Shown here in pieces: positions 1 through 64,000 of a stretch of 64,000 nt of DNA. The position numbers and the translations under genes were made by a program. A model generated the notes under the pieces. The model made no database searches. It saw only the letters and a program-made list of their open reading frames with translations, and was not told the DNA's origin. Position 1 is the stretch's first letter; every line of letters starts with the position of its first letter. The DNA comes from Micromonospora pallida (GTDB lineage: Bacteria; Actinomycetota; Actinomycetes; Mycobacteriales; Micromonosporaceae): NCBI RefSeq assembly GCF_900090325.1, contig NZ_FMHW01000002.1, forward strand, positions 7,193,001-7,257,000, read 5' to 3'.

Positions 1-1319
1 CACCCCTGCGTTTGGCGATACTTGGCTGCGGCACCGTGGGCAGCGAGGTGGTCCGGCTGCTGCACGAGCAGTCGGCCGACCTGGCGGCCCGGATCGGCGC
101 GCCGCTGGAGATCGCCGGGATCGCCGTACGGCGGCTCGGCCGCGACCGGGGCAACCTGCCGGTGGCCCCGGAGCTCTTCACCACCGACGCGCTCGGCCTG
201 ATCAAACGGGACGACGTCGACGTGGTCGTCGAGGTGGTCGGCGGCATCGAGCCGGCCCGGAGCTGGCTGGTCGACGCCCTGCGGGCCGGCAAGAGCGTGG
301 TGACCGCCAACAAGGCACTGCTCGCCGAGGACGGCGCGGCCCTGCACGACGCGGCGGCCGACGGCGGCGCGGACCTCTACTACGAGGCCGCCGTGGCCGG
401 GGCGATCCCGCTGCTGCGCCCGCTGCGCGAGTCGCTGCACGGCGACCGGATCAACCGGGTCACCGGCATCGTCAACGGCACCACCAACTTCATCCTTTCC
501 GCGATGGACGCCACCGGCGCCGGCTTCGCCGAGGCGCTGGAGGAGGCGACCGAACTCGGGTACGCCGAGGCCGACCCGACCGCCGACGTGGAGGGCTTCG
601 ACGCGGCGGCGAAGGCGGCGATCCTCGCCTCGCTGGCCTTCCACACCCGGGTCGGCGCGGCCGACGTGTACCGGGAGGGGATCACCGAGGTCACCGCCGC
701 CGACGTGGCCAGCGCCAAGGCGATGGGCTGCACGATCAAGCTGCTCTGCATCGCCGCCCGGGGTGCCGACGCGACCGGCCGGGAATCGGTCAGCGTCCGG
801 GTGCACCCGGCGATGATCCCGCTCGGCCACCCGCTGGCCAGCGTCGGGGACGCGTACAACGCGGTCTTCGTCGAGGCGGAGGCGGCCGGGCCGCTGATGT
901 TCTACGGCCGGGGCGCCGGTGGCGCGGCCACCGCGAGCGCCGTCCTCGGCGACGTGGTGGCGGTCGGCCGCAACCGGCTCGCCGGGGTGCGCGCGCCCAG
1001 CGAGTCCGCCTACGCCGACCTGGCGGTCCGGCCGATGGGGGAGGCCCTCACCCGGTACCACGTCAGCCTGGACGTGGCCGACAAGCCGGGTGTGCTGGCC
1101 GCCGTCGCCGGTGTCTTCGCCCGGCACGACGTGTCGATCGCCACGGTCCGCCAGGCACCGGCCGGCACCGAGTCCGCCGGTCGGGGCGCGGACGCGGTGC
1201 TGGTGATCGTGACGCACACCGCGCCGGACGCCGCCCTCGCCGCCACTGTCGAGGACCTGCGCGGCCTGGACGCGGTCCGCTCGATCGCCAGCGTGCTGCG
1301 GGTCGAGGGCGGCGAGTGA
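1..1319 (+). CDS. hom: Homoserine dehydrogenase (5' partial)
   Basis: Reduces L-aspartate 4-semialdehyde to L-homoserine with NAD(P)H, the branch point to threonine and methionine; cytosolic. The frame is open to the window edge, so the real start lies upstream. Few residues are missing, because the Rossmann loop GCGTVGSEV is almost the first thing visible. Family motifs VTANKALLAED and GIVNGTTNFIL (catalytic domain) follow. A C-terminal ACT domain (DVADKPGVLAAVAGVFARHD, about residues 355-430) suggests feedback inhibition by threonine, as is usual for actinobacterial enzymes. The TTG at position 12 is only the first possible start codon inside the window and is unlikely to be used. thrC follows in the same direction after 257 bases. 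The identification is secure. Confidence 0.96.
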   Translation, partial: PLRLAILGCGTVGSEVVRLLHEQSADLAARIGAPLEIAGIAVRRLGRDRGNLPVAPELFTTDALGLIKRDDVDVVVEVVGGIEPARSWLVDALRAGKSVVTANKALLAEDGAALHDAAADGGADLYYEAAVAGAIPLLRPLRESLHGDRINRVTGIVNGTTNFILSAMDATGAGFAEALEEATELGYAEADPTADVEGFDAAAKAAILASLAFHTRVGAADVYREGITEVTAADVASAKAMGCTIKLLCIAARGADATGRESVSVRVHPAMIPLGHPLASVGDAYNAVFVEAEAAGPLMFYGRGAGGAATASAVLGDVVAVGRNRLAGVRAPSESAYADLAVRPMGEALTRYHVSLDVADKPGVLAAVAGVFARHDVSIATVRQAPAGTESAGRGADAVLVIVTHTAPDAALAATVEDLRGLDAVRSIASVLRVEGGE

Positions 1320-1347
1320 CCATACGCCCGGTCGGGGGACCCGGCCT

Positions 1348-1453
1348 GGGCGGACCGCTGTGCCCGGCGGTCGCCGGACGGCCGGGGCGGATGGCCGGAT
1401 GCCCGGTCAGGATCCGCCGGGGCGGACCGCTGTGCCCGGCGGTCGCCGGACGG
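1348..1453. repeat. 34-bp perfect direct repeat in hom-thrC gap
   Basis: Two identical 34-base copies, at 1348-1381 and 1420-1453, are separated by 38 bases of related G/C-rich sequence. They contain GCGGACCGCTGTGCCCGGCG. They lie between hom and thrC, outside any supported gene. They look like a local duplication and resemble the other short duplications found at gene ends in this window. No function can be assigned. Confidence 0.8.
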
Positions 1454-1576
1454 TAGGTGAGACGGGCTCACCCCGTCCCGCCAGGTGGTTATTCCCGGGT
1501 CCGCCCTCCCGCGCACCGGGAGACTGGTCCACGCTGGGCTGGTCGGCGGGTCGACGCGGAACACGAGGAGAGCGAT

Positions 1577-2626
1577 ATGTGGCGGGGTCTGATCGAGGAG
1601 TACCGGGAGCGGCTGCCGGTCACCGACGCCACGCCCGTCGTCACCCTGCACGAGGGCAACACGCCCCTGCTGCCCGCGCCGGTGCTCTCCAGCCGGCTCG
1701 GCTGTGACGTCTACCTCAAGGTGGAGGGGGCGAACCCGACCGGCTCGTTCAAGGACCGGGGGATGACCCTCGCCGTCTCCAAGGCGATCGAGGCGGGGAA
1801 CAAGGCGATCATCTGCGCCTCCACCGGCAACACCAGTGCCTCCGCCGCGGCGTACGCGGCCCGGGCCGGGCTGACCTGCGCGGTCCTGGTGCCCCAGGGC
1901 AAGATCGCGCTGGGCAAGCTGGCCCAGGCGCTGGTGCACGGCGCGAAGCTGCTCCAGGTGCAGGGCAACTTCGACGACTGCCTGGCGCTGGCCGCCAAGC
2001 TCGCCCAGGACTACCCGGTCGCCCTGGTCAACTCGGTCAACATCGACCGGCTGCACGGGCAGAAGACCGCCGCCTTCGAGATCGTCGCCGCCCTCGGCGA
2101 CGCTCCGGACATCCACTGCCTGCCGGTCGGCAACGCCGGCAACATCTCGGCCTACTGGATGGGCTACTCGGAGGAACTGGCCGCCGGCACCACCACCCGC
2201 GCCCCCCGGATGTACGGCTTCCAGGCGGCCGGCGCGGCCCCGATCGTCACCGGCCAGGTGGTGCACGAGCCGTCCACCATCGCCACCGCGATTCGGATCG
2301 GCAACCCGGCGAGCTGGACCAGGGCGATCGACGCCCGGGACGCCTCGGGTGGCCTGATCGACGCGGTCACTGACCGGGAGATCCTCACCGCGTACCGGCT
2401 GCTGGCCCGGGAGGTCGGGGCCTTCGTCGAGCTGGGCAGCGCGGCCAGCGTGGCGGGGCTGCTCCAGCAGGCGGCGGCGGGCCGGGTGCCGGCCGGCTCC
2501 ACGGTGGTCTGCACGGTGACCGGGCACGGTCTGAAGGATCCGGAGTGGGCGATCTCCACCGCGCCCGCCCCGATCACCATCGCCAACGACCCGCTCGCCG
2601 CGGCCCGCTCCCTCGACCTGGCCTGA
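1577..2626 (+). CDS. thrC: Threonine synthase
   Basis: PLP enzyme that converts O-phospho-L-homoserine to L-threonine, the last step of the pathway begun by hom. The product is 349 residues. The PLP lysine is K59 in [13 protein letters not shown]. The phosphate-binding region [13 protein letters not shown] and the [17 protein letters not shown] block are typical of the short actinobacterial class. The frame runs 40 codons further upstream, but ATG 1577 is chosen. It has a GAGGAG purine run 7-12 bases before it and matches the usual N-terminus ([15 protein letters not shown]). thrB is not next to it: two transporter genes intervene. Confidence 0.96.
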
Positions 2627-2900
2627 GGCTCGGCCAGCTCCCCCCGGCTTGGCCCGACCAGCTCCTGCGCCCGGCCCGCCCGAGCCCGGCTCGGCCTGCG
2701 GCGCGGTCTGGATCGGGCCGGCCTCGGCCGGATTCGGGCGTGCCCCGGCCCGACGTTCGACCGACGCCGGCCGGACACGCAGGGGAAAAGAGCTGGTCAC
2801 AGTCGGTTTTGGAGTGGTGACCCCGGCGGGGGGAGCCGTACCCAGGTCAGGCAGACTACGGGTACCGAGCCAACCCTTACTCCAGGAGTGAGCCACGCCG

Positions 2901-5900
2901 ATGTCGCTGCTCGCCAGATTGAGCCTCGCCAACCGAGGGCTGGTCGCCCTCATCGCGGTGGTGACCACGGCGTTCGGGTTGTTCGCCGTACCGTCGCTCA
3001 AGCAGCAACTCCTACCGTCGTTGGAGTTCCCGGCCGCCTTCGTGATGGCGACCTACCCCGGCGCCGGTCCGGAGGTGGTCGAATCCCAGGTCACCGAGCC
3101 GATCGAGACCAGCCTCCAGGGCATCCCCGGGGTTCAGGAGATCACCTCCACCTCCCGTGAGGGCTCCGCCACCGTCGTCGTGGAGTACGAGTTCGGCAAC
3201 GACGTCGACGACATGGTCAGCAAGATGCAGACCGCGGTGAACCGGGTCCAGGGGCAGCTCCCCGCAGGCGTCGAACCGCAGGTGCTCGCTGGCGGCACGG
3301 ACGACCTGCCCGCCGTCGTGATCGCCGCGTCCGGTGCTGGTGACGACCCGCGTGCCCTGGCGGACAAGCTGGAGAGCGCGGTGGTGCCCGAGCTGGAGGC
3401 GGTCGAGGGTGTCCGTACCGTCGAACTGACCGGCGCCCGCGAGGAACTGGTGGTGATCACACCGGACCCGGCCAAGCTGGCCGCCGCCGGGGTGCAGCCC
3501 ACCGCGATCGGCACCGCGTTGCAGACCAGCGGCGTCACCATGCCGGCCGGTGCGGTGGTCGAGGGTGGACGGTCGCTGACCGTCCAGGTCGGCGCCCCGC
3601 TCGCCACTCTGGACGACCTGCGCGGCATCGTGCTCACCCGGCCCGGCGCGGCCCCGGTCCGCCTCGCCGACGTGGCCACGGTGACCGAGCAGCTCGGGCC
3701 GCCCACCTCGATCACCCGCACCGACGGCCGGAACAGCCTCGGCATCGCGATCACCGCCGCTCCGGACGGCGACGCGGTGACCATCTCCCACGAGATCCGG
3801 GACCGGCTCGCCGAGCTGAAGGCCGCCTCCGGAACCGAGCTGACCGTGACCTTCGACCAGGCGCCGTTCGTTGAGAAGTCGATCGAGAGCCTCACCACCG
3901 AGGGGCTGCTCGGCCTGGTCATGGCGGTCATCGTCATCCTGGTCTTCCTGGTCTCGGTCCGCTCCACCCTGGTCACCTCGGTCTCCATCCCGCTGTCGGT
4001 GCTGGTGGCCCTGCTGGCGCTCTGGCGCGGGGACTACTCGCTCAACCTGCTCACCCTCGGCGCGCTGACCATCGCGGTCGGCCGGGTGGTGGACGACTCG
4101 ATCGTGGTGCTGGAGAACATCAAGCGTCACCTGGAGTACGGCGAGCCGAAGCGCCAGGCGATCCTCACCGCGGTCCGGGAGGTGTCCGGCGCGGTGACCG
4201 CCTCGACCCTCACCACGGTCGCGGTGTTCGCGCCGATCGCTCTGGTCGGGGGCTTCGTCGGGCAGCTCTTCGCGCCGTTCGCGATCACCGTCACGGTGGC
4301 GCTTCTCGCCTCGCTGCTGGTCTCGCTGACCGTCATCCCGGTGCTGGCGTACTGGTTCCTCAAGCCGGCCGGCGGTTCGGTCGACGCCGAGACGGTCCGC
4401 CGCGAGGCGGAGGAGAAGGAGCTGCGCAACCCGCTCCAGCGGGCGTACCTGCCGGTCATCGAGTTCGCCACCGGGCGGCGGTGGACCACGGTGGCTATCG
4501 GCCTGGTGGTGCTCCTGGGCACCTTCGGGCTGGCCACCCGGCTGGAGACCAACTTCATCGACGACTCCGGCCAGGGCACCCTGAACATCAGCCAGAAGCT
4601 GCCGGTGGGGACGGGGCTGGACGGCACCGACGAGGCGGCCCGCCAGGTCGAGGCGGTGCTGGAGCGGACCGAGGGCGTCGAGACGTACCAGGTCACCATC
4701 GGTGGCAGCGGCCTGCCCTGGGAGGGCGGGGGCGGCAACAGCACCGCCAGCCACGTCGTCCAGCTCGCCGAGGACACCGACACGGAGCAGCTCCGGGAGG
4801 ACCTGCGCCGGGAGTTCGACGCGCTCGGCGCGGGCGCTGGCGAGATCAGCTTCGGTGCGGCCCAGGGCGGCACCTCGGCCAACCAGCTCGCGGTGATCGT
4901 CCAGGCCAGTGACCCGGAGGTGCTCGCCCGCGCGTCCGAGGAGGCCCGCAAGGCGATGGCCGAGCTGGACGGCGTCGAGGACGTTTCGTCCAGCCTGGCC
5001 GAGCGGGTGCCCCGGATCGACGTCACCGTCGACCGGGTCGCGGCGGCCCGGGCCGGCCTGACCGAGGCGGCCGTCGGGCAGCTCGTCGGGCAGGTGTTCC
5101 GGGGTAGCCCGGTAGGTAGGGTGAACCTCGACAGTGGACAGCACGACGTGGTGCTGCGGTTCACCGCCCCCGCGCCGACCTCGGTGGACCAGCTCCGCCA
5201 GATGCGGGTCGGCGCGGTCACCCTGGACGCCGTCGCCGACATCCAGCAGGTCGAGGGGCCGCAGCAGGTCACCCGGATCGACGGCGAGCGCAGCGTCACG
5301 GTCACCGGTACGGCGAGCGGCTCCAACCTCGGCGCGATCACTGCCGAGTTGCAGCGCAAGCTGGACGGGATCGACGTACCGGGGGCGACCCTGAGCGTCG
5401 GCGGGGTCAGCGCCGACCAGGCGGAGGCCTTCGCCGACCTGGGCCTGGCGGTGCTGGCCGCGATCGCGATCGTCTTCCTGATCATGGTGGCGACGTTCCG
5501 CAGCCTGGTGCAGCCGCTGATCCTGCTGGTGTCCATCCCGTTCGCGGCGACCGGCGCGATCGGACTGCTGCTGGTCACCGGCACCCCGATGGGCGTGCCG
5601 GCCCTGATCGGCGTGCTGATGCTGGTCGGCATCGTGGTCACCAACGCGATCGTCCTGCTGGACCTGATCAACCAGTACCGGGACCAGGGGATGAGCGTCC
5701 GGGAGGCGGTCGTCGAGGGTGGCCGGCGTCGGCTGCGTCCGATCCTGATGACCGCGGTGGCGACCATCTTCGCGCTGTTGCCGATGGCCTTCGGCCTCAC
5801 CGGCGAGGGCGGGTTCATCTCCCAGCCGCTGGCCATCGTGGTGATCGGTGGCCTGATCAGCTCGACACTGCTCACGCTGGTGCTGGTGCCGACGCTCTAC

Positions 5901-6155
5901 ACCATGGTGGAGGGCCGCAGGGAGCGGGCCCGGCCCCGGAGGGTGGGAGCCGGCGACGGCACCGTCCCGGCCGACGGGGACACGGCGGAGGCCACCGCGC
6001 CCGAGCCGGCCACCGTGGCCGCCGGACCGACGTCGGGATCCGGCAACGGGGCGGCCCGCCCGGCGCCCTCGGCGGCACTGGTCGACGGCACCGACCAGTT
6101 CGAGGTGCTGCGGCTGCCGAAGACCCGGCACTCGCCGCTGCCCCCGCAGGACTGA
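2901..6155 (+). CDS. RND-superfamily efflux permease (AcrB/HAE1-like)
   Basis: Proton-driven export pump of the inner membrane, 1084 residues. The architecture is that of a full RND permease: TM1 near residues 10-30, a large periplasmic-type domain (about 40-330), TM2-6 (about 340-490), TM7, a second large domain (about 560-840), and TM8-12 (about 850-1020). TM4 carries the paired acidic residues of proton translocation (GRVVDDSIVVLENI). The hydrophilic tail after about residue 1030 is Ala/Gly/Pro-rich and probably disordered. ATG 2901 follows an AGGAG sequence with good spacing. No membrane-fusion or outer-membrane partner gene is adjacent, as usual in Gram-positives. The substrate is unknown; lipids, drugs and siderophores are all possible. 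Confidence 0.92.
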   Translation: MSLLARLSLANRGLVALIAVVTTAFGLFAVPSLKQQLLPSLEFPAAFVMATYPGAGPEVVESQVTEPIETSLQGIPGVQEITSTSREGSATVVVEYEFGNDVDDMVSKMQTAVNRVQGQLPAGVEPQVLAGGTDDLPAVVIAASGAGDDPRALADKLESAVVPELEAVEGVRTVELTGAREELVVITPDPAKLAAAGVQPTAIGTALQTSGVTMPAGAVVEGGRSLTVQVGAPLATLDDLRGIVLTRPGAAPVRLADVATVTEQLGPPTSITRTDGRNSLGIAITAAPDGDAVTISHEIRDRLAELKAASGTELTVTFDQAPFVEKSIESLTTEGLLGLVMAVIVILVFLVSVRSTLVTSVSIPLSVLVALLALWRGDYSLNLLTLGALTIAVGRVVDDSIVVLENIKRHLEYGEPKRQAILTAVREVSGAVTASTLTTVAVFAPIALVGGFVGQLFAPFAITVTVALLASLLVSLTVIPVLAYWFLKPAGGSVDAETVRREAEEKELRNPLQRAYLPVIEFATGRRWTTVAIGLVVLLGTFGLATRLETNFIDDSGQGTLNISQKLPVGTGLDGTDEAARQVEAVLERTEGVETYQVTIGGSGLPWEGGGGNSTASHVVQLAEDTDTEQLREDLRREFDALGAGAGEISFGAAQGGTSANQLAVIVQASDPEVLARASEEARKAMAELDGVEDVSSSLAERVPRIDVTVDRVAAARAGLTEAAVGQLVGQVFRGSPVGRVNLDSGQHDVVLRFTAPAPTSVDQLRQMRVGAVTLDAVADIQQVEGPQQVTRIDGERSVTVTGTASGSNLGAITAELQRKLDGIDVPGATLSVGGVSADQAEAFADLGLAVLAAIAIVFLIMVATFRSLVQPLILLVSIPFAATGAIGLLLVTGTPMGVPALIGVLMLVGIVVTNAIVLLDLINQYRDQGMSVREAVVEGGRRRLRPILMTAVATIFALLPMAFGLTGEGGFISQPLAIVVIGGLISSTLLTLVLVPTLYTMVEGRRERARPRRVGAGDGTVPADGDTAEATAPEPATVAAGPTSGSGNGAARPAPSAALVDGTDQFEVLRLPKTRHSPLPPQD

Positions 6156-6160
6156 CCGAC

Positions 6161-6199
6161 GGTGTCCCCGGTACGGCGGTAGGCCGTACCGGGGACACC
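6161..6199. terminator. 17-bp perfect hairpin after RND gene
   Basis: Arms 6161-6177 and 6183-6199 are perfect inverted repeats (GGTGTCCCCGGTACGGC and its complement) around a 5-base loop, starting 6 bases after the RND stop codon. No T-tract follows, which is common for actinobacterial hairpin terminators. It separates the RND gene from the MFS gene. Confidence 0.7.
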
Positions 6200-6296
6200 C
6201 TGGGCATCGGGTACGGGTGTGCCACCGGAACCGGGCCCCACCTCCGCGCCGACCGGTGTCCCACCGACGTCCGTCGCGGGGGTAGCGTCTGGGCAC

Positions 6297-7541
6297 GTGG
6301 CGTCGACCCTCTCCGTCCTGACCCGGAACCGGAACTTCCGCACCCTCTTCCTCGCCGAACTGGTGGTCTTCGGCGCTGACTGGTTCGTCATGGTGCCCCT
6401 GCTGGTGCTCCTGCCGCAGTTGACCGGCAGTGGGGTGTGGGGCGCGCTGGTCCTCGCCGTCGACACCGGGGTCGTGGCGCTGCTGCTGCCGTACACCGGC
6501 ACCATCGCCGACCGGTTCGACCGGCGGCGGATCCTCATGGCGGCGAACGGTGCCGCCCTGGTCGGGGCGCTGCTGCTGCTCGCGGTCCGCAGCTCCGGCA
6601 CGGCCTGGCTGGCGATGCTCGCGATCTCCATCATCGCGGTGGCGAAGGCGTTCTACTCGCCCGCCGCGCAGGCCGCCCTGCCGAACGTCCTCGACCCGGA
6701 CGAGCTGGCCGCCGGCAACGCCGTCGCCGGCTCCGCGTGGGGCACGATGACCGTGGTCGGGGCGTCCCTGGGCGGTCTGATCAGCGCGGCCTTTGGCCCG
6801 TACGTCTGCTTCTGGGTGGCGGCGGTGGCCCTGCTGACGGCCGCCGGCCTGACCACGCTGATCCGCCGGCCGTTGCAGGCGCCCCGCGACCACGCCGAGC
6901 CGGTCCAGCGGACCTGGGCGGCGATCCGCGAGGCGCTGGCCTACATCGCCCACCGCCCCCGGGTGCTCGCCCTGGTCACCGTGAAGTCGGCGGTCGGCCT
7001 CGGTAACGGGGTGTTGACCGTCTTCCCCCTGCTCGCCGGCCTGTACGGGGTGGGCGCGGTGGGCACCGGACTGCTCTTCGCCGTGCGCGGCGCGGGGGCG
7101 CTGATCGGCCCGATCCTGATGCGCCGGGTGCTGACCAACCGCCGCTGGTTGCTGACCGGGCTGGCACTGTCCATGTCCACCTACGGCCTGGCCTACGTCG
7201 GCGTCTCGGTGACCGGCTGGTTCCCGCTGGTCCTGGCGCTGGTTTTTGTGGCGCACTTCGCCGGTGGCGGCAACTGGGTGATGTCGAACTTCGCGCTCCA
7301 GGGTGAGGTGCCGGACCGGCTGCGCGGCCGGGTCTTCGCCACCGACATGATGCTGGCGACGTTGGCCATCTCGGTCAGCCAACTGGTGGTCGCCGCGCTG
7401 GTCGACACCATCGACGAGCGGATCGTGCTGGCCGGCTGCGGCCTGACCACCCTCGTGTACGCGGTCGGCTGGCGGATCGCCACCCGGCGGCTGTCGCTGA
7501 CCGAGCAACCGTCGGCGGCGGAGCCGGTCACGTCCCGGTGA
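6297..7541 (+). CDS. MFS transporter (12-TM, enterobactin exporter/MFS_3-like)
   Basis: Major facilitator transporter of the cytoplasmic membrane, 414 residues with about 12 hydrophobic segments. The first (FRTLFLAELVVFGADWFVMV) begins around residue 13. The TM2-TM3 loop has the MFS motif A-like IADRFDRRRIL. The substrate cannot be told from sequence; relatives include macrolide and siderophore exporters. The frame extends 26 codons further upstream, but GTG 6297 is preferred. A TAGCGT hexamer (6283-6288) lies 8 bases before it, the layout of leaderless actinobacterial genes, and the protein then begins MASTLSVLTRNRNFRTLF as in relatives. It lies between thrC and thrB with the RND gene. Confidence 0.85.
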   Translation: MASTLSVLTRNRNFRTLFLAELVVFGADWFVMVPLLVLLPQLTGSGVWGALVLAVDTGVVALLLPYTGTIADRFDRRRILMAANGAALVGALLLLAVRSSGTAWLAMLAISIIAVAKAFYSPAAQAALPNVLDPDELAAGNAVAGSAWGTMTVVGASLGGLISAAFGPYVCFWVAAVALLTAAGLTTLIRRPLQAPRDHAEPVQRTWAAIREALAYIAHRPRVLALVTVKSAVGLGNGVLTVFPLLAGLYGVGAVGTGLLFAVRGAGALIGPILMRRVLTNRRWLLTGLALSMSTYGLAYVGVSVTGWFPLVLALVFVAHFAGGGNWVMSNFALQGEVPDRLRGRVFATDMMLATLAISVSQLVVAALVDTIDERIVLAGCGLTTLVYAVGWRIATRRLSLTEQPSAAEPVTSR

Positions 7542-7582
7542 AGGGTCCGGTCCCGGCCTGGTGAAGGGTCCGGTCCCGGCCC
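7537..7582. repeat. 23-bp tandem duplication across the MFS stop codon
   Basis: Units 7537-7559 and 7560-7582 (GGTGAAGGGTCCGGTCCCGG plus three bases) differ at one base. A degenerate third unit and a second copy of the preceding GGTCACGTCCCGGTGA follow to about 7611. The first unit contains the TGA of the MFS gene, so the 3' end of the gene and its flank were copied in tandem. Confidence 0.75.
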
Positions 7583-7651
7583 GGTGACGGACCAGGTCAC
7601 GTCCCGGTGAACCCGGGGCGTCCCGCGCCCCCACCTGTCGGTCCCGCCCCC

Positions 7652-7657
7652 TAACAT
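7652..7657 (+). promoter_or_regulatory. Candidate -10 of leaderless thrB
   Basis: TAACAT sits 6 bases before the GTG start of thrB, with no Shine-Dalgarno sequence between. This is the TAnnnT-N6-8-start arrangement seen at many genes in this window. It suggests that thrB is transcribed from its own promoter as a leaderless mRNA. Confidence 0.55.
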
Positions 7658-7663
7658 CTAGCC

Positions 7664-8608
7664 GTGCCCCTGAACTTCGCCTCCGGCCCGGTCCGGGTCC
7701 GGGTCCCCGCGACCAGCGCCAACCTGGGGCCGGGCTTCGACGCGCTCGGCCTCGCGCTTGGTCTCCACGACGACGTGGCCGCCGAGGTGACCAGCGACGG
7801 CGTCCGGGTGGCGGTCACCGGCCAGGGGGCCGGTGAGCTGCCCGCCGACGACCGGCACCTGGTGGTGCGGGCCATGCGGGCCACCTTCGACGCCCTCGGT
7901 GGACAGCCCGCCGGACTGGCCGTGGAGTGTGTCAACCGGATCCCGCAGGCGCGGGGGTTGGGCTCCTCCTCGGCGGCGATCGTGGCCGGGGTCCTGCTCG
8001 CCCGCGCGCTGGTGGACGACGGGGCGGAACGCCTGGACGATGCCGCGCTGCTGCGGCTCGCCGCCGACATCGAGGGCCATCCGGACAATGTGGCGCCCTG
8101 CCTGCTCGGCGGCTTCACCGTGGCATGGACGGAGCCGACCGGCGCGCGGGCGGTCTCCCTCGCCCCGGCCGCCGGGGTGAGCCCCATGGTCTTCGTGCCG
8201 GACGAGCGCGGGCTGACCGCGACGGCCCGGGCGGCGTTGCCGGCGTCGGTGCCGCACGCGGACGCCGCGCTGACCGCTGGTCGGGCCGCGTTGCTGGTGC
8301 ACGCGCTGACCGCCGAGCCGGCGCTGCTGCTGCCGGCGACCGAGGACCGGCTGCACCAGCACTACCGCGCCGAGGGGATGCCGGCGACGTACGCCCTGGT
8401 CACCGCGTTGCGGGAGGCGGGTGTGGCGGCCGTGGTCAGTGGGGCGGGGCCGACGGTGCTGGCGTTGACCGATCCTGGCGCGGACTTCGAGCCGGGAACA
8501 GGATGGCAGGTCTGGCGGTTACCAGTGGACGGCAGCGGCGCACAGGTCAGTCGGGGTAGACTGGGACACGCCGAGCGGGACCCTGTTGCCGCAGGTCGTA
8601 TGAGTTGA
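7664..8608 (+). CDS. thrB: Homoserine kinase (GHMP family)
   Basis: Phosphorylates L-homoserine with ATP to give the substrate of ThrC. The product is 314 residues. The N-terminal motif VRVPATSANLGPGFDALGLA and the GHMP ATP loop GLGSSSAAIVAGVLLA (about residues 98-113) are diagnostic. EGHPDNVAP and the C-terminal VSGAGPTVLAL complete the family pattern. The GTG start is leaderless-type (TAACAT 6 bases upstream). In most actinobacteria thrB directly follows thrC; here 5 kb of transporter genes separate them. The tail after about residue 290 (SGAQVSRGRLGHAERDPVAA) is Arg/Gly-rich and typical of this family in the group. Confidence 0.95.
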   Translation: MPLNFASGPVRVRVPATSANLGPGFDALGLALGLHDDVAAEVTSDGVRVAVTGQGAGELPADDRHLVVRAMRATFDALGGQPAGLAVECVNRIPQARGLGSSSAAIVAGVLLARALVDDGAERLDDAALLRLAADIEGHPDNVAPCLLGGFTVAWTEPTGARAVSLAPAAGVSPMVFVPDERGLTATARAALPASVPHADAALTAGRAALLVHALTAEPALLLPATEDRLHQHYRAEGMPATYALVTALREAGVAAVVSGAGPTVLALTDPGADFEPGTGWQVWRLPVDGSGAQVSRGRLGHAERDPVAAGRMS

Positions 8609-8906
8609 TTACGCTCTAGACTTAGCACAGCCGCGAAGCATGCGATCTTCCTGCGGGTCGGCGCACCCCCGAAGCTATCGGCGGTCAGCCCGTCTCACTC
8701 CTGCCTAGGCCCACGCCGTACCGCAGTTTCCGCAGGTCGCCGCAGACGGCGAGACCTACCCGCCGAGGTTTGGTGGGTCGGGAAACCGACCGGCTGCTGT
8801 GTCACAGACTCCCGCGACGCGTCACGCGACACGGGTGCACCGAGGCCGCCCGGCCACCTGAGTTCTTGACTCCGGGCGACCCCGGCCTATCGAGGGAAGG
8901 AATCCA
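8609..8906 (+). other. Long leader / intergenic region before rho
   Basis: 298 bases without a supported gene. A TAGACT hexamer (8617-8622), the commonest -10-like sequence in this window, lies just after thrB and would give a rho leader of about 280 bases. The leader has several GC-rich inverted repeats. Actinobacterial rho genes are known to have long 5' UTRs and Rho often regulates itself, so autoregulation is plausible. No known riboswitch class was recognised. Confidence 0.4.
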
Positions 8907-10937
8907 TTGAGCGACACCACCGACGTGACGTCGGATGCTTCCAACGTCGCTGGCGAAGCCACCGCCGCCCCTGCCCGTCGTCGGCGGACCGGCACCGGCC
9001 TGTCCGCGATGCTGCTGCCGGAGCTGCAGAGCCTGGCCGCGTCGCTCGGCATCTCCGGCACCGCGCGGATGCGCAAGGTCGAGCTGATCGGCGCCATCAC
9101 CGAGCGGCAGGGCGGCGCCGCCGCCGGGGCCCCTCGACCGCGTGCCGAGGTCGCGGCCGCCGCAGCCACCCCCGTCCGCGAGGAGGTCCGGGCGGAGGTG
9201 CGGGAGACCGCCGAGCCGGCGGCCCCGCCGGCCGAGGCCGAGCCCCGGCCGCGGAGCCGGCGCAGCCGGGCCGCCGCCACCGCCGAGCGCGCCGCCGCGA
9301 CTGCGGCCGCCGCCCCGGTCAGCACCGAGGCGGCGCCGCGTGAGGCCGCCCCGGAGACCGCCGAGCGCACCGAGCGTCCGGAGCGGGCCGAGCGTGCGGA
9401 CCGCGGCGAGCGGGCGGAGCGGGGTGAGCGCGGGGAGCGTGGCGACCGGGCCGAGCGCAACGAGCGCGGTGACCGCGCGGAACGCGGCGAGCGGGCCGAG
9501 CGTGGCGACCGCAACGAACGGGCCGAGCGCAACGAACGGGCCGAGCGTGGCGAACGGGCCGAGCGCGGCGAGCGGGCGGACCGCAACGAGCGCGGCGACC
9601 GGGGCGAGCGGGCCGACCGTAACGAGCGGGGCCAGCGCGGCGACCGGGATCGCGACCGGGACCGGGACACCGACACCGACGACGACGGCGAGGGCGGCGG
9701 CCGGCGCGGCCGGCGCAGCCGGTTCCGGGACCGTCGCCGGGGCCGTGGCGAGCGCACCGAGGCCGGCGACACCGGCGGCGGGCGCGAGCCGCAGGTCAGC
9801 GAGGACGACGTGCTCGTCCCGGTGGCCGGCATCATCGACGTGCTGGACAACTACGCCTTCGTCCGGACCACCGGCTACCTGGCCGGTCCGAACGACGTGT
9901 ACGTCTCGATGTCCCAGGTCAAGAAGTACGGCCTGCGGCGCGGCGACGCCATCACCGGTGCGGTGCGCACGGCACGCGACGGTGAGCAGCGGCGGGACAA
10001 GTACAACCCGCTGGTGCGGCTGGACACGGTCAACGGCATGGAGCCGGAGGAGGCCCGCCGCCGTCCGGAGTTCTACAAGCTCACCCCGCTGTACCCGCAG
10101 GAGCGGCTGCGGCTGGAGACCGAGCCGCACATCCTCACCACCCGGGTCATCGACCTGGTCACGCCGATCGGCAAGGGCCAACGGGCGCTGATCATGTCGC
10201 CGCCCAAGGCCGGTAAGACCATGGTGTTGCAGGCGATCGCCAACGCGATCACCCACAACAACCCGGAGTGCCACCTGATGGTGGTGCTGATCGACGAGCG
10301 GCCCGAAGAGGTCACCGACATGCAGCGGTCGGTGAAGGGCGAGGTCGTCGCGGCCACGTTCGACCGTCCGCCGCAGGACCACACCACCGTCGCCGAGCTG
10401 GCGATCGAGCGGGCCAAGCGCCTGGTCGAGCTGGGGCACGACGTGGTCGTGCTGCTCGACTCGGTGACCCGGCTCGGCCGGTCGTACAACCTGGCGGCGC
10501 CGGCCAGCGGCCGGATCATGTCCGGTGGTATCGACTCGACCGCGCTCTACCCGCCGAAGCGCTTCCTCGGCGCGGCGCGGAACATCGAGAACGGCGGCTC
10601 GCTGACCATCCTCGCCACCGCCCTGGTGGAGACCGGGTCGGTGATGGACACGGTCATCTTCGAGGAGTTCAAGGGCACCGGCAACGCGGAGCTGAAGCTG
10701 GACCGGAAGATCGCCGACAAGCGGGTCTTCCCGGCCATCGACATCCACACCTCCGGCACCCGTAAGGAGGAGATCCTGCTCGCGCCGGAGGAGCTGGCCA
10801 TCAATCGCAAGCTCCGCAAGGTCCTGCACTCGCTGGACTCGCAGGCGGCGCTGGACCTGCTGCTGGACAAGCTCAAGCAGACCCGGACCAACATCGAGTT
10901 CCTGATGCAGATCGCCAAGTCGACGCCGGGCGAGTAG
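8907..10937 (+). CDS. rho: Transcription termination factor Rho
   Basis: Hexameric RNA-dependent ATPase that terminates transcription. The product is 676 residues, far longer than the 419 of E. coli Rho. The Rho_N helical domain is at about 31-67 (LPELQSLAASLGISG). Residues about 68-298 are an inserted low-complexity region. Within it, residues 152-256 are almost only x-E-R / x-D-R triplets (AERGERAERNERGDR and so on). The OB-fold RNA-binding domain starts near 300 (LVPVAGIIDVLDNYAFVRTT). The ATPase core has Walker A SPPKAGKTMVLQ and Walker B VVVLLDSVTRLGRSYN. The TTG start follows AAGGAA with good spacing. Arg-rich insertions are known in actinobacterial Rho, where they add RNA affinity; this one is long and very regular. 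Confidence 0.97.
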   Translation: MSDTTDVTSDASNVAGEATAAPARRRRTGTGLSAMLLPELQSLAASLGISGTARMRKVELIGAITERQGGAAAGAPRPRAEVAAAAATPVREEVRAEVRETAEPAAPPAEAEPRPRSRRSRAAATAERAAATAAAAPVSTEAAPREAAPETAERTERPERAERADRGERAERGERGERGDRAERNERGDRAERGERAERGDRNERAERNERAERGERAERGERADRNERGDRGERADRNERGQRGDRDRDRDRDTDTDDDGEGGGRRGRRSRFRDRRRGRGERTEAGDTGGGREPQVSEDDVLVPVAGIIDVLDNYAFVRTTGYLAGPNDVYVSMSQVKKYGLRRGDAITGAVRTARDGEQRRDKYNPLVRLDTVNGMEPEEARRRPEFYKLTPLYPQERLRLETEPHILTTRVIDLVTPIGKGQRALIMSPPKAGKTMVLQAIANAITHNNPECHLMVVLIDERPEEVTDMQRSVKGEVVAATFDRPPQDHTTVAELAIERAKRLVELGHDVVVLLDSVTRLGRSYNLAAPASGRIMSGGIDSTALYPPKRFLGAARNIENGGSLTILATALVETGSVMDTVIFEEFKGTGNAELKLDRKIADKRVFPAIDIHTSGTRKEEILLAPEELAINRKLRKVLHSLDSQAALDLLLDKLKQTRTNIEFLMQIAKSTPGE

Positions 10938-10991
10938 CCCGTCGGCAGGGCCGCCGCACTCGACGTCGAGGCGCTGGCGGTCGGCACACAT

Positions 10992-11033
10992 GCGGAAAGG
11001 GGCACGACCGTTCGCGGTCGTGCCCCTTTCCGC
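10992..11033. terminator. 19-bp perfect hairpin after rho
   Basis: Arms 10992-11010 and 11015-11033 are perfectly complementary (GCGGAAAGGGGCACGACCG) around a TTCG loop, 55 bases after the rho stop. The A/T-rich outer part gives CCCTTTCC on the 3' side, but no long T-tract follows. It is a strong candidate terminator for rho. Confidence 0.8.
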
Positions 11034-11059
11034 TGCTCACCGAGAGATCGCCCGCTGAA

Positions 11060-11103
11060 GTTTTCCTTCAGTTGGCTGGCAGGGTATTGAAAGTTCTGTT
11101 CGC
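11060..11103 (+). promoter_or_regulatory. Possible PHO-box-like 11-bp repeats
   Basis: GTTTTCC (11060), GTTGGCT (11071), a weak GGGTATT (11082) and GTTCTGT (11093) recur at exactly 11-base spacing, upstream of a phosphatase gene at 11124. Streptomyces PhoP boxes are 11-base direct repeats of GTTCACC. The matches here are 4-5 of 7 bases for three units and poor for one, so this is only a suggestion. Confidence 0.25.
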
Positions 11104-11123
11104 TGTCCGGTTGACTGGCATCC

Positions 11124-14100
11124 ATGCGTACCCGATCCGCCCGACTTGCCGGCGTGCTGCTGCTGACGCCGCTGCTCGGCCTGGCCGCGCCGATGCCGGT
11201 CGTCGCCGCGCCACCCGAGGTTGACACGGCCGCCGAGGACGTCCCCCGCGCCTCCTCCCACCCGAGCACGGTCACCACCCTGGCCGCCGCGGGCGTCGCG
11301 CCCGCCGACGGCCTGGAGACCGCGAAGACCACCCGCCCGGTCGCCCCCGGGCTCGACCTCACCTCCTTCGACCGGTACGACCAGCAGGGCTGGCTGCGTG
11401 CCGACGCGCTCACCGCCGACCTGACCGGCGGGCTCACCGTCGACTACGTCAACTCCGGCGCGGTCAGCCGGGCCGAGCCACTGCGCGGCGCGGTGGACGC
11501 CGCCCGCGCGGTCGCCGCGGTCAACGGCGACTTCTTCGACATCAACAACTCTGGTGCCGCCCAGGGCGTCGGCATCCGCGCTGGCGAGCTGGTCCAGTCG
11601 CCGGTCGCCGGGCACACCAACGCGGTGGCGGTCACCGCCGAGGGACTCGGCCGGGTGATCCAGGTGCACTTCGAGGGCACCGCGACCCTGCCCGGCGGGC
11701 CGGTGAACCTGACCCAGTTCAACAACATGGTCCAGGGCAACGGCATCGGCGTCTTCACCGCACTCTGGGGCTCGTACGACCGGGGTCGGGCGGTGGAGGG
11801 CGCCGCCCGGGTCACCGAGGTCACCCTGGTCGACGGTCGGGTCGCCACGGTCGCCGACCGCGCCGGCAGCGGACCCATCCCGGCCGGCACCACCATCCTG
11901 CTCGGCCGGGACGCCGGGGCCGCCGCGCTCGCCGCGCTGCGACCGGACGACGCGGTCACCGTCGCCTACCGGCCCAGGCCGTCCGACGGCAGCAGCCTGC
12001 ACGCCGCAGTCGGCGGCGGCAACGTGCTGGTCCGCGACGGCGTGGTGCAGAACATCGCGGACGCCTCGCTGGCGCCCCGTACCTCGGTCGGGTTCACCGC
12101 CGACGGACGCAAGATGATCATGCTCACGGTGGACGGCCGGCAGGTCGACAGCCGGGGCGTCACCCAGACCGAGATGGGCCGGATGATGGCCGAACTCGGC
12201 GCGCACCACGCGCTCAACCTCGACGGCGGCGGCTCCTCCACGCTGCTCGCCCGGGAGCCCGGCGCGGCCACCGTCCAGGTGGAGAACAGCCCCTCCGACG
12301 GCAGCGAGCGGGCCGTCCCCAACGGCCTGGCCATCTACGCGCCGAAGGGCAGCGGCCGGCTCACCGGCTACTGGCTGGAAACCGCCACCGACCCGACCGC
12401 CGCGCCCGGCGTCGCCCCGGTCCGGGGCGGCCGACCCGACCGGGTCTTCCCCGGCCTGACCCGCCGGCTCACCGCCGCCGGCCACGACGAGACGTACGGC
12501 CCGGCGGCCGGCACGCCGAAGTGGCGGGCCAACCCGGCGGCCCAGGGCACCGTCGACGCCGACGGGGTCTTCCGGGCCATCCGTCCCGGTCGGACCACCG
12601 TCACCGCCTGGCGCGACGAGGCCCGGGGCACCCTCGACCTCACCGTGCTCGGCCCGCTGGCCCGTGTCGACGCCACCGTCGACCGGGTGGGGCTCGACGG
12701 CACTGGCGGCACCGGCGTCTTCGGGGTGGTCGGCTACGACGCCGAGGGGAACACCGCGCCGATCGAGTCCGCCGACCTGTCCCTCGACTACGACCGGGAC
12801 CTGCTGCGGATCACCCCCACGGCCGACGGCAACCTGACCGTCGTCGCGCTGAAGGACAGCGGCTCGGCCCTGGTCACCGTCACCGTGGCCGGGCAGCGCA
12901 CCGTGCTGCCGGTGACCGTCGGTCTCGCCGACGTGCCGGTCGCCGGGTTCGACGACGCCGCGAAGTGGAAGTTCAGCGCCGCCCGCGCCACCGGCTCGGT
13001 CGCGCCGGTGGCCGGGTACACCGGCACCGGCCTGCGGATGTCGTACGACTTCGGTCAGTCCACCGGCACCCGGGCCGCGTACGCCGACCCGCCGGCCTGG
13101 ATCACCGTGCCGGGGCAGCCACAGGCGTTCGGCATGTGGATCAAGAGCAACGGTCGTGGCGAGTGGCCCAGCCTGCACCTGCACGACGCACAGGACACCC
13201 AGCACGTGCTGCGCGGCCCGTACCTCACCTGGACCGGCTGGCGGTACGTCCAGTTCGACGTGCCGGCCGGGGTGCAGTACCCGCTGCGGGTGCGCCGGTT
13301 CTACGTGGCCGAGACCGACCCTGCCGCCAAGTACACCAGCGAGGTGGTCATCGACGACCTGGTGGCGAAGGTGTCGCCCACGGTGGAGGTCCCGGCCGAG
13401 CCGCACCGGACCGACCGGGTGGTACTCCGCGACGGCACCGTGGACGGCGCGCCCTGGCGGTTCGCGGTCCTCTCCGACGCGCAGTTCGTCGCGGCGAACC
13501 CGGACAGCGACCTGGTCGCCCAGGCCCGCCGGACGCTGCGCGAGGTGAAGGCGGCGAAGCCGGACTTCCTCGTCATCAACGGAGACTTCGTGGACACCGC
13601 CTACCCGGCGGACTTCGCCCTGGCCAAGCGGATCCTCGACGAGGAACTCGGCGGCGAGCTGCCCTACTACTACGTGCCGGGCAACCACGAGATCATGGGT
13701 GCCCCGATCGCCAACTTCGAGGCGGTCTTCGGCGCGCCCTCGCGGGTGTTCGACCACAGGGGAACCCGCTTCGTCACGCTGAACACCTCGGCCGGAACCC
13801 TGCGCGGTGGCGGCTTCGACCAGGTCCGTGCGCTGCGGACCGCGTTGGACTCCGCCGCCGGTGACGACGCGGTCGGTTCGGTGGTCGTGCTGCACCACCA
13901 CCCGCCGCGGGACCCCGGCGCGGCCAAGGCCAGCCAGCTCACCGACCGGAAGGAGGCGGCGCTGGTGGAGCAGTGGCTGACCGACTTCCAGCACCGCACC
14001 GGCAAGGGCGCGCTCTTCGTCGGCGGCCACGTCGGCACGTTCCACGCCGAGCGGGTCGACGGGGTGCCGTTCGTGATCAACGGCAACGCCGGCAAGGGCC

Positions 14101-14567
14101 CGTCCAGCCCCGCCGACCAGGGCGGCTTCACCGGCTGGACGATGGTCGGGGTGGACCCGGTCACCCGGCAGGAGGCCGAACGGGCCCGCCGTGACCCGCT
14201 GGTCGAGGGGCCGCGCTGGGTGGCCGTCGAGTTCCGGGCGCACGTCGACCGGCTCACCCTGACCGCGCCCGACACCGTCGCGGTCGGCACCCCGGCGTCG
14301 GTCACCGCCACGATCACCCAGCCCGGTAACCGGGTGGTGCCGGTGGCCGGTCCGGTCAGCGCCGACTGGTCGGCCTCGCCGAGCGTCCACATCGGTACGG
14401 AGGACGGGGTGAAGCCCTGGCACGTGGCCCGCTTCGACCCGGCCACCGGCACGCTCACCGCGCTGCGTCCGGCGGATTCGGTGGTGCTCGCGGTGACCGT
14501 CAACGGCGTCCGCGCGGAGGCGACGGTCACCCTGACCGCCGCAGCCGCAGCTACCCCCGCCGCCTGA
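11124..14567 (+). CDS. Secreted phosphodiester glycosidase / metallophosphoesterase
   Basis: Large exported two-enzyme protein, 1147 residues. A Sec signal peptide covers residues 1-29 (RTRSARLAGVLLLTPLLGLA, AxA-type site). Residues about 80-410 form a phosphodiester glycosidase (NAGPA) domain with VNGDFFDINNSG (133-144) and LNLDGGGSSTLLA (about 363). Ig/Big-like and jelly-roll-like regions follow (about 430-750). A calcineurin-type metallophosphoesterase starts near 778 with LSDAQF, then VINGDFVDTA, VPGNHEI and GGHVGTFH. The first motif has Gln where His is usual, and the last is GHVG rather than GHxH. A Big-like C-terminal domain closes the protein. It probably removes sugar-phosphodiester groups and phosphate outside the cell. 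The true substrate is unknown. Confidence 0.88.
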   Translation: MRTRSARLAGVLLLTPLLGLAAPMPVVAAPPEVDTAAEDVPRASSHPSTVTTLAAAGVAPADGLETAKTTRPVAPGLDLTSFDRYDQQGWLRADALTADLTGGLTVDYVNSGAVSRAEPLRGAVDAARAVAAVNGDFFDINNSGAAQGVGIRAGELVQSPVAGHTNAVAVTAEGLGRVIQVHFEGTATLPGGPVNLTQFNNMVQGNGIGVFTALWGSYDRGRAVEGAARVTEVTLVDGRVATVADRAGSGPIPAGTTILLGRDAGAAALAALRPDDAVTVAYRPRPSDGSSLHAAVGGGNVLVRDGVVQNIADASLAPRTSVGFTADGRKMIMLTVDGRQVDSRGVTQTEMGRMMAELGAHHALNLDGGGSSTLLAREPGAATVQVENSPSDGSERAVPNGLAIYAPKGSGRLTGYWLETATDPTAAPGVAPVRGGRPDRVFPGLTRRLTAAGHDETYGPAAGTPKWRANPAAQGTVDADGVFRAIRPGRTTVTAWRDEARGTLDLTVLGPLARVDATVDRVGLDGTGGTGVFGVVGYDAEGNTAPIESADLSLDYDRDLLRITPTADGNLTVVALKDSGSALVTVTVAGQRTVLPVTVGLADVPVAGFDDAAKWKFSAARATGSVAPVAGYTGTGLRMSYDFGQSTGTRAAYADPPAWITVPGQPQAFGMWIKSNGRGEWPSLHLHDAQDTQHVLRGPYLTWTGWRYVQFDVPAGVQYPLRVRRFYVAETDPAAKYTSEVVIDDLVAKVSPTVEVPAEPHRTDRVVLRDGTVDGAPWRFAVLSDAQFVAANPDSDLVAQARRTLREVKAAKPDFLVINGDFVDTAYPADFALAKRILDEELGGELPYYYVPGNHEIMGAPIANFEAVFGAPSRVFDHRGTRFVTLNTSAGTLRGGGFDQVRALRTALDSAAGDDAVGSVVVLHHHPPRDPGAAKASQLTDRKEAALVEQWLTDFQHRTGKGALFVGGHVGTFHAERVDGVPFVINGNAGKGPSSPADQGGFTGWTMVGVDPVTRQEAERARRDPLVEGPRWVAVEFRAHVDRLTLTAPDTVAVGTPASVTATITQPGNRVVPVAGPVSADWSASPSVHIGTEDGVKPWHVARFDPATGTLTALRPADSVVLAVTVNGVRAEATVTLTAAAAATPAA

Positions 14568-14580
14568 CCCTGACCCCTCC

Positions 14581-14614
14581 CGGGCGGGTCCCCGCGTCAG
14601 CGGGGGCCCGCCCG
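14581..14614. terminator. Bidirectional hairpin between convergent genes
   Basis: Arms 14581-14595 (CGGGCGGGTCCCCGC) and 14600-14614 pair over 15 positions with one T-G wobble, around a GTCA loop. It lies in the 61-base gap between the glycosidase gene (+) and the PstS-like gene (-), so it can serve both. Confidence 0.7.
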
Positions 14615-14628
14615 TCCCGTCCGAACCC

Positions 14629-16215
14629 TCAGGCTCGGCGGGCGCAGAGGTCGCGGAATCGGTGGTCCCCGCAGGGCGGGTAGCCCTCCTGCTCGAGGAG
14701 ACGGGCCGGAGTGGTGTCCGAGTCCGCCGGGACGGCTGACGTCAGGTGCCGGACGAACTCCGCCGCCAGGCTCGACGTCCCGGCCGGCGGGCTGCGGTGG
14801 TAGGCGTACTCGACGGTCCAGAAGGGGTACCGGTCGAGCTGCTCCGGGCTGGGGCTGACCCCGTCGATCCGTACCTCGATCACGTCGTCGCCGGCCTTGC
14901 GGGCCTGCGGGGTGTCGGCGTACCCGATCGCCCCGGGCACCCCGGCGACCCGGTCGAGCAGGTCGCCGGTGGTGTCCGTCTCGCAGAGGTACGGCGGCGG
15001 GACGCCGGGGCCGGGCGGGCGGCAGCCCGGCGCGTTCAGCCCGCGCTGTCGGCCCGGCGTGGACCCGTCGCCCAGCACGTACTGCTCGAACACTCGCCGG
15101 CTGCCGGACCGGCTGTTCCGCCCGACGAGGATGATCTCGGCAGCGGAGTACCGGGCGTCGATGTCGCGCCAGGTGCGGATCCGGCCGGCGAAGATGTCCC
15201 GGACCTGGGCCAGGGAGAGGTCGACCGGGCCGGTGGCGCTGCCCCGGACCCCGGCGTTGACCACGAGGCTGTACGGCACGATGGCCACCGGCTGCCCGAC
15301 CAGGTCCCGCCGCTGCTGGTCGTCGAGCAGGGCCGGGCCGTCGTGCAGGGCGACGTCCGGCGATTCGGGCATGCTGACCCGCCGGATCCCGTCCGCGCTG
15401 TCCACGAAGTCCGAGCCGAGGTGGGCGCCGGCGTCGGCGCAGAACCGGTTGTACGAGCCGATCGCCTGGAGGGCGGCGCTGGCGAAGGCGCTTGACCCGA
15501 CCACCTGTCCGGTGCCGCGTACGCAGGTCGGGTCGCCGGGCCGGGGCGGGCGCAGATCGGCCGACTGGGCGAGGATCACCATGGTCAGTGCCCCGGCGGC
15601 GAGCGACGCCACGCCGGCGGTGCCGATCCGCCACCGCCAGATCCGGTTCTTCTTGTCCTGTGCCCGGGCGTCGACGATCTCACCGCCCCGGAGCAGGCCG
15701 CCGACCCGGACCGTGCCGTCGTCGTGGTGCCCGGAGAGGAGGACCAGCAGTTTGAAACGGTAGCCGGCGTTGAAGTGGGCCGGCGGCAGGACCACCCCGG
15801 TCCCGTCGCCGTCGACGGTGGGGACGAAGACCTGCTCGATGTCCGTCGGGTGGCCGTCGGTGACGTCCACCAACTGGACCTTGCGTCGTCCGAAGTGGAC
15901 CCGTACCGGCAGTTGGTAGTCGGCCTCGGCGATGTCCCGGCTGCCGACGTTGGTGATCCTGATTACCGCCATCGAAGGCTCCGCGATGGCAGCGCCGCTC
16001 TCCCGGTCCCGCAGTTCGATCAGCCGGCCGGTTTCCGGCGGGCCGAGCGGGGAGTTGAACAGCACGTTGTACGACAGTCCCTTGCGCTGGGCCCGCCGGG
16101 CCCGCACCTCCTTCCAGGTGCCCCAACCGACGCTGGCGGCCAGCAGCACCAGCAGGCCCAGCGCCGAACTCTGCCCCAGCAGGGCTTGCAGTGCCGCGTC
16201 CCGGACCCCGTTCAT
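14629..16215 (-). CDS. Membrane-anchored PstS-like substrate-binding protein
   Basis: 528-residue protein with an unusual build. A hydrophobic segment is at about 12-31, then a soluble domain at about 45-190 ([20 protein letters not shown]...[19 protein letters not shown]), a second transmembrane helix at about 196-217, and a PBP-like domain from about 233 to the end. The last has the phosphate-binding-protein pattern: [11 protein letters not shown], then [51 protein letters not shown], and GAIGYADT. A phosphate or related oxyanion sensor/binder is likely, but no pst permease genes are nearby. ATG 16215 is the only good start. The first soluble domain would face the other side of the membrane from the PBP domain, hinting at signalling; that part is inference. 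Confidence 0.72.
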
Positions 16216-16379
16216 GCGCGCCGGACCTTTCTCGACCGCCCGTTGTCGAATTCTGCCAATGGTGGAGCAGGTCATTGTCAGGCTATTAGCGGGAGTCAAT
16301 TGTCGCGGCAGCGTCGACGATTTCCTGAATTGTTGGTGAGCGGAAATCGTCGAAAAGGTGTCCGGCGGGGAAAGCGTTG

Positions 16380-16886
16380 TCAGGCGGTCGTCGAGGAACC
16401 CGATGACCCGGTCGGCGGGTGCACGGCGGCCGGGCGGCCGGGGGTCACCTCGGGCACCGGCAGCGGCAGCGGGCGGTTGGCCAGGAACCGCTCGTGCAGC
16501 CGGCGGATGGGCTCCTCGCCGACCCGGTCCTCGGCCGGGCGGGCCGCGTCTCGCCGGAGGCACTCCTCGAGTGGCACGTCGGTGAAGTCGTGCACCTCGA
16601 AGGTGGCCCCGTGCTGGGCGGCCAGCCGGGCCCACTCGCGCAGGGTCCGGGCGGGCAGGTTGGTGTCGTCCACGCAGACGTCCACCCGGGCCCGCAGCAG
16701 TGCCTCCACCTGTGCCCGCTGGGCGGTGTTGACCTGGGACTCCGCCCACTGGGTGAACAGTCGGGCACCGTGCAGCATCCGACGCAGGTCGTCCCGGTTG
16801 ACCCGGACGACCGAGGGTTGCAGCGTCCGGGCGAAGGTGGTCTTGCCGGAGGCGGGTAACCCCCGGGTGGCGATGAGACGGGTCAC
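16380..16886 (-). CDS. P-loop nucleotide kinase (polynucleotide kinase-like)
   Basis: 168-residue soluble kinase. [13 protein letters not shown] (residues 8-20) is a Walker A loop. [30 protein letters not shown] and the C-terminal [12 protein letters not shown] match the small T4-Pnkp-type kinase family (AAA_33), which phosphorylates nucleic acid ends or small metabolites. The substrate cannot be deduced. GTG 16886 is preferred because the hexamer TACCGT lies 7 bases upstream on the coding strand, the leaderless layout. GTG 16895 and an ATG at 17000 are alternatives. It precedes the PstS-like gene on the same strand with a 164-base gap. Confidence 0.75.
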
Positions 16887-17094
16887 TCCGGTCACGGTAA
16901 TGGGCCCGGCCGGGGCGGGAATGCGGGTGGAGAGGAGTGCGTTGGGGGAGCTGTGCGGCCCGGTTTCCGGGCTGGCGGAGGCCCATGGCACACTGGTCAA
17001 TCGGCCACCGGTTCCGGTTCACGCCCGACCCGGCGCGGGCATCACGCGCGGGGATGGCGACCCGGCGACCATCCACGAGAGGACCGAAGGCGAC

Positions 17095-17319
17095 ATGAAA
17101 GCCAACATCCACCCGGAGTACGTGACCACGCAGGTCACCTGCTCCTGCGGCAACTCCTTCACGACCCGCAGCACCGCCAAGGGCGGCTCGATCCACGTCG
17201 AGACGTGCAGCGCCTGCCACCCGTTCTACACGGGCAAGCAGCGGGTGCTCGACACCGCTGGTCGGGTCGCGAAGTTCCAGCAGAAGTACGCCAAGGTTCA
17301 GGCGAAGAAGGCCAAGTAG
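17095..17319 (+). CDS. rpmE: Ribosomal protein L31 (zinc-binding form)
   Basis: 74-residue large-subunit protein at the ribosome bridge. Cysteines C16 and C18 (TCSCGNSF) and C38 and C41 ([12 protein letters not shown]) make the zinc ribbon of the C+ form, which is normally made when zinc is plentiful. The Lys-rich tail ([11 protein letters not shown]) is typical. ATG 17095 lies after GAAGG and gives the standard [11 protein letters not shown]-terminus. prfA follows after 95 bases, as in other actinobacteria. Confidence 0.97.
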
Positions 17320-17414
17320 CTGTTCGTTCGACGCCCGCGTCCGGTTTCGCACCGGGCGCGGGCGTCGTCCGTATCCGCCCCCGTTCCGCGCCGACCCGCA
17401 GGGAGAACGAGCAC

Positions 17415-18503
<1,089 letters not shown>

Positions 18504-18526
18504 GCGGGCGCGGCGACCCGCCCGTC

Positions 18527-18588
18527 GGGTGGTAGCAGGGGTCCCCTGTTACCGCTTTCTGCCGAGGAAGGGTCCCCTGCAACCACCC
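18527..18588. repeat. Palindromic intergenic repeat, copy 1
   Basis: Outer arms 18527-18541 and 18574-18588 pair except for one A-A. The left part GTGGTAGCAGGGGTCCCCT and the right part CCCCTGCAACCAC are identical to a second element at 39173-39237. It lies between the convergent prfA (+) and diguanylate cyclase (-) genes. It looks like a REP-type dispersed element and may act as a two-way terminator. Confidence 0.8.
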
Positions 18589-18665
18589 GGGCGTCGGCGC
18601 GGGGACGCGGCACGCGCGAGCGGGAAGTGCGGGCGGTGGTGCCGGTGGGGTTGGGCGGCCCGGGG

Positions 18666-20216
18666 TCAGTGTGGGCGGGAGCGGGACTTGGCCCGCAGCA
18701 TCTGCTGGTCGGCGGCGTCGAAGGCGGCGCGGATGGCGTCCCGGACCAGCGGCGCGGCGGCGTTGACCTCGGCGAAGCCGATGGTCACCCGGACCGGCGT
18801 GCCCGGCACCAGGGACTCCCAGTCCTCGGTCCGGATCGCCGCGTCGATCCGGCGGGAGACCTCGGCCGCCTCCTCGACGCAGGTGCCGGAGAGCACCACC
18901 ACGAACTCGTCCCCGCCGTAGCGGGCCACGAAGTCGCCGCGTCGCATCACCCGGTTGATCACCCCGGCCACCCGTTGTAGCACCAGGTCGCCGGAGTGGT
19001 GCCCGTGCCGCGTGTTGACCGCCTTGAAGCCGTCCAGGTCGCAGACGCCGATGACCAGCCGCTCACCCCGGTTCACCAGGCCGGCGATGTGCCGTTCCAA
19101 CCGGCGACGGTTGGGCAGCCCGGTCAGCGGGTCGGTCAACGCCTCGCCCTCGAACCGGGCGGCCTCCCGGCGCATCTCCTCGTGGTCGATCCGGGCCGCC
19201 ACGCCGTCGATGTAGACGTCCCGCAGCCGGTCGTTGCGCTGCGCGGCGAGCCGGAACGCCATCCGGTCGGCCCGGTGCGCCCCGGCGTGGTCCCCGGCCG
19301 AGGAGAGCGCGATGCTGCGCAACCGGGCCGGCTCGGCCGCGCCGAGGGTCTCGGTGGAGACCGAGGCGGTGTCCAGCCGGGTGACCGCCTCGGCCGGCCG
19401 ACCGGCGGCGATGGCGAGGCAGACCTGCCCGAGCTGCCGGAAGTCGCGGGCGCGGGCGCTGTCCCCGCCGAACCCGAGCAGCCGGACCGGGTCGTTCTCG
19501 GTGCCGGTCTCCACCGGGTCACCCAGGGCGGCCCGGCGCGCGGCGGCGTAGCCGTACGCCGCGAGGCTGCTCGGACGCAGCCGCCCGGCCCGCCCGGTAC
19601 GCCGGTGGCGGTCCAGGTCGGCCGCGATGTCCCGGAGCACCCGCAGGCAGCCGTCGCTGTCGCCGTTGTGGTCCAGGGCGACCGCGTTGCGCAGCCGGAT
19701 ACCGGGCGCGGCGAAGGTCTCCTCCGGGATGCCGGCGGCCAGGCCGAGCTGCCGGGCCTTCTCGATGGCGGTCAGCGCGTACCCGTGGAAGCTGAGGTAG
19801 GAGTACGTCATCGCCAGGTCGTGCCAGCCCCACGCGGTGTCCCGGTCCGGGTCCTCCACCGCGTCGAACATCCGGGCGGCCCGGACCAGGTGGGTGACGC
19901 ACCGGTCGAGGGCGCCCTGGTGGTGCGCGGCCAGCGCGGCCAGCGCGTGCAGGTGCCCGTGCAGGTACGGCTCGGGGAGGTCCCGGACGGCGGTGGACGC
20001 CTCCTCGATGGCCCGGGTGAACTCGGCCGTCCGACCGAGGTTGATCAGCGCGGAGAGGCGCTGGACCCGGGCGTCGGCCCGGGCGAACGGGTCGGCGGTG
20101 GTGTGGATCACCTGGTCGAGGAGGCCGCACGCCTCGGCGGACCGGCTCGCTTCCTGGAGGTCGCGCGCCTTCGTGAGAGCGTCAACCTGGTCGGTGACCC
20201 GGTCGAGCCAACCCAC
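18666..20216 (-). CDS. Diguanylate cyclase with TPR-like N-terminus
   Basis: Makes cyclic di-GMP from two GTP. The product is 516 residues and cytosolic; no membrane segment is seen. Residues 1-340 are Ala/Leu/Arg helical repeats of TPR type (for example ALAALAAHHQGALDRCVTHL). Residues about 355-512 form the GGDEF domain, beginning ALTDPLTGLPNRRRLERH, with the active loop GGDEF at 434-438. The inhibitory I-site RxxD is intact at R425-D428, five residues before GGDEF, so product inhibition is expected. There is no EAL domain. The input is unknown; TPR regions usually bind partner proteins. ATG 20216 starts the protein. Confidence 0.92.
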   Translation of the reverse strand: MGWLDRVTDQVDALTKARDLQEASRSAEACGLLDQVIHTTADPFARADARVQRLSALINLGRTAEFTRAIEEASTAVRDLPEPYLHGHLHALAALAAHHQGALDRCVTHLVRAARMFDAVEDPDRDTAWGWHDLAMTYSYLSFHGYALTAIEKARQLGLAAGIPEETFAAPGIRLRNAVALDHNGDSDGCLRVLRDIAADLDRHRRTGRAGRLRPSSLAAYGYAAARRAALGDPVETGTENDPVRLLGFGGDSARARDFRQLGQVCLAIAAGRPAEAVTRLDTASVSTETLGAAEPARLRSIALSSAGDHAGAHRADRMAFRLAAQRNDRLRDVYIDGVAARIDHEEMRREAARFEGEALTDPLTGLPNRRRLERHIAGLVNRGERLVIGVCDLDGFKAVNTRHGHHSGDLVLQRVAGVINRVMRRGDFVARYGGDEFVVVLSGTCVEEAAEVSRRIDAAIRTEDWESLVPGTPVRVTIGFAEVNAAAPLVRDAIRAAFDAADQQMLRAKSRSRPH

Positions 20217-20371
20217 CCGCAGCCTCCCGTCCGCGCCGGCTTCGGCGCCGCACCGTGGTCGCCCGGTGACATACCCGGTGAGCCCCGCCCGGCACCCGAC
20301 CGACGCCAGTTGGCGCGCCGGAACGGGCGCGCCCGTTCGGGGTGATGTGCGCGACGCTTCATGATTATGTC

Positions 20372-21340
20372 GTGACCGCCACGCCGCAACAGCCGTCCGA
20401 AGGGACGAACAAGCCGCAACAGCCGTCCGAAGGTATGAACAACCGGCACCCGTGCCCGCCGGTGCTCGCCCGGATGTCCCGGATTCTCGCCGGGGCGGGC
20501 GTCGACGCCCCCCGTGCCGAGGCGGAACTGCTCGCCGCCCATGTGCTCGGGGTGCCTCGGGGCCGGCTGCTGCTGGCCGACGGCCTCACCGACGACCAGC
20601 TCGACCGGTTGGACGCCCTGGTGGCGCGTCGGACCGCCCGCGAGCCGTTGCAGCATCTGACCGGGAGCGCCGGGTTCCGGCATCTGGAGCTGGCGGTCGG
20701 CCCCGGTGTCTTCGTCCCCCGGCCGGAGACCGAGCTGCTCGTCGAATGGGGGATCGCGCGGGCCCGGCGGAGCGCCGAGCCGCTAGTGGTGGACCTGTGC
20801 AGCGGATCGGGCGCGATCGCGCTCGCGGTCGCGCAGGAGGTGCCGACGGCCCGGGTGGTGGCCGTGGAACGGTCGGCGGCGGCGCTGTCCTGGCTGCGGC
20901 GAAACGCGGCGGAGCGGGCCGCCGCCGGGGACCGGCCGATCGAGGTCGTCGAGGCGGACGTCACCGATCCCGGGCTGCTCGACGGGCTGACCGGCCGGGT
21001 CGACGTCCTGCTCTGCAACCCGCCGTACGTGCCGGCCGGGACCGTGGTGCCGCCGGAGGTGGCCGGCGACCCGGCCGAGGCGGTCTTCGGCGGGGCGGAC
21101 GGTCTCGCCGTGGTCCGGCCGGTGGTCGCGCGGGCGGCCCGACTGCTGCGTCCCGGCGGCGCGCTGGCCGTCGAGCACGACGACACGCACGGCCGCGCGG
21201 TGCCGGAGCTGATCACCGCCGACGGCCGGTTCGAGGCGGTCACCGGCCGCGCCGACCTCACCGGTCGGCCCCGGTTCGCCACCGCACTGCGCCGCCCTGA
21301 CCACTCCTCGGACCCGGCGTGGCAGACTGGCTCCTCGTGA
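20372..21340 (+). CDS. prmC: Release factor glutamine methyltransferase
   Basis: SAM-dependent enzyme that N5-methylates the GGQ glutamine of RF1 and RF2. The N-terminal helical domain is seen at ARMSRILAGAGVDAPRAEAE. The Rossmann SAM site is VVDLCSGSGAIALAVAQE and the catalytic motif is LLCNPPYVP. The start is uncertain. GTG 20372 gives a 322-residue product with 21 extra N-terminal residues encoded by a 30-base tandem repeat. ATG 20435, inside the second repeat unit, gives a more standard length but has no proper ribosome site. ATG 20342 or 20345 is also possible. The gene ends in GTGATG, overlapping the next start. Confidence 0.9.
   Translation: MTATPQQPSEGTNKPQQPSEGMNNRHPCPPVLARMSRILAGAGVDAPRAEAELLAAHVLGVPRGRLLLADGLTDDQLDRLDALVARRTAREPLQHLTGSAGFRHLELAVGPGVFVPRPETELLVEWGIARARRSAEPLVVDLCSGSGAIALAVAQEVPTARVVAVERSAAALSWLRRNAAERAAAGDRPIEVVEADVTDPGLLDGLTGRVDVLLCNPPYVPAGTVVPPEVAGDPAEAVFGGADGLAVVRPVVARAARLLRPGGALAVEHDDTHGRAVPELITADGRFEAVTGRADLTGRPRFATALRRPDHSSDPAWQTGSS
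20383..20442. repeat. 30-bp in-frame tandem repeat at 5' end of prmC
   Basis: Units 20383-20412 and 20413-20442 match at 28 of 30 bases; both begin GCCGCAACAGCCGTCCGAAG. In the prmC frame they would encode PQQPSEGTNK and PQQPSEGMNN. The repeat is either a coding N-terminal extension or untranslated leader, depending on the true prmC start. Confidence 0.8.
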
Positions 21341-21981
21341 TGCTCTACGACTGCCGGTCGCTGGCCGATCGGGACCGCGGCATCGCCGCGGCGATCGAGG
21401 CCGTCAAGAACGGCGAGCTGGTCGTCCTGCCGACCGACACGGTGTACGGGATCGGCGCGGACGCCTTCACCCCGTTCGCGGTGAAGGCGTTGCTGGACGC
21501 GAAGGGCCAGGGGCGGCAGGCGCCGCCGGTGCTGATCGGTTCCCGGCACACCCTGGACGGGCTGGTGTTCACCCTGCCCCGCGCGGCCCGGGACCTGGTC
21601 GAGGCGTTCTGGCCGGGGGCGTTGACCATCGTCGTGGAGCACTCGCCCAGCCTCCAGTGGGACCTGGGCGAGACCAACGGCGCGGTCGCCGTCCGGATGC
21701 CGCTGCACCCGGTGGCGCTGGAGGTGCTGCGGGAGACCGGCCCGATGGCGGTCTCCTCGGCCAACAAGATCGGCCAGGCGGCCGCGGTCACCGCCGAGCA
21801 GGCCCGTGACCAGCTCGGCTACGCGGTCCGGGCCTACCTGGAGGCCGGGCCCTGTCCGGACCCGGTGCCGAGCACCATCGTGGACCTGACCGGCGAGGTG
21901 CCGCTGGTGGTCCGGGAGGGCGCCATCTCGCTGGACAAGCTGCGCGACGTGGTCCCCGACATCGACAGCCGGGTGGCGTAG
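21340..21981 (+). CDS. tsaC: Threonylcarbamoyl-AMP synthase (Sua5/YwlC/TsaC)
   Basis: Makes L-threonylcarbamoyl-AMP from threonine, bicarbonate and ATP for the t6A37 modification of tRNAs that read ANN codons. The product is 213 residues. The YrdC-fold motif ELVVLPTDTVYGIGADAF (near residue 30) and the later MAVSSANKIGQ are diagnostic. The fold lacks the extra Sua5 C-terminal domain. ATG 21340 overlaps the prmC stop (TGATG). GTG 21337 just before it has a CAGACT hexamer 8 bases upstream and is an alternative leaderless start. It is cotranscribed with, or immediately follows, prmC. Confidence 0.93.
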   Translation: MLYDCRSLADRDRGIAAAIEAVKNGELVVLPTDTVYGIGADAFTPFAVKALLDAKGQGRQAPPVLIGSRHTLDGLVFTLPRAARDLVEAFWPGALTIVVEHSPSLQWDLGETNGAVAVRMPLHPVALEVLRETGPMAVSSANKIGQAAAVTAEQARDQLGYAVRAYLEAGPCPDPVPSTIVDLTGEVPLVVREGAISLDKLRDVVPDIDSRVA

Positions 21982-22593
21982 GTGCCGCCCTTCACCGTCC
22001 TGCACGTCTGCATGGGGAACATCTGCCGGTCGCCGATGGCCGAGCGCCTGCTGGTGCTGGCCGTCCGGGACCGGTTGGTCCGACGCGACCTCGACCCCGA
22101 GCGGGCCGAGGAACTGGTCTACAGCCACAGCGCGGGCACCGGCGGCTGGCACGTCGGGTCGGAGATGAACCCGCCGGCCGCCCGGCAGGTCGCGGCCCGG
22201 GGTGGGGACAGCGTCGGGTTCGCCGCCCGTCGGCTGCGTTCCGACCAGATCGACGCCGCCGACCTGGTGCTCACCGCCACCGCCGACCAGCAGGACTACG
22301 TGTTGGCCCTGCGTCCGGACGCCGTCGCGCGGACCTTCGTGCTGGGTGAGTTCGGCCGGCTGCTCGGCGTGGTGGACGCCGCCGCGCTGCCGCCGGCCGA
22401 GGGGTCCCCGGAGGCGGTGTACGCCCGTGGGGTGGCCCTGGTCGCCGCGGCGCACGCCGCCCGCGAGGGCGTGGCTCCGCTGTCCGGGGACGACCTGGAC
22501 GACCCGTGGGGCCGGGGGGACCAGTGTTTCAGCCGGGTCGCCGACGAGATCGAGGAGACGGTGCAGCCGCTCGCCGCGGTCCTGTTGCCGTGA
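21982..22593 (+). CDS. Low-molecular-weight protein-tyrosine phosphatase
   Basis: 203 residues. The P-loop CMGNICRS (C10 nucleophile, R16) is the CX5R motif of this phosphatase class, which acts through a cysteinyl-phosphate. It starts at GTG 21982 directly after the tsaC stop codon. The related arsenate reductases share the fold, but this genomic position (tsaC-ptp-glyA) is the conserved actinobacterial tyrosine phosphatase slot. The general-acid Asp is probably in the DDLDDPWGRG segment near residue 175. Cellular targets are unknown. Confidence 0.9.
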   Translation: MPPFTVLHVCMGNICRSPMAERLLVLAVRDRLVRRDLDPERAEELVYSHSAGTGGWHVGSEMNPPAARQVAARGGDSVGFAARRLRSDQIDAADLVLTATADQQDYVLALRPDAVARTFVLGEFGRLLGVVDAAALPPAEGSPEAVYARGVALVAAAHAAREGVAPLSGDDLDDPWGRGDQCFSRVADEIEETVQPLAAVLLP

Positions 22594-22727
22594 GCCTGTC
22601 TGGCTTCCGTCCTGGTTTGTGAGGCTCTGCGAATTTTCTGCGGATTTGCGGGAAAACCGGGCTGACCGGGGACGCTGCGGGCCATGCTGAACGGGTCCTA
22701 GCCCAGCTCCTGCGCGGGGGAGAGCTG

Positions 22728-24833
22728 ATGATCCAGGCCCGTCTGCACAAGCTGTTGACCGTCACGATGGCCGGCACGTTGGCCGGGTTGGTGCTCGCCG
22801 TAGCGGCCCTACCGCTCGGACTCGTGCTGGGGCTGGGCTTCTCCAGCCTCGCCGCCCCGTACTCGGAGCTGCCCGAGCACCTGGTCACGCCCCCCACGGC
22901 GCAACGCTCCGAGCTGTACGCCGCCGACGGCGCCACCCTGATCACCTCCTTCTACGAGGAGAACCGGGTCGAGGTGCCGCTGACCGAGGTGGCCCCGGTG
23001 ATGCGGAAGGCGCTGCTCGCCGCCGAGGACGCCCGCTTCTACGAGCACAGCGGCGTCGACCTGCGCGGCATCGTGCGGGCGTTCACCGCCAACCAGGGCG
23101 GTCCGGTCCGGCAGGGTGGCTCGACGCTCACCATGCAGTACGTCCGGAACGTGCTCAGCGGCGACCCGACCCTGAGCGAGGAGCAGCGCAAGGCGGCCAC
23201 CGAGGTCAGCACCGCCCGCAAGATCCAGGAGATCCGTTACGCCCTGGCGCTCGAACGGGAACTCGGCAAGGACGAGATCCTGGGCCGCTACCTCAACATC
23301 GTCTACTTCGGCGCCGGGGCGTACGGCATCGGGGCGGCCAGCCGGCGCTACTTCTCCAAGTCCCCGGCCGACCTCACCCTGGCCGAGGCGGCGCTGCTCG
23401 CCGGGCTGGTCCGGTCGCCGCACACCGACGACCCGATCAACGGCGACGCCGACGCGGCGTTGCGCCAGTGGTCGCACGTGCTGGACCGGATGGTGGAGAC
23501 CGGGGCGATCCCGGCCGCCGAGGCGGCCCGCGCCCGGGCGGAGGGGCTCACCCTGAAGACGAGCTCGGAGCCCGACGACTGCGCGGCGGTGCCCGAGGAC
23601 CGCAACGACTGGGCGTTCTTCTGCGACTACTTCACCACCTGGTGGAACGCGCAGCCGGCGTTCGGCGCGTCGGTGGACGAACGCCATCGAACGCTGCGCC
23701 GGGGTGGCTTCCGGATCGTCAGCTCCCTCGACCCGAAGGTGCAGCGGGACGCGCAGGACCGGGTGCTGACGGTGTACGACCTGGACAGCCCGCACGCGCT
23801 GCCCACCGCCGTCGTGCAACCCGGCACCGGGCGGGTGCTCGCCATGGCGGTCAACCGCACGTACGGTGTCGAGCCGAACCCGGCCGGGCAGCAGAACCGC
23901 CCGAACACCGTCAACCAGTTGGTCGCCGGGGGCGACGGCATCGAGGGCTACCAGGGCGGTTCGACCTTCAAGATGTTCACCCTGCTGGCCGCGCTCGAGG
24001 CCGGGATGCCGCTGAACACCCACTTCGACTCGCCGTCGCGGATCGTCACCCGGTGGCCGGTCTCCGGGCCGGTGAGCTGTGGCGGACAGTGGTGTCCGGG
24101 GAACGCCAACCCGGAGTGGATGGACGGCGACCGCACCATGTGGACCGCCTTCGGCCGGTCGGTCAACACGTACTTCGTCTGGCTGACCGAGCAGGTCGGC
24201 GCGGACCGGGCGGTGGAGATGGCCGAACGGCTCGGCATCGTGTTCCGCTCCGACGACGACGCCCGCCGCGCCCGCTACAGCGCCCGGGACTGGGGACCGT
24301 TCGTGCTGGGGGTGGCGTCCACCACCCCGCTCGACCTGGCCAGCGCGTACGCCACGGTGGCCGCGGAGGGGATCCGCTGCACGCCGCTGCCGGTCAACTC
24401 GGTCGCCGACCGGGCGGGCCGGACCCTCGACGTGGCCCGGCCGGACTGCCGCCGGGTGCTGGACGTGGACGTGGCCCGCGCCGCCACCGACGCGGCGCGC
24501 TGTCCGCTCGGCGACCAGTCGGCGTTCGGGCGCTGCGACGGCGCCACCGCCGCCACCCTGCGGCCCCGGCTGGGTCGCCCGGTGATGGGCAAGACCGGCA
24601 GCTCCGAGGGGTACGGCACGGAGACCGTGGTGGCCGCCACCCCGCAGCTCGTGGTCGCCGCGATGGCCACCAACCCGGACGACCCCCGCGATCCGGCCGG
24701 CGAGCAGGCGCAGGTCGGGGTCGTCAACGTGGTCGGCGGCATCCTCGGCACCGCCCTGCGCGACCAGCCGGTCCGCGACTTCGCGCCACCGACCGAGCAG
24801 ATCGCCCGGTACGGCACCGGCCGGGGGGACTGA
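22728..24833 (+). CDS. Bifunctional penicillin-binding protein (GT51 + transpeptidase)
   Basis: Class A PBP that polymerises and cross-links peptidoglycan outside the membrane. The product is 701 residues. One N-terminal membrane anchor lies at about 13-42. The GT51 domain (about 60-260) has the catalytic-Glu motif LAAEDARFYEHSGVD and GGSTLTMQYVRN. The transpeptidase domain (about 340-690) has STFK (GGSTFKMF), SVN (GRSVNTYF) and KTG (MGKTGSSEG). The ATG follows GGGGAGAG. No PASTA domains or long tail are present. The gene sits between ptp and glyA, where Streptomyces has no PBP, so it is a lineage-specific insertion in this conserved block. Confidence 0.93.
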   Translation: MIQARLHKLLTVTMAGTLAGLVLAVAALPLGLVLGLGFSSLAAPYSELPEHLVTPPTAQRSELYAADGATLITSFYEENRVEVPLTEVAPVMRKALLAAEDARFYEHSGVDLRGIVRAFTANQGGPVRQGGSTLTMQYVRNVLSGDPTLSEEQRKAATEVSTARKIQEIRYALALERELGKDEILGRYLNIVYFGAGAYGIGAASRRYFSKSPADLTLAEAALLAGLVRSPHTDDPINGDADAALRQWSHVLDRMVETGAIPAAEAARARAEGLTLKTSSEPDDCAAVPEDRNDWAFFCDYFTTWWNAQPAFGASVDERHRTLRRGGFRIVSSLDPKVQRDAQDRVLTVYDLDSPHALPTAVVQPGTGRVLAMAVNRTYGVEPNPAGQQNRPNTVNQLVAGGDGIEGYQGGSTFKMFTLLAALEAGMPLNTHFDSPSRIVTRWPVSGPVSCGGQWCPGNANPEWMDGDRTMWTAFGRSVNTYFVWLTEQVGADRAVEMAERLGIVFRSDDDARRARYSARDWGPFVLGVASTTPLDLASAYATVAAEGIRCTPLPVNSVADRAGRTLDVARPDCRRVLDVDVARAATDAARCPLGDQSAFGRCDGATAATLRPRLGRPVMGKTGSSEGYGTETVVAATPQLVVAAMATNPDDPRDPAGEQAQVGVVNVVGGILGTALRDQPVRDFAPPTEQIARYGTGRGD

Positions 24834-24898
24834 GCGGGCCGGGCGGTCAGGCTGGCGCCGGTGAGCGGGCAGCTCACGGCCTCCGGTCCGGAGCCCAA

Positions 24899-24904
24899 TA
24901 GACT
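24899..24904 (+). promoter_or_regulatory. Candidate -10 of leaderless glyA
   Basis: TAGACT lies 8 bases before the GTG of glyA, with no Shine-Dalgarno sequence. Identical TAGACT hexamers lie 6-7 bases before the starts of meaA and the aldehyde dehydrogenase gene. Confidence 0.55.
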
Positions 24905-24912
24905 CTGGCGTT

Positions 24913-26199
24913 GTGGACAATACGACGCCCACCTTCTGGGGGCCGGACTTCGACCAGCTCAGGGCCACCGACCCGGAGATCGCGTCGGTGGTGCTCGGCG
25001 AGCTGGACCGGCTGCGCGGCGGCCTCCAGTTGATCGCCAGCGAGAACCTCACCTCGCCGGCGGTGCTCGCCGCGCTCGGCTCGACGCTGACCAACAAGTA
25101 CGCCGAGGGCTATCCGGGCCGCCGCTACTACGGCGGCTGTGCCGAGGTGGACCGGGCCGAGGAGATCGGCATCGCCCGGGCACGGGAGCTGTTCGGGGCG
25201 GAGCACGCCAACCTCCAGCCGCACTCCGGGGCGAGCGCCAACCTGGCCGCGTACGCCGCCCTGGTGCAGCCGGGCGACACCGTGCTGGCGATGGACCTGC
25301 CGCACGGCGGCCACCTCACCCACGGCAGCCGGGTCAACTTCTCCGGCCGGTGGTTCGCCACGGTCGGCTACACCGTCCGGCCGGACACCGAGCTGATCGA
25401 CTACGACGAGGTGCGGGAACTGGCCCTCGCGCACCGCCCGAAGATGATCATCTGTGGCGCGACCGCGTACCCACGCCTGATCGATTTCGCCCGTTTCCGG
25501 GAGATCGCCGACGAGGTCGGGGCGTACCTGATGGTGGACGCCGCGCACTTCATCGGCCTGGTCGCGGGGCGGGCCGTGCCCTCCCCGGTGCCGTACGCCG
25601 ACGTGGTCTGCGCGACCACCCACAAGGTGCTGCGCGGCCCACGCGGCGGCATGATCCTCTGCCGGGAGTCACTGGCCGCCCGGATCGACAAGGCGGTCTT
25701 CCCGTTCACCCAGGGCGGTCCGCTGATGCACGCCGTCGCGGCCAAGGCCGTCGCGCTGCGCGAGGCCGCGCAGCCGGAGTTCCGGGCGTACGCCGAACAG
25801 GTGGTGCGCAACGCGCGGGCGCTCGCCGACGGGCTGGCCGCCGAGGGGATGCGGCCGGTCTCCGGCGGCACCGACACCCACCTCGCGCTGGTCGACCTGC
25901 GCGGGGTCGGAGTGACCGGGGCCGACGCCGAGGCCCGCTGCGACGCCGCCGGCATCACCCTGAACAAGAACGCCATCCCGTACGACCCGCAGAAGCCGAT
26001 GGTCGCCTCCGGGATCCGGGTCGGCACGCCCAGCGTGACCACCCAGGGCATGCGCGAGCCGCAGATGGGGCGGATCGCGACGCTGATCGCCCGGGCGGTG
26101 CGGACCGACCCCGACGGGTCGACCGGGCGGGCCGAACTGACCAGGGTCGCCGGCGAGGTGGCCGAGCTGGTCCGCGAGTTCCCGGCGTACCCCCGGTGA
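24913..26199 (+). CDS. glyA: Serine hydroxymethyltransferase
   Basis: PLP enzyme that interconverts serine and glycine with tetrahydrofolate. It supplies one-carbon units. The product is 428 residues, a normal length. The PLP lysine is K238 in [42 protein letters not shown] and the substrate-binding Arg near the C-terminus ([14 protein letters not shown]) are conserved. [11 protein letters not shown] replaces the usual DMAHIAGLVAG, a minor variant. GTG 24913 is leaderless-type. The next gene overlaps the stop codon (GTGA), so the two are cotranscribed. Confidence 0.96.
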
Positions 26200-26597
26200 T
26201 CCGCCAGCGACTGCGGCACCTGGTCGTGCCGCTGCTCAGTTCCGCGGTGCTGCTGGTGCTCGCCACCGCCGCCGGCTGGCTGCTCGACGGTGGCCCTGGC
26301 GCGGTCGGCGGGGCGGCGGGCGTGGCCCTGGTGACCTTCTCGTACGCGCTGTCGAGCCTGGCGATCGCCTGGGCCGACTCGGTCCACCCGAAAATGGTGA
26401 TGAGCGTCGGACTGGCCACCTACATCACCAAGTTCATGCTCTTCGGGGTGGTGATGTTCGGTCTCGTCGACGGTGACTGGGGCGGCGTCCGGATGATGGC
26501 CGCCGCGATGATCGTGGCGACCATCGGCTGGGTGTCCGCCCAGGTCTGGTGGACGTTCCGCGACCACCGTCCGCAGGTGACCACCACTGGCGACTGA
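26196..26597 (+). CDS. atpI: AtpI-like membrane protein
   Basis: 133-residue protein with about four hydrophobic helices ([70 protein letters not shown]). Its place just before the ATP synthase genes and its topology fit AtpI, which assists assembly of the c-ring and has been linked to Mg2+ handling. The sequence is weakly conserved, so the call rests mainly on context. GTG 26196 overlaps the glyA stop. The rfe/wecA sugar-phosphate transferase gene that stands between glyA and atpI in Streptomyces is absent here. Confidence 0.7.
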
Positions 26598-26760
26598 ATT
26601 CGACTGTCGGGTTGCCGTCGCCACGCCGGGGATGGAGTTTCGTCAGACGCGAGACAGGCGTAGCCTATCCGCCAGCCGAGGCTTCCCTGACCCACACGAC
26701 GAGGTTGTGCGGGGGGTGACTCACAGCCTCGTTCAAGCGGCTGATACCGTTCGCTCCGTC

Positions 26761-26976
26761 ATGGCCGACGACCGATCCGACAAACGTTCCGGACCCCAGG
26801 GTGCGGACGCGGGTTGGGCTGCGGTCGGTTACCTCCTCGGCGGCATGGCCGTCTGGGGCGGAGCCGGCTGGCTCGTCGACCGGTGGCTGGATCTTCCGAA
26901 CGTCGGGTTGCTGATCGGTCTGATCGGCGGCACGGCTGCGGGGGTCTACCTGACCATGAAGAGGCTGGGCGCCTGA
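26761..26976 (+). CDS. atpZ: AtpZ/AtpI-type small ATP synthase assembly protein
   Basis: 71 residues with two hydrophobic hairpin helices (WAAVGYLLGGMAVWGGAGWL and VGLLIGLIGGTAAGVYLTM), matching the AtpZ/ATPase_gene1 family. It is associated with F1Fo assembly. ATG 26761 is preferred over an in-frame ATG 43 codons upstream, because conservation begins at ADDRSDKRSG-GWAAVGYLLGG and a TACCGT hexamer lies 10 bases before the ATG. It ends 27 bases before atpB. Confidence 0.8.
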   Translation: MADDRSDKRSGPQGADAGWAAVGYLLGGMAVWGGAGWLVDRWLDLPNVGLLIGLIGGTAAGVYLTMKRLGA

Positions 26977-27003
26977 CCATGCCCGACCGACGGAGGGTTC
27001 GAG

Positions 27004-27819
27004 TTGACTGAGCTGCCGACCTATGCCGCCGCGGACATTCTGGCGGCGGAATTCCCCCCGGGTGTTGACAGCTTCAACTACCGCAGCCTGATCCCCGGCT
27101 TCCACGGGACGGCCCTGGAGCCGGCCTTCACCAAGATCGCCCTGCTGGTCTGGATCGCGGCGGCCATCGCCATCATCTTCTTCCTGGTGAGCTACCGGAA
27201 CCCGCAGCTGGTGCCGACCAAGCGGCAGTGGATGGCCGAGTCGGTCTACGGCCTGGCCCGGGACAACATCGCCAAGGACATCATCGGGCACCAGGGCGTG
27301 CGCTTCGCGCCGTACCTCGCCTCGCTCTTCGTCTTCATCCTGCTGCTGAACATCTGGGGCATCTTCCCGTTCGCGCAGATCTCGCCGAACTCGCACATCG
27401 CCTTCCCGATCGTGCTGGCCGTCTCGAGCTGGCTGGTCTACATCGGGGTCGGTATCCGCAAGCACGGTGTCCTCGGCTACATCAAGTCGAGCTGCTGGGT
27501 CAGTGGTGCGCCGCTCTGGGTCCAGCCGATCCTGGTGCCGATCGAGTTCGTGTCGAACCTGGTGCTGCGCCCGGTCACCCTCGCGGTCCGGTTGTTCGCC
27601 AACATGTTCGCCGGCCACATGATCCTGCTGGTCTTCACCCTCGGTGGCGTCGCGCTGCTGAACGCGGAGTCGATCTTCATCAAGCCGGTCGCGCTGCTGA
27701 GCTGGGCCATGGCGATCCTGATGACCTTCTTCGAGCTCGGCATCCTGGTCCTGCAGGCGTACGTGTTCACCCTGCTGACGGCGACCTACCTGCAGAGTTC
27801 GCTCGCCGACGACCACTGA
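27004..27819 (+). CDS. atpB: ATP synthase Fo subunit a
   Basis: Membrane proton channel that passes protons to the c-ring. The product is 271 residues with 5-6 transmembrane helices. The essential arginine is in LRPVTLAVRLFANMFAGH. The C-terminal helix (FFELGILVLQAYVFTLLTAT) carries the half-channel residues. The TTG start at 27004 is supported by GGAGG 10-14 bases upstream and the family N-terminus. Confidence 0.97.
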   Translation: MTELPTYAAADILAAEFPPGVDSFNYRSLIPGFHGTALEPAFTKIALLVWIAAAIAIIFFLVSYRNPQLVPTKRQWMAESVYGLARDNIAKDIIGHQGVRFAPYLASLFVFILLLNIWGIFPFAQISPNSHIAFPIVLAVSSWLVYIGVGIRKHGVLGYIKSSCWVSGAPLWVQPILVPIEFVSNLVLRPVTLAVRLFANMFAGHMILLVFTLGGVALLNAESIFIKPVALLSWAMAILMTFFELGILVLQAYVFTLLTATYLQSSLADDH

Positions 27820-27922
27820 GCCGTCGACGCGCGCACCGCTCCATCCCCCCGGTACGACAACTGAAAAGTTCACCTAGTCGAACGCGTGACGGTCACGCGT
27901 TCCCCGCAGGAGGAAACCAACC

Positions 27923-28147
27923 ATGTTCCTGGCCGAGATCTCAGGCAACGTCAACGTCATCGGCTATGGCATCGCGGCGCTCGGCCCGGGCATCGGTGTG
28001 GGTCTGGTGTTCGCCGCCTACATCCAGGCGACCGCCCGCCAGCCGGAGAGCGCCAGCCTGACCCGGGTCTACATGTTCGTGGGCTTCGCCGTGGTCGAGG
28101 CGCTGGCCCTGCTCGGTCTGGTCCTCGCGTTCGCCCTCCAGGGCTGA
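27923..28147 (+). CDS. atpE: ATP synthase Fo subunit c
   Basis: 74-residue proteolipid of the rotor ring. Two helices flank the polar loop R39-Q40-P41. The proton-carrying carboxylate is E59 in GFAVVEALALLG. The glycine-rich first helix IGYGIAALGPGIGVGL is typical. AGGAGG precedes the ATG. The Glu and its surrounding LxFAL context resemble the subunit c targeted by bedaquiline in mycobacteria. Confidence 0.97.
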   Translation: MFLAEISGNVNVIGYGIAALGPGIGVGLVFAAYIQATARQPESASLTRVYMFVGFAVVEALALLGLVLAFALQG

Positions 28148-28214
28148 GGCCCGGTCAGCATTCAGCTGAACCGGCCGGCCCCTGGTGGTCGGCCGCCGGC
28201 GAAGGGGAGTGTCC

Positions 28215-28742
28215 ATGTACCTAGCAGCGGAAGAGGGCGGGAACATCCTGCTCCCGCCCCTGGCTGAGATCATCGTCGGTCTCGTCGCGTTCGGCCTCGT
28301 CCTGTGGGTCCTGAGCAAGTTCGTCTTCCCCAAGATGGAGGAGATGTACCAGGCCCGGGTCGACGCCATCGAGGGCGGTATCAAGCGTGCCGAGGCCGCC
28401 CAGGCCGAGGCGAACCAGCTCCTCGAGCAGTACCGTGCGCAGCTCGCCGAGGCGCGCACCGACGCCGCCAAGATCCGGGACGACGCCCGGGCCGACGCGG
28501 AGGGCATCCGGCAGGACATCCTCGCCAAGGCGCGGGAGGAGTCCGACCGGATCATCGCGGCCGGCAAGGAGCAGCTCGCCGCCGAGCGGGCCACCATCGT
28601 TCGTGAGCTGCGCACCGAGGTCGGCACCATCGCGGTCGACCTGGCCAGCAAGATCGTCGGCGAGTCGCTGGCCGACGAGGCCCGTCGCAAGGGCACCGTC
28701 GAGCGGTTCCTCACCGACCTCGAGAGCACGGGGGCCCGCTGA
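28215..28742 (+). CDS. atpF: ATP synthase Fo subunit b
   Basis: Peripheral stalk subunit of 175 residues. One N-terminal transmembrane helix (LAEIIVGLVAFGLVLWVLSK) is followed by a long charged alpha-helix (AAQAEANQLLEQYRAQLAEA...). The frame opens 10 codons earlier, but ATG 28215 has AAGGGGAG at the right distance and gives the usual MYLAAEE start. The stop overlaps the atpH start (TGATG). Confidence 0.95.
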   Translation: MYLAAEEGGNILLPPLAEIIVGLVAFGLVLWVLSKFVFPKMEEMYQARVDAIEGGIKRAEAAQAEANQLLEQYRAQLAEARTDAAKIRDDARADAEGIRQDILAKAREESDRIIAAGKEQLAAERATIVRELRTEVGTIAVDLASKIVGESLADEARRKGTVERFLTDLESTGAR

Positions 28743-29563
28743 TGCAGGCCGCCAGCCGGGAGTCGTACCGGGTCGCCGCCGAGCACCTGGCGACGTACGC
28801 GCGCGGCGCGCAGCCGGACGCTGTGGCCGCCACCGCGGACGAGCTGCTCGCCGTGGCGGGTCTGCTGCGGCGGGAGCCCCGGCTGCGCCGGGCGCTCTCC
28901 GAGCCGGCTCGGGCCGGCTCGGACCGGGCCGGGCTCCTCGGCGACATGTTGCGGGGCAAGATCGGCGCGGACGCGCTCGACCTGCTCTCCACCCTGGTCT
29001 CCGGCCGTTGGTCGGCGCCGTCGGAACTGCTCGACGGTGCCGAGCGGCTCGGGGTGGAGGCGCTGCTCGCCAGCGCCGACGCCGCGGGTGACCTGGGCGA
29101 GGTCGAGGACGAGCTGTTCCGCTTCGGCCAGGTGGTCGCCAACGAGCCGGGCCTGGCCGTGGCGCTCGGCGACCCGATGGCCCCGGTCGAGCAGCGGGCC
29201 GTCCTGACCCGGGACCTGCTCGCCGGCAAGGCCCGCCCGGTCACCGTCCGCCTCGTCGAGGTGGCGCTGAGCGGGTTCGGCGGGCGCTCCTTCACCGGTG
29301 CGCTCACCCGGCTGGTCGAGCTGGTCGCGGAACGCCGGGACCGGCAGGTCGCCTACGTGACCGTGGCGGCCCCGCTGACCGAGGACGAGGAGCAGCGCCT
29401 GGGTGCCCGCCTCGCCGCGATATACGGTCGAGAGGTCTCCGTCAAGCAGACGGTGGACCCCGAGATCCTCGGTGGAGCGAGCGTGCGGGTCGGTTCCGAC
29501 CTGTACGACGGCACCGTCCTGCGCCGGCTCAACGAGACCCGCAACGCGCTCGCGAAGCGCTGA
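28742..29563 (+). CDS. atpH: ATP synthase F1 subunit delta
   Basis: Links the peripheral stalk to the top of F1. The product is 273 residues, longer than the roughly 180 of E. coli and typical of actinobacteria. The C-terminal signature VTVAAPLTEDEEQRLGARL and DPEILGGASVRVGSDLYDGT is clear. ATG 28742 overlaps the atpF stop. Confidence 0.95.
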   Translation: MQAASRESYRVAAEHLATYARGAQPDAVAATADELLAVAGLLRREPRLRRALSEPARAGSDRAGLLGDMLRGKIGADALDLLSTLVSGRWSAPSELLDGAERLGVEALLASADAAGDLGEVEDELFRFGQVVANEPGLAVALGDPMAPVEQRAVLTRDLLAGKARPVTVRLVEVALSGFGGRSFTGALTRLVELVAERRDRQVAYVTVAAPLTEDEEQRLGARLAAIYGREVSVKQTVDPEILGGASVRVGSDLYDGTVLRRLNETRNALAKR

Positions 29564-29656
29564 CCAGCCAAACCGCTCAGCGCCCTGAATGACAGACGCC
29601 ATTCGGACCGGTCGGTACTAGGTATCCCGGGCCCCTGATACTTAAGGAAGCAGAGG

Positions 29657-31297
<1,641 letters not shown>

Positions 31298-31306
31298 GGC
31301 TGACTG

Positions 31307-33678
<2,372 letters not shown>

Positions 33679-33713
33679 TCCACCGATCAGTCTGACTCTT
33701 CGGTCAGCTTTGT

Positions 33714-33752
33714 CCGAGGCCGTCCCGGTTCGCCGGGGCGGCCTCGGTCTTT
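33714..33752 (+). terminator. Terminator after atpD
   Basis: Arms 33714-33728 (CCGAGGCCGTCCCGG) and 33733-33747 pair over 15 positions with one T-G wobble, around a TTCG loop, followed by TCTTT. This is the most classical intrinsic terminator in the window. It would end the atp operon before atpC. Confidence 0.85.
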
Positions 33753-33912
33753 CGGCGTGTCGCGTTGACAAGCCCGAGTTGGTCGATGCGACAGTTGCCG
33801 GGCCGGCGAGGTACCGTCGATCCGCAACATTCACCTGTCAGCGTTGACTCTCACAGTGATCTGGTGGCTTGCGCCCGTCTCCTCTTCATGGGCGTGATGA
33901 ATGGAGATGTCC

Positions 33913-35079
33913 GTGGCTCGGAGCGGTAAGCGTGGCGCGAAGCCGTCCATCTGGACGGGGGTGCCCCGGTGGGCTCGGCTGTGCACGGTGTTCGGCGCCG
34001 TGCTGCTGATGCTCAGCGGCGCGGTGCTGGTGGGTTACGAGGCCCTGCTCTCCCGGTACGAGGGCTCGGTCGGCAAGGGCGACCTCTTCGGCGACCAGGC
34101 CGCCGGAGCCGAGGAACCGCGCAAGGAGATCGAGGGCCCGCTCAACATTCTGCTGGTCGGCGTGGACCCTCGGACGCCGGAGGCCCCGCCGCTGGCCGAC
34201 TCGATCATGATCATGCACATCCCGGCCGAACACGACCGGGCGTACCTCTTTTCGATGCCCCGCGACCTGCGGGTGGAGATCCCCGCGTTCAGCAAGACCG
34301 GGTTCGACGGCGGCACCGACAAGCTCAACGCCGCGATGTCGTACGGCAGCCGGGTGCCCGGCCGGAATCCGGACCACAACACCGGTTTCGAGTTGCTCGC
34401 CAAGACCATCCAGCAGGAGACCGGCATCAAGCGCTTCGACGCCGGGGCGATCATCAACTTCAGCGGTTTCCAGAAGATCGTCGACGCGATGGGCGGCGTC
34501 GAGATGTACGTCGAGCGGGAAGTGCGCTCCGAGCACCGTGAGCCGGACGGCACCCACCGCAAGGCCCGGCCGGGCGGCGGCGGCTATCTCGGCCCGCAGG
34601 CGGTGTACGAGAAGGGCACCCACCAGCTGAAGGGCTGGCAGGCGCTGGACTACGTCCGGCAGCGCTACCCCAAGAACGGCGTCCCGGACGGCGACTACGG
34701 CCGGCAGCGGCACCAGCAGCAGTTCGTCAAGGCGATGGCCAGCCAGGCGTTCAGCGCGGACGTGGTGACCAATCCGATCAAGCTGGACCGGGTGCTCCGG
34801 GCCGCCGGGCAGTCGCTGGTCTTCAGCGGCCGGGGCAACAGCATCGCCGACTTCGCCTTCTCCCTCAAGGGTCTGCGGCCGGACGCGATCCAGATGGTCA
34901 AGCTGCCGGCGGAGGGCATCGGCACCGGGTCGGCGTACCGGGGGAGCGGTTCCTGCCCGGGGCGGACGACTTCTTCGCCTCAGTCAACAACGGGACGATC
35001 GACGCGTTCATGCTTGAGCACCCGGATTTCCGGAACACCACCAAGTAGGGCGTGTCGCAGCTCTCGGCACCCGCGTTAG
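33913..35079 (+). CDS. LytR-CpsA-Psr family ligase, C-terminus frameshifted
   Basis: LCP proteins transfer teichoic acid, arabinogalactan or other polyprenyl-linked glycopolymers to peptidoglycan. An N-terminal membrane helix is at about 22-45. The LCP domain (about 75-300) has VGVDPR, ADSIMIMHIP, SMPRDLRVEIP, INFSGFQKIVDAMGGVEMYV and LDYVRQRYP. The last ~40 residues of this frame are Ser/Arg/Thr-rich nonsense. The frame one base off encodes ERFLPGADDFFASVNNGTID and continues to a stop at 35046-35048. One G appears to be missing from the G5 run at 34940-34944. GTG 33913 has GGAG at ideal spacing; ATG 33901 is an alternative. The gene lies between atpD and atpC. Confidence 0.85.
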   Translation: MARSGKRGAKPSIWTGVPRWARLCTVFGAVLLMLSGAVLVGYEALLSRYEGSVGKGDLFGDQAAGAEEPRKEIEGPLNILLVGVDPRTPEAPPLADSIMIMHIPAEHDRAYLFSMPRDLRVEIPAFSKTGFDGGTDKLNAAMSYGSRVPGRNPDHNTGFELLAKTIQQETGIKRFDAGAIINFSGFQKIVDAMGGVEMYVEREVRSEHREPDGTHRKARPGGGGYLGPQAVYEKGTHQLKGWQALDYVRQRYPKNGVPDGDYGRQRHQQQFVKAMASQAFSADVVTNPIKLDRVLRAAGQSLVFSGRGNSIADFAFSLKGLRPDAIQMVKLPAEGIGTGSAYRGSGSCPGRTTSSPQSTTGRSTRSCLSTRISGTPPSRACRSSRHPR

Positions 35080-35099
35080 GGAGTCATGGGGCGCGCGAC

Positions 35100-35105
35100 T
35101 AGACT
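35100..35105 (+). promoter_or_regulatory. Candidate -10 box of a separate atpC promoter
   Basis: TAGACT at 35100-35105 lies 33 bases before atpC, after the LCP coding end. A weak -35 (TTAGGG, 35076-35081) stands 18 bases upstream. Unlike the leaderless genes, atpC has a short leader with a Shine-Dalgarno site. It would give atpC its own transcript. Confidence 0.5.
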
Positions 35106-35138
35106 TTTGCCAACCGCCCGCCGCAGCAAGGAGACAGC

Positions 35139-35423
35139 GTGGCACAGCAGCTTCACGTCGAGCTCGTAGCCGTCGAGGAGAAGGTCTGGTCCGGCGAGGC
35201 CGAGATGGTCGTCGCCCGGACGACTGAGGGTGAGCTGGGCGTCCTGGCCGGTCACGCACCGCTGCTCGGTCAGCTCGCCGAGCCCGGTCAGGTCCGGATC
35301 AAGCTGCCCAGCGGCGAGCAGGTCGCGTACGAGGTGGCCGGCGGCTTCCTCTCCGTCACCCGCGAGGGCGTCACGGTGCTCGCCGAGAGCGCTACCCCGG
35401 TCTCCGCCGCACAGGGTCGCTGA
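35139..35423 (+). CDS. atpC: ATP synthase F1 subunit epsilon
   Basis: 94 residues. Couples gamma to the c-ring. Only the N-terminal beta-sandwich is present ([38 protein letters not shown]). The C-terminal helical hairpin that inhibits hydrolysis in other bacteria is missing or very short. Its GTG start follows AAGGAGA. atpC is separated from atpD by 1.46 kb containing a terminator and the LCP gene. DUF2550 follows after 12 bases. Confidence 0.95.
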
Positions 35424-35435
35424 GTCGTCCCGCCG

Positions 35436-35891
35436 ATGGAGATCGTGGAAGGGATCGGAATCGGCCTCGGCGTCCTGATCGGGGCGATTCTGATCCTCTT
35501 CCTCCGGCGGGCCCTGGTGACCCGCACCGGTGGCACCATCCGACTCCACGTCCGGGTCTCCACTCTGCTCGACGGCCGAGGCTGGTCGCCGGGCTTCGGC
35601 CGGTTCGCCGGTGACGAACTGCGCTGGTACCGGATGTTCAGCTTCGCCATCCGCCCGAAGCGGGTGCTCTCCCGGGAGACCCTGGTGGTGCGCCGACGGC
35701 GGCTACCGGAGGGCCAGGAACGGTTCTCCATGCCCGCCGACTGGGTGATCCTGAACTGTACGAGTCAGCAGACTCCCATCGAGATCGCCATGGAGCGTTC
35801 CACGGTCACCGGCTTCCTCTCCTGGCTCGAGGCCGCCCCGCCCGGGGCGGCCTCGCCGCGTCTGGCCCACCAGGACTGGCCGGCCGCCTGA
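35436..35891 (+). CDS. DUF2550 membrane protein
   Basis: 151 residues. One N-terminal transmembrane helix (IGIGLGVLIGAILILFLRRA) is followed by a soluble beta-rich domain (GWSPGFGRFAGDELRWYRMF, RPKRVLSRETLVV). This is the DUF2550 protein that follows atpC in many actinobacteria. Its function is unknown. The 12-base gap makes cotranscription with atpC likely. Confidence 0.88.
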   Translation: MEIVEGIGIGLGVLIGAILILFLRRALVTRTGGTIRLHVRVSTLLDGRGWSPGFGRFAGDELRWYRMFSFAIRPKRVLSRETLVVRRRRLPEGQERFSMPADWVILNCTSQQTPIEIAMERSTVTGFLSWLEAAPPGAASPRLAHQDWPAA

Positions 35892-36028
35892 CCTGCCCTC
35901 TCCGGTGAACAGGCCCGGAGACGGTCGACACCGGGCACGCCCGGGGCAGCCGGTTCCGGCGTGGTTGGAGACGGCCGATCCGGGTATCCGGCCCTCGACA
36001 GAGTGCGCCGGTCAGCCTTTCTGGACCG

Positions 36029-36131
36029 GGTCGGCGGTCAACACTGCCGGGCTGGTGCGCCGGTCAGCGCTTGCCGGGCCGGTCGGCGGTCAACACTGCC
36101 GGGCCGGTCGCCGGTCAGCGCTTGCCGCCGG
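36029..36131. repeat. About 52-bp tandem duplication at the cobO 3' end
   Basis: Units 36029-36080 and 36081-36131 share GGTCGGCGGTCAACACTGCC and GCCGGTCAGCGCTTGCCG, with a 1-base length difference. The second unit contains the last codons and stop of the minus-strand cobO gene, so the gene end and its flank are duplicated just outside the gene. Confidence 0.8.
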
Positions 36132-36687
36132 GAACCCATAGCACATCGCCGTCCGGATTGGCCGTTCTTGCCAGGATGAAGAGCAGATCCGAGAGTCGGT
36201 TGAGATACTTTGCCGGAATAGTGCTGGTTCGTTCGGGATCGTAGCTGACCAGGGCCCATGCTGCCCGTTCGGCACGCCGGGCGACGGTCCGGGCCACGTG
36301 CAGCAGTGCCGCGCCGGGGGTCCCGCCGGGAAGAATGAAGGAGTCGAGCTTGCCCAGGCGCGCATTGAACTCGTCGCACCAGCCCTCCAGGCGCTCCACG
36401 TACCCCTCGGTCACCCGGAGGGGCGGGTACGCCGGCTCCGGCTCGACCGGGGTGGCCAGGTCGGCGCCGACGTCGAAGAGGTCGTTCTGGATCGCCGCCA
36501 GGACCGACCGCAACTCCTCCGGGAGCTGGCCCAGTGCCAGTGCCGCCCCGATCGCCGCGTTGGCCTCGTCGACGTCGGCGTACGCCGCGATCCGCGGATC
36601 GGTCTTCGCTACCTGTTCGTTGTTGCTCAGCCTGGTCGTGCCGGCGTCGCCGGCCCTGGTGTAGATGCGCGTGAGGTGGACGGCCAT
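36115..36687 (-). CDS. Cob(I)alamin adenosyltransferase (PduO type)
   Basis: Transfers the adenosyl group of ATP to cob(I)alamin to make adenosylcobalamin, the cofactor of the acyl-CoA mutases in this window. The product is 190 residues. Diagnostic motifs are [13 protein letters not shown] (N-terminal nucleotide loop), [30 protein letters not shown] and [10 protein letters not shown]. The ATG at 36687 overlaps, on the other strand, an ATG usable by murA. The C-terminus lies in a tandem duplication. Confidence 0.95.
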
Positions 36688-36718
36688 GACGCACAGCCTA
36701 CGGATACCTGACCTGAAG

Positions 36719-38128
36719 ATGCCGGCCCGTCCGGAGCCGGTCGTTCCGACCCTGGTGGGTCCGGGCCCCGGCGACGGGGACGACCTGGGGATCAGAGACA
36801 TCGATGTGATCCGGGTCCGGGGCGGGGCCCGCCTCGCCGGAACGGTGCACGTCGTCGGGGCGAAGAACTCCGCCCTGAAGCTGATGGCCGCCGCCTTGCT
36901 CGCCCCCGGGCGGAGCGTGATCACCAACGTCCCCCGGATCACCGACATCGCGATCATGGGGGAGGTGCTGCGCCGGCTGGGCTGTGACGTCCGCTTCGCC
37001 GACGACGACCCGGTCGACCCGATGGTCGCGTACGGCGGGGTGGCCCGGTCCCGTTCGGTCGCCATCGACGTGCCGGCACAGCCCGGCTCCGAGGCCGACT
37101 ACGAGCTGGTACGCCGGCTGCGTGCCTCGATCTGCGTGCTGGGCCCGCTGCTGGCCCGCCGGGGATACGTCCGGGTGGCGCATCCCGGCGGCGACGCGAT
37201 CGGCTCCCGGGGGCTGGACATGCACGTCTCCGGGCTCACCCGGATGGGTGCCGAGATCTCCGGCGAGCACGGCTTCGTCATCGCCGCCGCCCCGCACGGG
37301 CTGCACGGCGCCGAGATCGTCCTCGACTTCCCCAGCGTCGGCGCGACCGAGAACCTGCTGATGGCCGCGGTGCTCGCCCGGGGAGTGACGGTGATCGAGA
37401 ACGCCGCCCGGGAGCCGGAGATCGTCGACATCTGCTCGATGCTGGACCAGATGGGCGCGCGGATCTCCGGTGCCGGGACGTCGACCATCGAGATCGAGGG
37501 CGTACCGGAGTTGAGCCCGGTGCGGCACGCCACGGTGGGGGACCGGATCGTCGCCGGGACCTGGGCCTTCGGCGCGGCGATGACCCGGGGGGACGTCACG
37601 GTCACCGGGGTCAGCCCGGCCTTTCTGGAGGTGGCACTCGACAAGCTGGTCGCCGCCGGTGCGCTGGTGGAGACCCGGGAGGACGCCTTCCGGGTCCGGA
37701 CGGACGACCGGCCCCGGGCGGTGGACGTGGTGACCCTGCCGTACCCGGGCTTCGCCACCGACCTGCTGCCGATGGCGATCGGGCTCGCCTCGGTCAGCGA
37801 CGGGGCGTCGCTGATCACCGAGAACATCTTCGACGGGCGGTTCATGTTCGCCAACGAGATGATGCGGCTGGGCGCCGACATCAAGACCGACGGCCACCAC
37901 GCGGTGGTACGCGGTCGGGAACGGCTCTCCGGCGCGCCGGTCCGCGCCACGGACATCCGGGCCGGAGCCGGTCTGATCATCGCGGGGCTCTGCGCCGACG
38001 GGGACACCGAGGTCTCCCACGTGCACCACGTGGACCGGGGCTATCCCGACTTCGTCGCCGACCTGCGGGCGCTCGGCGTACAGGTGGAGCGGGGCCGCGC
38101 CCCGGAGGAGCCCACGCTCACCATCTGA
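36719..38128 (+). CDS. murA: UDP-N-acetylglucosamine 1-carboxyvinyltransferase
   Basis: First committed step of peptidoglycan synthesis: adds enolpyruvate from PEP to UDP-GlcNAc. Conserved motifs are [18 protein letters not shown] (the catalytic Lys-Asn), [35 protein letters not shown] and [19 protein letters not shown]. The PEP-site residue after [13 protein letters not shown] is usually Cys in the C(D)GPLLAR loop; here the Cys precedes VLGPLLAR, as in actinobacterial enzymes. The fosfomycin consequence cannot be judged by eye. The start is uncertain: ATG 36719 gives 469 residues, and ATG 36686 overlaps the cobO start. There are no close Shine-Dalgarno signals. Confidence 0.93.
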
Positions 38129-38234
38129 CCGTCCCCGTCCCCAGCCGCGACGGCCACCCGTCACCGCAACCCGCGTCCACCCACCGCTGCCCGTCCCGGC
38201 CGGTCCCCGTCCCGGCCGGAACGCGACCGGTCGG

Positions 38235-38252
38235 CCTTAACCTTCGCTAAGG
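38235..38252. promoter_or_regulatory. Acyl-CoA regulon palindrome (site D, hbd)
   Basis: An 18-base inverted repeat, CCTTAACCTTCGCTAAGG. Read on the minus strand it begins CCTTAGCGA, identical to the half-site of sites at 48223 and 59478. It overlaps a plausible -35 (TTAACC, 38237-38242) placed 17 bases from TAGGGT (38260-38265). A bound repressor here would block hbd transcription. Confidence 0.6.
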
Positions 38253-38306
38253 AGTCCCCTAGGGTGCTCGGGAGAGCACTCAACACCAGGCGAGGGAGAG
38301 AAGCAG

Positions 38307-39155
38307 ATGGCGGGTCGACTCGCGGTCGTCGGGGCCGGGCTGATGGGTTCGGGCATCGCCCAGGTGGCGGCACAGGCGGGCTGGCAGGTGACCCTGCGGG
38401 ACCTGGACGACGCGGCCACCGCACGCGGTGTCGCCGGCATCCGGAAGTCGCTGGAGAAGTTCGCCGAGAAGGGCCGGATCGAGGCGTCCGAGGTCGAGGC
38501 GACGCTGGGCCGGATCACCCCGACCACCGACCTGGAGGCCGCCGCCGACGCGGACATCGTCGTCGAGGCGGTCTTCGAGCGGCTGGAGGTCAAGCACGAG
38601 GTGTTCCGGGCGCTGGACAAGATCTGCAAGGCGGACGCGGTGCTGGCGACCAACACCTCGGCCATTCCGGTCACCCAGATCGCCGCGGTCACCGGGCGGC
38701 CCGAGTCGGTCGTCGGCACGCACTTCTTCTCGCCGGTGCCGATGATGAAGCTCTGCGAGCTGGTCCGGGGCTACAAGACCAGCGACGAGACGCTGGCGAC
38801 CGTGCGGGCCTTCGCCGAGGAGATCGGCAAGACCGTGGTGGTGGTCAACCGGGACATCGCTGGCTTCGTCACCACCCGGCTGATCGCCGCGCTGGTGGTC
38901 GAGGCGGTCAAGCTGGTCGAGTCCGGCGTGGTGTCGGCGGAGGACCTGGACACCGCCTGCCGGCTGGGCTTCGGGCACGCCATGGGTCCGCTGGCCACCA
39001 CCGACCTGACCGGCGTGGACGTGCTGATGCACGCGACGAAGAACATCTACACCGACACCGCCGACGAGAAGTTCTTCCCGCCGGAGCTGCTCCAGCGCAT
39101 GGTCACCGCCGGTGACCTCGGCCGCAAGAGCGGCAAGGGCTTCTACACGTACTGA
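38307..39155 (+). CDS. hbd: 3-hydroxybutyryl-CoA dehydrogenase
   Basis: NAD(P)-dependent oxidation or reduction of 3-hydroxybutyryl-CoA / acetoacetyl-CoA. The product is 282 residues. The Rossmann loop VVGAGLMGSGIAQVAAQAG, the NTSAIPVTQIA block, the catalytic His in GTHFFSPVPMMKLCELV, and FVTTRLIAAL are family hallmarks. The C-terminal domain ends in GRKSGKGFYTY. The ATG follows GAGGGAGAGAAG. The context (cobalamin gene, ethylmalonyl-CoA mutase) suggests it feeds crotonyl-CoA / butyryl-CoA metabolism or the ethylmalonyl-CoA route. It has a regulatory palindrome upstream. Confidence 0.94.
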   Translation: MAGRLAVVGAGLMGSGIAQVAAQAGWQVTLRDLDDAATARGVAGIRKSLEKFAEKGRIEASEVEATLGRITPTTDLEAAADADIVVEAVFERLEVKHEVFRALDKICKADAVLATNTSAIPVTQIAAVTGRPESVVGTHFFSPVPMMKLCELVRGYKTSDETLATVRAFAEEIGKTVVVVNRDIAGFVTTRLIAALVVEAVKLVESGVVSAEDLDTACRLGFGHAMGPLATTDLTGVDVLMHATKNIYTDTADEKFFPPELLQRMVTAGDLGRKSGKGFYTY

Positions 39156-39172
39156 GGTCGCCGCGGGCGGCT

Positions 39173-39237
39173 TGAGTGGTAGCAGGGGTCCCCTCCTCAT
39201 CAAAATGCGGTAGGAGGGGACCCCTGCAACCACCTCA
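39173..39237. repeat. Palindromic intergenic repeat, copy 2
   Basis: Nearly perfect inverted repeat: arms 39173-39197 and 39212-39237 share a 16-bp perfect core (GCAGGGGTCCCCTCCT). GTGGTAGCAGGGGTCCCCT and CCCCTGCAACCAC are identical to copy 1 at 18527. As with copy 1, it lies between convergent genes, here hbd (+) and the ABC permease (-). Confidence 0.85.
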
Positions 39238-39246
39238 GCCCGACCG

Positions 39247-40095
39247 TCAGCCGTCGCGGCGGGTGGTCCAGCGGAAGGTGCCCAGGCAGAGCAGCAGCCC
39301 GATCACGCACCACGCGGCGAGGACCAGGGCGACCCGGTCCAGTTCGAAGGAGCCGCCCGGCTCCCGGGCGCCGAAACCGTCGGGCAGGAAGACCGCGCGT
39401 AGCCCCTGGCACATCCACTTCAGCGGGAACAGCGCGGCCACCTGCTGCATCCAGCCTGGCAGGTTGGTGAAGACGAAGAAGACCCCGGAGATGAACTGGA
39501 GCACCAGGGCCACCGGCGTCACCACCGCCGAGCCGCTGCGCGCCGTACGGGCCAGCGACGAGATGGCGATGCCGCACAGGGTGCAGGCGGTCACCCCGAG
39601 CACCGAGACCCAGCCGAAGGTGAGCCACTTCCCGGCGGTGGCCGGCAGCTTCAGGTCGAACAGCGCCACCGAGACAGCGAGCAGCAGGGCGGTCTCGGCG
39701 ACGCCGATCACCACCACCATGATCACCTTGCCGGCGAAGTAGACCCACTTCGGCATCGGGGTGCCCCGGTAGCGCTTCAACACCCCCCGGTCCCGCTCGA
39801 TCGGGATCCAGATGCCGAGATTCTGGAAGCTCACCGTCATCAGCCCGGCCGCGATCATGCCGGTCACGAAGTACTGCGTGTAGCTGACCCCGGGGGCGAT
39901 CTCGTCGTTGAAGATCGCCGCGAAGATCAGGACCATGACGACCGGGAAGCCCATCGTGAACACGACGGACTCCCGGCTGCGCAGGAACTGGGTGATCTCC
40001 AGCCGCCCCTGACGCAGGCCGAGGGCGACTGGCCCCGCGCGCCGGGTCCGGGTCGCGTCGGCGGCGGTCGGGGCCGGCTTCGTCGTCGTGGTCAT
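39247..40095 (-). CDS. ABC-2 type transporter permease
   Basis: Membrane half of an exporter with the ATPase encoded just upstream (ATGA overlap, 40092-40095). The product is 282 residues with six hydrophobic helices (for example SVVFTMGFPVVMVLIFAAIF, VIMVVVIGVAETALLLAVSV, VSVLGVTACTLCGIAISSLA, VALVLAAWCVIGLLLCLGTF). RDRGVLKRYRGTPMPKWVYF is the cytoplasmic loop typical of ABC-2 permeases of the drug/lipid exporter (DrrB-like) group. The substrate is unknown. Confidence 0.88.
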   Translation of the reverse strand: MTTTTKPAPTAADATRTRRAGPVALGLRQGRLEITQFLRSRESVVFTMGFPVVMVLIFAAIFNDEIAPGVSYTQYFVTGMIAAGLMTVSFQNLGIWIPIERDRGVLKRYRGTPMPKWVYFAGKVIMVVVIGVAETALLLAVSVALFDLKLPATAGKWLTFGWVSVLGVTACTLCGIAISSLARTARSGSAVVTPVALVLQFISGVFFVFTNLPGWMQQVAALFPLKWMCQGLRAVFLPDGFGAREPGGSFELDRVALVLAAWCVIGLLLCLGTFRWTTRRDG

Positions 40096-40940
40096 CGCTG
40101 TCCGATCATGCGCAGGTAGACGTCTTCCAGGGTCGGCCGGGTCACGGTGAGGCCGGGCACCTCGCCGCCGTACCGCGCGGCCAGTTCGGCCACCAGCGCC
40201 GTCGGCGTCGCGCTCTCCGCGCTCTGCGCCACCCCGTCCGGCGTACGCCAGGAGACCGTCGCCAGGGCCTCCTGCCGGTTGCCCAGCTGGCCCGGCGTGG
40301 CCACCTCGACCACCCGGCCGGCGGCGATCACCCCGACCCGGTCGGCGAGTGCCTCCGCCTCGTCCAGATAGTGGGTGGTCAGGAGGATGGTGGTGCCGGC
40401 GGCGTTCAGGTCCCGGATCAGCTCCCAGAACTCGCGCCGGGCCTCCGGGTCGAAGCCGGTGGTCGGCTCGTCGAGGAAGAGCAGCTCGGGACGGCCGACG
40501 ATGCCGAGCGCCACGTCGAGGCGGCGCTTCTGCCCGCCGGAGAGGGTGTGCGTACGGGCCTTCGCCTTGCCGGTCAGCCCGACCCGCTCGATGATCTTGG
40601 CCGGGTCGTCGGCGTCCGGATAGAACGCGGCGAAGTGCCCGACCACCTCGGCGACGGTCAGCTCGTCGAACTCCCCGGTGCCCTGGAGCACGATGCCGAT
40701 CCGGGCCCGCCAGTCGGGGGTCGGGTGCGCGGGGTCGGCGCCGAGCACGCTCACCTCGCCCGCGTCCCGCTGCCGGTAGCCCTCCAGGATCTCGACGGTG
40801 GTGGTCTTGCCCGCCCCGTTCGGGCCGAGCAGCGCGAACACCTCACCGCGCCGGACGGCCAAGTCCACGCCGGCCACCGCGACGTTGTCGCCGTACGCCT
40901 TGCGCAGCCCCCGTACCGAGATCGCCAGCTCGTCATCCAT
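40092..40940 (-). CDS. ABC transporter ATP-binding protein (DrrA-like)
   Basis: ATPase partner of the neighbouring permease. The product is 282 residues. Walker A is LLGPNGAGKTTTVEILEGY, signature LSGGQKRRLDVALG, Walker B LLFLDEPTTGFDPEARR, with an H-loop in TTHYLDEAEALADR. The C-terminal extension after about 215 is typical of DrrA-type exporters. ATG 40940 is chosen over an upstream GTG/ATG because conservation begins at LAISVRGLRKAYGD; a CACACT hexamer lies 7 bases upstream. It is divergent from meaA. Confidence 0.92.
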   Translation of the reverse strand: MDDELAISVRGLRKAYGDNVAVAGVDLAVRRGEVFALLGPNGAGKTTTVEILEGYRQRDAGEVSVLGADPAHPTPDWRARIGIVLQGTGEFDELTVAEVVGHFAAFYPDADDPAKIIERVGLTGKAKARTHTLSGGQKRRLDVALGIVGRPELLFLDEPTTGFDPEARREFWELIRDLNAAGTTILLTTHYLDEAEALADRVGVIAAGRVVEVATPGQLGNRQEALATVSWRTPDGVAQSAESATPTALVAELAARYGGEVPGLTVTRPTLEDVYLRMIGQR

Positions 40941-41052
40941 GCCGTCAAGTGTGCGACCCGCGTTGCGTAGCGCGGCCGCCGGGGCCAGATCACTCCGCGC
41001 CGTTTCGGGCATGGTGTCCGGCACATCGCCAGGCCACCGCCCTGTGTGGTTT

Positions 41053-41070
41053 GTCACCGACTTCGGTGAC
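41053..41070. promoter_or_regulatory. Palindrome in the meaA promoter region
   Basis: GTCACCGA-CT-TCGGTGAC is a perfect 8+8 inverted repeat. It covers the place where the -35 of the meaA promoter should lie, 13 bases before the TAGACT hexamer. It differs from the CCTTARCGA palindromes, so a different regulator may act here. Confidence 0.45.
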
Positions 41071-41082
41071 TCGCCGGTAACT

Positions 41083-41088
41083 TAGACT
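41083..41088 (+). promoter_or_regulatory. Candidate -10 of leaderless meaA
   Basis: TAGACT stands 7 bases before the meaA ATG at 41096, with no Shine-Dalgarno sequence, so translation probably starts at or near the mRNA 5' end. Confidence 0.55.
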
Positions 41089-41095
41089 CCCGCCT

Positions 41096-43189
41096 ATGGA
41101 CGAGAAGGCCCCTCCGGACTCCCTTCCGGGCACCCCTTCCCGCCGGCTGCCGGAGCGCGACCGCCCCTGGGTGATGCGCACCTACGCCGGGCACTCCTCG
41201 GCCGCCGCCACCAACGCGCTCTTCCGGCGCAACCTGGCCAAGGGGCAGACCGGCCTGTCGGTCGCCTTCGACCTGCCCACCCAGACCGGGTACGACCCCG
41301 ACCACGAACTCGCCACCGGTGAGGTCGGCCGGGTCGGCGTCCCGGTCGCCCATCTCGGCGACCTGCGGGCCCTCTTCGAGGGCATCCCGCTCGCCGACAC
41401 GAACACCTCGATGACGATCAACGCCCCGGCGATGTGGCTGCTCGCCCTCTACGGCACAGTCGCCACCGAGCAGGGCGCCGACCTGGCCACCTGCGTCGGC
41501 ACCACCCAGAACGACATCGTCAAGGAGTACCTCTCCCGGGGGACGTACATCTTCCCGCCGGCCGCCTCGCTGCGGCTGACCGCCGACGTCGTGGCGTACG
41601 CGCTGCGCGAGATGCCGCGCTGGAACCCGGTGAACATCTGCTCGTACCACCTCCAGGAGGCCGGGGCGACGCCGGTGCAGGAGGTCGGCTTCGCCCTCGC
41701 CACCGCGGTCGCCGTGCTCGACGCGGTCCGCGACTCCGGGCAGGTGCCGGCCGACCGGATGGGCGATCTGGTGGGACGGGTCTCCTTCTTCGTCAACGCC
41801 GGGGTGCGCTTCGTCGAGGAGATGGCGAAGATGCGGGCCTTCGGCCGGCTCTGGGACGAGATCACCCGGGAGCGGTACGGCGTCACCGACCCGAAGCAGC
41901 GCCGCTTCCGGTACGGCGTCCAGGTCAACTCGCTGGGGTTGACCGAGGCGCAGCCGGAGAACAACGTCCAGCGCATCGTGCTGGAGATGCTCGGCGTCAC
42001 CCTCTCCCGGGACGCACGGGCCCGCGCGGTGCAGCTCCCCGCCTGGAACGAGGCGCTCGGCCTGCCCCGGCCGTGGGACCAGCAGTGGTCGTTGCGCATG
42101 CAGCAGGTGCTCGCCCACGAGTCGGACCTGCTGGATTACCCGGACCTCTTCGACGGCTCGCACGTGGTCACCGCGCTGGTCGACGGCATCGTCGCCGGAG
42201 CCCGGGAGGAGCTGGCGACGGTGCTGGGGATGGGGGGCGTGGTCGCCGCCGTCGAGACCGGCTACCTGAAGAGCGCCCTGGTCGCCTCCCTGGCCGAACG
42301 GCGCCGCCGGATGGAGTCCGGCGCGGACGTCGTGGTCGGCGTCAACCGGTTCACCGAGACCGAACCCTCCCCGCTGACCGAGGCCGGCGCGAACGCGGTC
42401 GAGACGGTGGACCCGGCCGCCGAGGCGGTCGCCGTGGCCCGCGTACGCGAGTGGCGGGCGGCTCGGGACACGGCGGCGGTGGACGCCGCCCTCGCCCGGC
42501 TGCGCGCGGACGCCGCGACCACGGCGAACCTGGTGCCGGCCACGTACGAGTGCGTGCGGGCCGGGGTGACCACGGGGGAGTGGGCCGGCGCCCTGCGGGA
42601 GGTCTTCGGCGAGTACCGCGCGCCCACCGGGCTCTCCGGAGCTGCCGGGGTCGGCGGCGACGCCACCCTGACCGAGGTCCGCGAGCGGGTCGCGACGACC
42701 GCGCGGGAGCTGGGCAGCGGCCGGTTGCGGCTGCTGGTCGGCAAGCCCGGCCTGGACGGTCACTCCAACGGCGCGGAGCAGATCGCGGTACGCGCCCGCG
42801 ACGCCGGCTTCGAGGTGGTCTACCAGGGCATCCGGCTGACCGCCGGGCAGATCGTGGCCGCTGCCGTCGAGGAGGACGTGGACCTGGTCGGGCTCTCGGT
42901 CCTCTCCGGCTCGCACCTGGCCGCCGTGCCGGCGGTGCTGGCCGGGCTGCGCGCCGCCGGTCGCCCAGACCTGCCGGTGGTGGTCGGCGGGATCGTCCCG
43001 CCCGCCGACGCGGAGCACCTGCGGGCCGCCGGAGTGGCCCGGGTCTTCACCCCGAAGGACTTCGCGCTGACCGGCATCGTCGACGAACTGGTCACGGTGA
43101 TCCGGGCGGCGAACGGCCTGCCCACGTCCCGTCCCGTCGGCCAGCCCGGGCGCGGCCGGGGCGGCGGGCTGGTTCAGGCCGGCGCGTAG
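41096..43189 (+). CDS. meaA: Ethylmalonyl-CoA mutase (MeaA-like)
   Basis: Adenosylcobalamin enzyme that rearranges (2R)-ethylmalonyl-CoA to methylsuccinyl-CoA in the ethylmalonyl-CoA pathway. The product is 697 residues with both domains fused: TIM barrel at about 22-510, and B12-binding domain at about 543-680 with the cobalt-ligand histidine H556 in KPGLDGHSNGAEQ. RTYAGHSSAAATN, SVAFDLPTQTGYDPDHELA and GTTQNDIVKEYLSRGTYIFP fit the MeaA/Ecm subgroup rather than methylmalonyl-CoA mutase; this is judged by eye. crotonyl-CoA carboxylase (ccr), its usual neighbour, is not in the window. Its 3' end overlaps the convergent DUF1540 gene by 16 bases. Confidence 0.88.
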   Translation: MDEKAPPDSLPGTPSRRLPERDRPWVMRTYAGHSSAAATNALFRRNLAKGQTGLSVAFDLPTQTGYDPDHELATGEVGRVGVPVAHLGDLRALFEGIPLADTNTSMTINAPAMWLLALYGTVATEQGADLATCVGTTQNDIVKEYLSRGTYIFPPAASLRLTADVVAYALREMPRWNPVNICSYHLQEAGATPVQEVGFALATAVAVLDAVRDSGQVPADRMGDLVGRVSFFVNAGVRFVEEMAKMRAFGRLWDEITRERYGVTDPKQRRFRYGVQVNSLGLTEAQPENNVQRIVLEMLGVTLSRDARARAVQLPAWNEALGLPRPWDQQWSLRMQQVLAHESDLLDYPDLFDGSHVVTALVDGIVAGAREELATVLGMGGVVAAVETGYLKSALVASLAERRRRMESGADVVVGVNRFTETEPSPLTEAGANAVETVDPAAEAVAVARVREWRAARDTAAVDAALARLRADAATTANLVPATYECVRAGVTTGEWAGALREVFGEYRAPTGLSGAAGVGGDATLTEVRERVATTARELGSGRLRLLVGKPGLDGHSNGAEQIAVRARDAGFEVVYQGIRLTAGQIVAAAVEEDVDLVGLSVLSGSHLAAVPAVLAGLRAAGRPDLPVVVGGIVPPADAEHLRAAGVARVFTPKDFALTGIVDELVTVIRAANGLPTSRPVGQPGRGRGGGLVQAGA

Positions 43190-43461
43190 GTCAGGCAGTC
43201 GGCGCTGGCCTCGCCCACCCGGATGGCCGGGGCGTGGCACTCCAGTTCGGCGTTGTGTTGGCAGTCCGCCCGCTGACACGCGCCGACCTGGGCGACGAGC
43301 ATCTCGATGCCGCCCCGTACTGGCATCTCCACGAAGGTGTGGCAGCGGGCGTGGTCGCTGCTGCCGACCGTGATGGCGAAGGCCCGACAGCCGTTCTCGT
43401 TGTACGAGCACCGGGTGACGGTGCACTCCTCGACGGGGGGCATCTGGACGGCGCTGGTCAT
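43174..43461 (-). CDS. DUF1540 cysteine-rich protein
   Basis: 95-residue small protein with two Cys-rich halves: VEECTVTRCSYNENGCRAFA and GACQRADCQHNAELECHAP. The spacing CxxxxCxxxxxxC in each half is that of DUF1540, a likely metal-binding module of unknown function. ATG 43461 follows AGGAGG at good spacing. It is convergent with meaA, with a 16-base tail overlap. Confidence 0.88.
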   Translation of the reverse strand: MTSAVQMPPVEECTVTRCSYNENGCRAFAITVGSSDHARCHTFVEMPVRGGIEMLVAQVGACQRADCQHNAELECHAPAIRVGEASADCLTYAPA

Positions 43462-43534
43462 CGTGGCCTCCTCTGGTCGTTATGAACGGATTTTACGTCT
43501 TTGTTCCTTCCGTTCAGGAGGATTTGGCGGGAAG

Positions 43535-44449
43535 TCAGTCCCCGAGGACCTCGGAGAGCGGAGCCGGTGTCAGATTGCGCTCGGCCAGCCCGGCGAGGAT
43601 GTGCGGCAACGCCTCGTCGGTCATCGCGGCGTTCGCCTCGGTGACGTGCATGATGATCACCGAACCGGGCTTCACCTGGCTGAGTACGGCCCGGACGATC
43701 GGCCGCCAGGCGGTGGCGAACGGATCCCCGCTCACCACGTCCCCGTCGACCACGGTCGTGCCCAGCGGCGCGAGCGCGGCGAGCGCCGGGCCGTCGTGGC
43801 AGAGTCCGGGAAAGCGGAAGTACCGGGTCTGCCGACCGCCGTACGCCTCCACCAGTTCGAACGTGCGCGCCACGTCTGTGGTCATCTGGGCGGCGGGGAT
43901 CCGGGGCAGCTGGTAGCAGTCCGACGTGAAGGCCAGGTGTCCGTAGGTGTGGTTGGCCAGTTCGAAGCGTGGGTTCCCGGCCAGCCGCCGGGTCACCTCC
44001 GGATACCGCTCCACCCACTTGCCGGTGAGGAAGAAGGTGGCCGGCACCTCCTCCCGCTCCAGCAGCTCGATGATCCGCATGTTCGCGTACGACCGCACCC
44101 GTCCGGTCCGTAACTGGTGCAGCATCCCGTCCGTCATGTCCGCGTCGAAGGTGAGCGCGACCTTGTTGCCGGTGCGGGGGCCGTGGTCGACGACCGGCGG
44201 TCGGGTCCCGGGCCGCGTCGCACCGGGGATCCGTCCCGGGGTTCCGGTCGAACCTTCCGGCTGAGCCGGGGCGTCCGGGGTCGGCCGGGAGGCGGGGTCG
44301 TCACTCGGCTCGGGTGTGGCCGGTGCCCGGGTGACCCAGGCGCCCGTCTCGGTGAGCCGCTGCCCACCGTCCCAGCTCAGGATGGCGACACCGACCCCGG
44401 CGACCAGGGCGGTGGCGAGCAGGAGGACGTGGAACTTCTTCAGGAACAC
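43535..44449 (-). CDS. Membrane-anchored polysaccharide deacetylase (NodB domain)
   Basis: 304 residues. An N-terminal signal anchor (KFHVLLLATALVAGVGVAIL) is followed by a Pro/Thr-rich linker (about 40-95) and a NodB catalytic domain. Motif 1 is ALTFDADMTDGM, where the second Asp is one residue later than in the classical TFDD. Motif 2 is the metal-binding NHTYGH; RYFRFPGLCH is motif 3-like, and a late HVTEAN supplies another His. It probably removes acetyl groups from a wall or exopolymer sugar. The shifted motif 1 leaves some doubt about activity. The GTG start has a GATCAT hexamer 6 bases upstream. Confidence 0.85.
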   Translation of the reverse strand: MFLKKFHVLLLATALVAGVGVAILSWDGGQRLTETGAWVTRAPATPEPSDDPASRPTPDAPAQPEGSTGTPGRIPGATRPGTRPPVVDHGPRTGNKVALTFDADMTDGMLHQLRTGRVRSYANMRIIELLEREEVPATFFLTGKWVERYPEVTRRLAGNPRFELANHTYGHLAFTSDCYQLPRIPAAQMTTDVARTFELVEAYGGRQTRYFRFPGLCHDGPALAALAPLGTTVVDGDVVSGDPFATAWRPIVRAVLSQVKPGSVIIMHVTEANAAMTDEALPHILAGLAERNLTPAPLSEVLGD

Positions 44450-44503
44450 CGGAAGATGATCGCAGTCTCGGCCCCGCCCGCCCGTCGGCCAGGTGGCCAG
44501 GAA

Positions 44504-45094
44504 TCATGGCCGGCGCCGCCGACGCTCGGCGCGGCGGCGCAGGAACCAGAAGACGAAGGCGAGCAGCCCGACCAGGAAGACCAGCACCAGCACCGGCAGC
44601 AGGATCGCCACGACGGACATCACCACACTGGTGGCGTCCTCGGCGGTGCTCGCGACCGGCGCGCCGACGCCCGCCGTGGTGGCGTTGACGACGGGTCGGG
44701 CCGCCGACTTCAGCAGGTGCACCCCGAACGCGATCAGCACGCCCACCACCACGGGCACCCAGTCACTGGAGGCGAAGAACTGCCCGGGGTCGCTGACGGT
44801 GACCGTCTCCGAGCTGGAGCCGGCCCCGAAGGCGAGCCCACCGGCGGTCGGCCGGACCACCGTCTGGACGATGTCGTTGACGTGGTCGACCACCGGCACC
44901 TTGTCCGCGACCACCTCCACGGCCAACAGGACGGCCAGGATCGCCATGACCCACCCGTCGTCGAGCCACTGCCAGCCGGCGGGCAGGGTGATCACGTCGG
45001 TGTATCGCGCCAGCACTCCCATGGTGAGCAGCGGGATGTAGGCGTTCAGACCGGCGGAGGCAGCCAGACCGGTTCCGGTGAGGACTTCGAACAC
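44504..45094 (-). CDS. DUF4126 membrane protein
   Basis: 196 residues with several hydrophobic segments ([79 protein letters not shown]) and an Arg-rich C-terminus ([13 protein letters not shown]). The [12 protein letters not shown] and [20 protein letters not shown] pattern is that of DUF4126. Its function is unknown. The GTG start is divergent from nucS. Confidence 0.82.
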
Positions 45095-45153
45095 CCGTCC
45101 AGGATGGCACCGGCGCGCCAGCGGTGCTCGGTGGCGACGGCCGACCGCTCCGC

Positions 45154-45159
45154 TACCCT
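45154..45159 (+). promoter_or_regulatory. Candidate -10 of leaderless nucS
   Basis: TACCCT lies 6 bases before the GTG of nucS, with no Shine-Dalgarno sequence between. Confidence 0.5.
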
Positions 45160-45165
45160 CGTCGG

Positions 45166-45825
45166 GTGCGTCTGGTGATTGCGAAGTGCTCCGTGGACTA
45201 CGTCGGACGGCTCTCGGCCCACCTGCCTTTGGCCACCCGGTTACTGATGGTGAAGGCGGACGGGTCGGTGTCGATCCACGCCGACGACCGGGCGTACAAG
45301 CCGTTGAACTGGATGAGCCCGCCGTGCCGGCTGGAGGAGGCCCCCGGCGTGTGGCGGGTGGTCAACAAGGCGGGCGAGGAACTGCGGATCACCCTGGAGG
45401 AGATCTTCCAGGACACCTCGTACGAGTTGGGCGTCGACCCGGGGCTGCGCAAGGACGGGGTCGAGGCGCACCTCCAGGAGCTGCTCGCCGCCAGCCCGGA
45501 GACCCTCGGTGAGGGGTACACCCTGGTCCGGCGCGAGTACATGACCGCGATCGGCCCGGTCGACCTGCTCTGCCGGGACGCCGACCAGGGCGCGGTCGCG
45601 GTCGAGGTGAAGCGACGCGGCGAGATCGACGGCGTCGAGCAGCTCACCCGGTACCTGGAACTGCTCAACCGGGACCCGCTGCTCGCCCCGGTGGCCGGCG
45701 TCTTCGCCGCCCAGGAGATCAAGCCCCAGGCGCGGGTGCTCGCCACCGACCGGGGCATCCGCTGCGTGGTCGTCGACTACGACAAGCTGCGCGGCATCGA
45801 ACGCAACGACCTGACCCTCTTCTGA
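45166..45825 (+). CDS. nucS: Mismatch-specific endonuclease NucS
   Basis: Cleaves double-stranded DNA at mismatches. It provides the non-canonical mismatch repair of actinobacteria, which lack MutS/MutL. The product is 219 residues. The N-terminal DNA-binding domain contains [20 protein letters not shown]. The C-terminal RecB-like nuclease has GPVDLLCRD and the catalytic [22 protein letters not shown]-terminal sliding-clamp-binding tail is expected (ERNDLTLF). GTG 45166 gives the conserved [15 protein letters not shown] start and has TACCCT 6 bases upstream. Confidence 0.95.
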
Positions 45826-45858
45826 CGTACCGCGTCGGGGGCCGGCGGCGGCTGGCCC

Positions 45859-47355
45859 TCAGCGGCCGTACATCATCTTGGCGGCCTTGACTATGCGGGC
45901 GATGTCCCGTGGGGTCCGCTCGAAGGTCGCCGCGGGCAGCAGCGAGGGGCCGCGCCGCCGGGTGATCGACTTCGCCCGGCCGAACTCGCGCAGGCCGTCC
46001 TCGCCGTGGATCCGGCCGAAGCCGGACTCGCCCACGCCGCCGAAGGGGAGGGTGGACATGCCGGCGAAGGAGAGCACCGAGTTCACCGAGGTCATCCCGG
46101 AGCGCATCCGCCGCGCGACCGCGACCGCCCGCCGCCGGCCGAAGACCGCAGCTCCCAGGCCGTACGGGACGGCGTTGACGCGGGCCACCGCCTCGTCCAT
46201 GTCGCGGACCCGGTTGACGGTGAGCGTCGGGCCGAAGGTCTCCTCCCGTACGGCGGCCGAGTCCTCCGGCACGTCGACCAGCACGGTCGGGTGGACGAAG
46301 GGCGGCTGGACCGCGTCCGCCCCGCCGAGCACGGCCCGGCCGCCCCGGGCGAGCGCGTCGTCGATGTGGCGGCGGATGACGTCGATCTGGGCGGGCATGG
46401 TGATCGGACCGATGTCCGCGTCGTCGGCGCCGACGGTCAACCGGCCGGCGCGCTCCACCACCTTCGCCACGAAGCTGTCGAAGACCGGCTCGACCGCGTA
46501 CACCCGCTCGATGCCGATGCAGGTCTGACCCGCGTTGGTCAGCGCGCCCCAGACGCACGCCTCGGCGGCCGCGTCCAGGTCGGCGTCGCCGTCGACGATC
46601 ATTGCGTCCTTGCCGCCGGCCTCGATCAGTACCGGGGTCAGCGACTCGGCGCAGGCCGCCATCACCTTCTTGCCGGTGGCGGCGGAGCCGGTGAAGGCCA
46701 GCTTGTCCACACCGGACCGGCAGAGCGCCGCGCCCACGTCGCCGAGCCCGTGTACGGCGGTGAACACCGGCTGCTCGCCGACGACCTCGGCGAAGCTGTC
46801 GACCAGCCACTGCCCGACCAGGGGGGTGTACTCGCTGGGCTTCAGCACCACCGCGTTCCCGGCTGCCAGGGCGTACGCGACGGAGCCGATTGGGGTGTAG
46901 ACGGGGTAGTTCCACGGGCCGATCACCCCGACCACGCCGTACGGCTGGTATTCGAGGTGGGCGGAGAACTCGGCGAGGATCAGGCGGGACCGGACCCGGC
47001 GTGGCCCGAGCACCCGGGCGGCGTTGCGGGCGGCCCAGTCGACGTGCTCGACGGCGGTGACCACCTCGACGACGGCGTCGGCGATCGGCTTGCCGCCCTC
47101 GGCGTGCATCAGCTCCGCGAGTTGCTCGATCCGCTGGGCCAGCAGTGTCCGCCAGCGCAGCAGCCGGGCACGGCGGCCGGTGAAGCCGAGCCCCGCCCAC
47201 CAGGCACCCGCTACCCGGGCCCGGTCCACCGCCTGGCGGACGTCCTCCGGAGTGGCCAGTGGGAGGCGGCCCACCTCGACACCGGTCGCGGGACTGGTCG
47301 AGACGAGTCGGCCGTCGCCGACGACCGGCGTCCCCGGGGCGTTCGCAACCGTCAT
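45859..47355 (-). CDS. Aldehyde dehydrogenase family protein
   Basis: 498-residue NAD(P)+-dependent aldehyde oxidiser. It has the NAD-binding PYGVVGVIGPWNYPVYTP and LKPSEYTPL, the FTGSAATGKKVM loop, the general-base Glu in IEAGGKDAMIV, and the nucleophile Cys in NAGQTCIGIERV. FGPTLTVNRV and FGGVGESGFGRIHG are also typical. The Glu motif is EAGGK instead of the usual ELGGK. The group resembles succinate-semialdehyde or medium-chain aldehyde dehydrogenases; the substrate cannot be told. ATG 47355 is leaderless-type: TAGACT lies 6 bases upstream (47362-47367, minus strand). Confidence 0.9.
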   Translation of the reverse strand: MTVANAPGTPVVGDGRLVSTSPATGVEVGRLPLATPEDVRQAVDRARVAGAWWAGLGFTGRRARLLRWRTLLAQRIEQLAELMHAEGGKPIADAVVEVVTAVEHVDWAARNAARVLGPRRVRSRLILAEFSAHLEYQPYGVVGVIGPWNYPVYTPIGSVAYALAAGNAVVLKPSEYTPLVGQWLVDSFAEVVGEQPVFTAVHGLGDVGAALCRSGVDKLAFTGSAATGKKVMAACAESLTPVLIEAGGKDAMIVDGDADLDAAAEACVWGALTNAGQTCIGIERVYAVEPVFDSFVAKVVERAGRLTVGADDADIGPITMPAQIDVIRRHIDDALARGGRAVLGGADAVQPPFVHPTVLVDVPEDSAAVREETFGPTLTVNRVRDMDEAVARVNAVPYGLGAAVFGRRRAVAVARRMRSGMTSVNSVLSFAGMSTLPFGGVGESGFGRIHGEDGLREFGRAKSITRRRGPSLLPAATFERTPRDIARIVKAAKMMYGR

Positions 47356-47660
47356 GGCCGAAGTCTAGACCGGAGCCAGACCCGTCGATAGGGTCACGTC
47401 GCGGAGCGCTGCCGCCACACACGGTTCCGTTCGCCTCCGGTGCGGACGCGCCCCCGGCCGTCGACCTCCCGGGGTTCCGGTGCGCGGTGCCGTCCCCGGG
47501 GCGGTCGGCCGGTGGCCGGGTGGCGGACGTTCCGGCCGAATTGGTGAACGCGTGGTGGCCGTCCGTGGTCGGCGAGGTGTCCGGCCGGTGGTGCGATCGG
47601 CGGCCGTCCGGTGGCAGGCTGGGCCATTGGGCGTACCCGTGGGTGAAGGGCGGACTGTCC
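47356..47660. other. Intergenic region between ALDH and FHA genes
   Basis: 305 bases between divergent genes. The only signal clearly seen is the TAGACT hexamer serving the aldehyde dehydrogenase. The FHA reading frame is open through the whole region, but without homology or a good start site. Confidence 0.5.
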
Positions 47661-48167
47661 ATGGAGGAGCACCCGGAGCTGGTGCCGGTGTTGACGGTGG
47701 CTGGTGGGCCGATGCGGGGAGCCCGGTTCCGGCTCCGGCCCGGTCCGCTGGTGATCGGTCGCGCGCCGACCGTGGACATCGTCGTCGACGACGCGCACCT
47801 GAGCCGGCGGCACGCCGTCATCCGGCTGGCGGGCGCTCTGGTGCTCCTGAACGACCTCGGCTCGACGAACGGCACCTGGCTCAACGACCGCCGCATCGGC
47901 GGCGTGGAACCGCTCACCGACGGCGACGTCGTTCGGCTCGGCCGGACGGAACTGCGCTTCTTCGATCCCGGGGTGGCCATGACCGACCCGGTGGGGCTGA
48001 CCTTCGGCGTGATGCGCCGGCACCAGCGCCCGACCCTGCCGCTGCCGGTCGCCAACCCGCCGGCCCAGACGCTGCCGGTCGCCGCCCCGCCGTCCCTGCC
48101 GTTGCCGGCCGCCGGGCCGCCGGCCCTGTCCGCAGCGGCACCCGAGGTGGCCGAGCGGAACCGGTGA
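47661..48167 (+). CDS. FHA-domain protein
   Basis: 168-residue protein with one forkhead-associated domain (about residues 27-100): VIGRAPTVDIVVDDAHLSRRHA, then LNDLGSTNGTWLNDRRI and DGDVVRLGRTELRFFD. FHA domains bind phosphothreonine peptides, usually in Ser/Thr kinase signalling. The C-terminal 60 residues are a Pro/Ala/Leu repeat (LPLPVANPPAQTLPVAAPP). ATG 47661 is the chosen start, with GAAGGG about 10 bases upstream. The frame is open much further upstream without homology. Confidence 0.85.
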   Translation: MEEHPELVPVLTVAGGPMRGARFRLRPGPLVIGRAPTVDIVVDDAHLSRRHAVIRLAGALVLLNDLGSTNGTWLNDRRIGGVEPLTDGDVVRLGRTELRFFDPGVAMTDPVGLTFGVMRRHQRPTLPLPVANPPAQTLPVAAPPSLPLPAAGPPALSAAAPEVAERNR

Positions 48168-48222
48168 CATCGCGCACCGTGTGTCGGTCACCTGACGCCA
48201 CGTGGCAGACTCGCGCGCAGAA

Positions 48223-48238
48223 CCTTAGCGACCGTTCA
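48223..48238. promoter_or_regulatory. Acyl-CoA regulon palindrome (site A)
   Basis: CCTTAGCGACCGTTCA matches site B at 59478 at 15 of 16 positions. It lies 32 bases before the GTG of the two-domain dehydrogenase and just after a -10-like CAGACT (48206-48211), where a repressor would block transcription. Confidence 0.65.
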
Positions 48239-48270
48239 TGTGGCGGTCCGGAAGCGACGGGAGGCCGGTC

Positions 48271-50055
48271 GTGGCGCGCGAGTTCACCAGCGTGGGCGTT
48301 GTCGGACTGGGCACCATGGGTGCCGGAATCGTCGAGGTGTTCGCCCGCAACGGCGTCGACGTCGTGGCGGTGGAGATCTCCGAGGAGGCGCTGGAGCGCG
48401 GCCGCGCGACGCTGACCCGGTCGACCGATCGGGCGGTGGCCCGGGGCAGGCTCACCCCCGCCGACCGGGACGCCCTGCTGGGCCGGGTGCGCTTCGCCGT
48501 CGGACTGGCCGCCCTGGACGCGGTGGACCTGGTGATCGAGGCCGTCCCCGAACGACTCGACCTGAAGCGGCGACTCTTCGCCGAACTCGACCGGATCTGC
48601 CGGCCGGAGGCCATCCTCGCCACCAACACCTCCTCGCTGAGCGTCACCGAGATCGCCGTCGCCACCGAGCGCCCGCAGCGGGTGGTCGGCGTCCACTTCT
48701 TCAACCCGGCACCGGTGATGAAGCTGGTCGAGGTGATCCGGACGGTGGTCACCGCCCCCGAGGTGGTGGCCGACGTCGAGGCGTTCTGCCGCCGGCTGGG
48801 CAAGGTTGGCGTCACCATCGGTGACCGGGCCGGCTTCATCGCCAACTTCCTGCTCTTCGGCTACCTCAACCAGGCCATCGGGATGCTCGAGGCGCAGTAC
48901 GCCAGCCGGGAGGACATCGACGCAGCGATGAAGCTCGGCGGCGGCCTGCCGATGGGTCCGCTGACGCTGCTGGACCTGATCGGCCTAGACGTCGCGTACG
49001 AGATCCTCGACACGGTGTACCGGCGGGGCGGTCGGGACCGGCGGCACGCGCCCGCGCCGCTGCTCCGGCAGATGGTCACCGCGGGGCTGCTTGGCCGGAA
49101 GTCCGGCCGGGGCTTCTACACCTACGAGCGGCCGGGCTCGCCGGTGGTCGTACCGGACGACCGGACGCCGGTGGCGACGGAGACCGCGCCCGCCGACGGC
49201 GCGCGGGCGGTCGCCAAGATCGGTGTGGTCGGTGGCGGCCCGACGGCCACCGGGATCGTCGAGGCCCTCGCCCACGCCGGCTACGACGTGGTGTCGGTGA
49301 CCCGGGGCGAGGAGCGTCCGGTCCGGGCGGCGCTCACGCCCGCGCTGGACGAGGGCGTGGCCGGGGGCCGGTCCACCGAGGCCGACCGGGACGCCGCGCT
49401 CGCCCGGATCACCTGGTCGACGACGCTCGACCACCTCGCCGACGTCGACCTGGTGATCGAGGCGGTGGCCGAGGAGGTCGGCGCCAAGAAGGCCCTCCTC
49501 GCCAGCCTCGACGAGATCTGCAAGCCGGGCGTGGTGCTGGCCACCACCACCGCCACGCTGTCGGTGATCGAGCTGGCGACGGCCACCCAGCGCCCTGCCG
49601 ACGTGGTCGGGCTGCACTTCTTCGACCCGGTCCCGATGGTGCCGCTGGTGGAGATCGTCCGGACCATCCGCACCTCGGCGGAGGCGCTGGCGACCGCCCG
49701 CGCGGTCGTCGAGCGGCTCGGCGGGACCGGCGTGGTCTGCGGCGACCGGGCCGGGTTCATCGTCAACGCGCTGCTCTTCCCGTACCTGAACGACGCGGTG
49801 CGGATGCTGGAGGCGAACTACTCCACCGTCGACGACGTCGACCACGCGATGAAGCTGGGCTGCGGCTACCCGACGGGTCCCTTCGAACTGCTGGACACGG
49901 TCGGCCTGGACGTCGCCCTGGACACCCAGCGGGCGCTCTACCGGGAGCTGCGGGAGCCCGGCCTGGCGCCCGCGCCGCTGCTGGAACACCTAGTCACCGC
50001 CGGCTACCTGGGCCGCGAAAGCGGTCGCGGGTTCCGCGACCACACCCAGCGCTGA
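48271..50055 (+). CDS. Two-domain 3-hydroxyacyl-CoA dehydrogenase
   Basis: 594-residue tandem fusion of two 3-hydroxyacyl-CoA dehydrogenase units, each with a Rossmann domain and a C-terminal helical domain. Unit 1 (about 1-285) is intact: VVGLGTMGAGI, ATNTSSLSVTEIA, VHFFNPAPVMKLVEV, RAGFIANFLL. Unit 2 (about 309-590) is altered: the NAD loop reads VVGGGPTATGI and the NTSS block reads TTTATLS, losing the catalytic Ser region. The His and Glu (LHFFDPVPMVPLVEI) and Asn (RAGFIVNALL) remain. GTG 48271 has GGGAGG at ideal spacing; the ATG 11 codons earlier overlaps site A. It probably acts in beta-oxidation or phenylacetate-type degradation. Confidence 0.9.
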   Translation: MAREFTSVGVVGLGTMGAGIVEVFARNGVDVVAVEISEEALERGRATLTRSTDRAVARGRLTPADRDALLGRVRFAVGLAALDAVDLVIEAVPERLDLKRRLFAELDRICRPEAILATNTSSLSVTEIAVATERPQRVVGVHFFNPAPVMKLVEVIRTVVTAPEVVADVEAFCRRLGKVGVTIGDRAGFIANFLLFGYLNQAIGMLEAQYASREDIDAAMKLGGGLPMGPLTLLDLIGLDVAYEILDTVYRRGGRDRRHAPAPLLRQMVTAGLLGRKSGRGFYTYERPGSPVVVPDDRTPVATETAPADGARAVAKIGVVGGGPTATGIVEALAHAGYDVVSVTRGEERPVRAALTPALDEGVAGGRSTEADRDAALARITWSTTLDHLADVDLVIEAVAEEVGAKKALLASLDEICKPGVVLATTTATLSVIELATATQRPADVVGLHFFDPVPMVPLVEIVRTIRTSAEALATARAVVERLGGTGVVCGDRAGFIVNALLFPYLNDAVRMLEANYSTVDDVDHAMKLGCGYPTGPFELLDTVGLDVALDTQRALYRELREPGLAPAPLLEHLVTAGYLGRESGRGFRDHTQR

Positions 50056-50142
50056 CCGCACCGGGCACGGCCGTCGCGGCAGCGCGGTGGCCGGACCCGG
50101 CCGTGGTGCTGGGGGTCGGCGCACGCCCGTACGCTGGACGGC

Positions 50143-50469
50143 GTGAGCCCGCGTCGCAACCGCCCCCGCCGTGACGACACCGCCCACCTGGACTCCGACC
50201 GGGCCCGTCACGGTGTCCCCAGCGTGGAGCAGTGGCGGGACGGCGAGTGGCAGGTACGCGGCATCAGCGGCGGCGCGTCGACCAAGACGTACCGCTGCCC
50301 CGGGTGTGACCAGGAGATCCGCCCGGGGGTGGCGCACCTGGTGGCCTGGCCGGCGGACGGGCGGGGCGACCTCACCGACCGCCGGCACTGGCACAGCGGG
50401 TGCTGGCGGGCCCGGGACCGGCGCGGGCCGGTGGTCCAGCGCGGACGCGGCGCCCCGCGCCACGGTTGA
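50143..50469 (+). CDS. Small zinc-ribbon-like protein, unknown function
   Basis: 108 residues. Arg-rich N-terminus (SPRRNRPRRDDTAH), then a likely metal site: YRCPGCDQEIRPG and later RRHWHSGCWRAR (CxxC plus HxxxC). This small protein is widespread in actinobacteria, where it is sometimes labelled ATP/GTP-binding, but no P-loop is visible here. GTG 50143 has TACGCT 7 bases upstream, the leaderless layout. The alpha/beta hydrolase gene follows after 65 bases. Confidence 0.7.
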   Translation: MSPRRNRPRRDDTAHLDSDRARHGVPSVEQWRDGEWQVRGISGGASTKTYRCPGCDQEIRPGVAHLVAWPADGRGDLTDRRHWHSGCWRARDRRGPVVQRGRGAPRHG

Positions 50470-50534
50470 GCGATCTCGGTCACCCGGTGGCCCCTCGCCC
50501 GACGCGCGGACCGCTCAGGCGGGAGACTGGACGG

Positions 50535-51335
50535 GTGAGCACCCCGATCCGTGCCTCCTCGATCCTGCCGGGGCACCGCGAGGACATCGAACTGCACACC
50601 GCGGACGGCCTGACCCTCGTCGGCGAGCTGGCCCGACCGCTCGACCGCGCGCCGGTGGCCACCCTGGTCTGCCTGCATCCGCTGCCCACCCACGGCGGGA
50701 TGATGGACAGCCACGTCCTCCGCAAGGCCGCCTGGCGGCTGCCGGCCCTGGCCGACCTGGCCGTGCTCCGGTTCAACACGCGGGGCACCAGCAGCGTCCG
50801 GGGCAGCAGCGAGGGCGAGTTCGACAACGCGGTCGGCGAGCGGTACGACGTGGCCGCCGCGATCGAGTACGCCGAGTTCGCCGAGCTGCCGAACGTCTGG
50901 CTGCTCGGCTGGTCCTTCGGTACTGACCTGACCCTGAAGTACGGCTGCGACCCGGCGGTCACCGGTGCCATCCTGCTCTCCCCGCCACTGCGCTTCTCCA
51001 CCCCGGAGGACCTGGCCGTCTGGGCCGCCAACGGCAAGCCGTTGGTCGCGCTGGTGCCCGAGTTCGACGACTACCTCCGCCCGGACGAGGCCCGGCAGCG
51101 GTTCGCGGCGGTGCCGCAGGCCGAGGTGGTGGGGGTGCCCGGGGCGAAGCACCTCTGGGTGGGGGACGCCGAGACCGTCCTCGACGAGGTGGTCCGTCGG
51201 GTGAACCCGGCGGTGCCGGTGCCGCTGCCCACCACCTGGGACGGCCCGATGGAGACCGGTGACGCCAGCACATACGCCGATCGGACGGTGGCCTCGTTCG
51301 CCGACCGGCCGGTCCCCGGCCCGCCCGCGAACTGA
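50535..51335 (+). CDS. Alpha/beta hydrolase
   Basis: 266 residues. The nucleophile elbow is LLGWSFGTDL (G-W-S-F-G), preceded by the oxyanion segment CLHPLPTHGGMMDSHVL and VLRFNTRGTSSVRGSSEGEF. The catalytic Asp is probably in LVPEFDDYLRP and the His in GAKHLWVGDAE. It resembles the dienelactone hydrolase / KANL3-Tex30-like group. The substrate is unknown. GTG 50535 has GAGACT 6 bases upstream. An ORF that runs upstream of this start shows no homology. Confidence 0.82.
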   Translation: MSTPIRASSILPGHREDIELHTADGLTLVGELARPLDRAPVATLVCLHPLPTHGGMMDSHVLRKAAWRLPALADLAVLRFNTRGTSSVRGSSEGEFDNAVGERYDVAAAIEYAEFAELPNVWLLGWSFGTDLTLKYGCDPAVTGAILLSPPLRFSTPEDLAVWAANGKPLVALVPEFDDYLRPDEARQRFAAVPQAEVVGVPGAKHLWVGDAETVLDEVVRRVNPAVPVPLPTTWDGPMETGDASTYADRTVASFADRPVPGPPAN

Positions 51336-51471
51336 CCCAACTCCTGAGCTGAAGCCGGCCGGTGTCGCTGGCCGCCGATCCCTGAGCTGCCCCAACCCCT
51401 GAGCGGACCCGGGCCCGCGACCGGTCGGGTGCCGGGCCGACCCCGCGCCGGACCGCCACCCGGCCCGGGGG

Positions 51472-52413
51472 TCAGCGGCCCAGGGCGTCGATCGTCAGCC
51501 GGGTGGCCTCGGCGATCAGGGCGTCGTCGGGTTTCGCGTCCCGGACGTCCCGGCTGGAGAGCACGGCCATCACCACCGGGGCGCCCTCGGGCGGCCAGAG
51601 CACCGCGATGTCGTTCCGGGTGCCGAAGCCGGCCGTGCCGGTCTTGTCGCCGACCGTCCAGCCGGCCGGCACGCCGGCCCGGACCAGCTTGTGGCCGGTG
51701 GTGTTGCGGCGCAGCCAGTCGGTGAGCAGCGCGCGGTCCTCGGCGCTCAGCGCGTCGCCCAGCACGTACGCGTGCAGGTTGGTGGCGAGCGCCCGGGGCG
51801 TGCTGGTGTCCCGGTCGTCGCCCGGGGCGGTCCGGTTGAGGGCGGGCTCGGTACGCGCCGGCCTGGTCGTCCGGTCGCCGAGTGCCCGCAGGTGTCCGGC
51901 GAACCCGGGCGGTCCGCCGAGTTCGGCCAGCACCAGGTTGGCCGCGGTGTTGTCGCTGTACCGCACCGCCGCGTCGGCGAGGTCGCGCAGCGGCATGCCG
52001 GTGGTGACGTGCCGCTCGGTGACCGGGGAGTGCGGCACCAGGTCGTCCCGGGTGTAGCGGACGACCCGGCCGAGTTCCGCGGTGCTGGTCGCGTCCAGCA
52101 GGGCGGCGGCGGCCAGCGCCTTGAACGTGGAGGCGTAGGCGAAGCGCTCGTCGGGGCGGTGGACGACGGTGACGCCGGAACCGGTGTCGACCGCGTAGAC
52201 GCCGAGCCGTGCCCCGAACCGTGCCTCCAGCGCACCGAACCCCGGGTCCACGGCCGGTGTCGACCCGGTGGTGCTGGTCGGTACCGGAGCGATGGCGTTG
52301 GTCGGTGCCGGAGCAGGGGAGGCGGGTACCCCCGTGCCGCAGGCGACCAACCCGAGGAGCCCGGCGGCGGTGGCACCCGCCACCGCCAGCCGAACGCGTT
52401 TCGTCGGATTCAT
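51472..52413 (-). CDS. Class A beta-lactamase, lipoprotein type
   Basis: Hydrolyses beta-lactams by a serine acyl-enzyme. The product is 313 residues. The signal peptide ends in the lipobox LVAC (C25), so it is probably lipid-anchored outside the cell, then an Ala/Pro/Thr linker to about 55. The active-site set is complete: S95-TFK, S153-DN, E189 in EPALN, and K257-TG. No regulator gene is adjacent. The spectrum cannot be judged from sequence by eye. It lies between a hydrolase gene (convergent) and the coiled-coil genes. Confidence 0.95.
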
Positions 52414-52427
52414 GCCAGGAGTATCGG

Positions 52428-54383
52428 TTACTCCGACTCGACCGTTACCTTCGTCGGCTTCGCGCTGCGCTCGTCGGTGGTCGGCTTGGTCGGTCGCTTC
52501 CCGCCCTCACCGGTGCTGGTGATCTTCGTCGGGGTGGCACCGCGGCCTCCCTCACCGGGAACCGCCGCCACCGTCGGCTCACCGTCGACCCCCGAGCTGG
52601 CGGCCCCGCCGTCCAGGGTGGTCACCGGTTCGGCCACCGGCCGGGCCTTCGGCTTGCCGGCGTCGCCGTCGGCGGCGACCTCGGCGATCCGGCGGGCCTC
52701 CGCCTGCGCCCGGGCCGCCGACTCGCCGGCCTGCCGGACCGAGGTGTCCGTCTCGGCCAGCCGGGACCGCTCGCCGCCGAGCTGCTGACGGATCTCCTCC
52801 AGGGCCTGCTGGAGGTCGTCGGACTCCTGCCGGGACTGCCAGGTCTCCTGCCGCAGGTCGGCCAGCTCCTGCTGGGCCTGGGCGATCTCCAGCATCACCT
52901 GGGCCAACTGCTGCCGGCCGGCGGCGACCTCCTGCTGGGTGGCGGCCAGGTGCTGCTGGGTCGTCGCCAGGTGCTGCTGGGTGGTGGCCGCGTACTCCTC
53001 GAACTGCCGGCGGGACGTCACCATGTGCTCGTCGGCCTTGCGCCGCTTCGTGACGGCCTCCGCCTCGGCCTCGCGGAGCACCTGCTCGGCCCGCTCCTCG
53101 GCCTCACGGCGCAGCGTCGCCACCTCCTGCTCGGTGTCCCGGCGCAGCGTCGTGACCTCCTGTTCGGCGGTCTGCCGCAGGGCCGCCGCAGCCTGTTCGG
53201 CCTCCTGCCGGATCCCGGCCGCCCCCTGCTCGATCTCGTCGCGGCGGGCGGTGTACTCCCGCTCCAGCTCCTCGCGGCGGGTCGTGAACTCCCGGTCGGC
53301 GGTCTCCCGGCGCTGGGTCAGCTCCCGCTCGGCCGTCTCCCGCTGCGCCTTGAGCTCCTTCTCCACCCCGGCCCGCCAGGTGCCCAGTTCCTGCTGGGTC
53401 TGCGCGCGGGCCTGCTGGACGTACGCCTCGGTTTCGGTGCGCATCCGCTGCACGTACGCCTCGGTCTCGGCCCGGTTGCGCTTGGCCGTCTCGGCCGTCT
53501 GCTTGGTGAGCTGGTCCGCTTCCTGCTGGGCCTTGGCCCGGGTGGCCTGCGCCGCCTCGGCGGCCTGGTCGGTGAGTTTCTTGGCCTCCTGCTGGGCCTT
53601 GGCGTGCGTCGCCCGGCCGGCCTCGGTGGCCTGGTCGGTCAGGCGCTTGGCGTCCTGCTGCGCCTTCAGATGCACCTCTTTGGCCGCGTCGCGGAGCTGG
53701 GTGGCCTCCTGCTGGGCCTTGGCGTGCGCCTCCCGGGCCGCCTCGCGCAGCTTCGTCGCCTCCTGCTGAGCCCGGTTGTGGATCTCCTTGGCGGCGTCGC
53801 GGAGCTGGGTGGCCTCCTGCTGGGCCTTGGTCAGCGCGGTCTGCGCGGCCTCCCGGATCCGGGCCGCCTCCTCCCGGGCGGCGGTGACCGTCGCCTCCGC
53901 CTCGGCCCGTCGGGCCTTGCTGTGCTGCTCCTCCTCGGCCCGCCGGACGGTCAGCGCGAGTTCGAAGTCCTTCAGGGCCTTCGCGGCCTGCTCACGGGCT
54001 TCCTCGATGATGTGCTCGGCCGCCGTGCGCCGCGCCTCGATCTCTTCGCTGGCCGAGGCGAGGATGTCGTCGGCCTGTTCCTCGGCGAGGGTGAGGATCT
54101 GCTCCACCCGGGGCCCCAGATGCCGGAACGACGCCCGGTCCACCACGGCGTTCTGCTTACGCACCTGCGCCAGGTCGCGCTGGAGCACCTCCACCTGGCC
54201 CGCGAGCTTGTGGATGTGTGTGTACGCCTGTTCCCGTTCGGCTGTCAGCGCCGCGATCTCGTGCTCGGCACGAGCCACGTACCGGTCGACCTGTCGTTTC
54301 TCGTACCCCCGCAGGGCGGACTCGAAGCTGGGCTCCGTGGTCACTTCCCCGCCGAGAGCGAACAGTTCCTCGCCGTGCGACAT
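52428..54383 (-). CDS. Long coiled-coil polarity protein (Scy/FilP/DivIVA-like)
   Basis: 651 residues, almost entirely alpha-helical coiled coil. The N-terminal 60 residues match the DivIVA-like start ([20 protein letters not shown]). The rod runs to about 590 with tandem repeats: [13 protein letters not shown] units recur six times at 18- or 22-residue spacing (about residues 210-320), followed by ELxxRRET/EREF blocks. The last ~60 residues are Ser/Thr/Pro/Lys-rich. By position next to mce and thl it corresponds to the Scy/FilP pair of Streptomyces, which organise polar growth. ATG 54383 follows GAGGATGGGG and is preferred over an ATG 15 codons upstream. Confidence 0.82.
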
Positions 54384-54489
54384 ATCCCCATCCTCACACG
54401 GCTTCGGCCCCGGTGCGGCAATACGCACGGCGACGATGGGACCCAGTTCACCCGCGCGGGGGGAGGTGTCGATCGGCTTCGGTGGGCAG

Positions 54490-54537
54490 CGTACGGCGCG
54501 GGGTGCACCCGTTCAAGGTGACACCCCGCGCCGTACG
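54490..54537. terminator. 16-bp perfect hairpin after coiled-coil gene
   Basis: Arms 54490-54505 (CGTACGGCGCGGGGTG) and 54522-54537 are perfect inverted repeats; the 16-base loop holds an extra CACC/GGTG pair. It lies 28 bases beyond the stop codon of the minus-strand gene ending at 54566, so it probably terminates that transcript. Confidence 0.7.
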
Positions 54538-54565
54538 ACTCATGCCCCGATCGATGCGCGGGCCG

Positions 54566-55828
54566 TCAGCTGGACTTCTCCGCGGACACCGGCTCGGCGG
54601 CGGCCTCCTCGGCCTTCTTGGGGGCGGGCGTCTCGGCCTTCTGCTGCGGGGGCACGCCCGGCACGATGCCGGCGAGACCGGAGAGCATCTGACCGAGTTG
54701 CGCGGTGACCGCGTCCTTCTGGCGGGTGAGGTCGTCGACCTCCCGACGCGCGGCCTGGGTGGTCAGCTCCGCCTCGGTGCGCGCCTCGGTGAGCAGGCGC
54801 TGCGCCTCGGCCTTCGCCTCGTTGAGGGTCTTCTCGGCCAGTGACTTGGCCTTGTCGACGGTGTCGGCGGCGGTGCGCTCGGACTCGACCCGGCGGGTCT
54901 CGGCGCGCTGCTCGATTTCCTTGGCGCGCTCCTGCGCGGCGCGGGCCCGCTGCTCGGCCTCGCCGACCAGCTTCTGGGTCTGTGCGACCTGCGCGGCGTG
55001 CCGCTCGGACTCCTCGCGCTCGGCCTTCTCGCGCCGCTCGGCGAGCTGCAGCTCCAGGGCCTGGAGGTCCTTGTCCCGCTTGTCGCGGGCGTCGGTGAGG
55101 AGCTTGGTCGCCTCGGCGCGCTTCTCCTCGGCCTCGCGGGCGGCCTTGGCCCGCTGCTGGGTGATCTCCCGTTCGGCGGTGGCGCGCAGGGTGGCCACCT
55201 CACGCTCGACAGTGGACTTCAGCTCGGCGACCTCGTGCGCGGTGACCGTGCGGAGCTGCTTGGTCTCCCGCTCGGCGTCGGCGCGCAGCGTGTCGGCCTC
55301 GCGGCGGGCCTGCACCCGGACCTCGGCCGCCTCCCGCTCCGCGGTGGTGCGGACGCCGCCCGCCTCCCGCTCGGCGGTGGCCTTCATCGCCGCCGCCTCG
55401 GCCCGCGCCTTGTCGGTGATCTCGCGGGCTTCGAGGCGGGCCGCGGAGAGGATGCCCTCGGACTCGCGCTTGGCCTCGTTGCGGTGGTCGTTGGCCTGCT
55501 CCTCGGCGAGCCGCAGGATCTGCTCGACCCGGGTACCGAGGCCGGAGAGGGTCGGCCGGTTGTTCTCCTCGAGCTGCTTGTTGGTCTCGGCGAGCTTCTG
55601 CTCCAGCGCCGCGAGCCGCTGCTCAGCCTGGCGGAGCCGACGCTGTGCGTCGTTCATCCGCTGCTCGGCCTCGGCGCGGGCCTGCTCGGACTGGGTCAGC
55701 GCGGCGGTCAGCCGTCCGATGAAGTCGTCGACCTGTCCTGTGTTGTATCCGCGCAGGCCAACGGTGAAATCCGGCTGGGAGTTCGCGTTATCGAAGAACG
55801 CGAGAGGGGAGGACTGCTGCTGGGGCAT
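54566..55828 (-). CDS. Coiled-coil protein, second member (Scy/FilP-like)
   Basis: 420 residues, paralogous in build to its downstream neighbour. It shares the start (DFTVGLRGYNTGQVDDFIGR) and the block GTRVEQILRLAEEQANDHRNEA, which matches [22 protein letters not shown] there. The rod (about 40-370) is rich in xAEREAxxVR units. The tail (about 385-420) is Ala/Pro/Glu/Lys-rich. It probably forms cytoskeletal filaments at growth sites together with the neighbouring gene; this is by analogy with Streptomyces FilP and Scy. Confidence 0.82.
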   Translation of the reverse strand: MPQQQSSPLAFFDNANSQPDFTVGLRGYNTGQVDDFIGRLTAALTQSEQARAEAEQRMNDAQRRLRQAEQRLAALEQKLAETNKQLEENNRPTLSGLGTRVEQILRLAEEQANDHRNEAKRESEGILSAARLEAREITDKARAEAAAMKATAEREAGGVRTTAEREAAEVRVQARREADTLRADAERETKQLRTVTAHEVAELKSTVEREVATLRATAEREITQQRAKAAREAEEKRAEATKLLTDARDKRDKDLQALELQLAERREKAEREESERHAAQVAQTQKLVGEAEQRARAAQERAKEIEQRAETRRVESERTAADTVDKAKSLAEKTLNEAKAEAQRLLTEARTEAELTTQAARREVDDLTRQKDAVTAQLGQMLSGLAGIVPGVPPQQKAETPAPKKAEEAAAEPVSAEKSS

Positions 55829-56241
55829 TGGCCCATACTCGCAGACGCCCCGGGGTGCTTCGCAAGAGCGGTGCGGAGCTTTTTGTCCTCTTTACCTGGT
55901 CACCTCCCACGCGCTCGGTGGCCGGTACCGGACAGGCGATCTTGGCAGCTCCGGGCCGGGGTGTGCGGCGTACCTGGTAGACCGGAAAAGAACCGCCGCC
56001 CGCCGGGTCGCCGTTTTTCGGGTCACCGTCGGTATCGATCGATTCGGTGCCGGTCGAGCACCGACGAAAGCCAATGCCGGACACGCAATGACGATCCGGT
56101 TCCCCCGGAGGTCCTCGATGGCCGCCACCGGCCGACCGCGTCCGGCGCCGCGCGGCGGAGCCCGGCTCCGGGACCTCGATTCGATCGGTGGCCGGGGCCC
56201 CGGCCCGACGCTGAGCGGTGACCGGGGCCCCGGCGGCCACC
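55829..56241. other. 413-base gene-poor interval
   Basis: No supported gene. The short frames present lack homology and ribosome sites. GC-palindromic runs near 56190-56240 (GGCCGGGGCCCCGGCC-like, twice) may terminate the minus-strand mce transcript. The A/T-richer stretch at about 55875-55900 and 55990-56050 could hold the promoter of the coiled-coil gene at 55828. Nothing else was recognised. Confidence 0.4.
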
Positions 56242-56706
56242 TCAGGCGGGCTGGACCAGCTCGACGAGGACGCCGCCGGCGTCCTTCGGGTGGACGAAGT
56301 TGATCCGGGAGTCGGCGGTGCCCCGGCGCGGGGTGTCGTAAAGCAACCGCAGGCCGCGCTCGCGCAGCGCCGCGCAGGCCGCGTCGATGTCGGTGACGGT
56401 GTACGCGACCTGCTGCACCCCCGGCCCGTTGCGGTCCAGGAACTTCGCGATCGTCGACTCCGGAGTGAGCGGGGCGAGCAGTTGCAGGCAGCCACCCTCG
56501 GTGGTCGGGCCGACCGCCAGCATCGCCTCGCGGACCCCCTGCTCGGTGTTGGTCTCGGTGTGCACGCAGCGCATGCCGAAGGTTTGCTGGTAGAAGTCGA
56601 TCGCCTTGTCAAGGTCGGCGACCGCCACACCCACGTGGTCGATTCGGCGGATACCGATGTCTGTGACGTAGTCCGCAGCGGGCTTGTCGGGGGAGATCTC
56701 TGCCAT
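56242..56706 (-). CDS. mce: Methylmalonyl-CoA epimerase
   Basis: Interconverts (2R)- and (2S)-methylmalonyl-CoA, needed between the carboxylase/mutase reactions. The product is 154 residues with two VOC (glyoxalase-fold) repeats. Metal ligands are H24 in RIDHVGVAVADLDKA, the Gln/His region GPGVQQVAYTVTDIDAA, and the Glu in GGVLVELVQPA. The ATG at 56706 has a CAGACT hexamer 6 bases upstream (56713-56718, minus strand), so it is probably leaderless. It is divergent from the thiolase gene, sharing the operator-like site C. Confidence 0.93.
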   Translation of the reverse strand: MAEISPDKPAADYVTDIGIRRIDHVGVAVADLDKAIDFYQQTFGMRCVHTETNTEQGVREAMLAVGPTTEGGCLQLLAPLTPESTIAKFLDRNGPGVQQVAYTVTDIDAACAALRERGLRLLYDTPRRGTADSRINFVHPKDAGGVLVELVQPA

Positions 56707-56719
56707 GGCGTTAGTCTGA

Positions 56720-56736
56720 CCGAACAGTCGTTAAGG
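56720..56736. promoter_or_regulatory. Acyl-CoA regulon palindrome (site C, mce/thl)
   Basis: CCGAACAGTCGTTAAGG; on the minus strand this reads CCTTAACGACTGTTCGG, fitting the consensus CCTTARCGAYYGTTC. It lies in the 62-base divergent promoter region and next to the -10-like CAGACT of mce, so it can control both directions. Confidence 0.65.
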
Positions 56737-56768
56737 CGTACAGGTTCGGTACCCCCTCGGAGGCAGAC

Positions 56769-57968
56769 ATGGCTTCGGTGATCGTCAGCGGCGCGCGGAC
56801 CCCGATGGGGCGCCTGCTGGGCAACCTCAAGGACCTCTCCGCGACGAAGCTCGGCGGAGTAGCGATCAAGGCCGCGTTGGAGCGTGCCGGGGTCGCCCCG
56901 GAACAGGTGCAGTACGTGATCATGGGGCAGGTGCTCCAGGCCGGTGCGGGGCAGATGCCGGCCCGGCAGGCGGCGGTCGAGGCGGGCATCCCGATGTCCG
57001 TACCGGCGCTGAACATCAACAAGGTCTGCCTCTCCGGGCTGGACGCGATCGCCCTGGCCGACCAGCTCATCCGGGCCGGCGAGTTCGACATCGTGGTGGC
57101 CGGCGGCATGGAGTCGATGACCAACGCCCCGCACCTGCTGCTCGGTCAGCGCGGCGGCTACAAGTACGGCGACGTGACGGTGAAGGACCACATGGCGCTG
57201 GACGGCCTCACCGACGCCTGGGACTGCTGCGCGATGGGCGAGTCCACCGAGCGGCACGGCGTGAAGCACAACATCACCCGCGAGGAGCAGGACGCCTTCG
57301 CCGCGGCCAGCCACCAGAAGGCGGCCGCCGCGCAGAAGAACGGCCACTTCGCCGACGAGATCACCCCGGTGCTGATCCCGCAGCGCAAGGGCGACCCGCT
57401 GGTGATCAGCGAGGACGAGGGCATCCGCCCGGACACCACCGTCGAGTCGCTGGCCAAGCTCCGTCCGGCGTTCACCAAGGACGGCACGATCACCGCGGGC
57501 AGCGCGTCGCCGATCTCCGACGGGGCCGCCGCCGTGGTGGTGATGAGCAAGGCCAAGGCCAAGGAGCTGGGGCTGACCTGGCTGGCCGAGGTCGGCGCGC
57601 ACGGCAACGTGGCCGGGCCGGACAACTCCCTGCACTCGCAGCCGTCGAACGCGATCGTGCACGCCCTGAAGAAGGGCGGGTTGAGCATCGAGGATCTCGA
57701 CCTCATCGAGATCAACGAGGCGTTCGCGGCGGTCGGCATCAAGAGCACCCGCGACCTCGGGGTCGACCCGGCGATCGTCAACCCGAACGGCGGGGCGATC
57801 GCGCTCGGCCACCCGATCGGCATGTCCGGCGCCCGACTGGTGCTCACCCTCGCGCTGGAGTTGAAGCGGCGCGGTGGCGGCACCGGGGCGGCGGCGCTCT
57901 GCGGTGGCGGCGGGCAGGGCGACGCGCTGATCATCCACGTCCCCGGTGCCGGCGAGAACGCTCAGTGA
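56769..57968 (+). CDS. Acetyl-CoA C-acetyltransferase (thiolase)
   Basis: Condenses or cleaves acetoacetyl-CoA. The product is 399 residues. The acyl-carrying Cys is in [14 protein letters not shown]. The base His is in [14 protein letters not shown] and the second Cys in [23 protein letters not shown] is conserved. GGAGG precedes the ATG. The stop overlaps the meaB start (GTGA), so the two genes are cotranscribed. The neighbouring gene is mce, as in Streptomyces. Confidence 0.95.
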
Positions 57969-58954
57969 GCGAGCTGGGCACCGCCGCGCCGTCCATCCGG
58001 CGCAGTCGGGACGTACCCCTGCTGGTCGAGCGGGCCCGCGCGGGTGACCCCCGCGCGGTGGCCCGGCTGATCACCCTGGTCGAGTCCGGTGACGAGGTGC
58101 TGCCGCAGGTCGCGGCGGCCCTCGCGCCGTACGCCGGGCAGGCCCAGGTGGTCGGGCTGACCGGCTCGCCCGGGGTGGGGAAGTCGACCACCACCAACGA
58201 GCTGGTCCGGGCGCTGCGGGCGCGCGGGCACCGGGTCGGGGTACTCGCCGTGGACCCGTCCAGCCCGTTCACCGGCGGGGCGATCCTGGGCGACCGGGTC
58301 CGGATGCAGGACCACGCCCTCGACCCCGGCGTCTACATCCGGTCGATGTCCAGCCGGGGGCACCTCGGCGGGCTCTCGGCGGCCACTCCGCAGGCGGTCC
58401 GGGTGCTGGAGGGCGCGGGCTGCGACGTGGTGCTGGTGGAGACGGTCGGGGTCGGGCAGGCCGAGGTCGAGGTGGCCTCGCTCGCCGACACCACGCTGGT
58501 GCTGCTCGCTCCCGGCATGGGCGACGCGATCCAGGCAGTCAAGGCCGGCATCCTGGAGATCGCCGACGTCTTCGTGGTCAACAAGGCCGACCGGGACGGC
58601 GCCGACGCCACCGTCCGCGACATCCAGGGCATGATCGCGCTGGGCGAGCGCGGGCCGGGCGAGTGGCGGCCCCAGGTGGTCCGCTCGATCGCCGCGCGCG
58701 GCGAGGGGATCGACGACATCGCCGCCGCCATCGACAAGCACCGGGGCTGGCTGGTCGAGCACGGTGAGCTGCGCCGTCGGCGCGAGGCGCGGGCCGCCGC
58801 CGAGATCGAGGCGATCGCGCTCGGCGTGCTCCGCGCCCGGATCGGCTCGCTGCGCGACGGTACGGAGCTGCCGACGCTCGCCGCCCGGGTGGCCGAGGGG
58901 GCGCTGGACCCGTACGCCGCGGCGGACGAGTTGCTGGCCCAGCTCGGTAGCTGA
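57965..58954 (+). CDS. meaB: Acyl-CoA mutase GTPase chaperone MeaB
   Basis: G-protein chaperone (ArgK/MeaB/MMAA family) that loads adenosylcobalamin into acyl-CoA mutases and protects them from inactivation. The product is 329 residues. Walker A is [55 protein letters not shown] and the guanine-specificity NKAD in [12 protein letters not shown] follow. The GTG start overlaps the thiolase stop. Likely clients are the mutases at 41096 and 59548. Confidence 0.95.
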
Positions 58955-59035
58955 AGGTCCACCGTCGCCCCGCCCGGCCTAGTACGCTCGCACCGCCGCA
59001 CGGCCTGGGGCGGTATGGATGTCTTGGGGGAGAGC

Positions 59036-59449
59036 ATGGCTGACGAGGCGACACAGGAGCTGACCGGGACGCCGGGCGCGGTGGCGGGTGGCACGACGCA
59101 GGTCTCCGACGAGGTGGTGGAGAAGATCGCGGTGGCCGCCGCGAAGTCCGTCCCCGGGGTGACCGAGCTGGGTGGTGACGTGGCCCGGTTCTTCAACGCC
59201 GTGCTCGACAAGGTCGGTCTGGACCAGGTCGGCGACGCTCGGCGCGGCTGCTCCGCGCACGTCACCAACGGCGCGGCGGTGGTGAACCTGGTGATCGTGA
59301 TCGACGCCGGTCGGCCGGTGCCTGAGGTGACCAACGGGGTCCGGGCCGCCGTCACCCAGGCGGTCGAGGCGTACGGGCTGCGGGTCGACGAGGTCAACAT
59401 CCGGGTCGACGACGTGGCCCTGGGCGACCTGGCGACGCCGCCGGCCTGA
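59036..59449 (+). CDS. Asp23/Gls24 family envelope stress protein
   Basis: 137 residues. Asp23/Gls24 (DUF322) domain: VSDEVVEKIAVAAAKSVPGV, then VNLVIVIDAGRPVPEVTNGV and YGLRVDEVNIRVDDV. The family is linked to envelope homeostasis or stress in Gram-positives. ATG 59036 has GGGGGAGA upstream and is preferred to ATG 59015. It lies between meaB and icmA. Confidence 0.85.
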   Translation: MADEATQELTGTPGAVAGGTTQVSDEVVEKIAVAAAKSVPGVTELGGDVARFFNAVLDKVGLDQVGDARRGCSAHVTNGAAVVNLVIVIDAGRPVPEVTNGVRAAVTQAVEAYGLRVDEVNIRVDDVALGDLATPPA

Positions 59450-59477
59450 CGTGCCTCCGGGCGGACGGCACGACTGG

Positions 59478-59495
59478 CCTTAGCGATCGTTCAGG
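59478..59495. promoter_or_regulatory. Acyl-CoA regulon palindrome (site B, icmA)
   Basis: CCTTAGCGATCGTTCAGG is a near-perfect palindrome (CCTTAGCGA / CCTGAACGA). It overlaps the -35 position relative to TACACT (59504-59509), with a spacer of about 18 bases, upstream of icmA. Confidence 0.7.
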
Positions 59496-59547
59496 CTGCG
59501 CTCTACACTCGACGTGCAGTCGAAGGACCCGAGGAGGAGCCCTGCGC

Positions 59548-61236
59548 ATGAACGCCGACGAGATCGCCGCCGGACGGGCCCGCTGGCAGGCCCGGTACGA
59601 CGCCGCGCGCAAGCGGGACGCGGACTTCACCACGCTCTCCGGCCTGGAGGTCGAGCCGGTCTACGGCCCGCCGGAGGGAGTCGCCTACCCGGGCTTCGAC
59701 CGCATCGGCTGGCCGGGGGAGTACCCGTACACCCGGGGGTTGCACCCGACCGGCTACCGGGGACGCGCCTGGACGATCCGGCAGTTCGCCGGCTTCGGCA
59801 ACGCCCAGCAGACCAACGAGCGCTACAAGATGATCCTCGGCGCGGGTGGCGGCGGCCTCTCCGTGGCCTTCGACATGCCCACCCTGATGGGGCGGGACTC
59901 CGACGACCCGCAGTCGCTCGGCGAGGTCGGCCACTGCGGCGTCGCCATCGACAGCGCCGTCGACATGGAGGCGCTCTTCGACGGCATCGACCTGGCCGGG
60001 GTCACCACCAGCATGACCATCTCCGGCCCGGCGGTGCCGGTGTTCTGCATGTACCTGGTCGCCGCCGAGCGGCAGGGCGCCGACATCGGCACGCTCGACG
60101 GCACGCTCCAGACCGACATCTTCAAGGAGTACATCGCGCAGAAGGAGTGGCTCTTCGACCCCGAGCCGCACCTGCGCCTGATCGGCGACCTGATGGAGTA
60201 CTGCGCCCGGGACATCCCGCGCTACAAGCCGCTGTCGGTCTCCGGCTACCACATCCGCGAGGCCGGCTCGACCGCCGCGCAGGAGCTGGCGTACACCCTC
60301 GCCGACGGCTTCGGCTACGTCGAGCTGGGGCTGTCCCGGGGCTTGGACGTGAACGTCTTCGCCCCCGGGCTGAGCTTCTTCTTCGACTCGCACGTGGATT
60401 TCTTCGAGGAGATCGCCAAGTTCCGCGCCGCCCGCCGGATCTGGGCCCGCTGGCTGCGGGACGTCTACGGCGCCACCAGCGAGAAGGCGATGTGGATGCG
60501 GTTCCACACGCAGACCGCCGGGGTGTCGCTGACCGCCCAGCAGCCGGTCAACAACGTGGTCCGGACGGCGGTGGAGGCCCTGGCGGCGGTGCTCGGCGGC
60601 ACCAACTCGCTGCACACCAACGCCCTAGACGAGACCCTCGCGCTGCCCACCGACGAGTCCGCCGAGATCGCCCTGCGTACCCAGCAGGTGCTGATGGAGG
60701 AGATCGGCGTGACCAACGTGGCCGACCCGCTCGGCGGCTCCTGGTACGTCGAGGCGCTCACCGACCGGATCGAGGCCGAGGCGGAGGAGATCTTCGCCCG
60801 GATCCGCCAGCTCGGCGGGGACGGTCCGCACACCATCGGCCCGATGACCTCCGGCATCCTGCGGGGCATCGAGGACGGCTGGTTCACCGGCCAGATCGCC
60901 GAGGCGGCCTTCGTCTACCAGCAGGCGCTGGAGAAGGGCGAGAAGAAGATCGTCGGCGTCAACTGCCACACCGGCACGATCGCCAAGGAGCTGGAGATCC
61001 TGCGCATCTCCCACGAGGTGGAGCTGGAGCAGCGCAAGCTGCTCGCCGAGCGCAAGGCCGGCCGGGACAACGACGCGGTCAGGGCCGCCGTCGAGCGGAT
61101 GGTGGCGGTCAGCCGTACCGACGAGAACATGATCCCGGCGATGCTCGACGCGGTCCGCGCCGAGGCGACGCTCGGCGAGATCTGCGACGCGCTGCGGGCC
61201 GAGTGGGGCGTCTACCGGGAGCCGGCGCGGTTCTGA
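59548..61236 (+). CDS. icmA: Isobutyryl-CoA mutase large subunit (IcmA-type)
   Basis: Adenosylcobalamin-dependent interconversion of isobutyryl-CoA and n-butyryl-CoA. The product is 562 residues and lacks the B12-binding domain, as expected of the large subunit. Substrate-specificity residues fit Icm exactly: F80 (TIRQFAGFG) where methylmalonyl-CoA mutase has Tyr, and Q198 (EYIAQKEW) where it has Arg. The conserved His is H235 in SGYHIREAG. The small subunit IcmB (cobalamin domain) is not in the window and must lie elsewhere. The ATG follows GAGGAG. Regulatory site B lies just upstream and a hairpin follows. Confidence 0.9.
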   Translation: MNADEIAAGRARWQARYDAARKRDADFTTLSGLEVEPVYGPPEGVAYPGFDRIGWPGEYPYTRGLHPTGYRGRAWTIRQFAGFGNAQQTNERYKMILGAGGGGLSVAFDMPTLMGRDSDDPQSLGEVGHCGVAIDSAVDMEALFDGIDLAGVTTSMTISGPAVPVFCMYLVAAERQGADIGTLDGTLQTDIFKEYIAQKEWLFDPEPHLRLIGDLMEYCARDIPRYKPLSVSGYHIREAGSTAAQELAYTLADGFGYVELGLSRGLDVNVFAPGLSFFFDSHVDFFEEIAKFRAARRIWARWLRDVYGATSEKAMWMRFHTQTAGVSLTAQQPVNNVVRTAVEALAAVLGGTNSLHTNALDETLALPTDESAEIALRTQQVLMEEIGVTNVADPLGGSWYVEALTDRIEAEAEEIFARIRQLGGDGPHTIGPMTSGILRGIEDGWFTGQIAEAAFVYQQALEKGEKKIVGVNCHTGTIAKELEILRISHEVELEQRKLLAERKAGRDNDAVRAAVERMVAVSRTDENMIPAMLDAVRAEATLGEICDALRAEWGVYREPARF

Positions 61237-61242
61237 TTTCCG

Positions 61243-61286
61243 CGTGGGCGGTGCGGGTCTCCCACCGGCGTCCCGCACCGCCCACG
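61243..61286. terminator. 15-bp perfect hairpin after icmA
   Basis: Arms 61243-61257 (CGTGGGCGGTGCGGG) and 61272-61286 are perfect inverted repeats around a 14-base loop, 7 bases after the icmA stop. It separates icmA from the thioredoxin gene. Confidence 0.72.
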
Positions 61287-61362
61287 ACCAGCCGTGGAAG
61301 TCACATGTGTCGGCACGTCGGCTGAACTGAACCGGGCGTGGCACGTGCGAGACTAGATAACC

Positions 61363-62280
61363 ATGAGCGACCCACGGATCACCTCGTCGATCTTCACCCG
61401 CGGCGCGGTCGACCTCAGCGCCCTGCGCCCCTCCACCCCCGCCCGCCCCACCGCCCCCGCCCAGGGCGGCCCGCCCGCCAACGTGCCGGGCGGTGCCACA
61501 CCGGGTGCCGGGGCCGCGGTGATCGACGTCACCGAGGCGACCTTCCAGTCCGAGGTGCTGGAGCGTTCCCTCAGCACCCCGGTCGTGGTCGACTTCTGGG
61601 CCGAGTGGTGCGAACCCTGCAAGCAGCTCTCCCCGGTGCTGGAGAAGCTCGCCATTGAGGGCGGCGGCGCGTGGGTGCTCGCCAAGGTCGACGTCGAGGC
61701 CAACCCCCGGCTGGCCCAGATGTTCCGGGTGCAGGGCATTCCGATGGTCTTCGCGGTGGTCGGCGGGCAGCCGATCGACGCCTTCTCCGGCGTGGTGCCG
61801 GAGGCACAGCTCCGGCAGTGGATCCAGGCCGTGCTCCAGGCCGGCGGCGTCGCGGTCGAGCCGGCCGGCGACCCCCGCCTCGACGAAGCCGACGACGCGC
61901 TGATGACCGGCGACCTCGACGCGGCCGAGGCGGCGTACCGGAAGATCCTGGCCGAGACCCCGGCGGACGGCGCGGCCGAGGCCGGGCTGGCCCAGGTCGG
62001 GCTGGTCCGCCGGGTGGGCAACGTCGACCCGGTCGCCGTCTTCGCCGCCGCCGAGGCCGCCCACGACGACGTCGAGGCGCAACTTCTCGCCGCCGACGTC
62101 GAGGTGCTCAGCGGACAGGCCGAAGCGGCGTACGCTCGGCTGATCGCCCTGGTCAAGCGGACGGCCGGCGACGACCGGGAGAAGGCCCGCCAGCACCTGG
62201 TCTCGCTGTTCACCATCGCCGGCCCGGACGACCCCGCAGTCGGCAAGGCCCGCCGAGCCCTGGCCAGCGCCCTGTTCTGA
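61363..62280 (+). CDS. Thioredoxin-TPR protein (CnoX/YbbN-like)
   Basis: 305 residues. Disordered Pro/Ala/Gly-rich N-terminus (about 1-50), thioredoxin domain (about 52-160) with [20 protein letters not shown] (active CEPC) and [13 protein letters not shown], then TPR-like helices (about 170-305; [20 protein letters not shown]). This matches the co-chaperone/chaperedoxin family, which protects clients from oxidation. The ATG start has GAGACT 8 bases upstream and TAGATA nearer by. Confidence 0.9.
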
Positions 62281-62346
62281 CCACCCCTCACGCCAGCGCG
62301 GGCCGGCGATGGCCGGCCCGCCCGACCAGACCGAGGACGGGAGCCC

Positions 62347-63501
62347 ATGATGCGCCGGATCGCCGTCCTCGACGCGCCGACCAACCTCGGCCTGCGCCCA
62401 CCCACGCTGACCAGCGTGCCGGGCTGCGCCAAGGCCCCGGGGGCGCTGCGTGACCAGGGCCTGCTCGCCCGGCTGCGGGCCCGCGACGCCGGCTGCCTCA
62501 CCCCACCCCGGTACGACCCGGAGGACTGGCGCCCCGGCGACGGGGTGTGCCACGCCCGGGAGATCGCCGAGTACTCGGTGGCGCTGGCCGGGCGGATCGG
62601 GGACATCATCGACCGGGGTGAGTTCCCGGTGGTGCTCGGCGGGGACTGCTCCGTCCTGCTCGGCTCCGCGCTGGCCATGCACCGGCTCGGTGAGGCGGTC
62701 GGCGGCCGGATCGGCCTGGTCTTCGTGGACGGTCACTCCGACTTCCGGCACCCCGGCAACGCCTCCTACGTCGGCGCGGCCGCCGGCGAGGACCTCGCCC
62801 TGGTGACCGGACGCGGGCAGGCCGACCTGGCCGCCATCGAGGGCCGCCGGCCGTACTTCCGGGACGTCGACGTGGTGGTGCTCGGCATCCGGGCCCAGGA
62901 CGAGTACCGCCTCGACCTCCAGGCCGCCGGCATCGTCACCCGGCCGGTGCCGGCGCTGCGCGCCGAGGGGGCGGCCCGCACCGCGCAGTGGGCCCACGAG
63001 CAACTCGCCGACTGCGCCGGCTACTGGCTGCACGTCGACGTGGACGTGCTCGACCCGGCGGTGATGCCGGCGGTGGACGCCCCCGACCCGGGTGGCATCG
63101 CCTTCGCCGAGCTGGAGATCCTGATCGCCGGCCTGGTCGACACCCCGCACTGCCTCGGCGTCGAGCTCACCGTCTTCGACCCCGACTACGACCCGGACGG
63201 CTCCTACGCCGCCGAGATCGTCAACACGCTGGTCGCCGGCCTGGCCCCGGTCACCGCCCCGGGCGCGGTCCCGCCCCGGCTGCTCCCGCCGTCCCCGGTC
63301 CCCACACCCCGCCCGGCCGTCGCCGCCGTCTTCCCCGAGGCCCTTCTGGAGCGGTCGCTCCCGACCGCCGCAGACCCGTCAACTGCGAGCCGGTCGTCCC
63401 CGGATGACGCCGACGACCTCGCCGTGGTGCGCGAGCGGGTAGCGGATGGCCAGCAGCCGGTTCCGTTCGACGAGGTGCTGCGGAACCTGGAGGGGGCATG
63501 A
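62347..63501 (+). CDS. Arginase/agmatinase-family hydrolase with odd C-terminus
   Basis: 384 residues. The ureohydrolase core (about 5-300) has all manganese motifs: VVLGGDCSVLLGS, FVDGHSDF, LHVDVDVLDP and VELTVFDPDYDPDG. The product could be an arginase, agmatinase or formiminoglutamase; the substrate is not decided. ATG 62347 follows GAGGACGGGAG. After about residue 320 a Pro-rich linker leads to a tail (DDADDLAVVRERVADGQQPV and PFDEVLRNLEGA) that looks like the C-terminus of a Phd/YefM-type antitoxin rather than part of the enzyme. Confidence 0.85.
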   Translation: MMRRIAVLDAPTNLGLRPPTLTSVPGCAKAPGALRDQGLLARLRARDAGCLTPPRYDPEDWRPGDGVCHAREIAEYSVALAGRIGDIIDRGEFPVVLGGDCSVLLGSALAMHRLGEAVGGRIGLVFVDGHSDFRHPGNASYVGAAAGEDLALVTGRGQADLAAIEGRRPYFRDVDVVVLGIRAQDEYRLDLQAAGIVTRPVPALRAEGAARTAQWAHEQLADCAGYWLHVDVDVLDPAVMPAVDAPDPGGIAFAELEILIAGLVDTPHCLGVELTVFDPDYDPDGSYAAEIVNTLVAGLAPVTAPGAVPPRLLPPSPVPTPRPAVAAVFPEALLERSLPTAADPSTASRSSPDDADDLAVVRERVADGQQPVPFDEVLRNLEGA

Positions 63502-63527
63502 CCTACGGCGAGGTCTACGGCCGCTGA
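63394..63527 (+). pseudogene. Possible toxin-antitoxin remnant
   Basis: The last ~35 codons of the arginase frame (DDLAVVRERVADGQQPV, then PFDEVLRN) resemble the end of a Phd/YefM-type antitoxin. Their stop overlaps (ATGA, 63498-63501) an ATG opening MTYGEVYGR, which stops after nine codons. This is the spacing of an antitoxin-toxin pair with the toxin cut short. The match is by eye only. Confidence 0.35.
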
Positions 63528-63772
63528 CCGTCGTTGCCAGCCGACGTCCGGGCTTCCGGGTCGTTACCGCTTGACGTCAGACCGCACGGGCCGAGGTGAC
63601 CGGCGGGTAGGACACACCGTCCGCCGGTCGTGCGGGAGTCGCACCAGACTGGGCCGTCCCGCCCGGCCTCCCTGGCGTGTACGACCACCGCCCGTACCGC
63701 GAACTGCACGTCCTCACGCGTGACGTACGGCGGCAGGGGCACATCGTCCGATGGACCGTCGTTCGGCGGCAC
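63515..63772 (-). CDS. Small cysteine-containing hypothetical protein
   Basis: 85 residues, function unknown. The start is GTG 63772, supported by a strong GAGGAGG site 5 bases upstream. A possible metal motif is VWCDSRTTGGRCVLPAGHLG followed by PC (Cys, Cys-x-LPxGHxGxC), a pattern common in small actinobacterial and phage-borne proteins. The N-terminus (PPYVTREDVQFAVRAVVVHA) looks helical. It lies between the toxin remnant and the IS fragment, in what seems to be an accessory region. Confidence 0.65.
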   Translation of the reverse strand: MPPNDGPSDDVPLPPYVTREDVQFAVRAVVVHAREAGRDGPVWCDSRTTGGRCVLPAGHLGPCGLTSSGNDPEARTSAGNDGQRP

Positions 63773-63889
63773 GGCTTCCTCCTCTGGCGGGTGCGGTGGC
63801 TGGCGGTGGCACCGGAGTGGGCGGGGACGCTCGGCACGGCCGCGCGCCCGTACAGTCGGGTCTGCTGCACCGACAGGTGACAGGTGTAG

Positions 63890-64000
63890 TCACGCGGCCT
63901 GACTGGCCGGTGGGTGCAGGGTGGTCTCGAATCCAACGGGGGTCAACCGGGACAGAGACCGTTGTCGTCTGCGGCGGTGGTAGGTCCGTTCGATCCAGGT
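63890..64000 (-). mobile_element. IS3-family transposase, C-terminal end (partial)
   Basis: The minus-strand frame from the window edge reads WIERTYHRRRRQRSLSRLTP, then VGFETTLHPPASQAA and a TGA at 63890-63892. This is the typical C-terminus of the IS3-family OrfB integrase (rve domain): an (I)E-x-T-Y-H-x-R-R-R-x-x-L-G-x-L-T-P-x-x-F/Y-E pattern. Only 36 codons are visible; the rest lies beyond the window. The IS end is expected within the next ~50 bases downstream (63840-63889), where a TCTGCTGCAC stretch occurs, but no terminal inverted repeat can be confirmed without the other end. Confidence 0.85.

Follow-up and report, generated by a model that had tools for sequence, protein, structure and literature searches.

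Four palindromes in a 64,000-nucleotide stretch of Micromonospora pallida DNA (contig NZ_FMHW01000002.1, positions 7,193,001 to 7,257,000 of the forward strand; "the window") are very probably operators of one dimeric TetR-family repressor, likely an orthologue of AccR and a relative of BkaR, encoded at about C2:5927118-5927732. The case is built on computed observations: the operators themselves, their conservation, promoter geometry, the regulator locus and a matching locus in Streptomyces. Sites A-D share the form of an 18-bp palindrome with the halves CCTKARCGA and TCGYTMAGG and lie close to the starts of acyl-CoA genes. The relevant features of the window are as follows.

38235..38252, operator A, CCTTAACCTTCGCTAAGG (sequence read, 18-mer genome scan, matrix)
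from 38260, TAGGGT, -10-like, 7 nt past operator A (sequence read)
38307..39155, plus strand, hbd, 3-hydroxyacyl-CoA dehydrogenase, 282 aa (Pfam 3HCDH_N and 3HCDH)
48223..48240, operator B, CCTTAGCGACCGTTCATG (15-mer 48223-48237; sequence read, genome scan, matrix)
48271..50055, plus strand, two-domain 3-hydroxyacyl-CoA dehydrogenase (3HCDH_N and 3HCDH, two stretches each)
56242..56706, minus strand, mce, methylmalonyl-CoA epimerase, divergent from thl (TIGR03081, 139.7 bits, cut-off 114.95)
56712..56717, plus strand, TAGTCT, -10-like element of thl, ending one base short of operator C
56719..56736, operator C, 18-mer (15-mer 56722-56736, minus strand; sequence read, matrix)
56769..57968, plus strand, thl, acetyl-CoA acetyltransferase (TIGR01930, 454 bits, cut-off 240.55)
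57965..58954, plus strand, meaB, mutase-associated GTPase (Pfam MeaB, 310 bits)
59478..59495, operator D, CCTTAGCGATCGTTCAGG (15-mer 59478-59492; sequence read, genome scan, matrix)
59504..59509, plus strand, TACACT, -10-like element of icmA, 8 nt past operator D
59548..61236, plus strand, icmA-like mutase large subunit, 562 aa (TIGR00641, 654.7 bits; Pfam MM_CoA_mutase)

The initial annotation had placed three of the sites under one 15-base consensus, and CCTTARCGAYYGTTC is indeed matched three times with no mismatch. It had also called a fourth palindrome akin to these; site A differs from the 15-mer at 3 positions yet is a near-perfect 18-bp palindrome. Pfam and TIGRFAM domain matches uphold the assignment of acyl-CoA genes downstream of all four. 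Operator C is common to mce (minus strand) and thl (plus strand). Operator B lies 30 bp upstream of the likely GTG start at 48271, which is preceded by GGGAGG and which we favour over the ATG at 48238; the Pfam domains of this dehydrogenase were scored on the 48238-50052 translation.

Within the window alone, the 15-mer at up to 3 mismatches gave 8 matches versus a shuffle mean of 4.49, and 6 of 100 shuffles reached 8 (not significant). What makes the motif significant is the palindrome at its full length, together with the genome-wide scan and conservation. Scanning the genome with the 18-mer (≤3 mismatches) gave hits at 9 places: 6 precede acyl-CoA genes (C2:5206489 is counted here only if its gene starts at an internal ATG) and 3 lie within coding sequence; operator C is absent from the 9. 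The reversed-pattern control gave 0 matches, a contrast on which we do not rely since the reversed pattern contains CTAG, rare in such genomes, and exaggerates it. A looser 14-base genome scan with one mismatch gave 11 and 12 matches, which did not exceed the 15 and 16 of its control. Across the genus, a match was found in 30 of 61 genomes versus 6 of 61 for the control, and the exact operator D 18-mer is present in 24 of 61. With a matrix derived from 8 sites of the own genome, A-D are the window's top four (21.4-27.6; next 14.1 at 33674), although this ranking is partly circular because A-D are among the sites that built the matrix. Another site, at C2:6087387 (matrix score 19.4), precedes a gene without an evident acyl-CoA role.

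Conservation of the sites in other Micromonosporaceae had been proposed as a check, and it was seen upstream of the family counterparts of all four targets. The operator precedes icmA in 52 of 56 family genes, thl in 45 of 58 usable loci, hbd in 34 of 53 and the two-domain dehydrogenase in 23 of 36, counts that take in the window's own genes; no site was found before the other 4, 13, 19 and 13, respectively. Shuffled upstream regions (20 shuffles per gene set) contained means of 0.05-0.15 sites, with a maximum of 1. Examined by pattern scans and conservation for random or coding placement and for lack of conservation, the claim of a shared operator stood. In one family genome (G062, 94% complete, 810 contigs) no tetR was detected, yet the icmA and thl sites are present.

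The position of the operator relative to the -10 element is gene-specific. At icmA, TANNNT occurs at +7 to +9 from the operator in 46 of 52 family sites, and at hbd a -10 motif recurs at one spacing in 17 of 34; in both cases the operator lies on the -35. At thl, TANNNT falls within one base of the TAGTCT place in 36 of 45 family sites, so that the operator begins about 1 base past the -10 and covers the start region. Placement over the -35 or over the start points to repression. Of B and D, for which overlap with the -35 was originally predicted, only D shows it; A shows it too, whereas B has no TANNNT at that spacing.

No regulator gene had been noticed in the window, and the candidate tetR indeed lies elsewhere on this chromosome, at a distance of 1.3 Mb, as the first gene of a tetR-accA1-hmgL-accD1-fadE cluster. 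Its product has both TetR domains (PF00440, 63.7 bits, cut-off 24; PF17932, 29.7 bits, cut-off 26.4). Its top NCBIfam family match is SACE_7040 (223.6 bits versus 48.8 for the next), below the curated cut-off of 250 bits. The closest solved structure by sequence, 4g12 (148.6 bits), carries no more specific name than probable TetR-family regulator. In the own genome the operator precedes accD1 of this cluster, a fadE2-like gene and thl; an acyl-CoA carboxylase alpha subunit and a MaoC hydratase are additional putative targets.

A TetR gene with the site in its own promoter, which had been suggested as something to look for, is found in the family but not in the own genome: of 57 family loci, 30 have the operator either at tetR or between tetR and accA1, and the remaining 27, own included, have it in neither place. 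Among the nine nearest loci (L068-L076) only that of G026 has an operator there, and a weak one (15.8). No match beyond tetR or the tetR-accA1 gap was found in the first 30 family loci (93.5 kb) or in the other 27; family loci in the later scans were placed by tblastn.

The Streptomyces counterpart has the gene order tetR / accD1-accA1-hmgL-fadE, and GTTAR-N6-YTAAC palindromes flank accD1-accA1-hmgL-fadE in 79 of 80 Streptomyces-type loci; 5 others occur in 938 kb. Further Streptomyces-type sites precede enoyl-CoA hydratases and an acyl-CoA dehydrogenase. These are kinds of target reported for AccR (PMC10933834), and the Streptomyces counterparts match AccR of S. avermitilis. Identity to the Streptomyces genes is 78% for the own fadE and 64% for the fadE2-like gene, and low for accA1 (51%), hmgL (42%), accD1 (39%) and TetR (52% over 163 residues). 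The candidate TetR may be a strict orthologue of AccR.

The two groups differ in both operator and protein. Base -8 is C in 163 of 190 family half-sites, chosen by inner core only, versus G in 316 of 316 half-sites of Streptomyces-type loci. Within the family core KAR, -6 is G in 108 and T in 82 of 190 halves. The recognition helix reads GPALYHHF in this family versus GPALYRHF or KHF in the counterparts, the differing residue, 59, being H, not R or K. We tentatively propose that the family's AccR/BkaR-type repressor was re-specified from GTTAR-N6-YTAAC to CTKAR-N6-YTMAG together with the helix change. Its regulon would have expanded beyond leucine-type catabolism to take in icmA, hbd and carboxylase alpha, and with them carboxylation as well as butyryl/isobutyryl-CoA interconversion; the repressor would then act as a general short-chain acyl-CoA homeostat.

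Another TetR paralogue of the own genome might bind A-D, the acc cluster being merely a further target of it. This would suit the own tetR promoter, which lacks the operator, and the wealth of paralogues (45 TetR_N matches, from 150 of 190 candidates scored), one of which, adjoining an MMPL transporter gene, has motif-like tandem palindromes CTGACCGATCGGTCAG. We nevertheless consider it improbable, since 30 of 57 family genomes repeat the operator at tetR or between it and accA1, and Streptomyces-type genomes have a kindred palindrome at the matching locus; moreover, the MMPL-type palindrome has CCG, whereas conserved operators mostly have RCG. A TetR gene about 9.4 kb before the window was rejected as the regulator, as it has its own CTGACCGATCGGTCAG palindromes.

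It is more doubtful still that A-D are activator sites or two-way sites rather than plain repressor operators. Variation of the operator position relative to the -10 between genes would fit such a role, but in 36 of 45 cases the thl operator lies about 1 base past the -10 and over the start, and published work describes both AccR and BkaR as repressors (PMC10933834, PMC3920632). As for palindromes that happen to lie close to acyl-CoA genes, the non-significant 15-mer count in the window (8 seen, 4.49 expected) is what chance would give; conservation across genera, recurrent -10 spacing and near-absence elsewhere are not, and the upstream conservation test (shuffle means as above) leaves this explanation a negligible probability.

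A single TetR-type acyl-CoA repressor with a dispersed regulon, as initially suggested, is thus strongly supported by the located candidate, the operators found there and conservation throughout the family. Weighing against the candidate TetR are its operator-free own promoter, the changed outer operator base, the sub-cut-off SACE_7040 score, the low identities to the Streptomyces proteins, the family genes lacking a site and the sites present in G062. The regulon includes the butyrate/isobutyrate genes originally assigned to it but is wider, extending to the leucine-type acc cluster, an acyl-CoA carboxylase, the MaoC hydratase, the fadE2-like gene and perhaps ppdK. The candidate TetR probably binds A-D and represses: on CTKAR-N6-YTMAG it would block transcription, occupying the -35 at icmA and hbd, and the region around the start at thl and mce. 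By analogy with AccR, acyl-CoA may be its signal, and a rise in short-chain acyl-CoAs would release the repressor from DNA. Release would allow expression of enzymes that interconvert or drain acyl-CoAs, namely the leucine-type carboxylase cluster, hydroxyacyl-CoA dehydrogenases, thiolase, epimerase, mutase and carboxylase.

Micromonosporaceae are known as antibiotic producers. Butyryl-, isobutyryl-, malonyl- and methylmalonyl-CoA are used to build many antibiotics, and the genes that determine their pool sizes now have a candidate regulator and operator. The counterparts, which differ jointly in one recognition-helix residue and one operator base, are also a natural test case for shifts in TetR specificity. 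Our literature search (most subscription journals were outside its reach) returned nothing joining isobutyryl-CoA mutase, TetR and a palindrome, nothing on BkaR, AccR, PccD or Fad35R regulons that mentions Micromonosporaceae, and nothing on Micromonospora TetR acyl-CoA operators by title.

PaaR, a TetR acyl-CoA sensor with the putative site AACGA-N4-TCGGT (PMC10933834), was the analogue first proposed, and its AACG-like halves resemble the family operator. We provisionally set it aside as the nearest relative in favour of the acc-linked AccR/BkaR lineage, which fits the data. AcrT of Saccharopolyspora erythraea, a TetR over acyl-CoA carboxylase genes released by propionyl-/methylmalonyl-CoA (PMC8546615), was rejected for its motif nttGaTc, unlike the palindrome of A-D.

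The family operator has two TTAR/YTAA-type half-sites six bases apart, the spacing of AccR and BkaR. BkaR of mycobacteria is a TetR adjoining accD1 with the palindrome GTTA-N-T-N4-A-N-TAAC; it is autoregulated through two sites, counts bkd genes among its targets and regulates the thiolase MSMEG_4920 via GTTAATCATCGTTAAC (PMC3920632). A BkaR-like protein is described as having 45% homology to AccR (PMC11596240). The candidate TetR resembles BkaR in its position beside accD1, equal palindrome spacing and a thiolase under the operator; it differs from BkaR's outer GTTA half-site, two autoregulatory sites and bkd targets, its own tetR promoter being without an operator.

AccR of S. avermitilis is a TetR repressor that has the accD1-accA1-hmgL-fadE cluster and fadE2 among its targets, binds a 16-bp palindrome with a TTAA-N6-TTAA core and is reported to respond to methylcrotonyl-, propionyl- and acetyl-CoA (PMC10933834, PMC8546615); its targets include the enoyl-CoA hydratases echA8/echA9 (PMC10933834). 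No echA8/echA9-type gene was recognised beside own-genome sites found by pattern scans. Like AccR, the candidate TetR lies beside an acc cluster, with that cluster and a fadE2-like gene under the operator. Unlike AccR, it has C rather than G at the outer operator base, a tetR promoter without the operator, and hbd, thl/mce, icmA, MaoC and carboxylase alpha as putative targets; tetR is also co-directional with accA1, not divergent from accD1 as in the Streptomyces AccR-type locus.

Judged from sequence, the four palindromes described in the initial annotation are a real, conserved set of sites, most likely operators of an AccR/BkaR-type repressor, AccR being a TetR repressor of Streptomyces avermitilis and BkaR its mycobacterial relative. 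The core idea, that one TetR-type repressor governs a dispersed acyl-CoA regulon, was borne out by a candidate regulator gene outside the window and by operators conserved in relatives; PaaR, proposed as the nearest analogue, gives way to AccR/BkaR. Pattern search and direct reading of the window place the sites as first reported and show, at full length, one 18-bp palindrome with half-site CCTKARCGA:

38235–38252, site A, before hbd (3-hydroxyacyl-CoA dehydrogenase): CCTTAACCTTCGCTAAGG
48223–48240, site B, before a two-domain 3-hydroxyacyl-CoA dehydrogenase gene: CCTTAGCGACCGTTCATG
56719–56736, minus strand, site C, between mce (methylmalonyl-CoA epimerase) and thl (acetyl-CoA acetyltransferase): CCTTAACGACTGTTCGGT
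59478–59495, site D, before icmA (mutase large subunit): CCTTAGCGATCGTTCAGG

In the window alone, a 15-mer with up to three mismatches matches 8 times versus 4.49 expected, which is not significant; the case for an operator rests on the genome and its relatives. The window's fifth-best matrix score (14.1) belongs to a palindrome outside called genes at 33674–33691, ACTGATCCACCGATCAGT, probably the site of another regulator. The product of a second mutase gene (41096–43186) combines MM_CoA_mutase with B12-binding domains, and the matrix picked out no operator upstream of this gene.

Across the M. pallida genome, the 18-mer with up to three mismatches occurs at nine places. Three are inside coding sequence and six near acyl-CoA genes, in line with the proposed regulon: sites A, B and D and the first three places below (C2, chromosome coordinate). 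A relaxed scan gave 14 places, seven of them acyl-CoA promoters, with C2:2014334 added. Site C, with more than three mismatches to the palindrome, is in neither list.

C2:5045161, before an acyl-CoA carboxylase alpha subunit gene (583 aa)
C2:5206489, 45–62 nt upstream of the internal codon at which a MaoC-type hydratase gene probably starts, and inside that frame when it is read at its longest
C2:5922880, before accD1 (acyl-CoA carboxylase beta subunit)
C2:2014334, ∼170 bp upstream of the gene for a fadE2-like acyl-CoA dehydrogenase, reaching into the end of the gene ahead of it
C2:7569537, operator-like (score 22.4), immediately upstream of the pyruvate phosphate dikinase gene

The last of these would tie the regulon to gluconeogenesis. 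The remaining relaxed-scan places comprise four with own matrix scores below 13 and two at a TetR-MMPL pair. Tandem palindromes CTGACCGATCGGTCAG (C2:7183687–7183721; L063:7687–7723) lie 9.3 kb before the window, at a TetR gene adjoining an MMPL-like transporter gene; they form a TetR operator that is similarly built but distinct.

Conservation was scored with a matrix trained only on M. pallida sites, taking the best score within 250 bp upstream (threshold 14). The 'family' is the analysis tool's grouping; its identity with Micromonosporaceae comes from the initial annotation and is consistent with the data. As predicted, the sites are conserved in relatives, upstream of thl (45/58), icmA (52/56), hbd (34/53) and the two-domain dehydrogenase (23/36), counts that include the window's own gene, itself in the matrix. 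At threshold 18 they are 33, 50, 21 and 16. One thl locus that was too short and a partial icmA match (G100) were left out; for 11 of the 36 two-domain genes the match covers only about the first 350 residues. Twenty dinucleotide shuffles per upstream set gave on average 0.15, 0.05, 0.10 and 0.05 loci at threshold 14, respectively (maximum 1). Elsewhere in the first 30 loci per set there were 9 matches in 116.5 kb for thl and none in 132.9 (icmA), 107.1 (hbd) and 130.3 kb (two-domain). Five of 30 thl loci (L099, L106, L112, L115, L118) carry a second operator-like palindrome 562–733 bp upstream of thl; in M. pallida this position falls past mce and a DivIVA-like gene. A near-exact palindrome was found in 30/61 genus genomes (control, 6/61), and site D letter for letter in 24/61, counted by eye.

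A TetR_N search matched 45 M. pallida proteins among 150 of 190 candidates scored. The candidate regulator gene, tetR (C2:5927118–5927732, start approximate), lies 4.2 kb from site C2:5922880 and heads tetR-accA1-hmgL-accD1-fadE, all on the same strand, with a 1.8 kb accA1-hmgL gap and an operator before accD1. In NCBIfam it matches the SACE_7040 regulator family best, at 223.6 bits, short of the cut-off of 250. Counterparts (E ≤ 1e–30) occur in 57/61 family genomes. The suggestion that the regulator gene carries the same site in its own promoter held for 30 of these 57 loci, with the palindrome upstream of tetR or in the tetR-accA1 gap (16/30 most similar, 14/27 others), but not for M. pallida, which has it at neither place. 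No further match was found elsewhere in 93.5 kb of the 30 most similar loci; among the nine nearest (L068–L076), only G026 has a palindrome at tetR, a weak one (15.8). Genomes G092 and G117 (93% and 82% complete), which belong to a single genus within the family, have none of tetR, thl, icmA and hbd, possibly by loss of the whole module. In G062 (94% complete, 810 contigs), tetR was undetected and the icmA and thl sites are kept.

A TANNNT –10 element begins 7–9 nt past the operator at 46/52 icmA and 17/34 hbd sites, which puts the operator on the –35. At 36/45 thl sites TANNNT begins 24–26 nt before the operator end, so the operator begins roughly one base past the –10 and lies over the transcription start. 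Of the window sites, D and A show the first of these layouts, on the –35, and C the second, over the start; operator C also ends 12 nt upstream of the mce start codon, which is on the opposite strand. For the two-domain dehydrogenase, TANNNT lies at –20/–21 in 9/23 sites. The claim that B and D overlap the –35 thus stands for D but not for B, where no arrangement was seen. Spacing constant per gene and varying between genes fits steric repression: a bound repressor would block icmA and hbd at the –35 and thl at the start region. By analogy with AccR, whose ligands named in the cited text are methylcrotonyl-, propionyl- and acetyl-CoA (PMC8546615), we infer that the signal would be an acyl-CoA.

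Beyond the family, a TetR match at 1e–22 was found in 64/148 genomes of a class sample, and by reading, a related palindrome is present at 24 of the 28 best-matching loci from non-family genomes (including one with a mismatch and one at the tetR 3' end). When a Streptomyces-type alignment served as query, the 80 best of 567 relatives were retained, 78 of them titled Streptomyces. Palindromes of the GTTAR-N6-YTAAC type lie no more than 250 bp upstream of tetR at 79 of the 80 loci, with 5 more in the remaining 938 kb. In S. coeruleorubidus, where gene order was read, the counterpart is divergent from accD1-accA1-hmgL-fadE. Identity between M. pallida and Streptomyces proteins is 78% for FadE, 52% for TetR (163 residues), 51% for AccA1, 42% for HmgL and 39% for AccD1. 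Half-site base –8 is C in 163/190 family halves (selected by inner core alone) and G in 316/316 Streptomyces-type halves (selected by TTA/TAA); recognition-helix residue 59 is H in 57/57 family members and R or K in 28/28 others. We hypothesize from these alignments a link between residue 59 and the outer operator base; they span one evolutionary split, at which several helix positions differ.

In four genomes taken as Streptomyces (the G175 TetR shares 98% identity with its S. muensis counterpart), GTTARYGNNCRYTAAC with up to one mismatch occurs at 21 places versus 6 for the control. Eight belong to the tetR/accD1 locus, 6 immediately precede enoyl-CoA hydratase genes and another 2 probably do, 2 precede a gene for a fadE2-like dehydrogenase (one was compared and is 64% identical to the M. 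pallida protein), and 3 lie elsewhere. Three of the genes were checked by Pfam, and neither icmA nor hbd was recognised among the genes at these 21 places. These places fit the targets (accD1A1-hmgL-fadE4, echA8, echA9, fadE2) and motif (GTTAA-N6-TTAAC) reported for AccR (PMC10933834). Of the predicted M. pallida targets, icmA, hbd and the genes for the two-domain dehydrogenase, carboxylase alpha subunit and MaoC-type hydratase lie outside those named for AccR or BkaR in the cited texts. The thl target may be old, since BkaR (motif GTTANT-N4-ANTAAC) is reported to control the thiolase MSMEG_4920 (PMC3920632).
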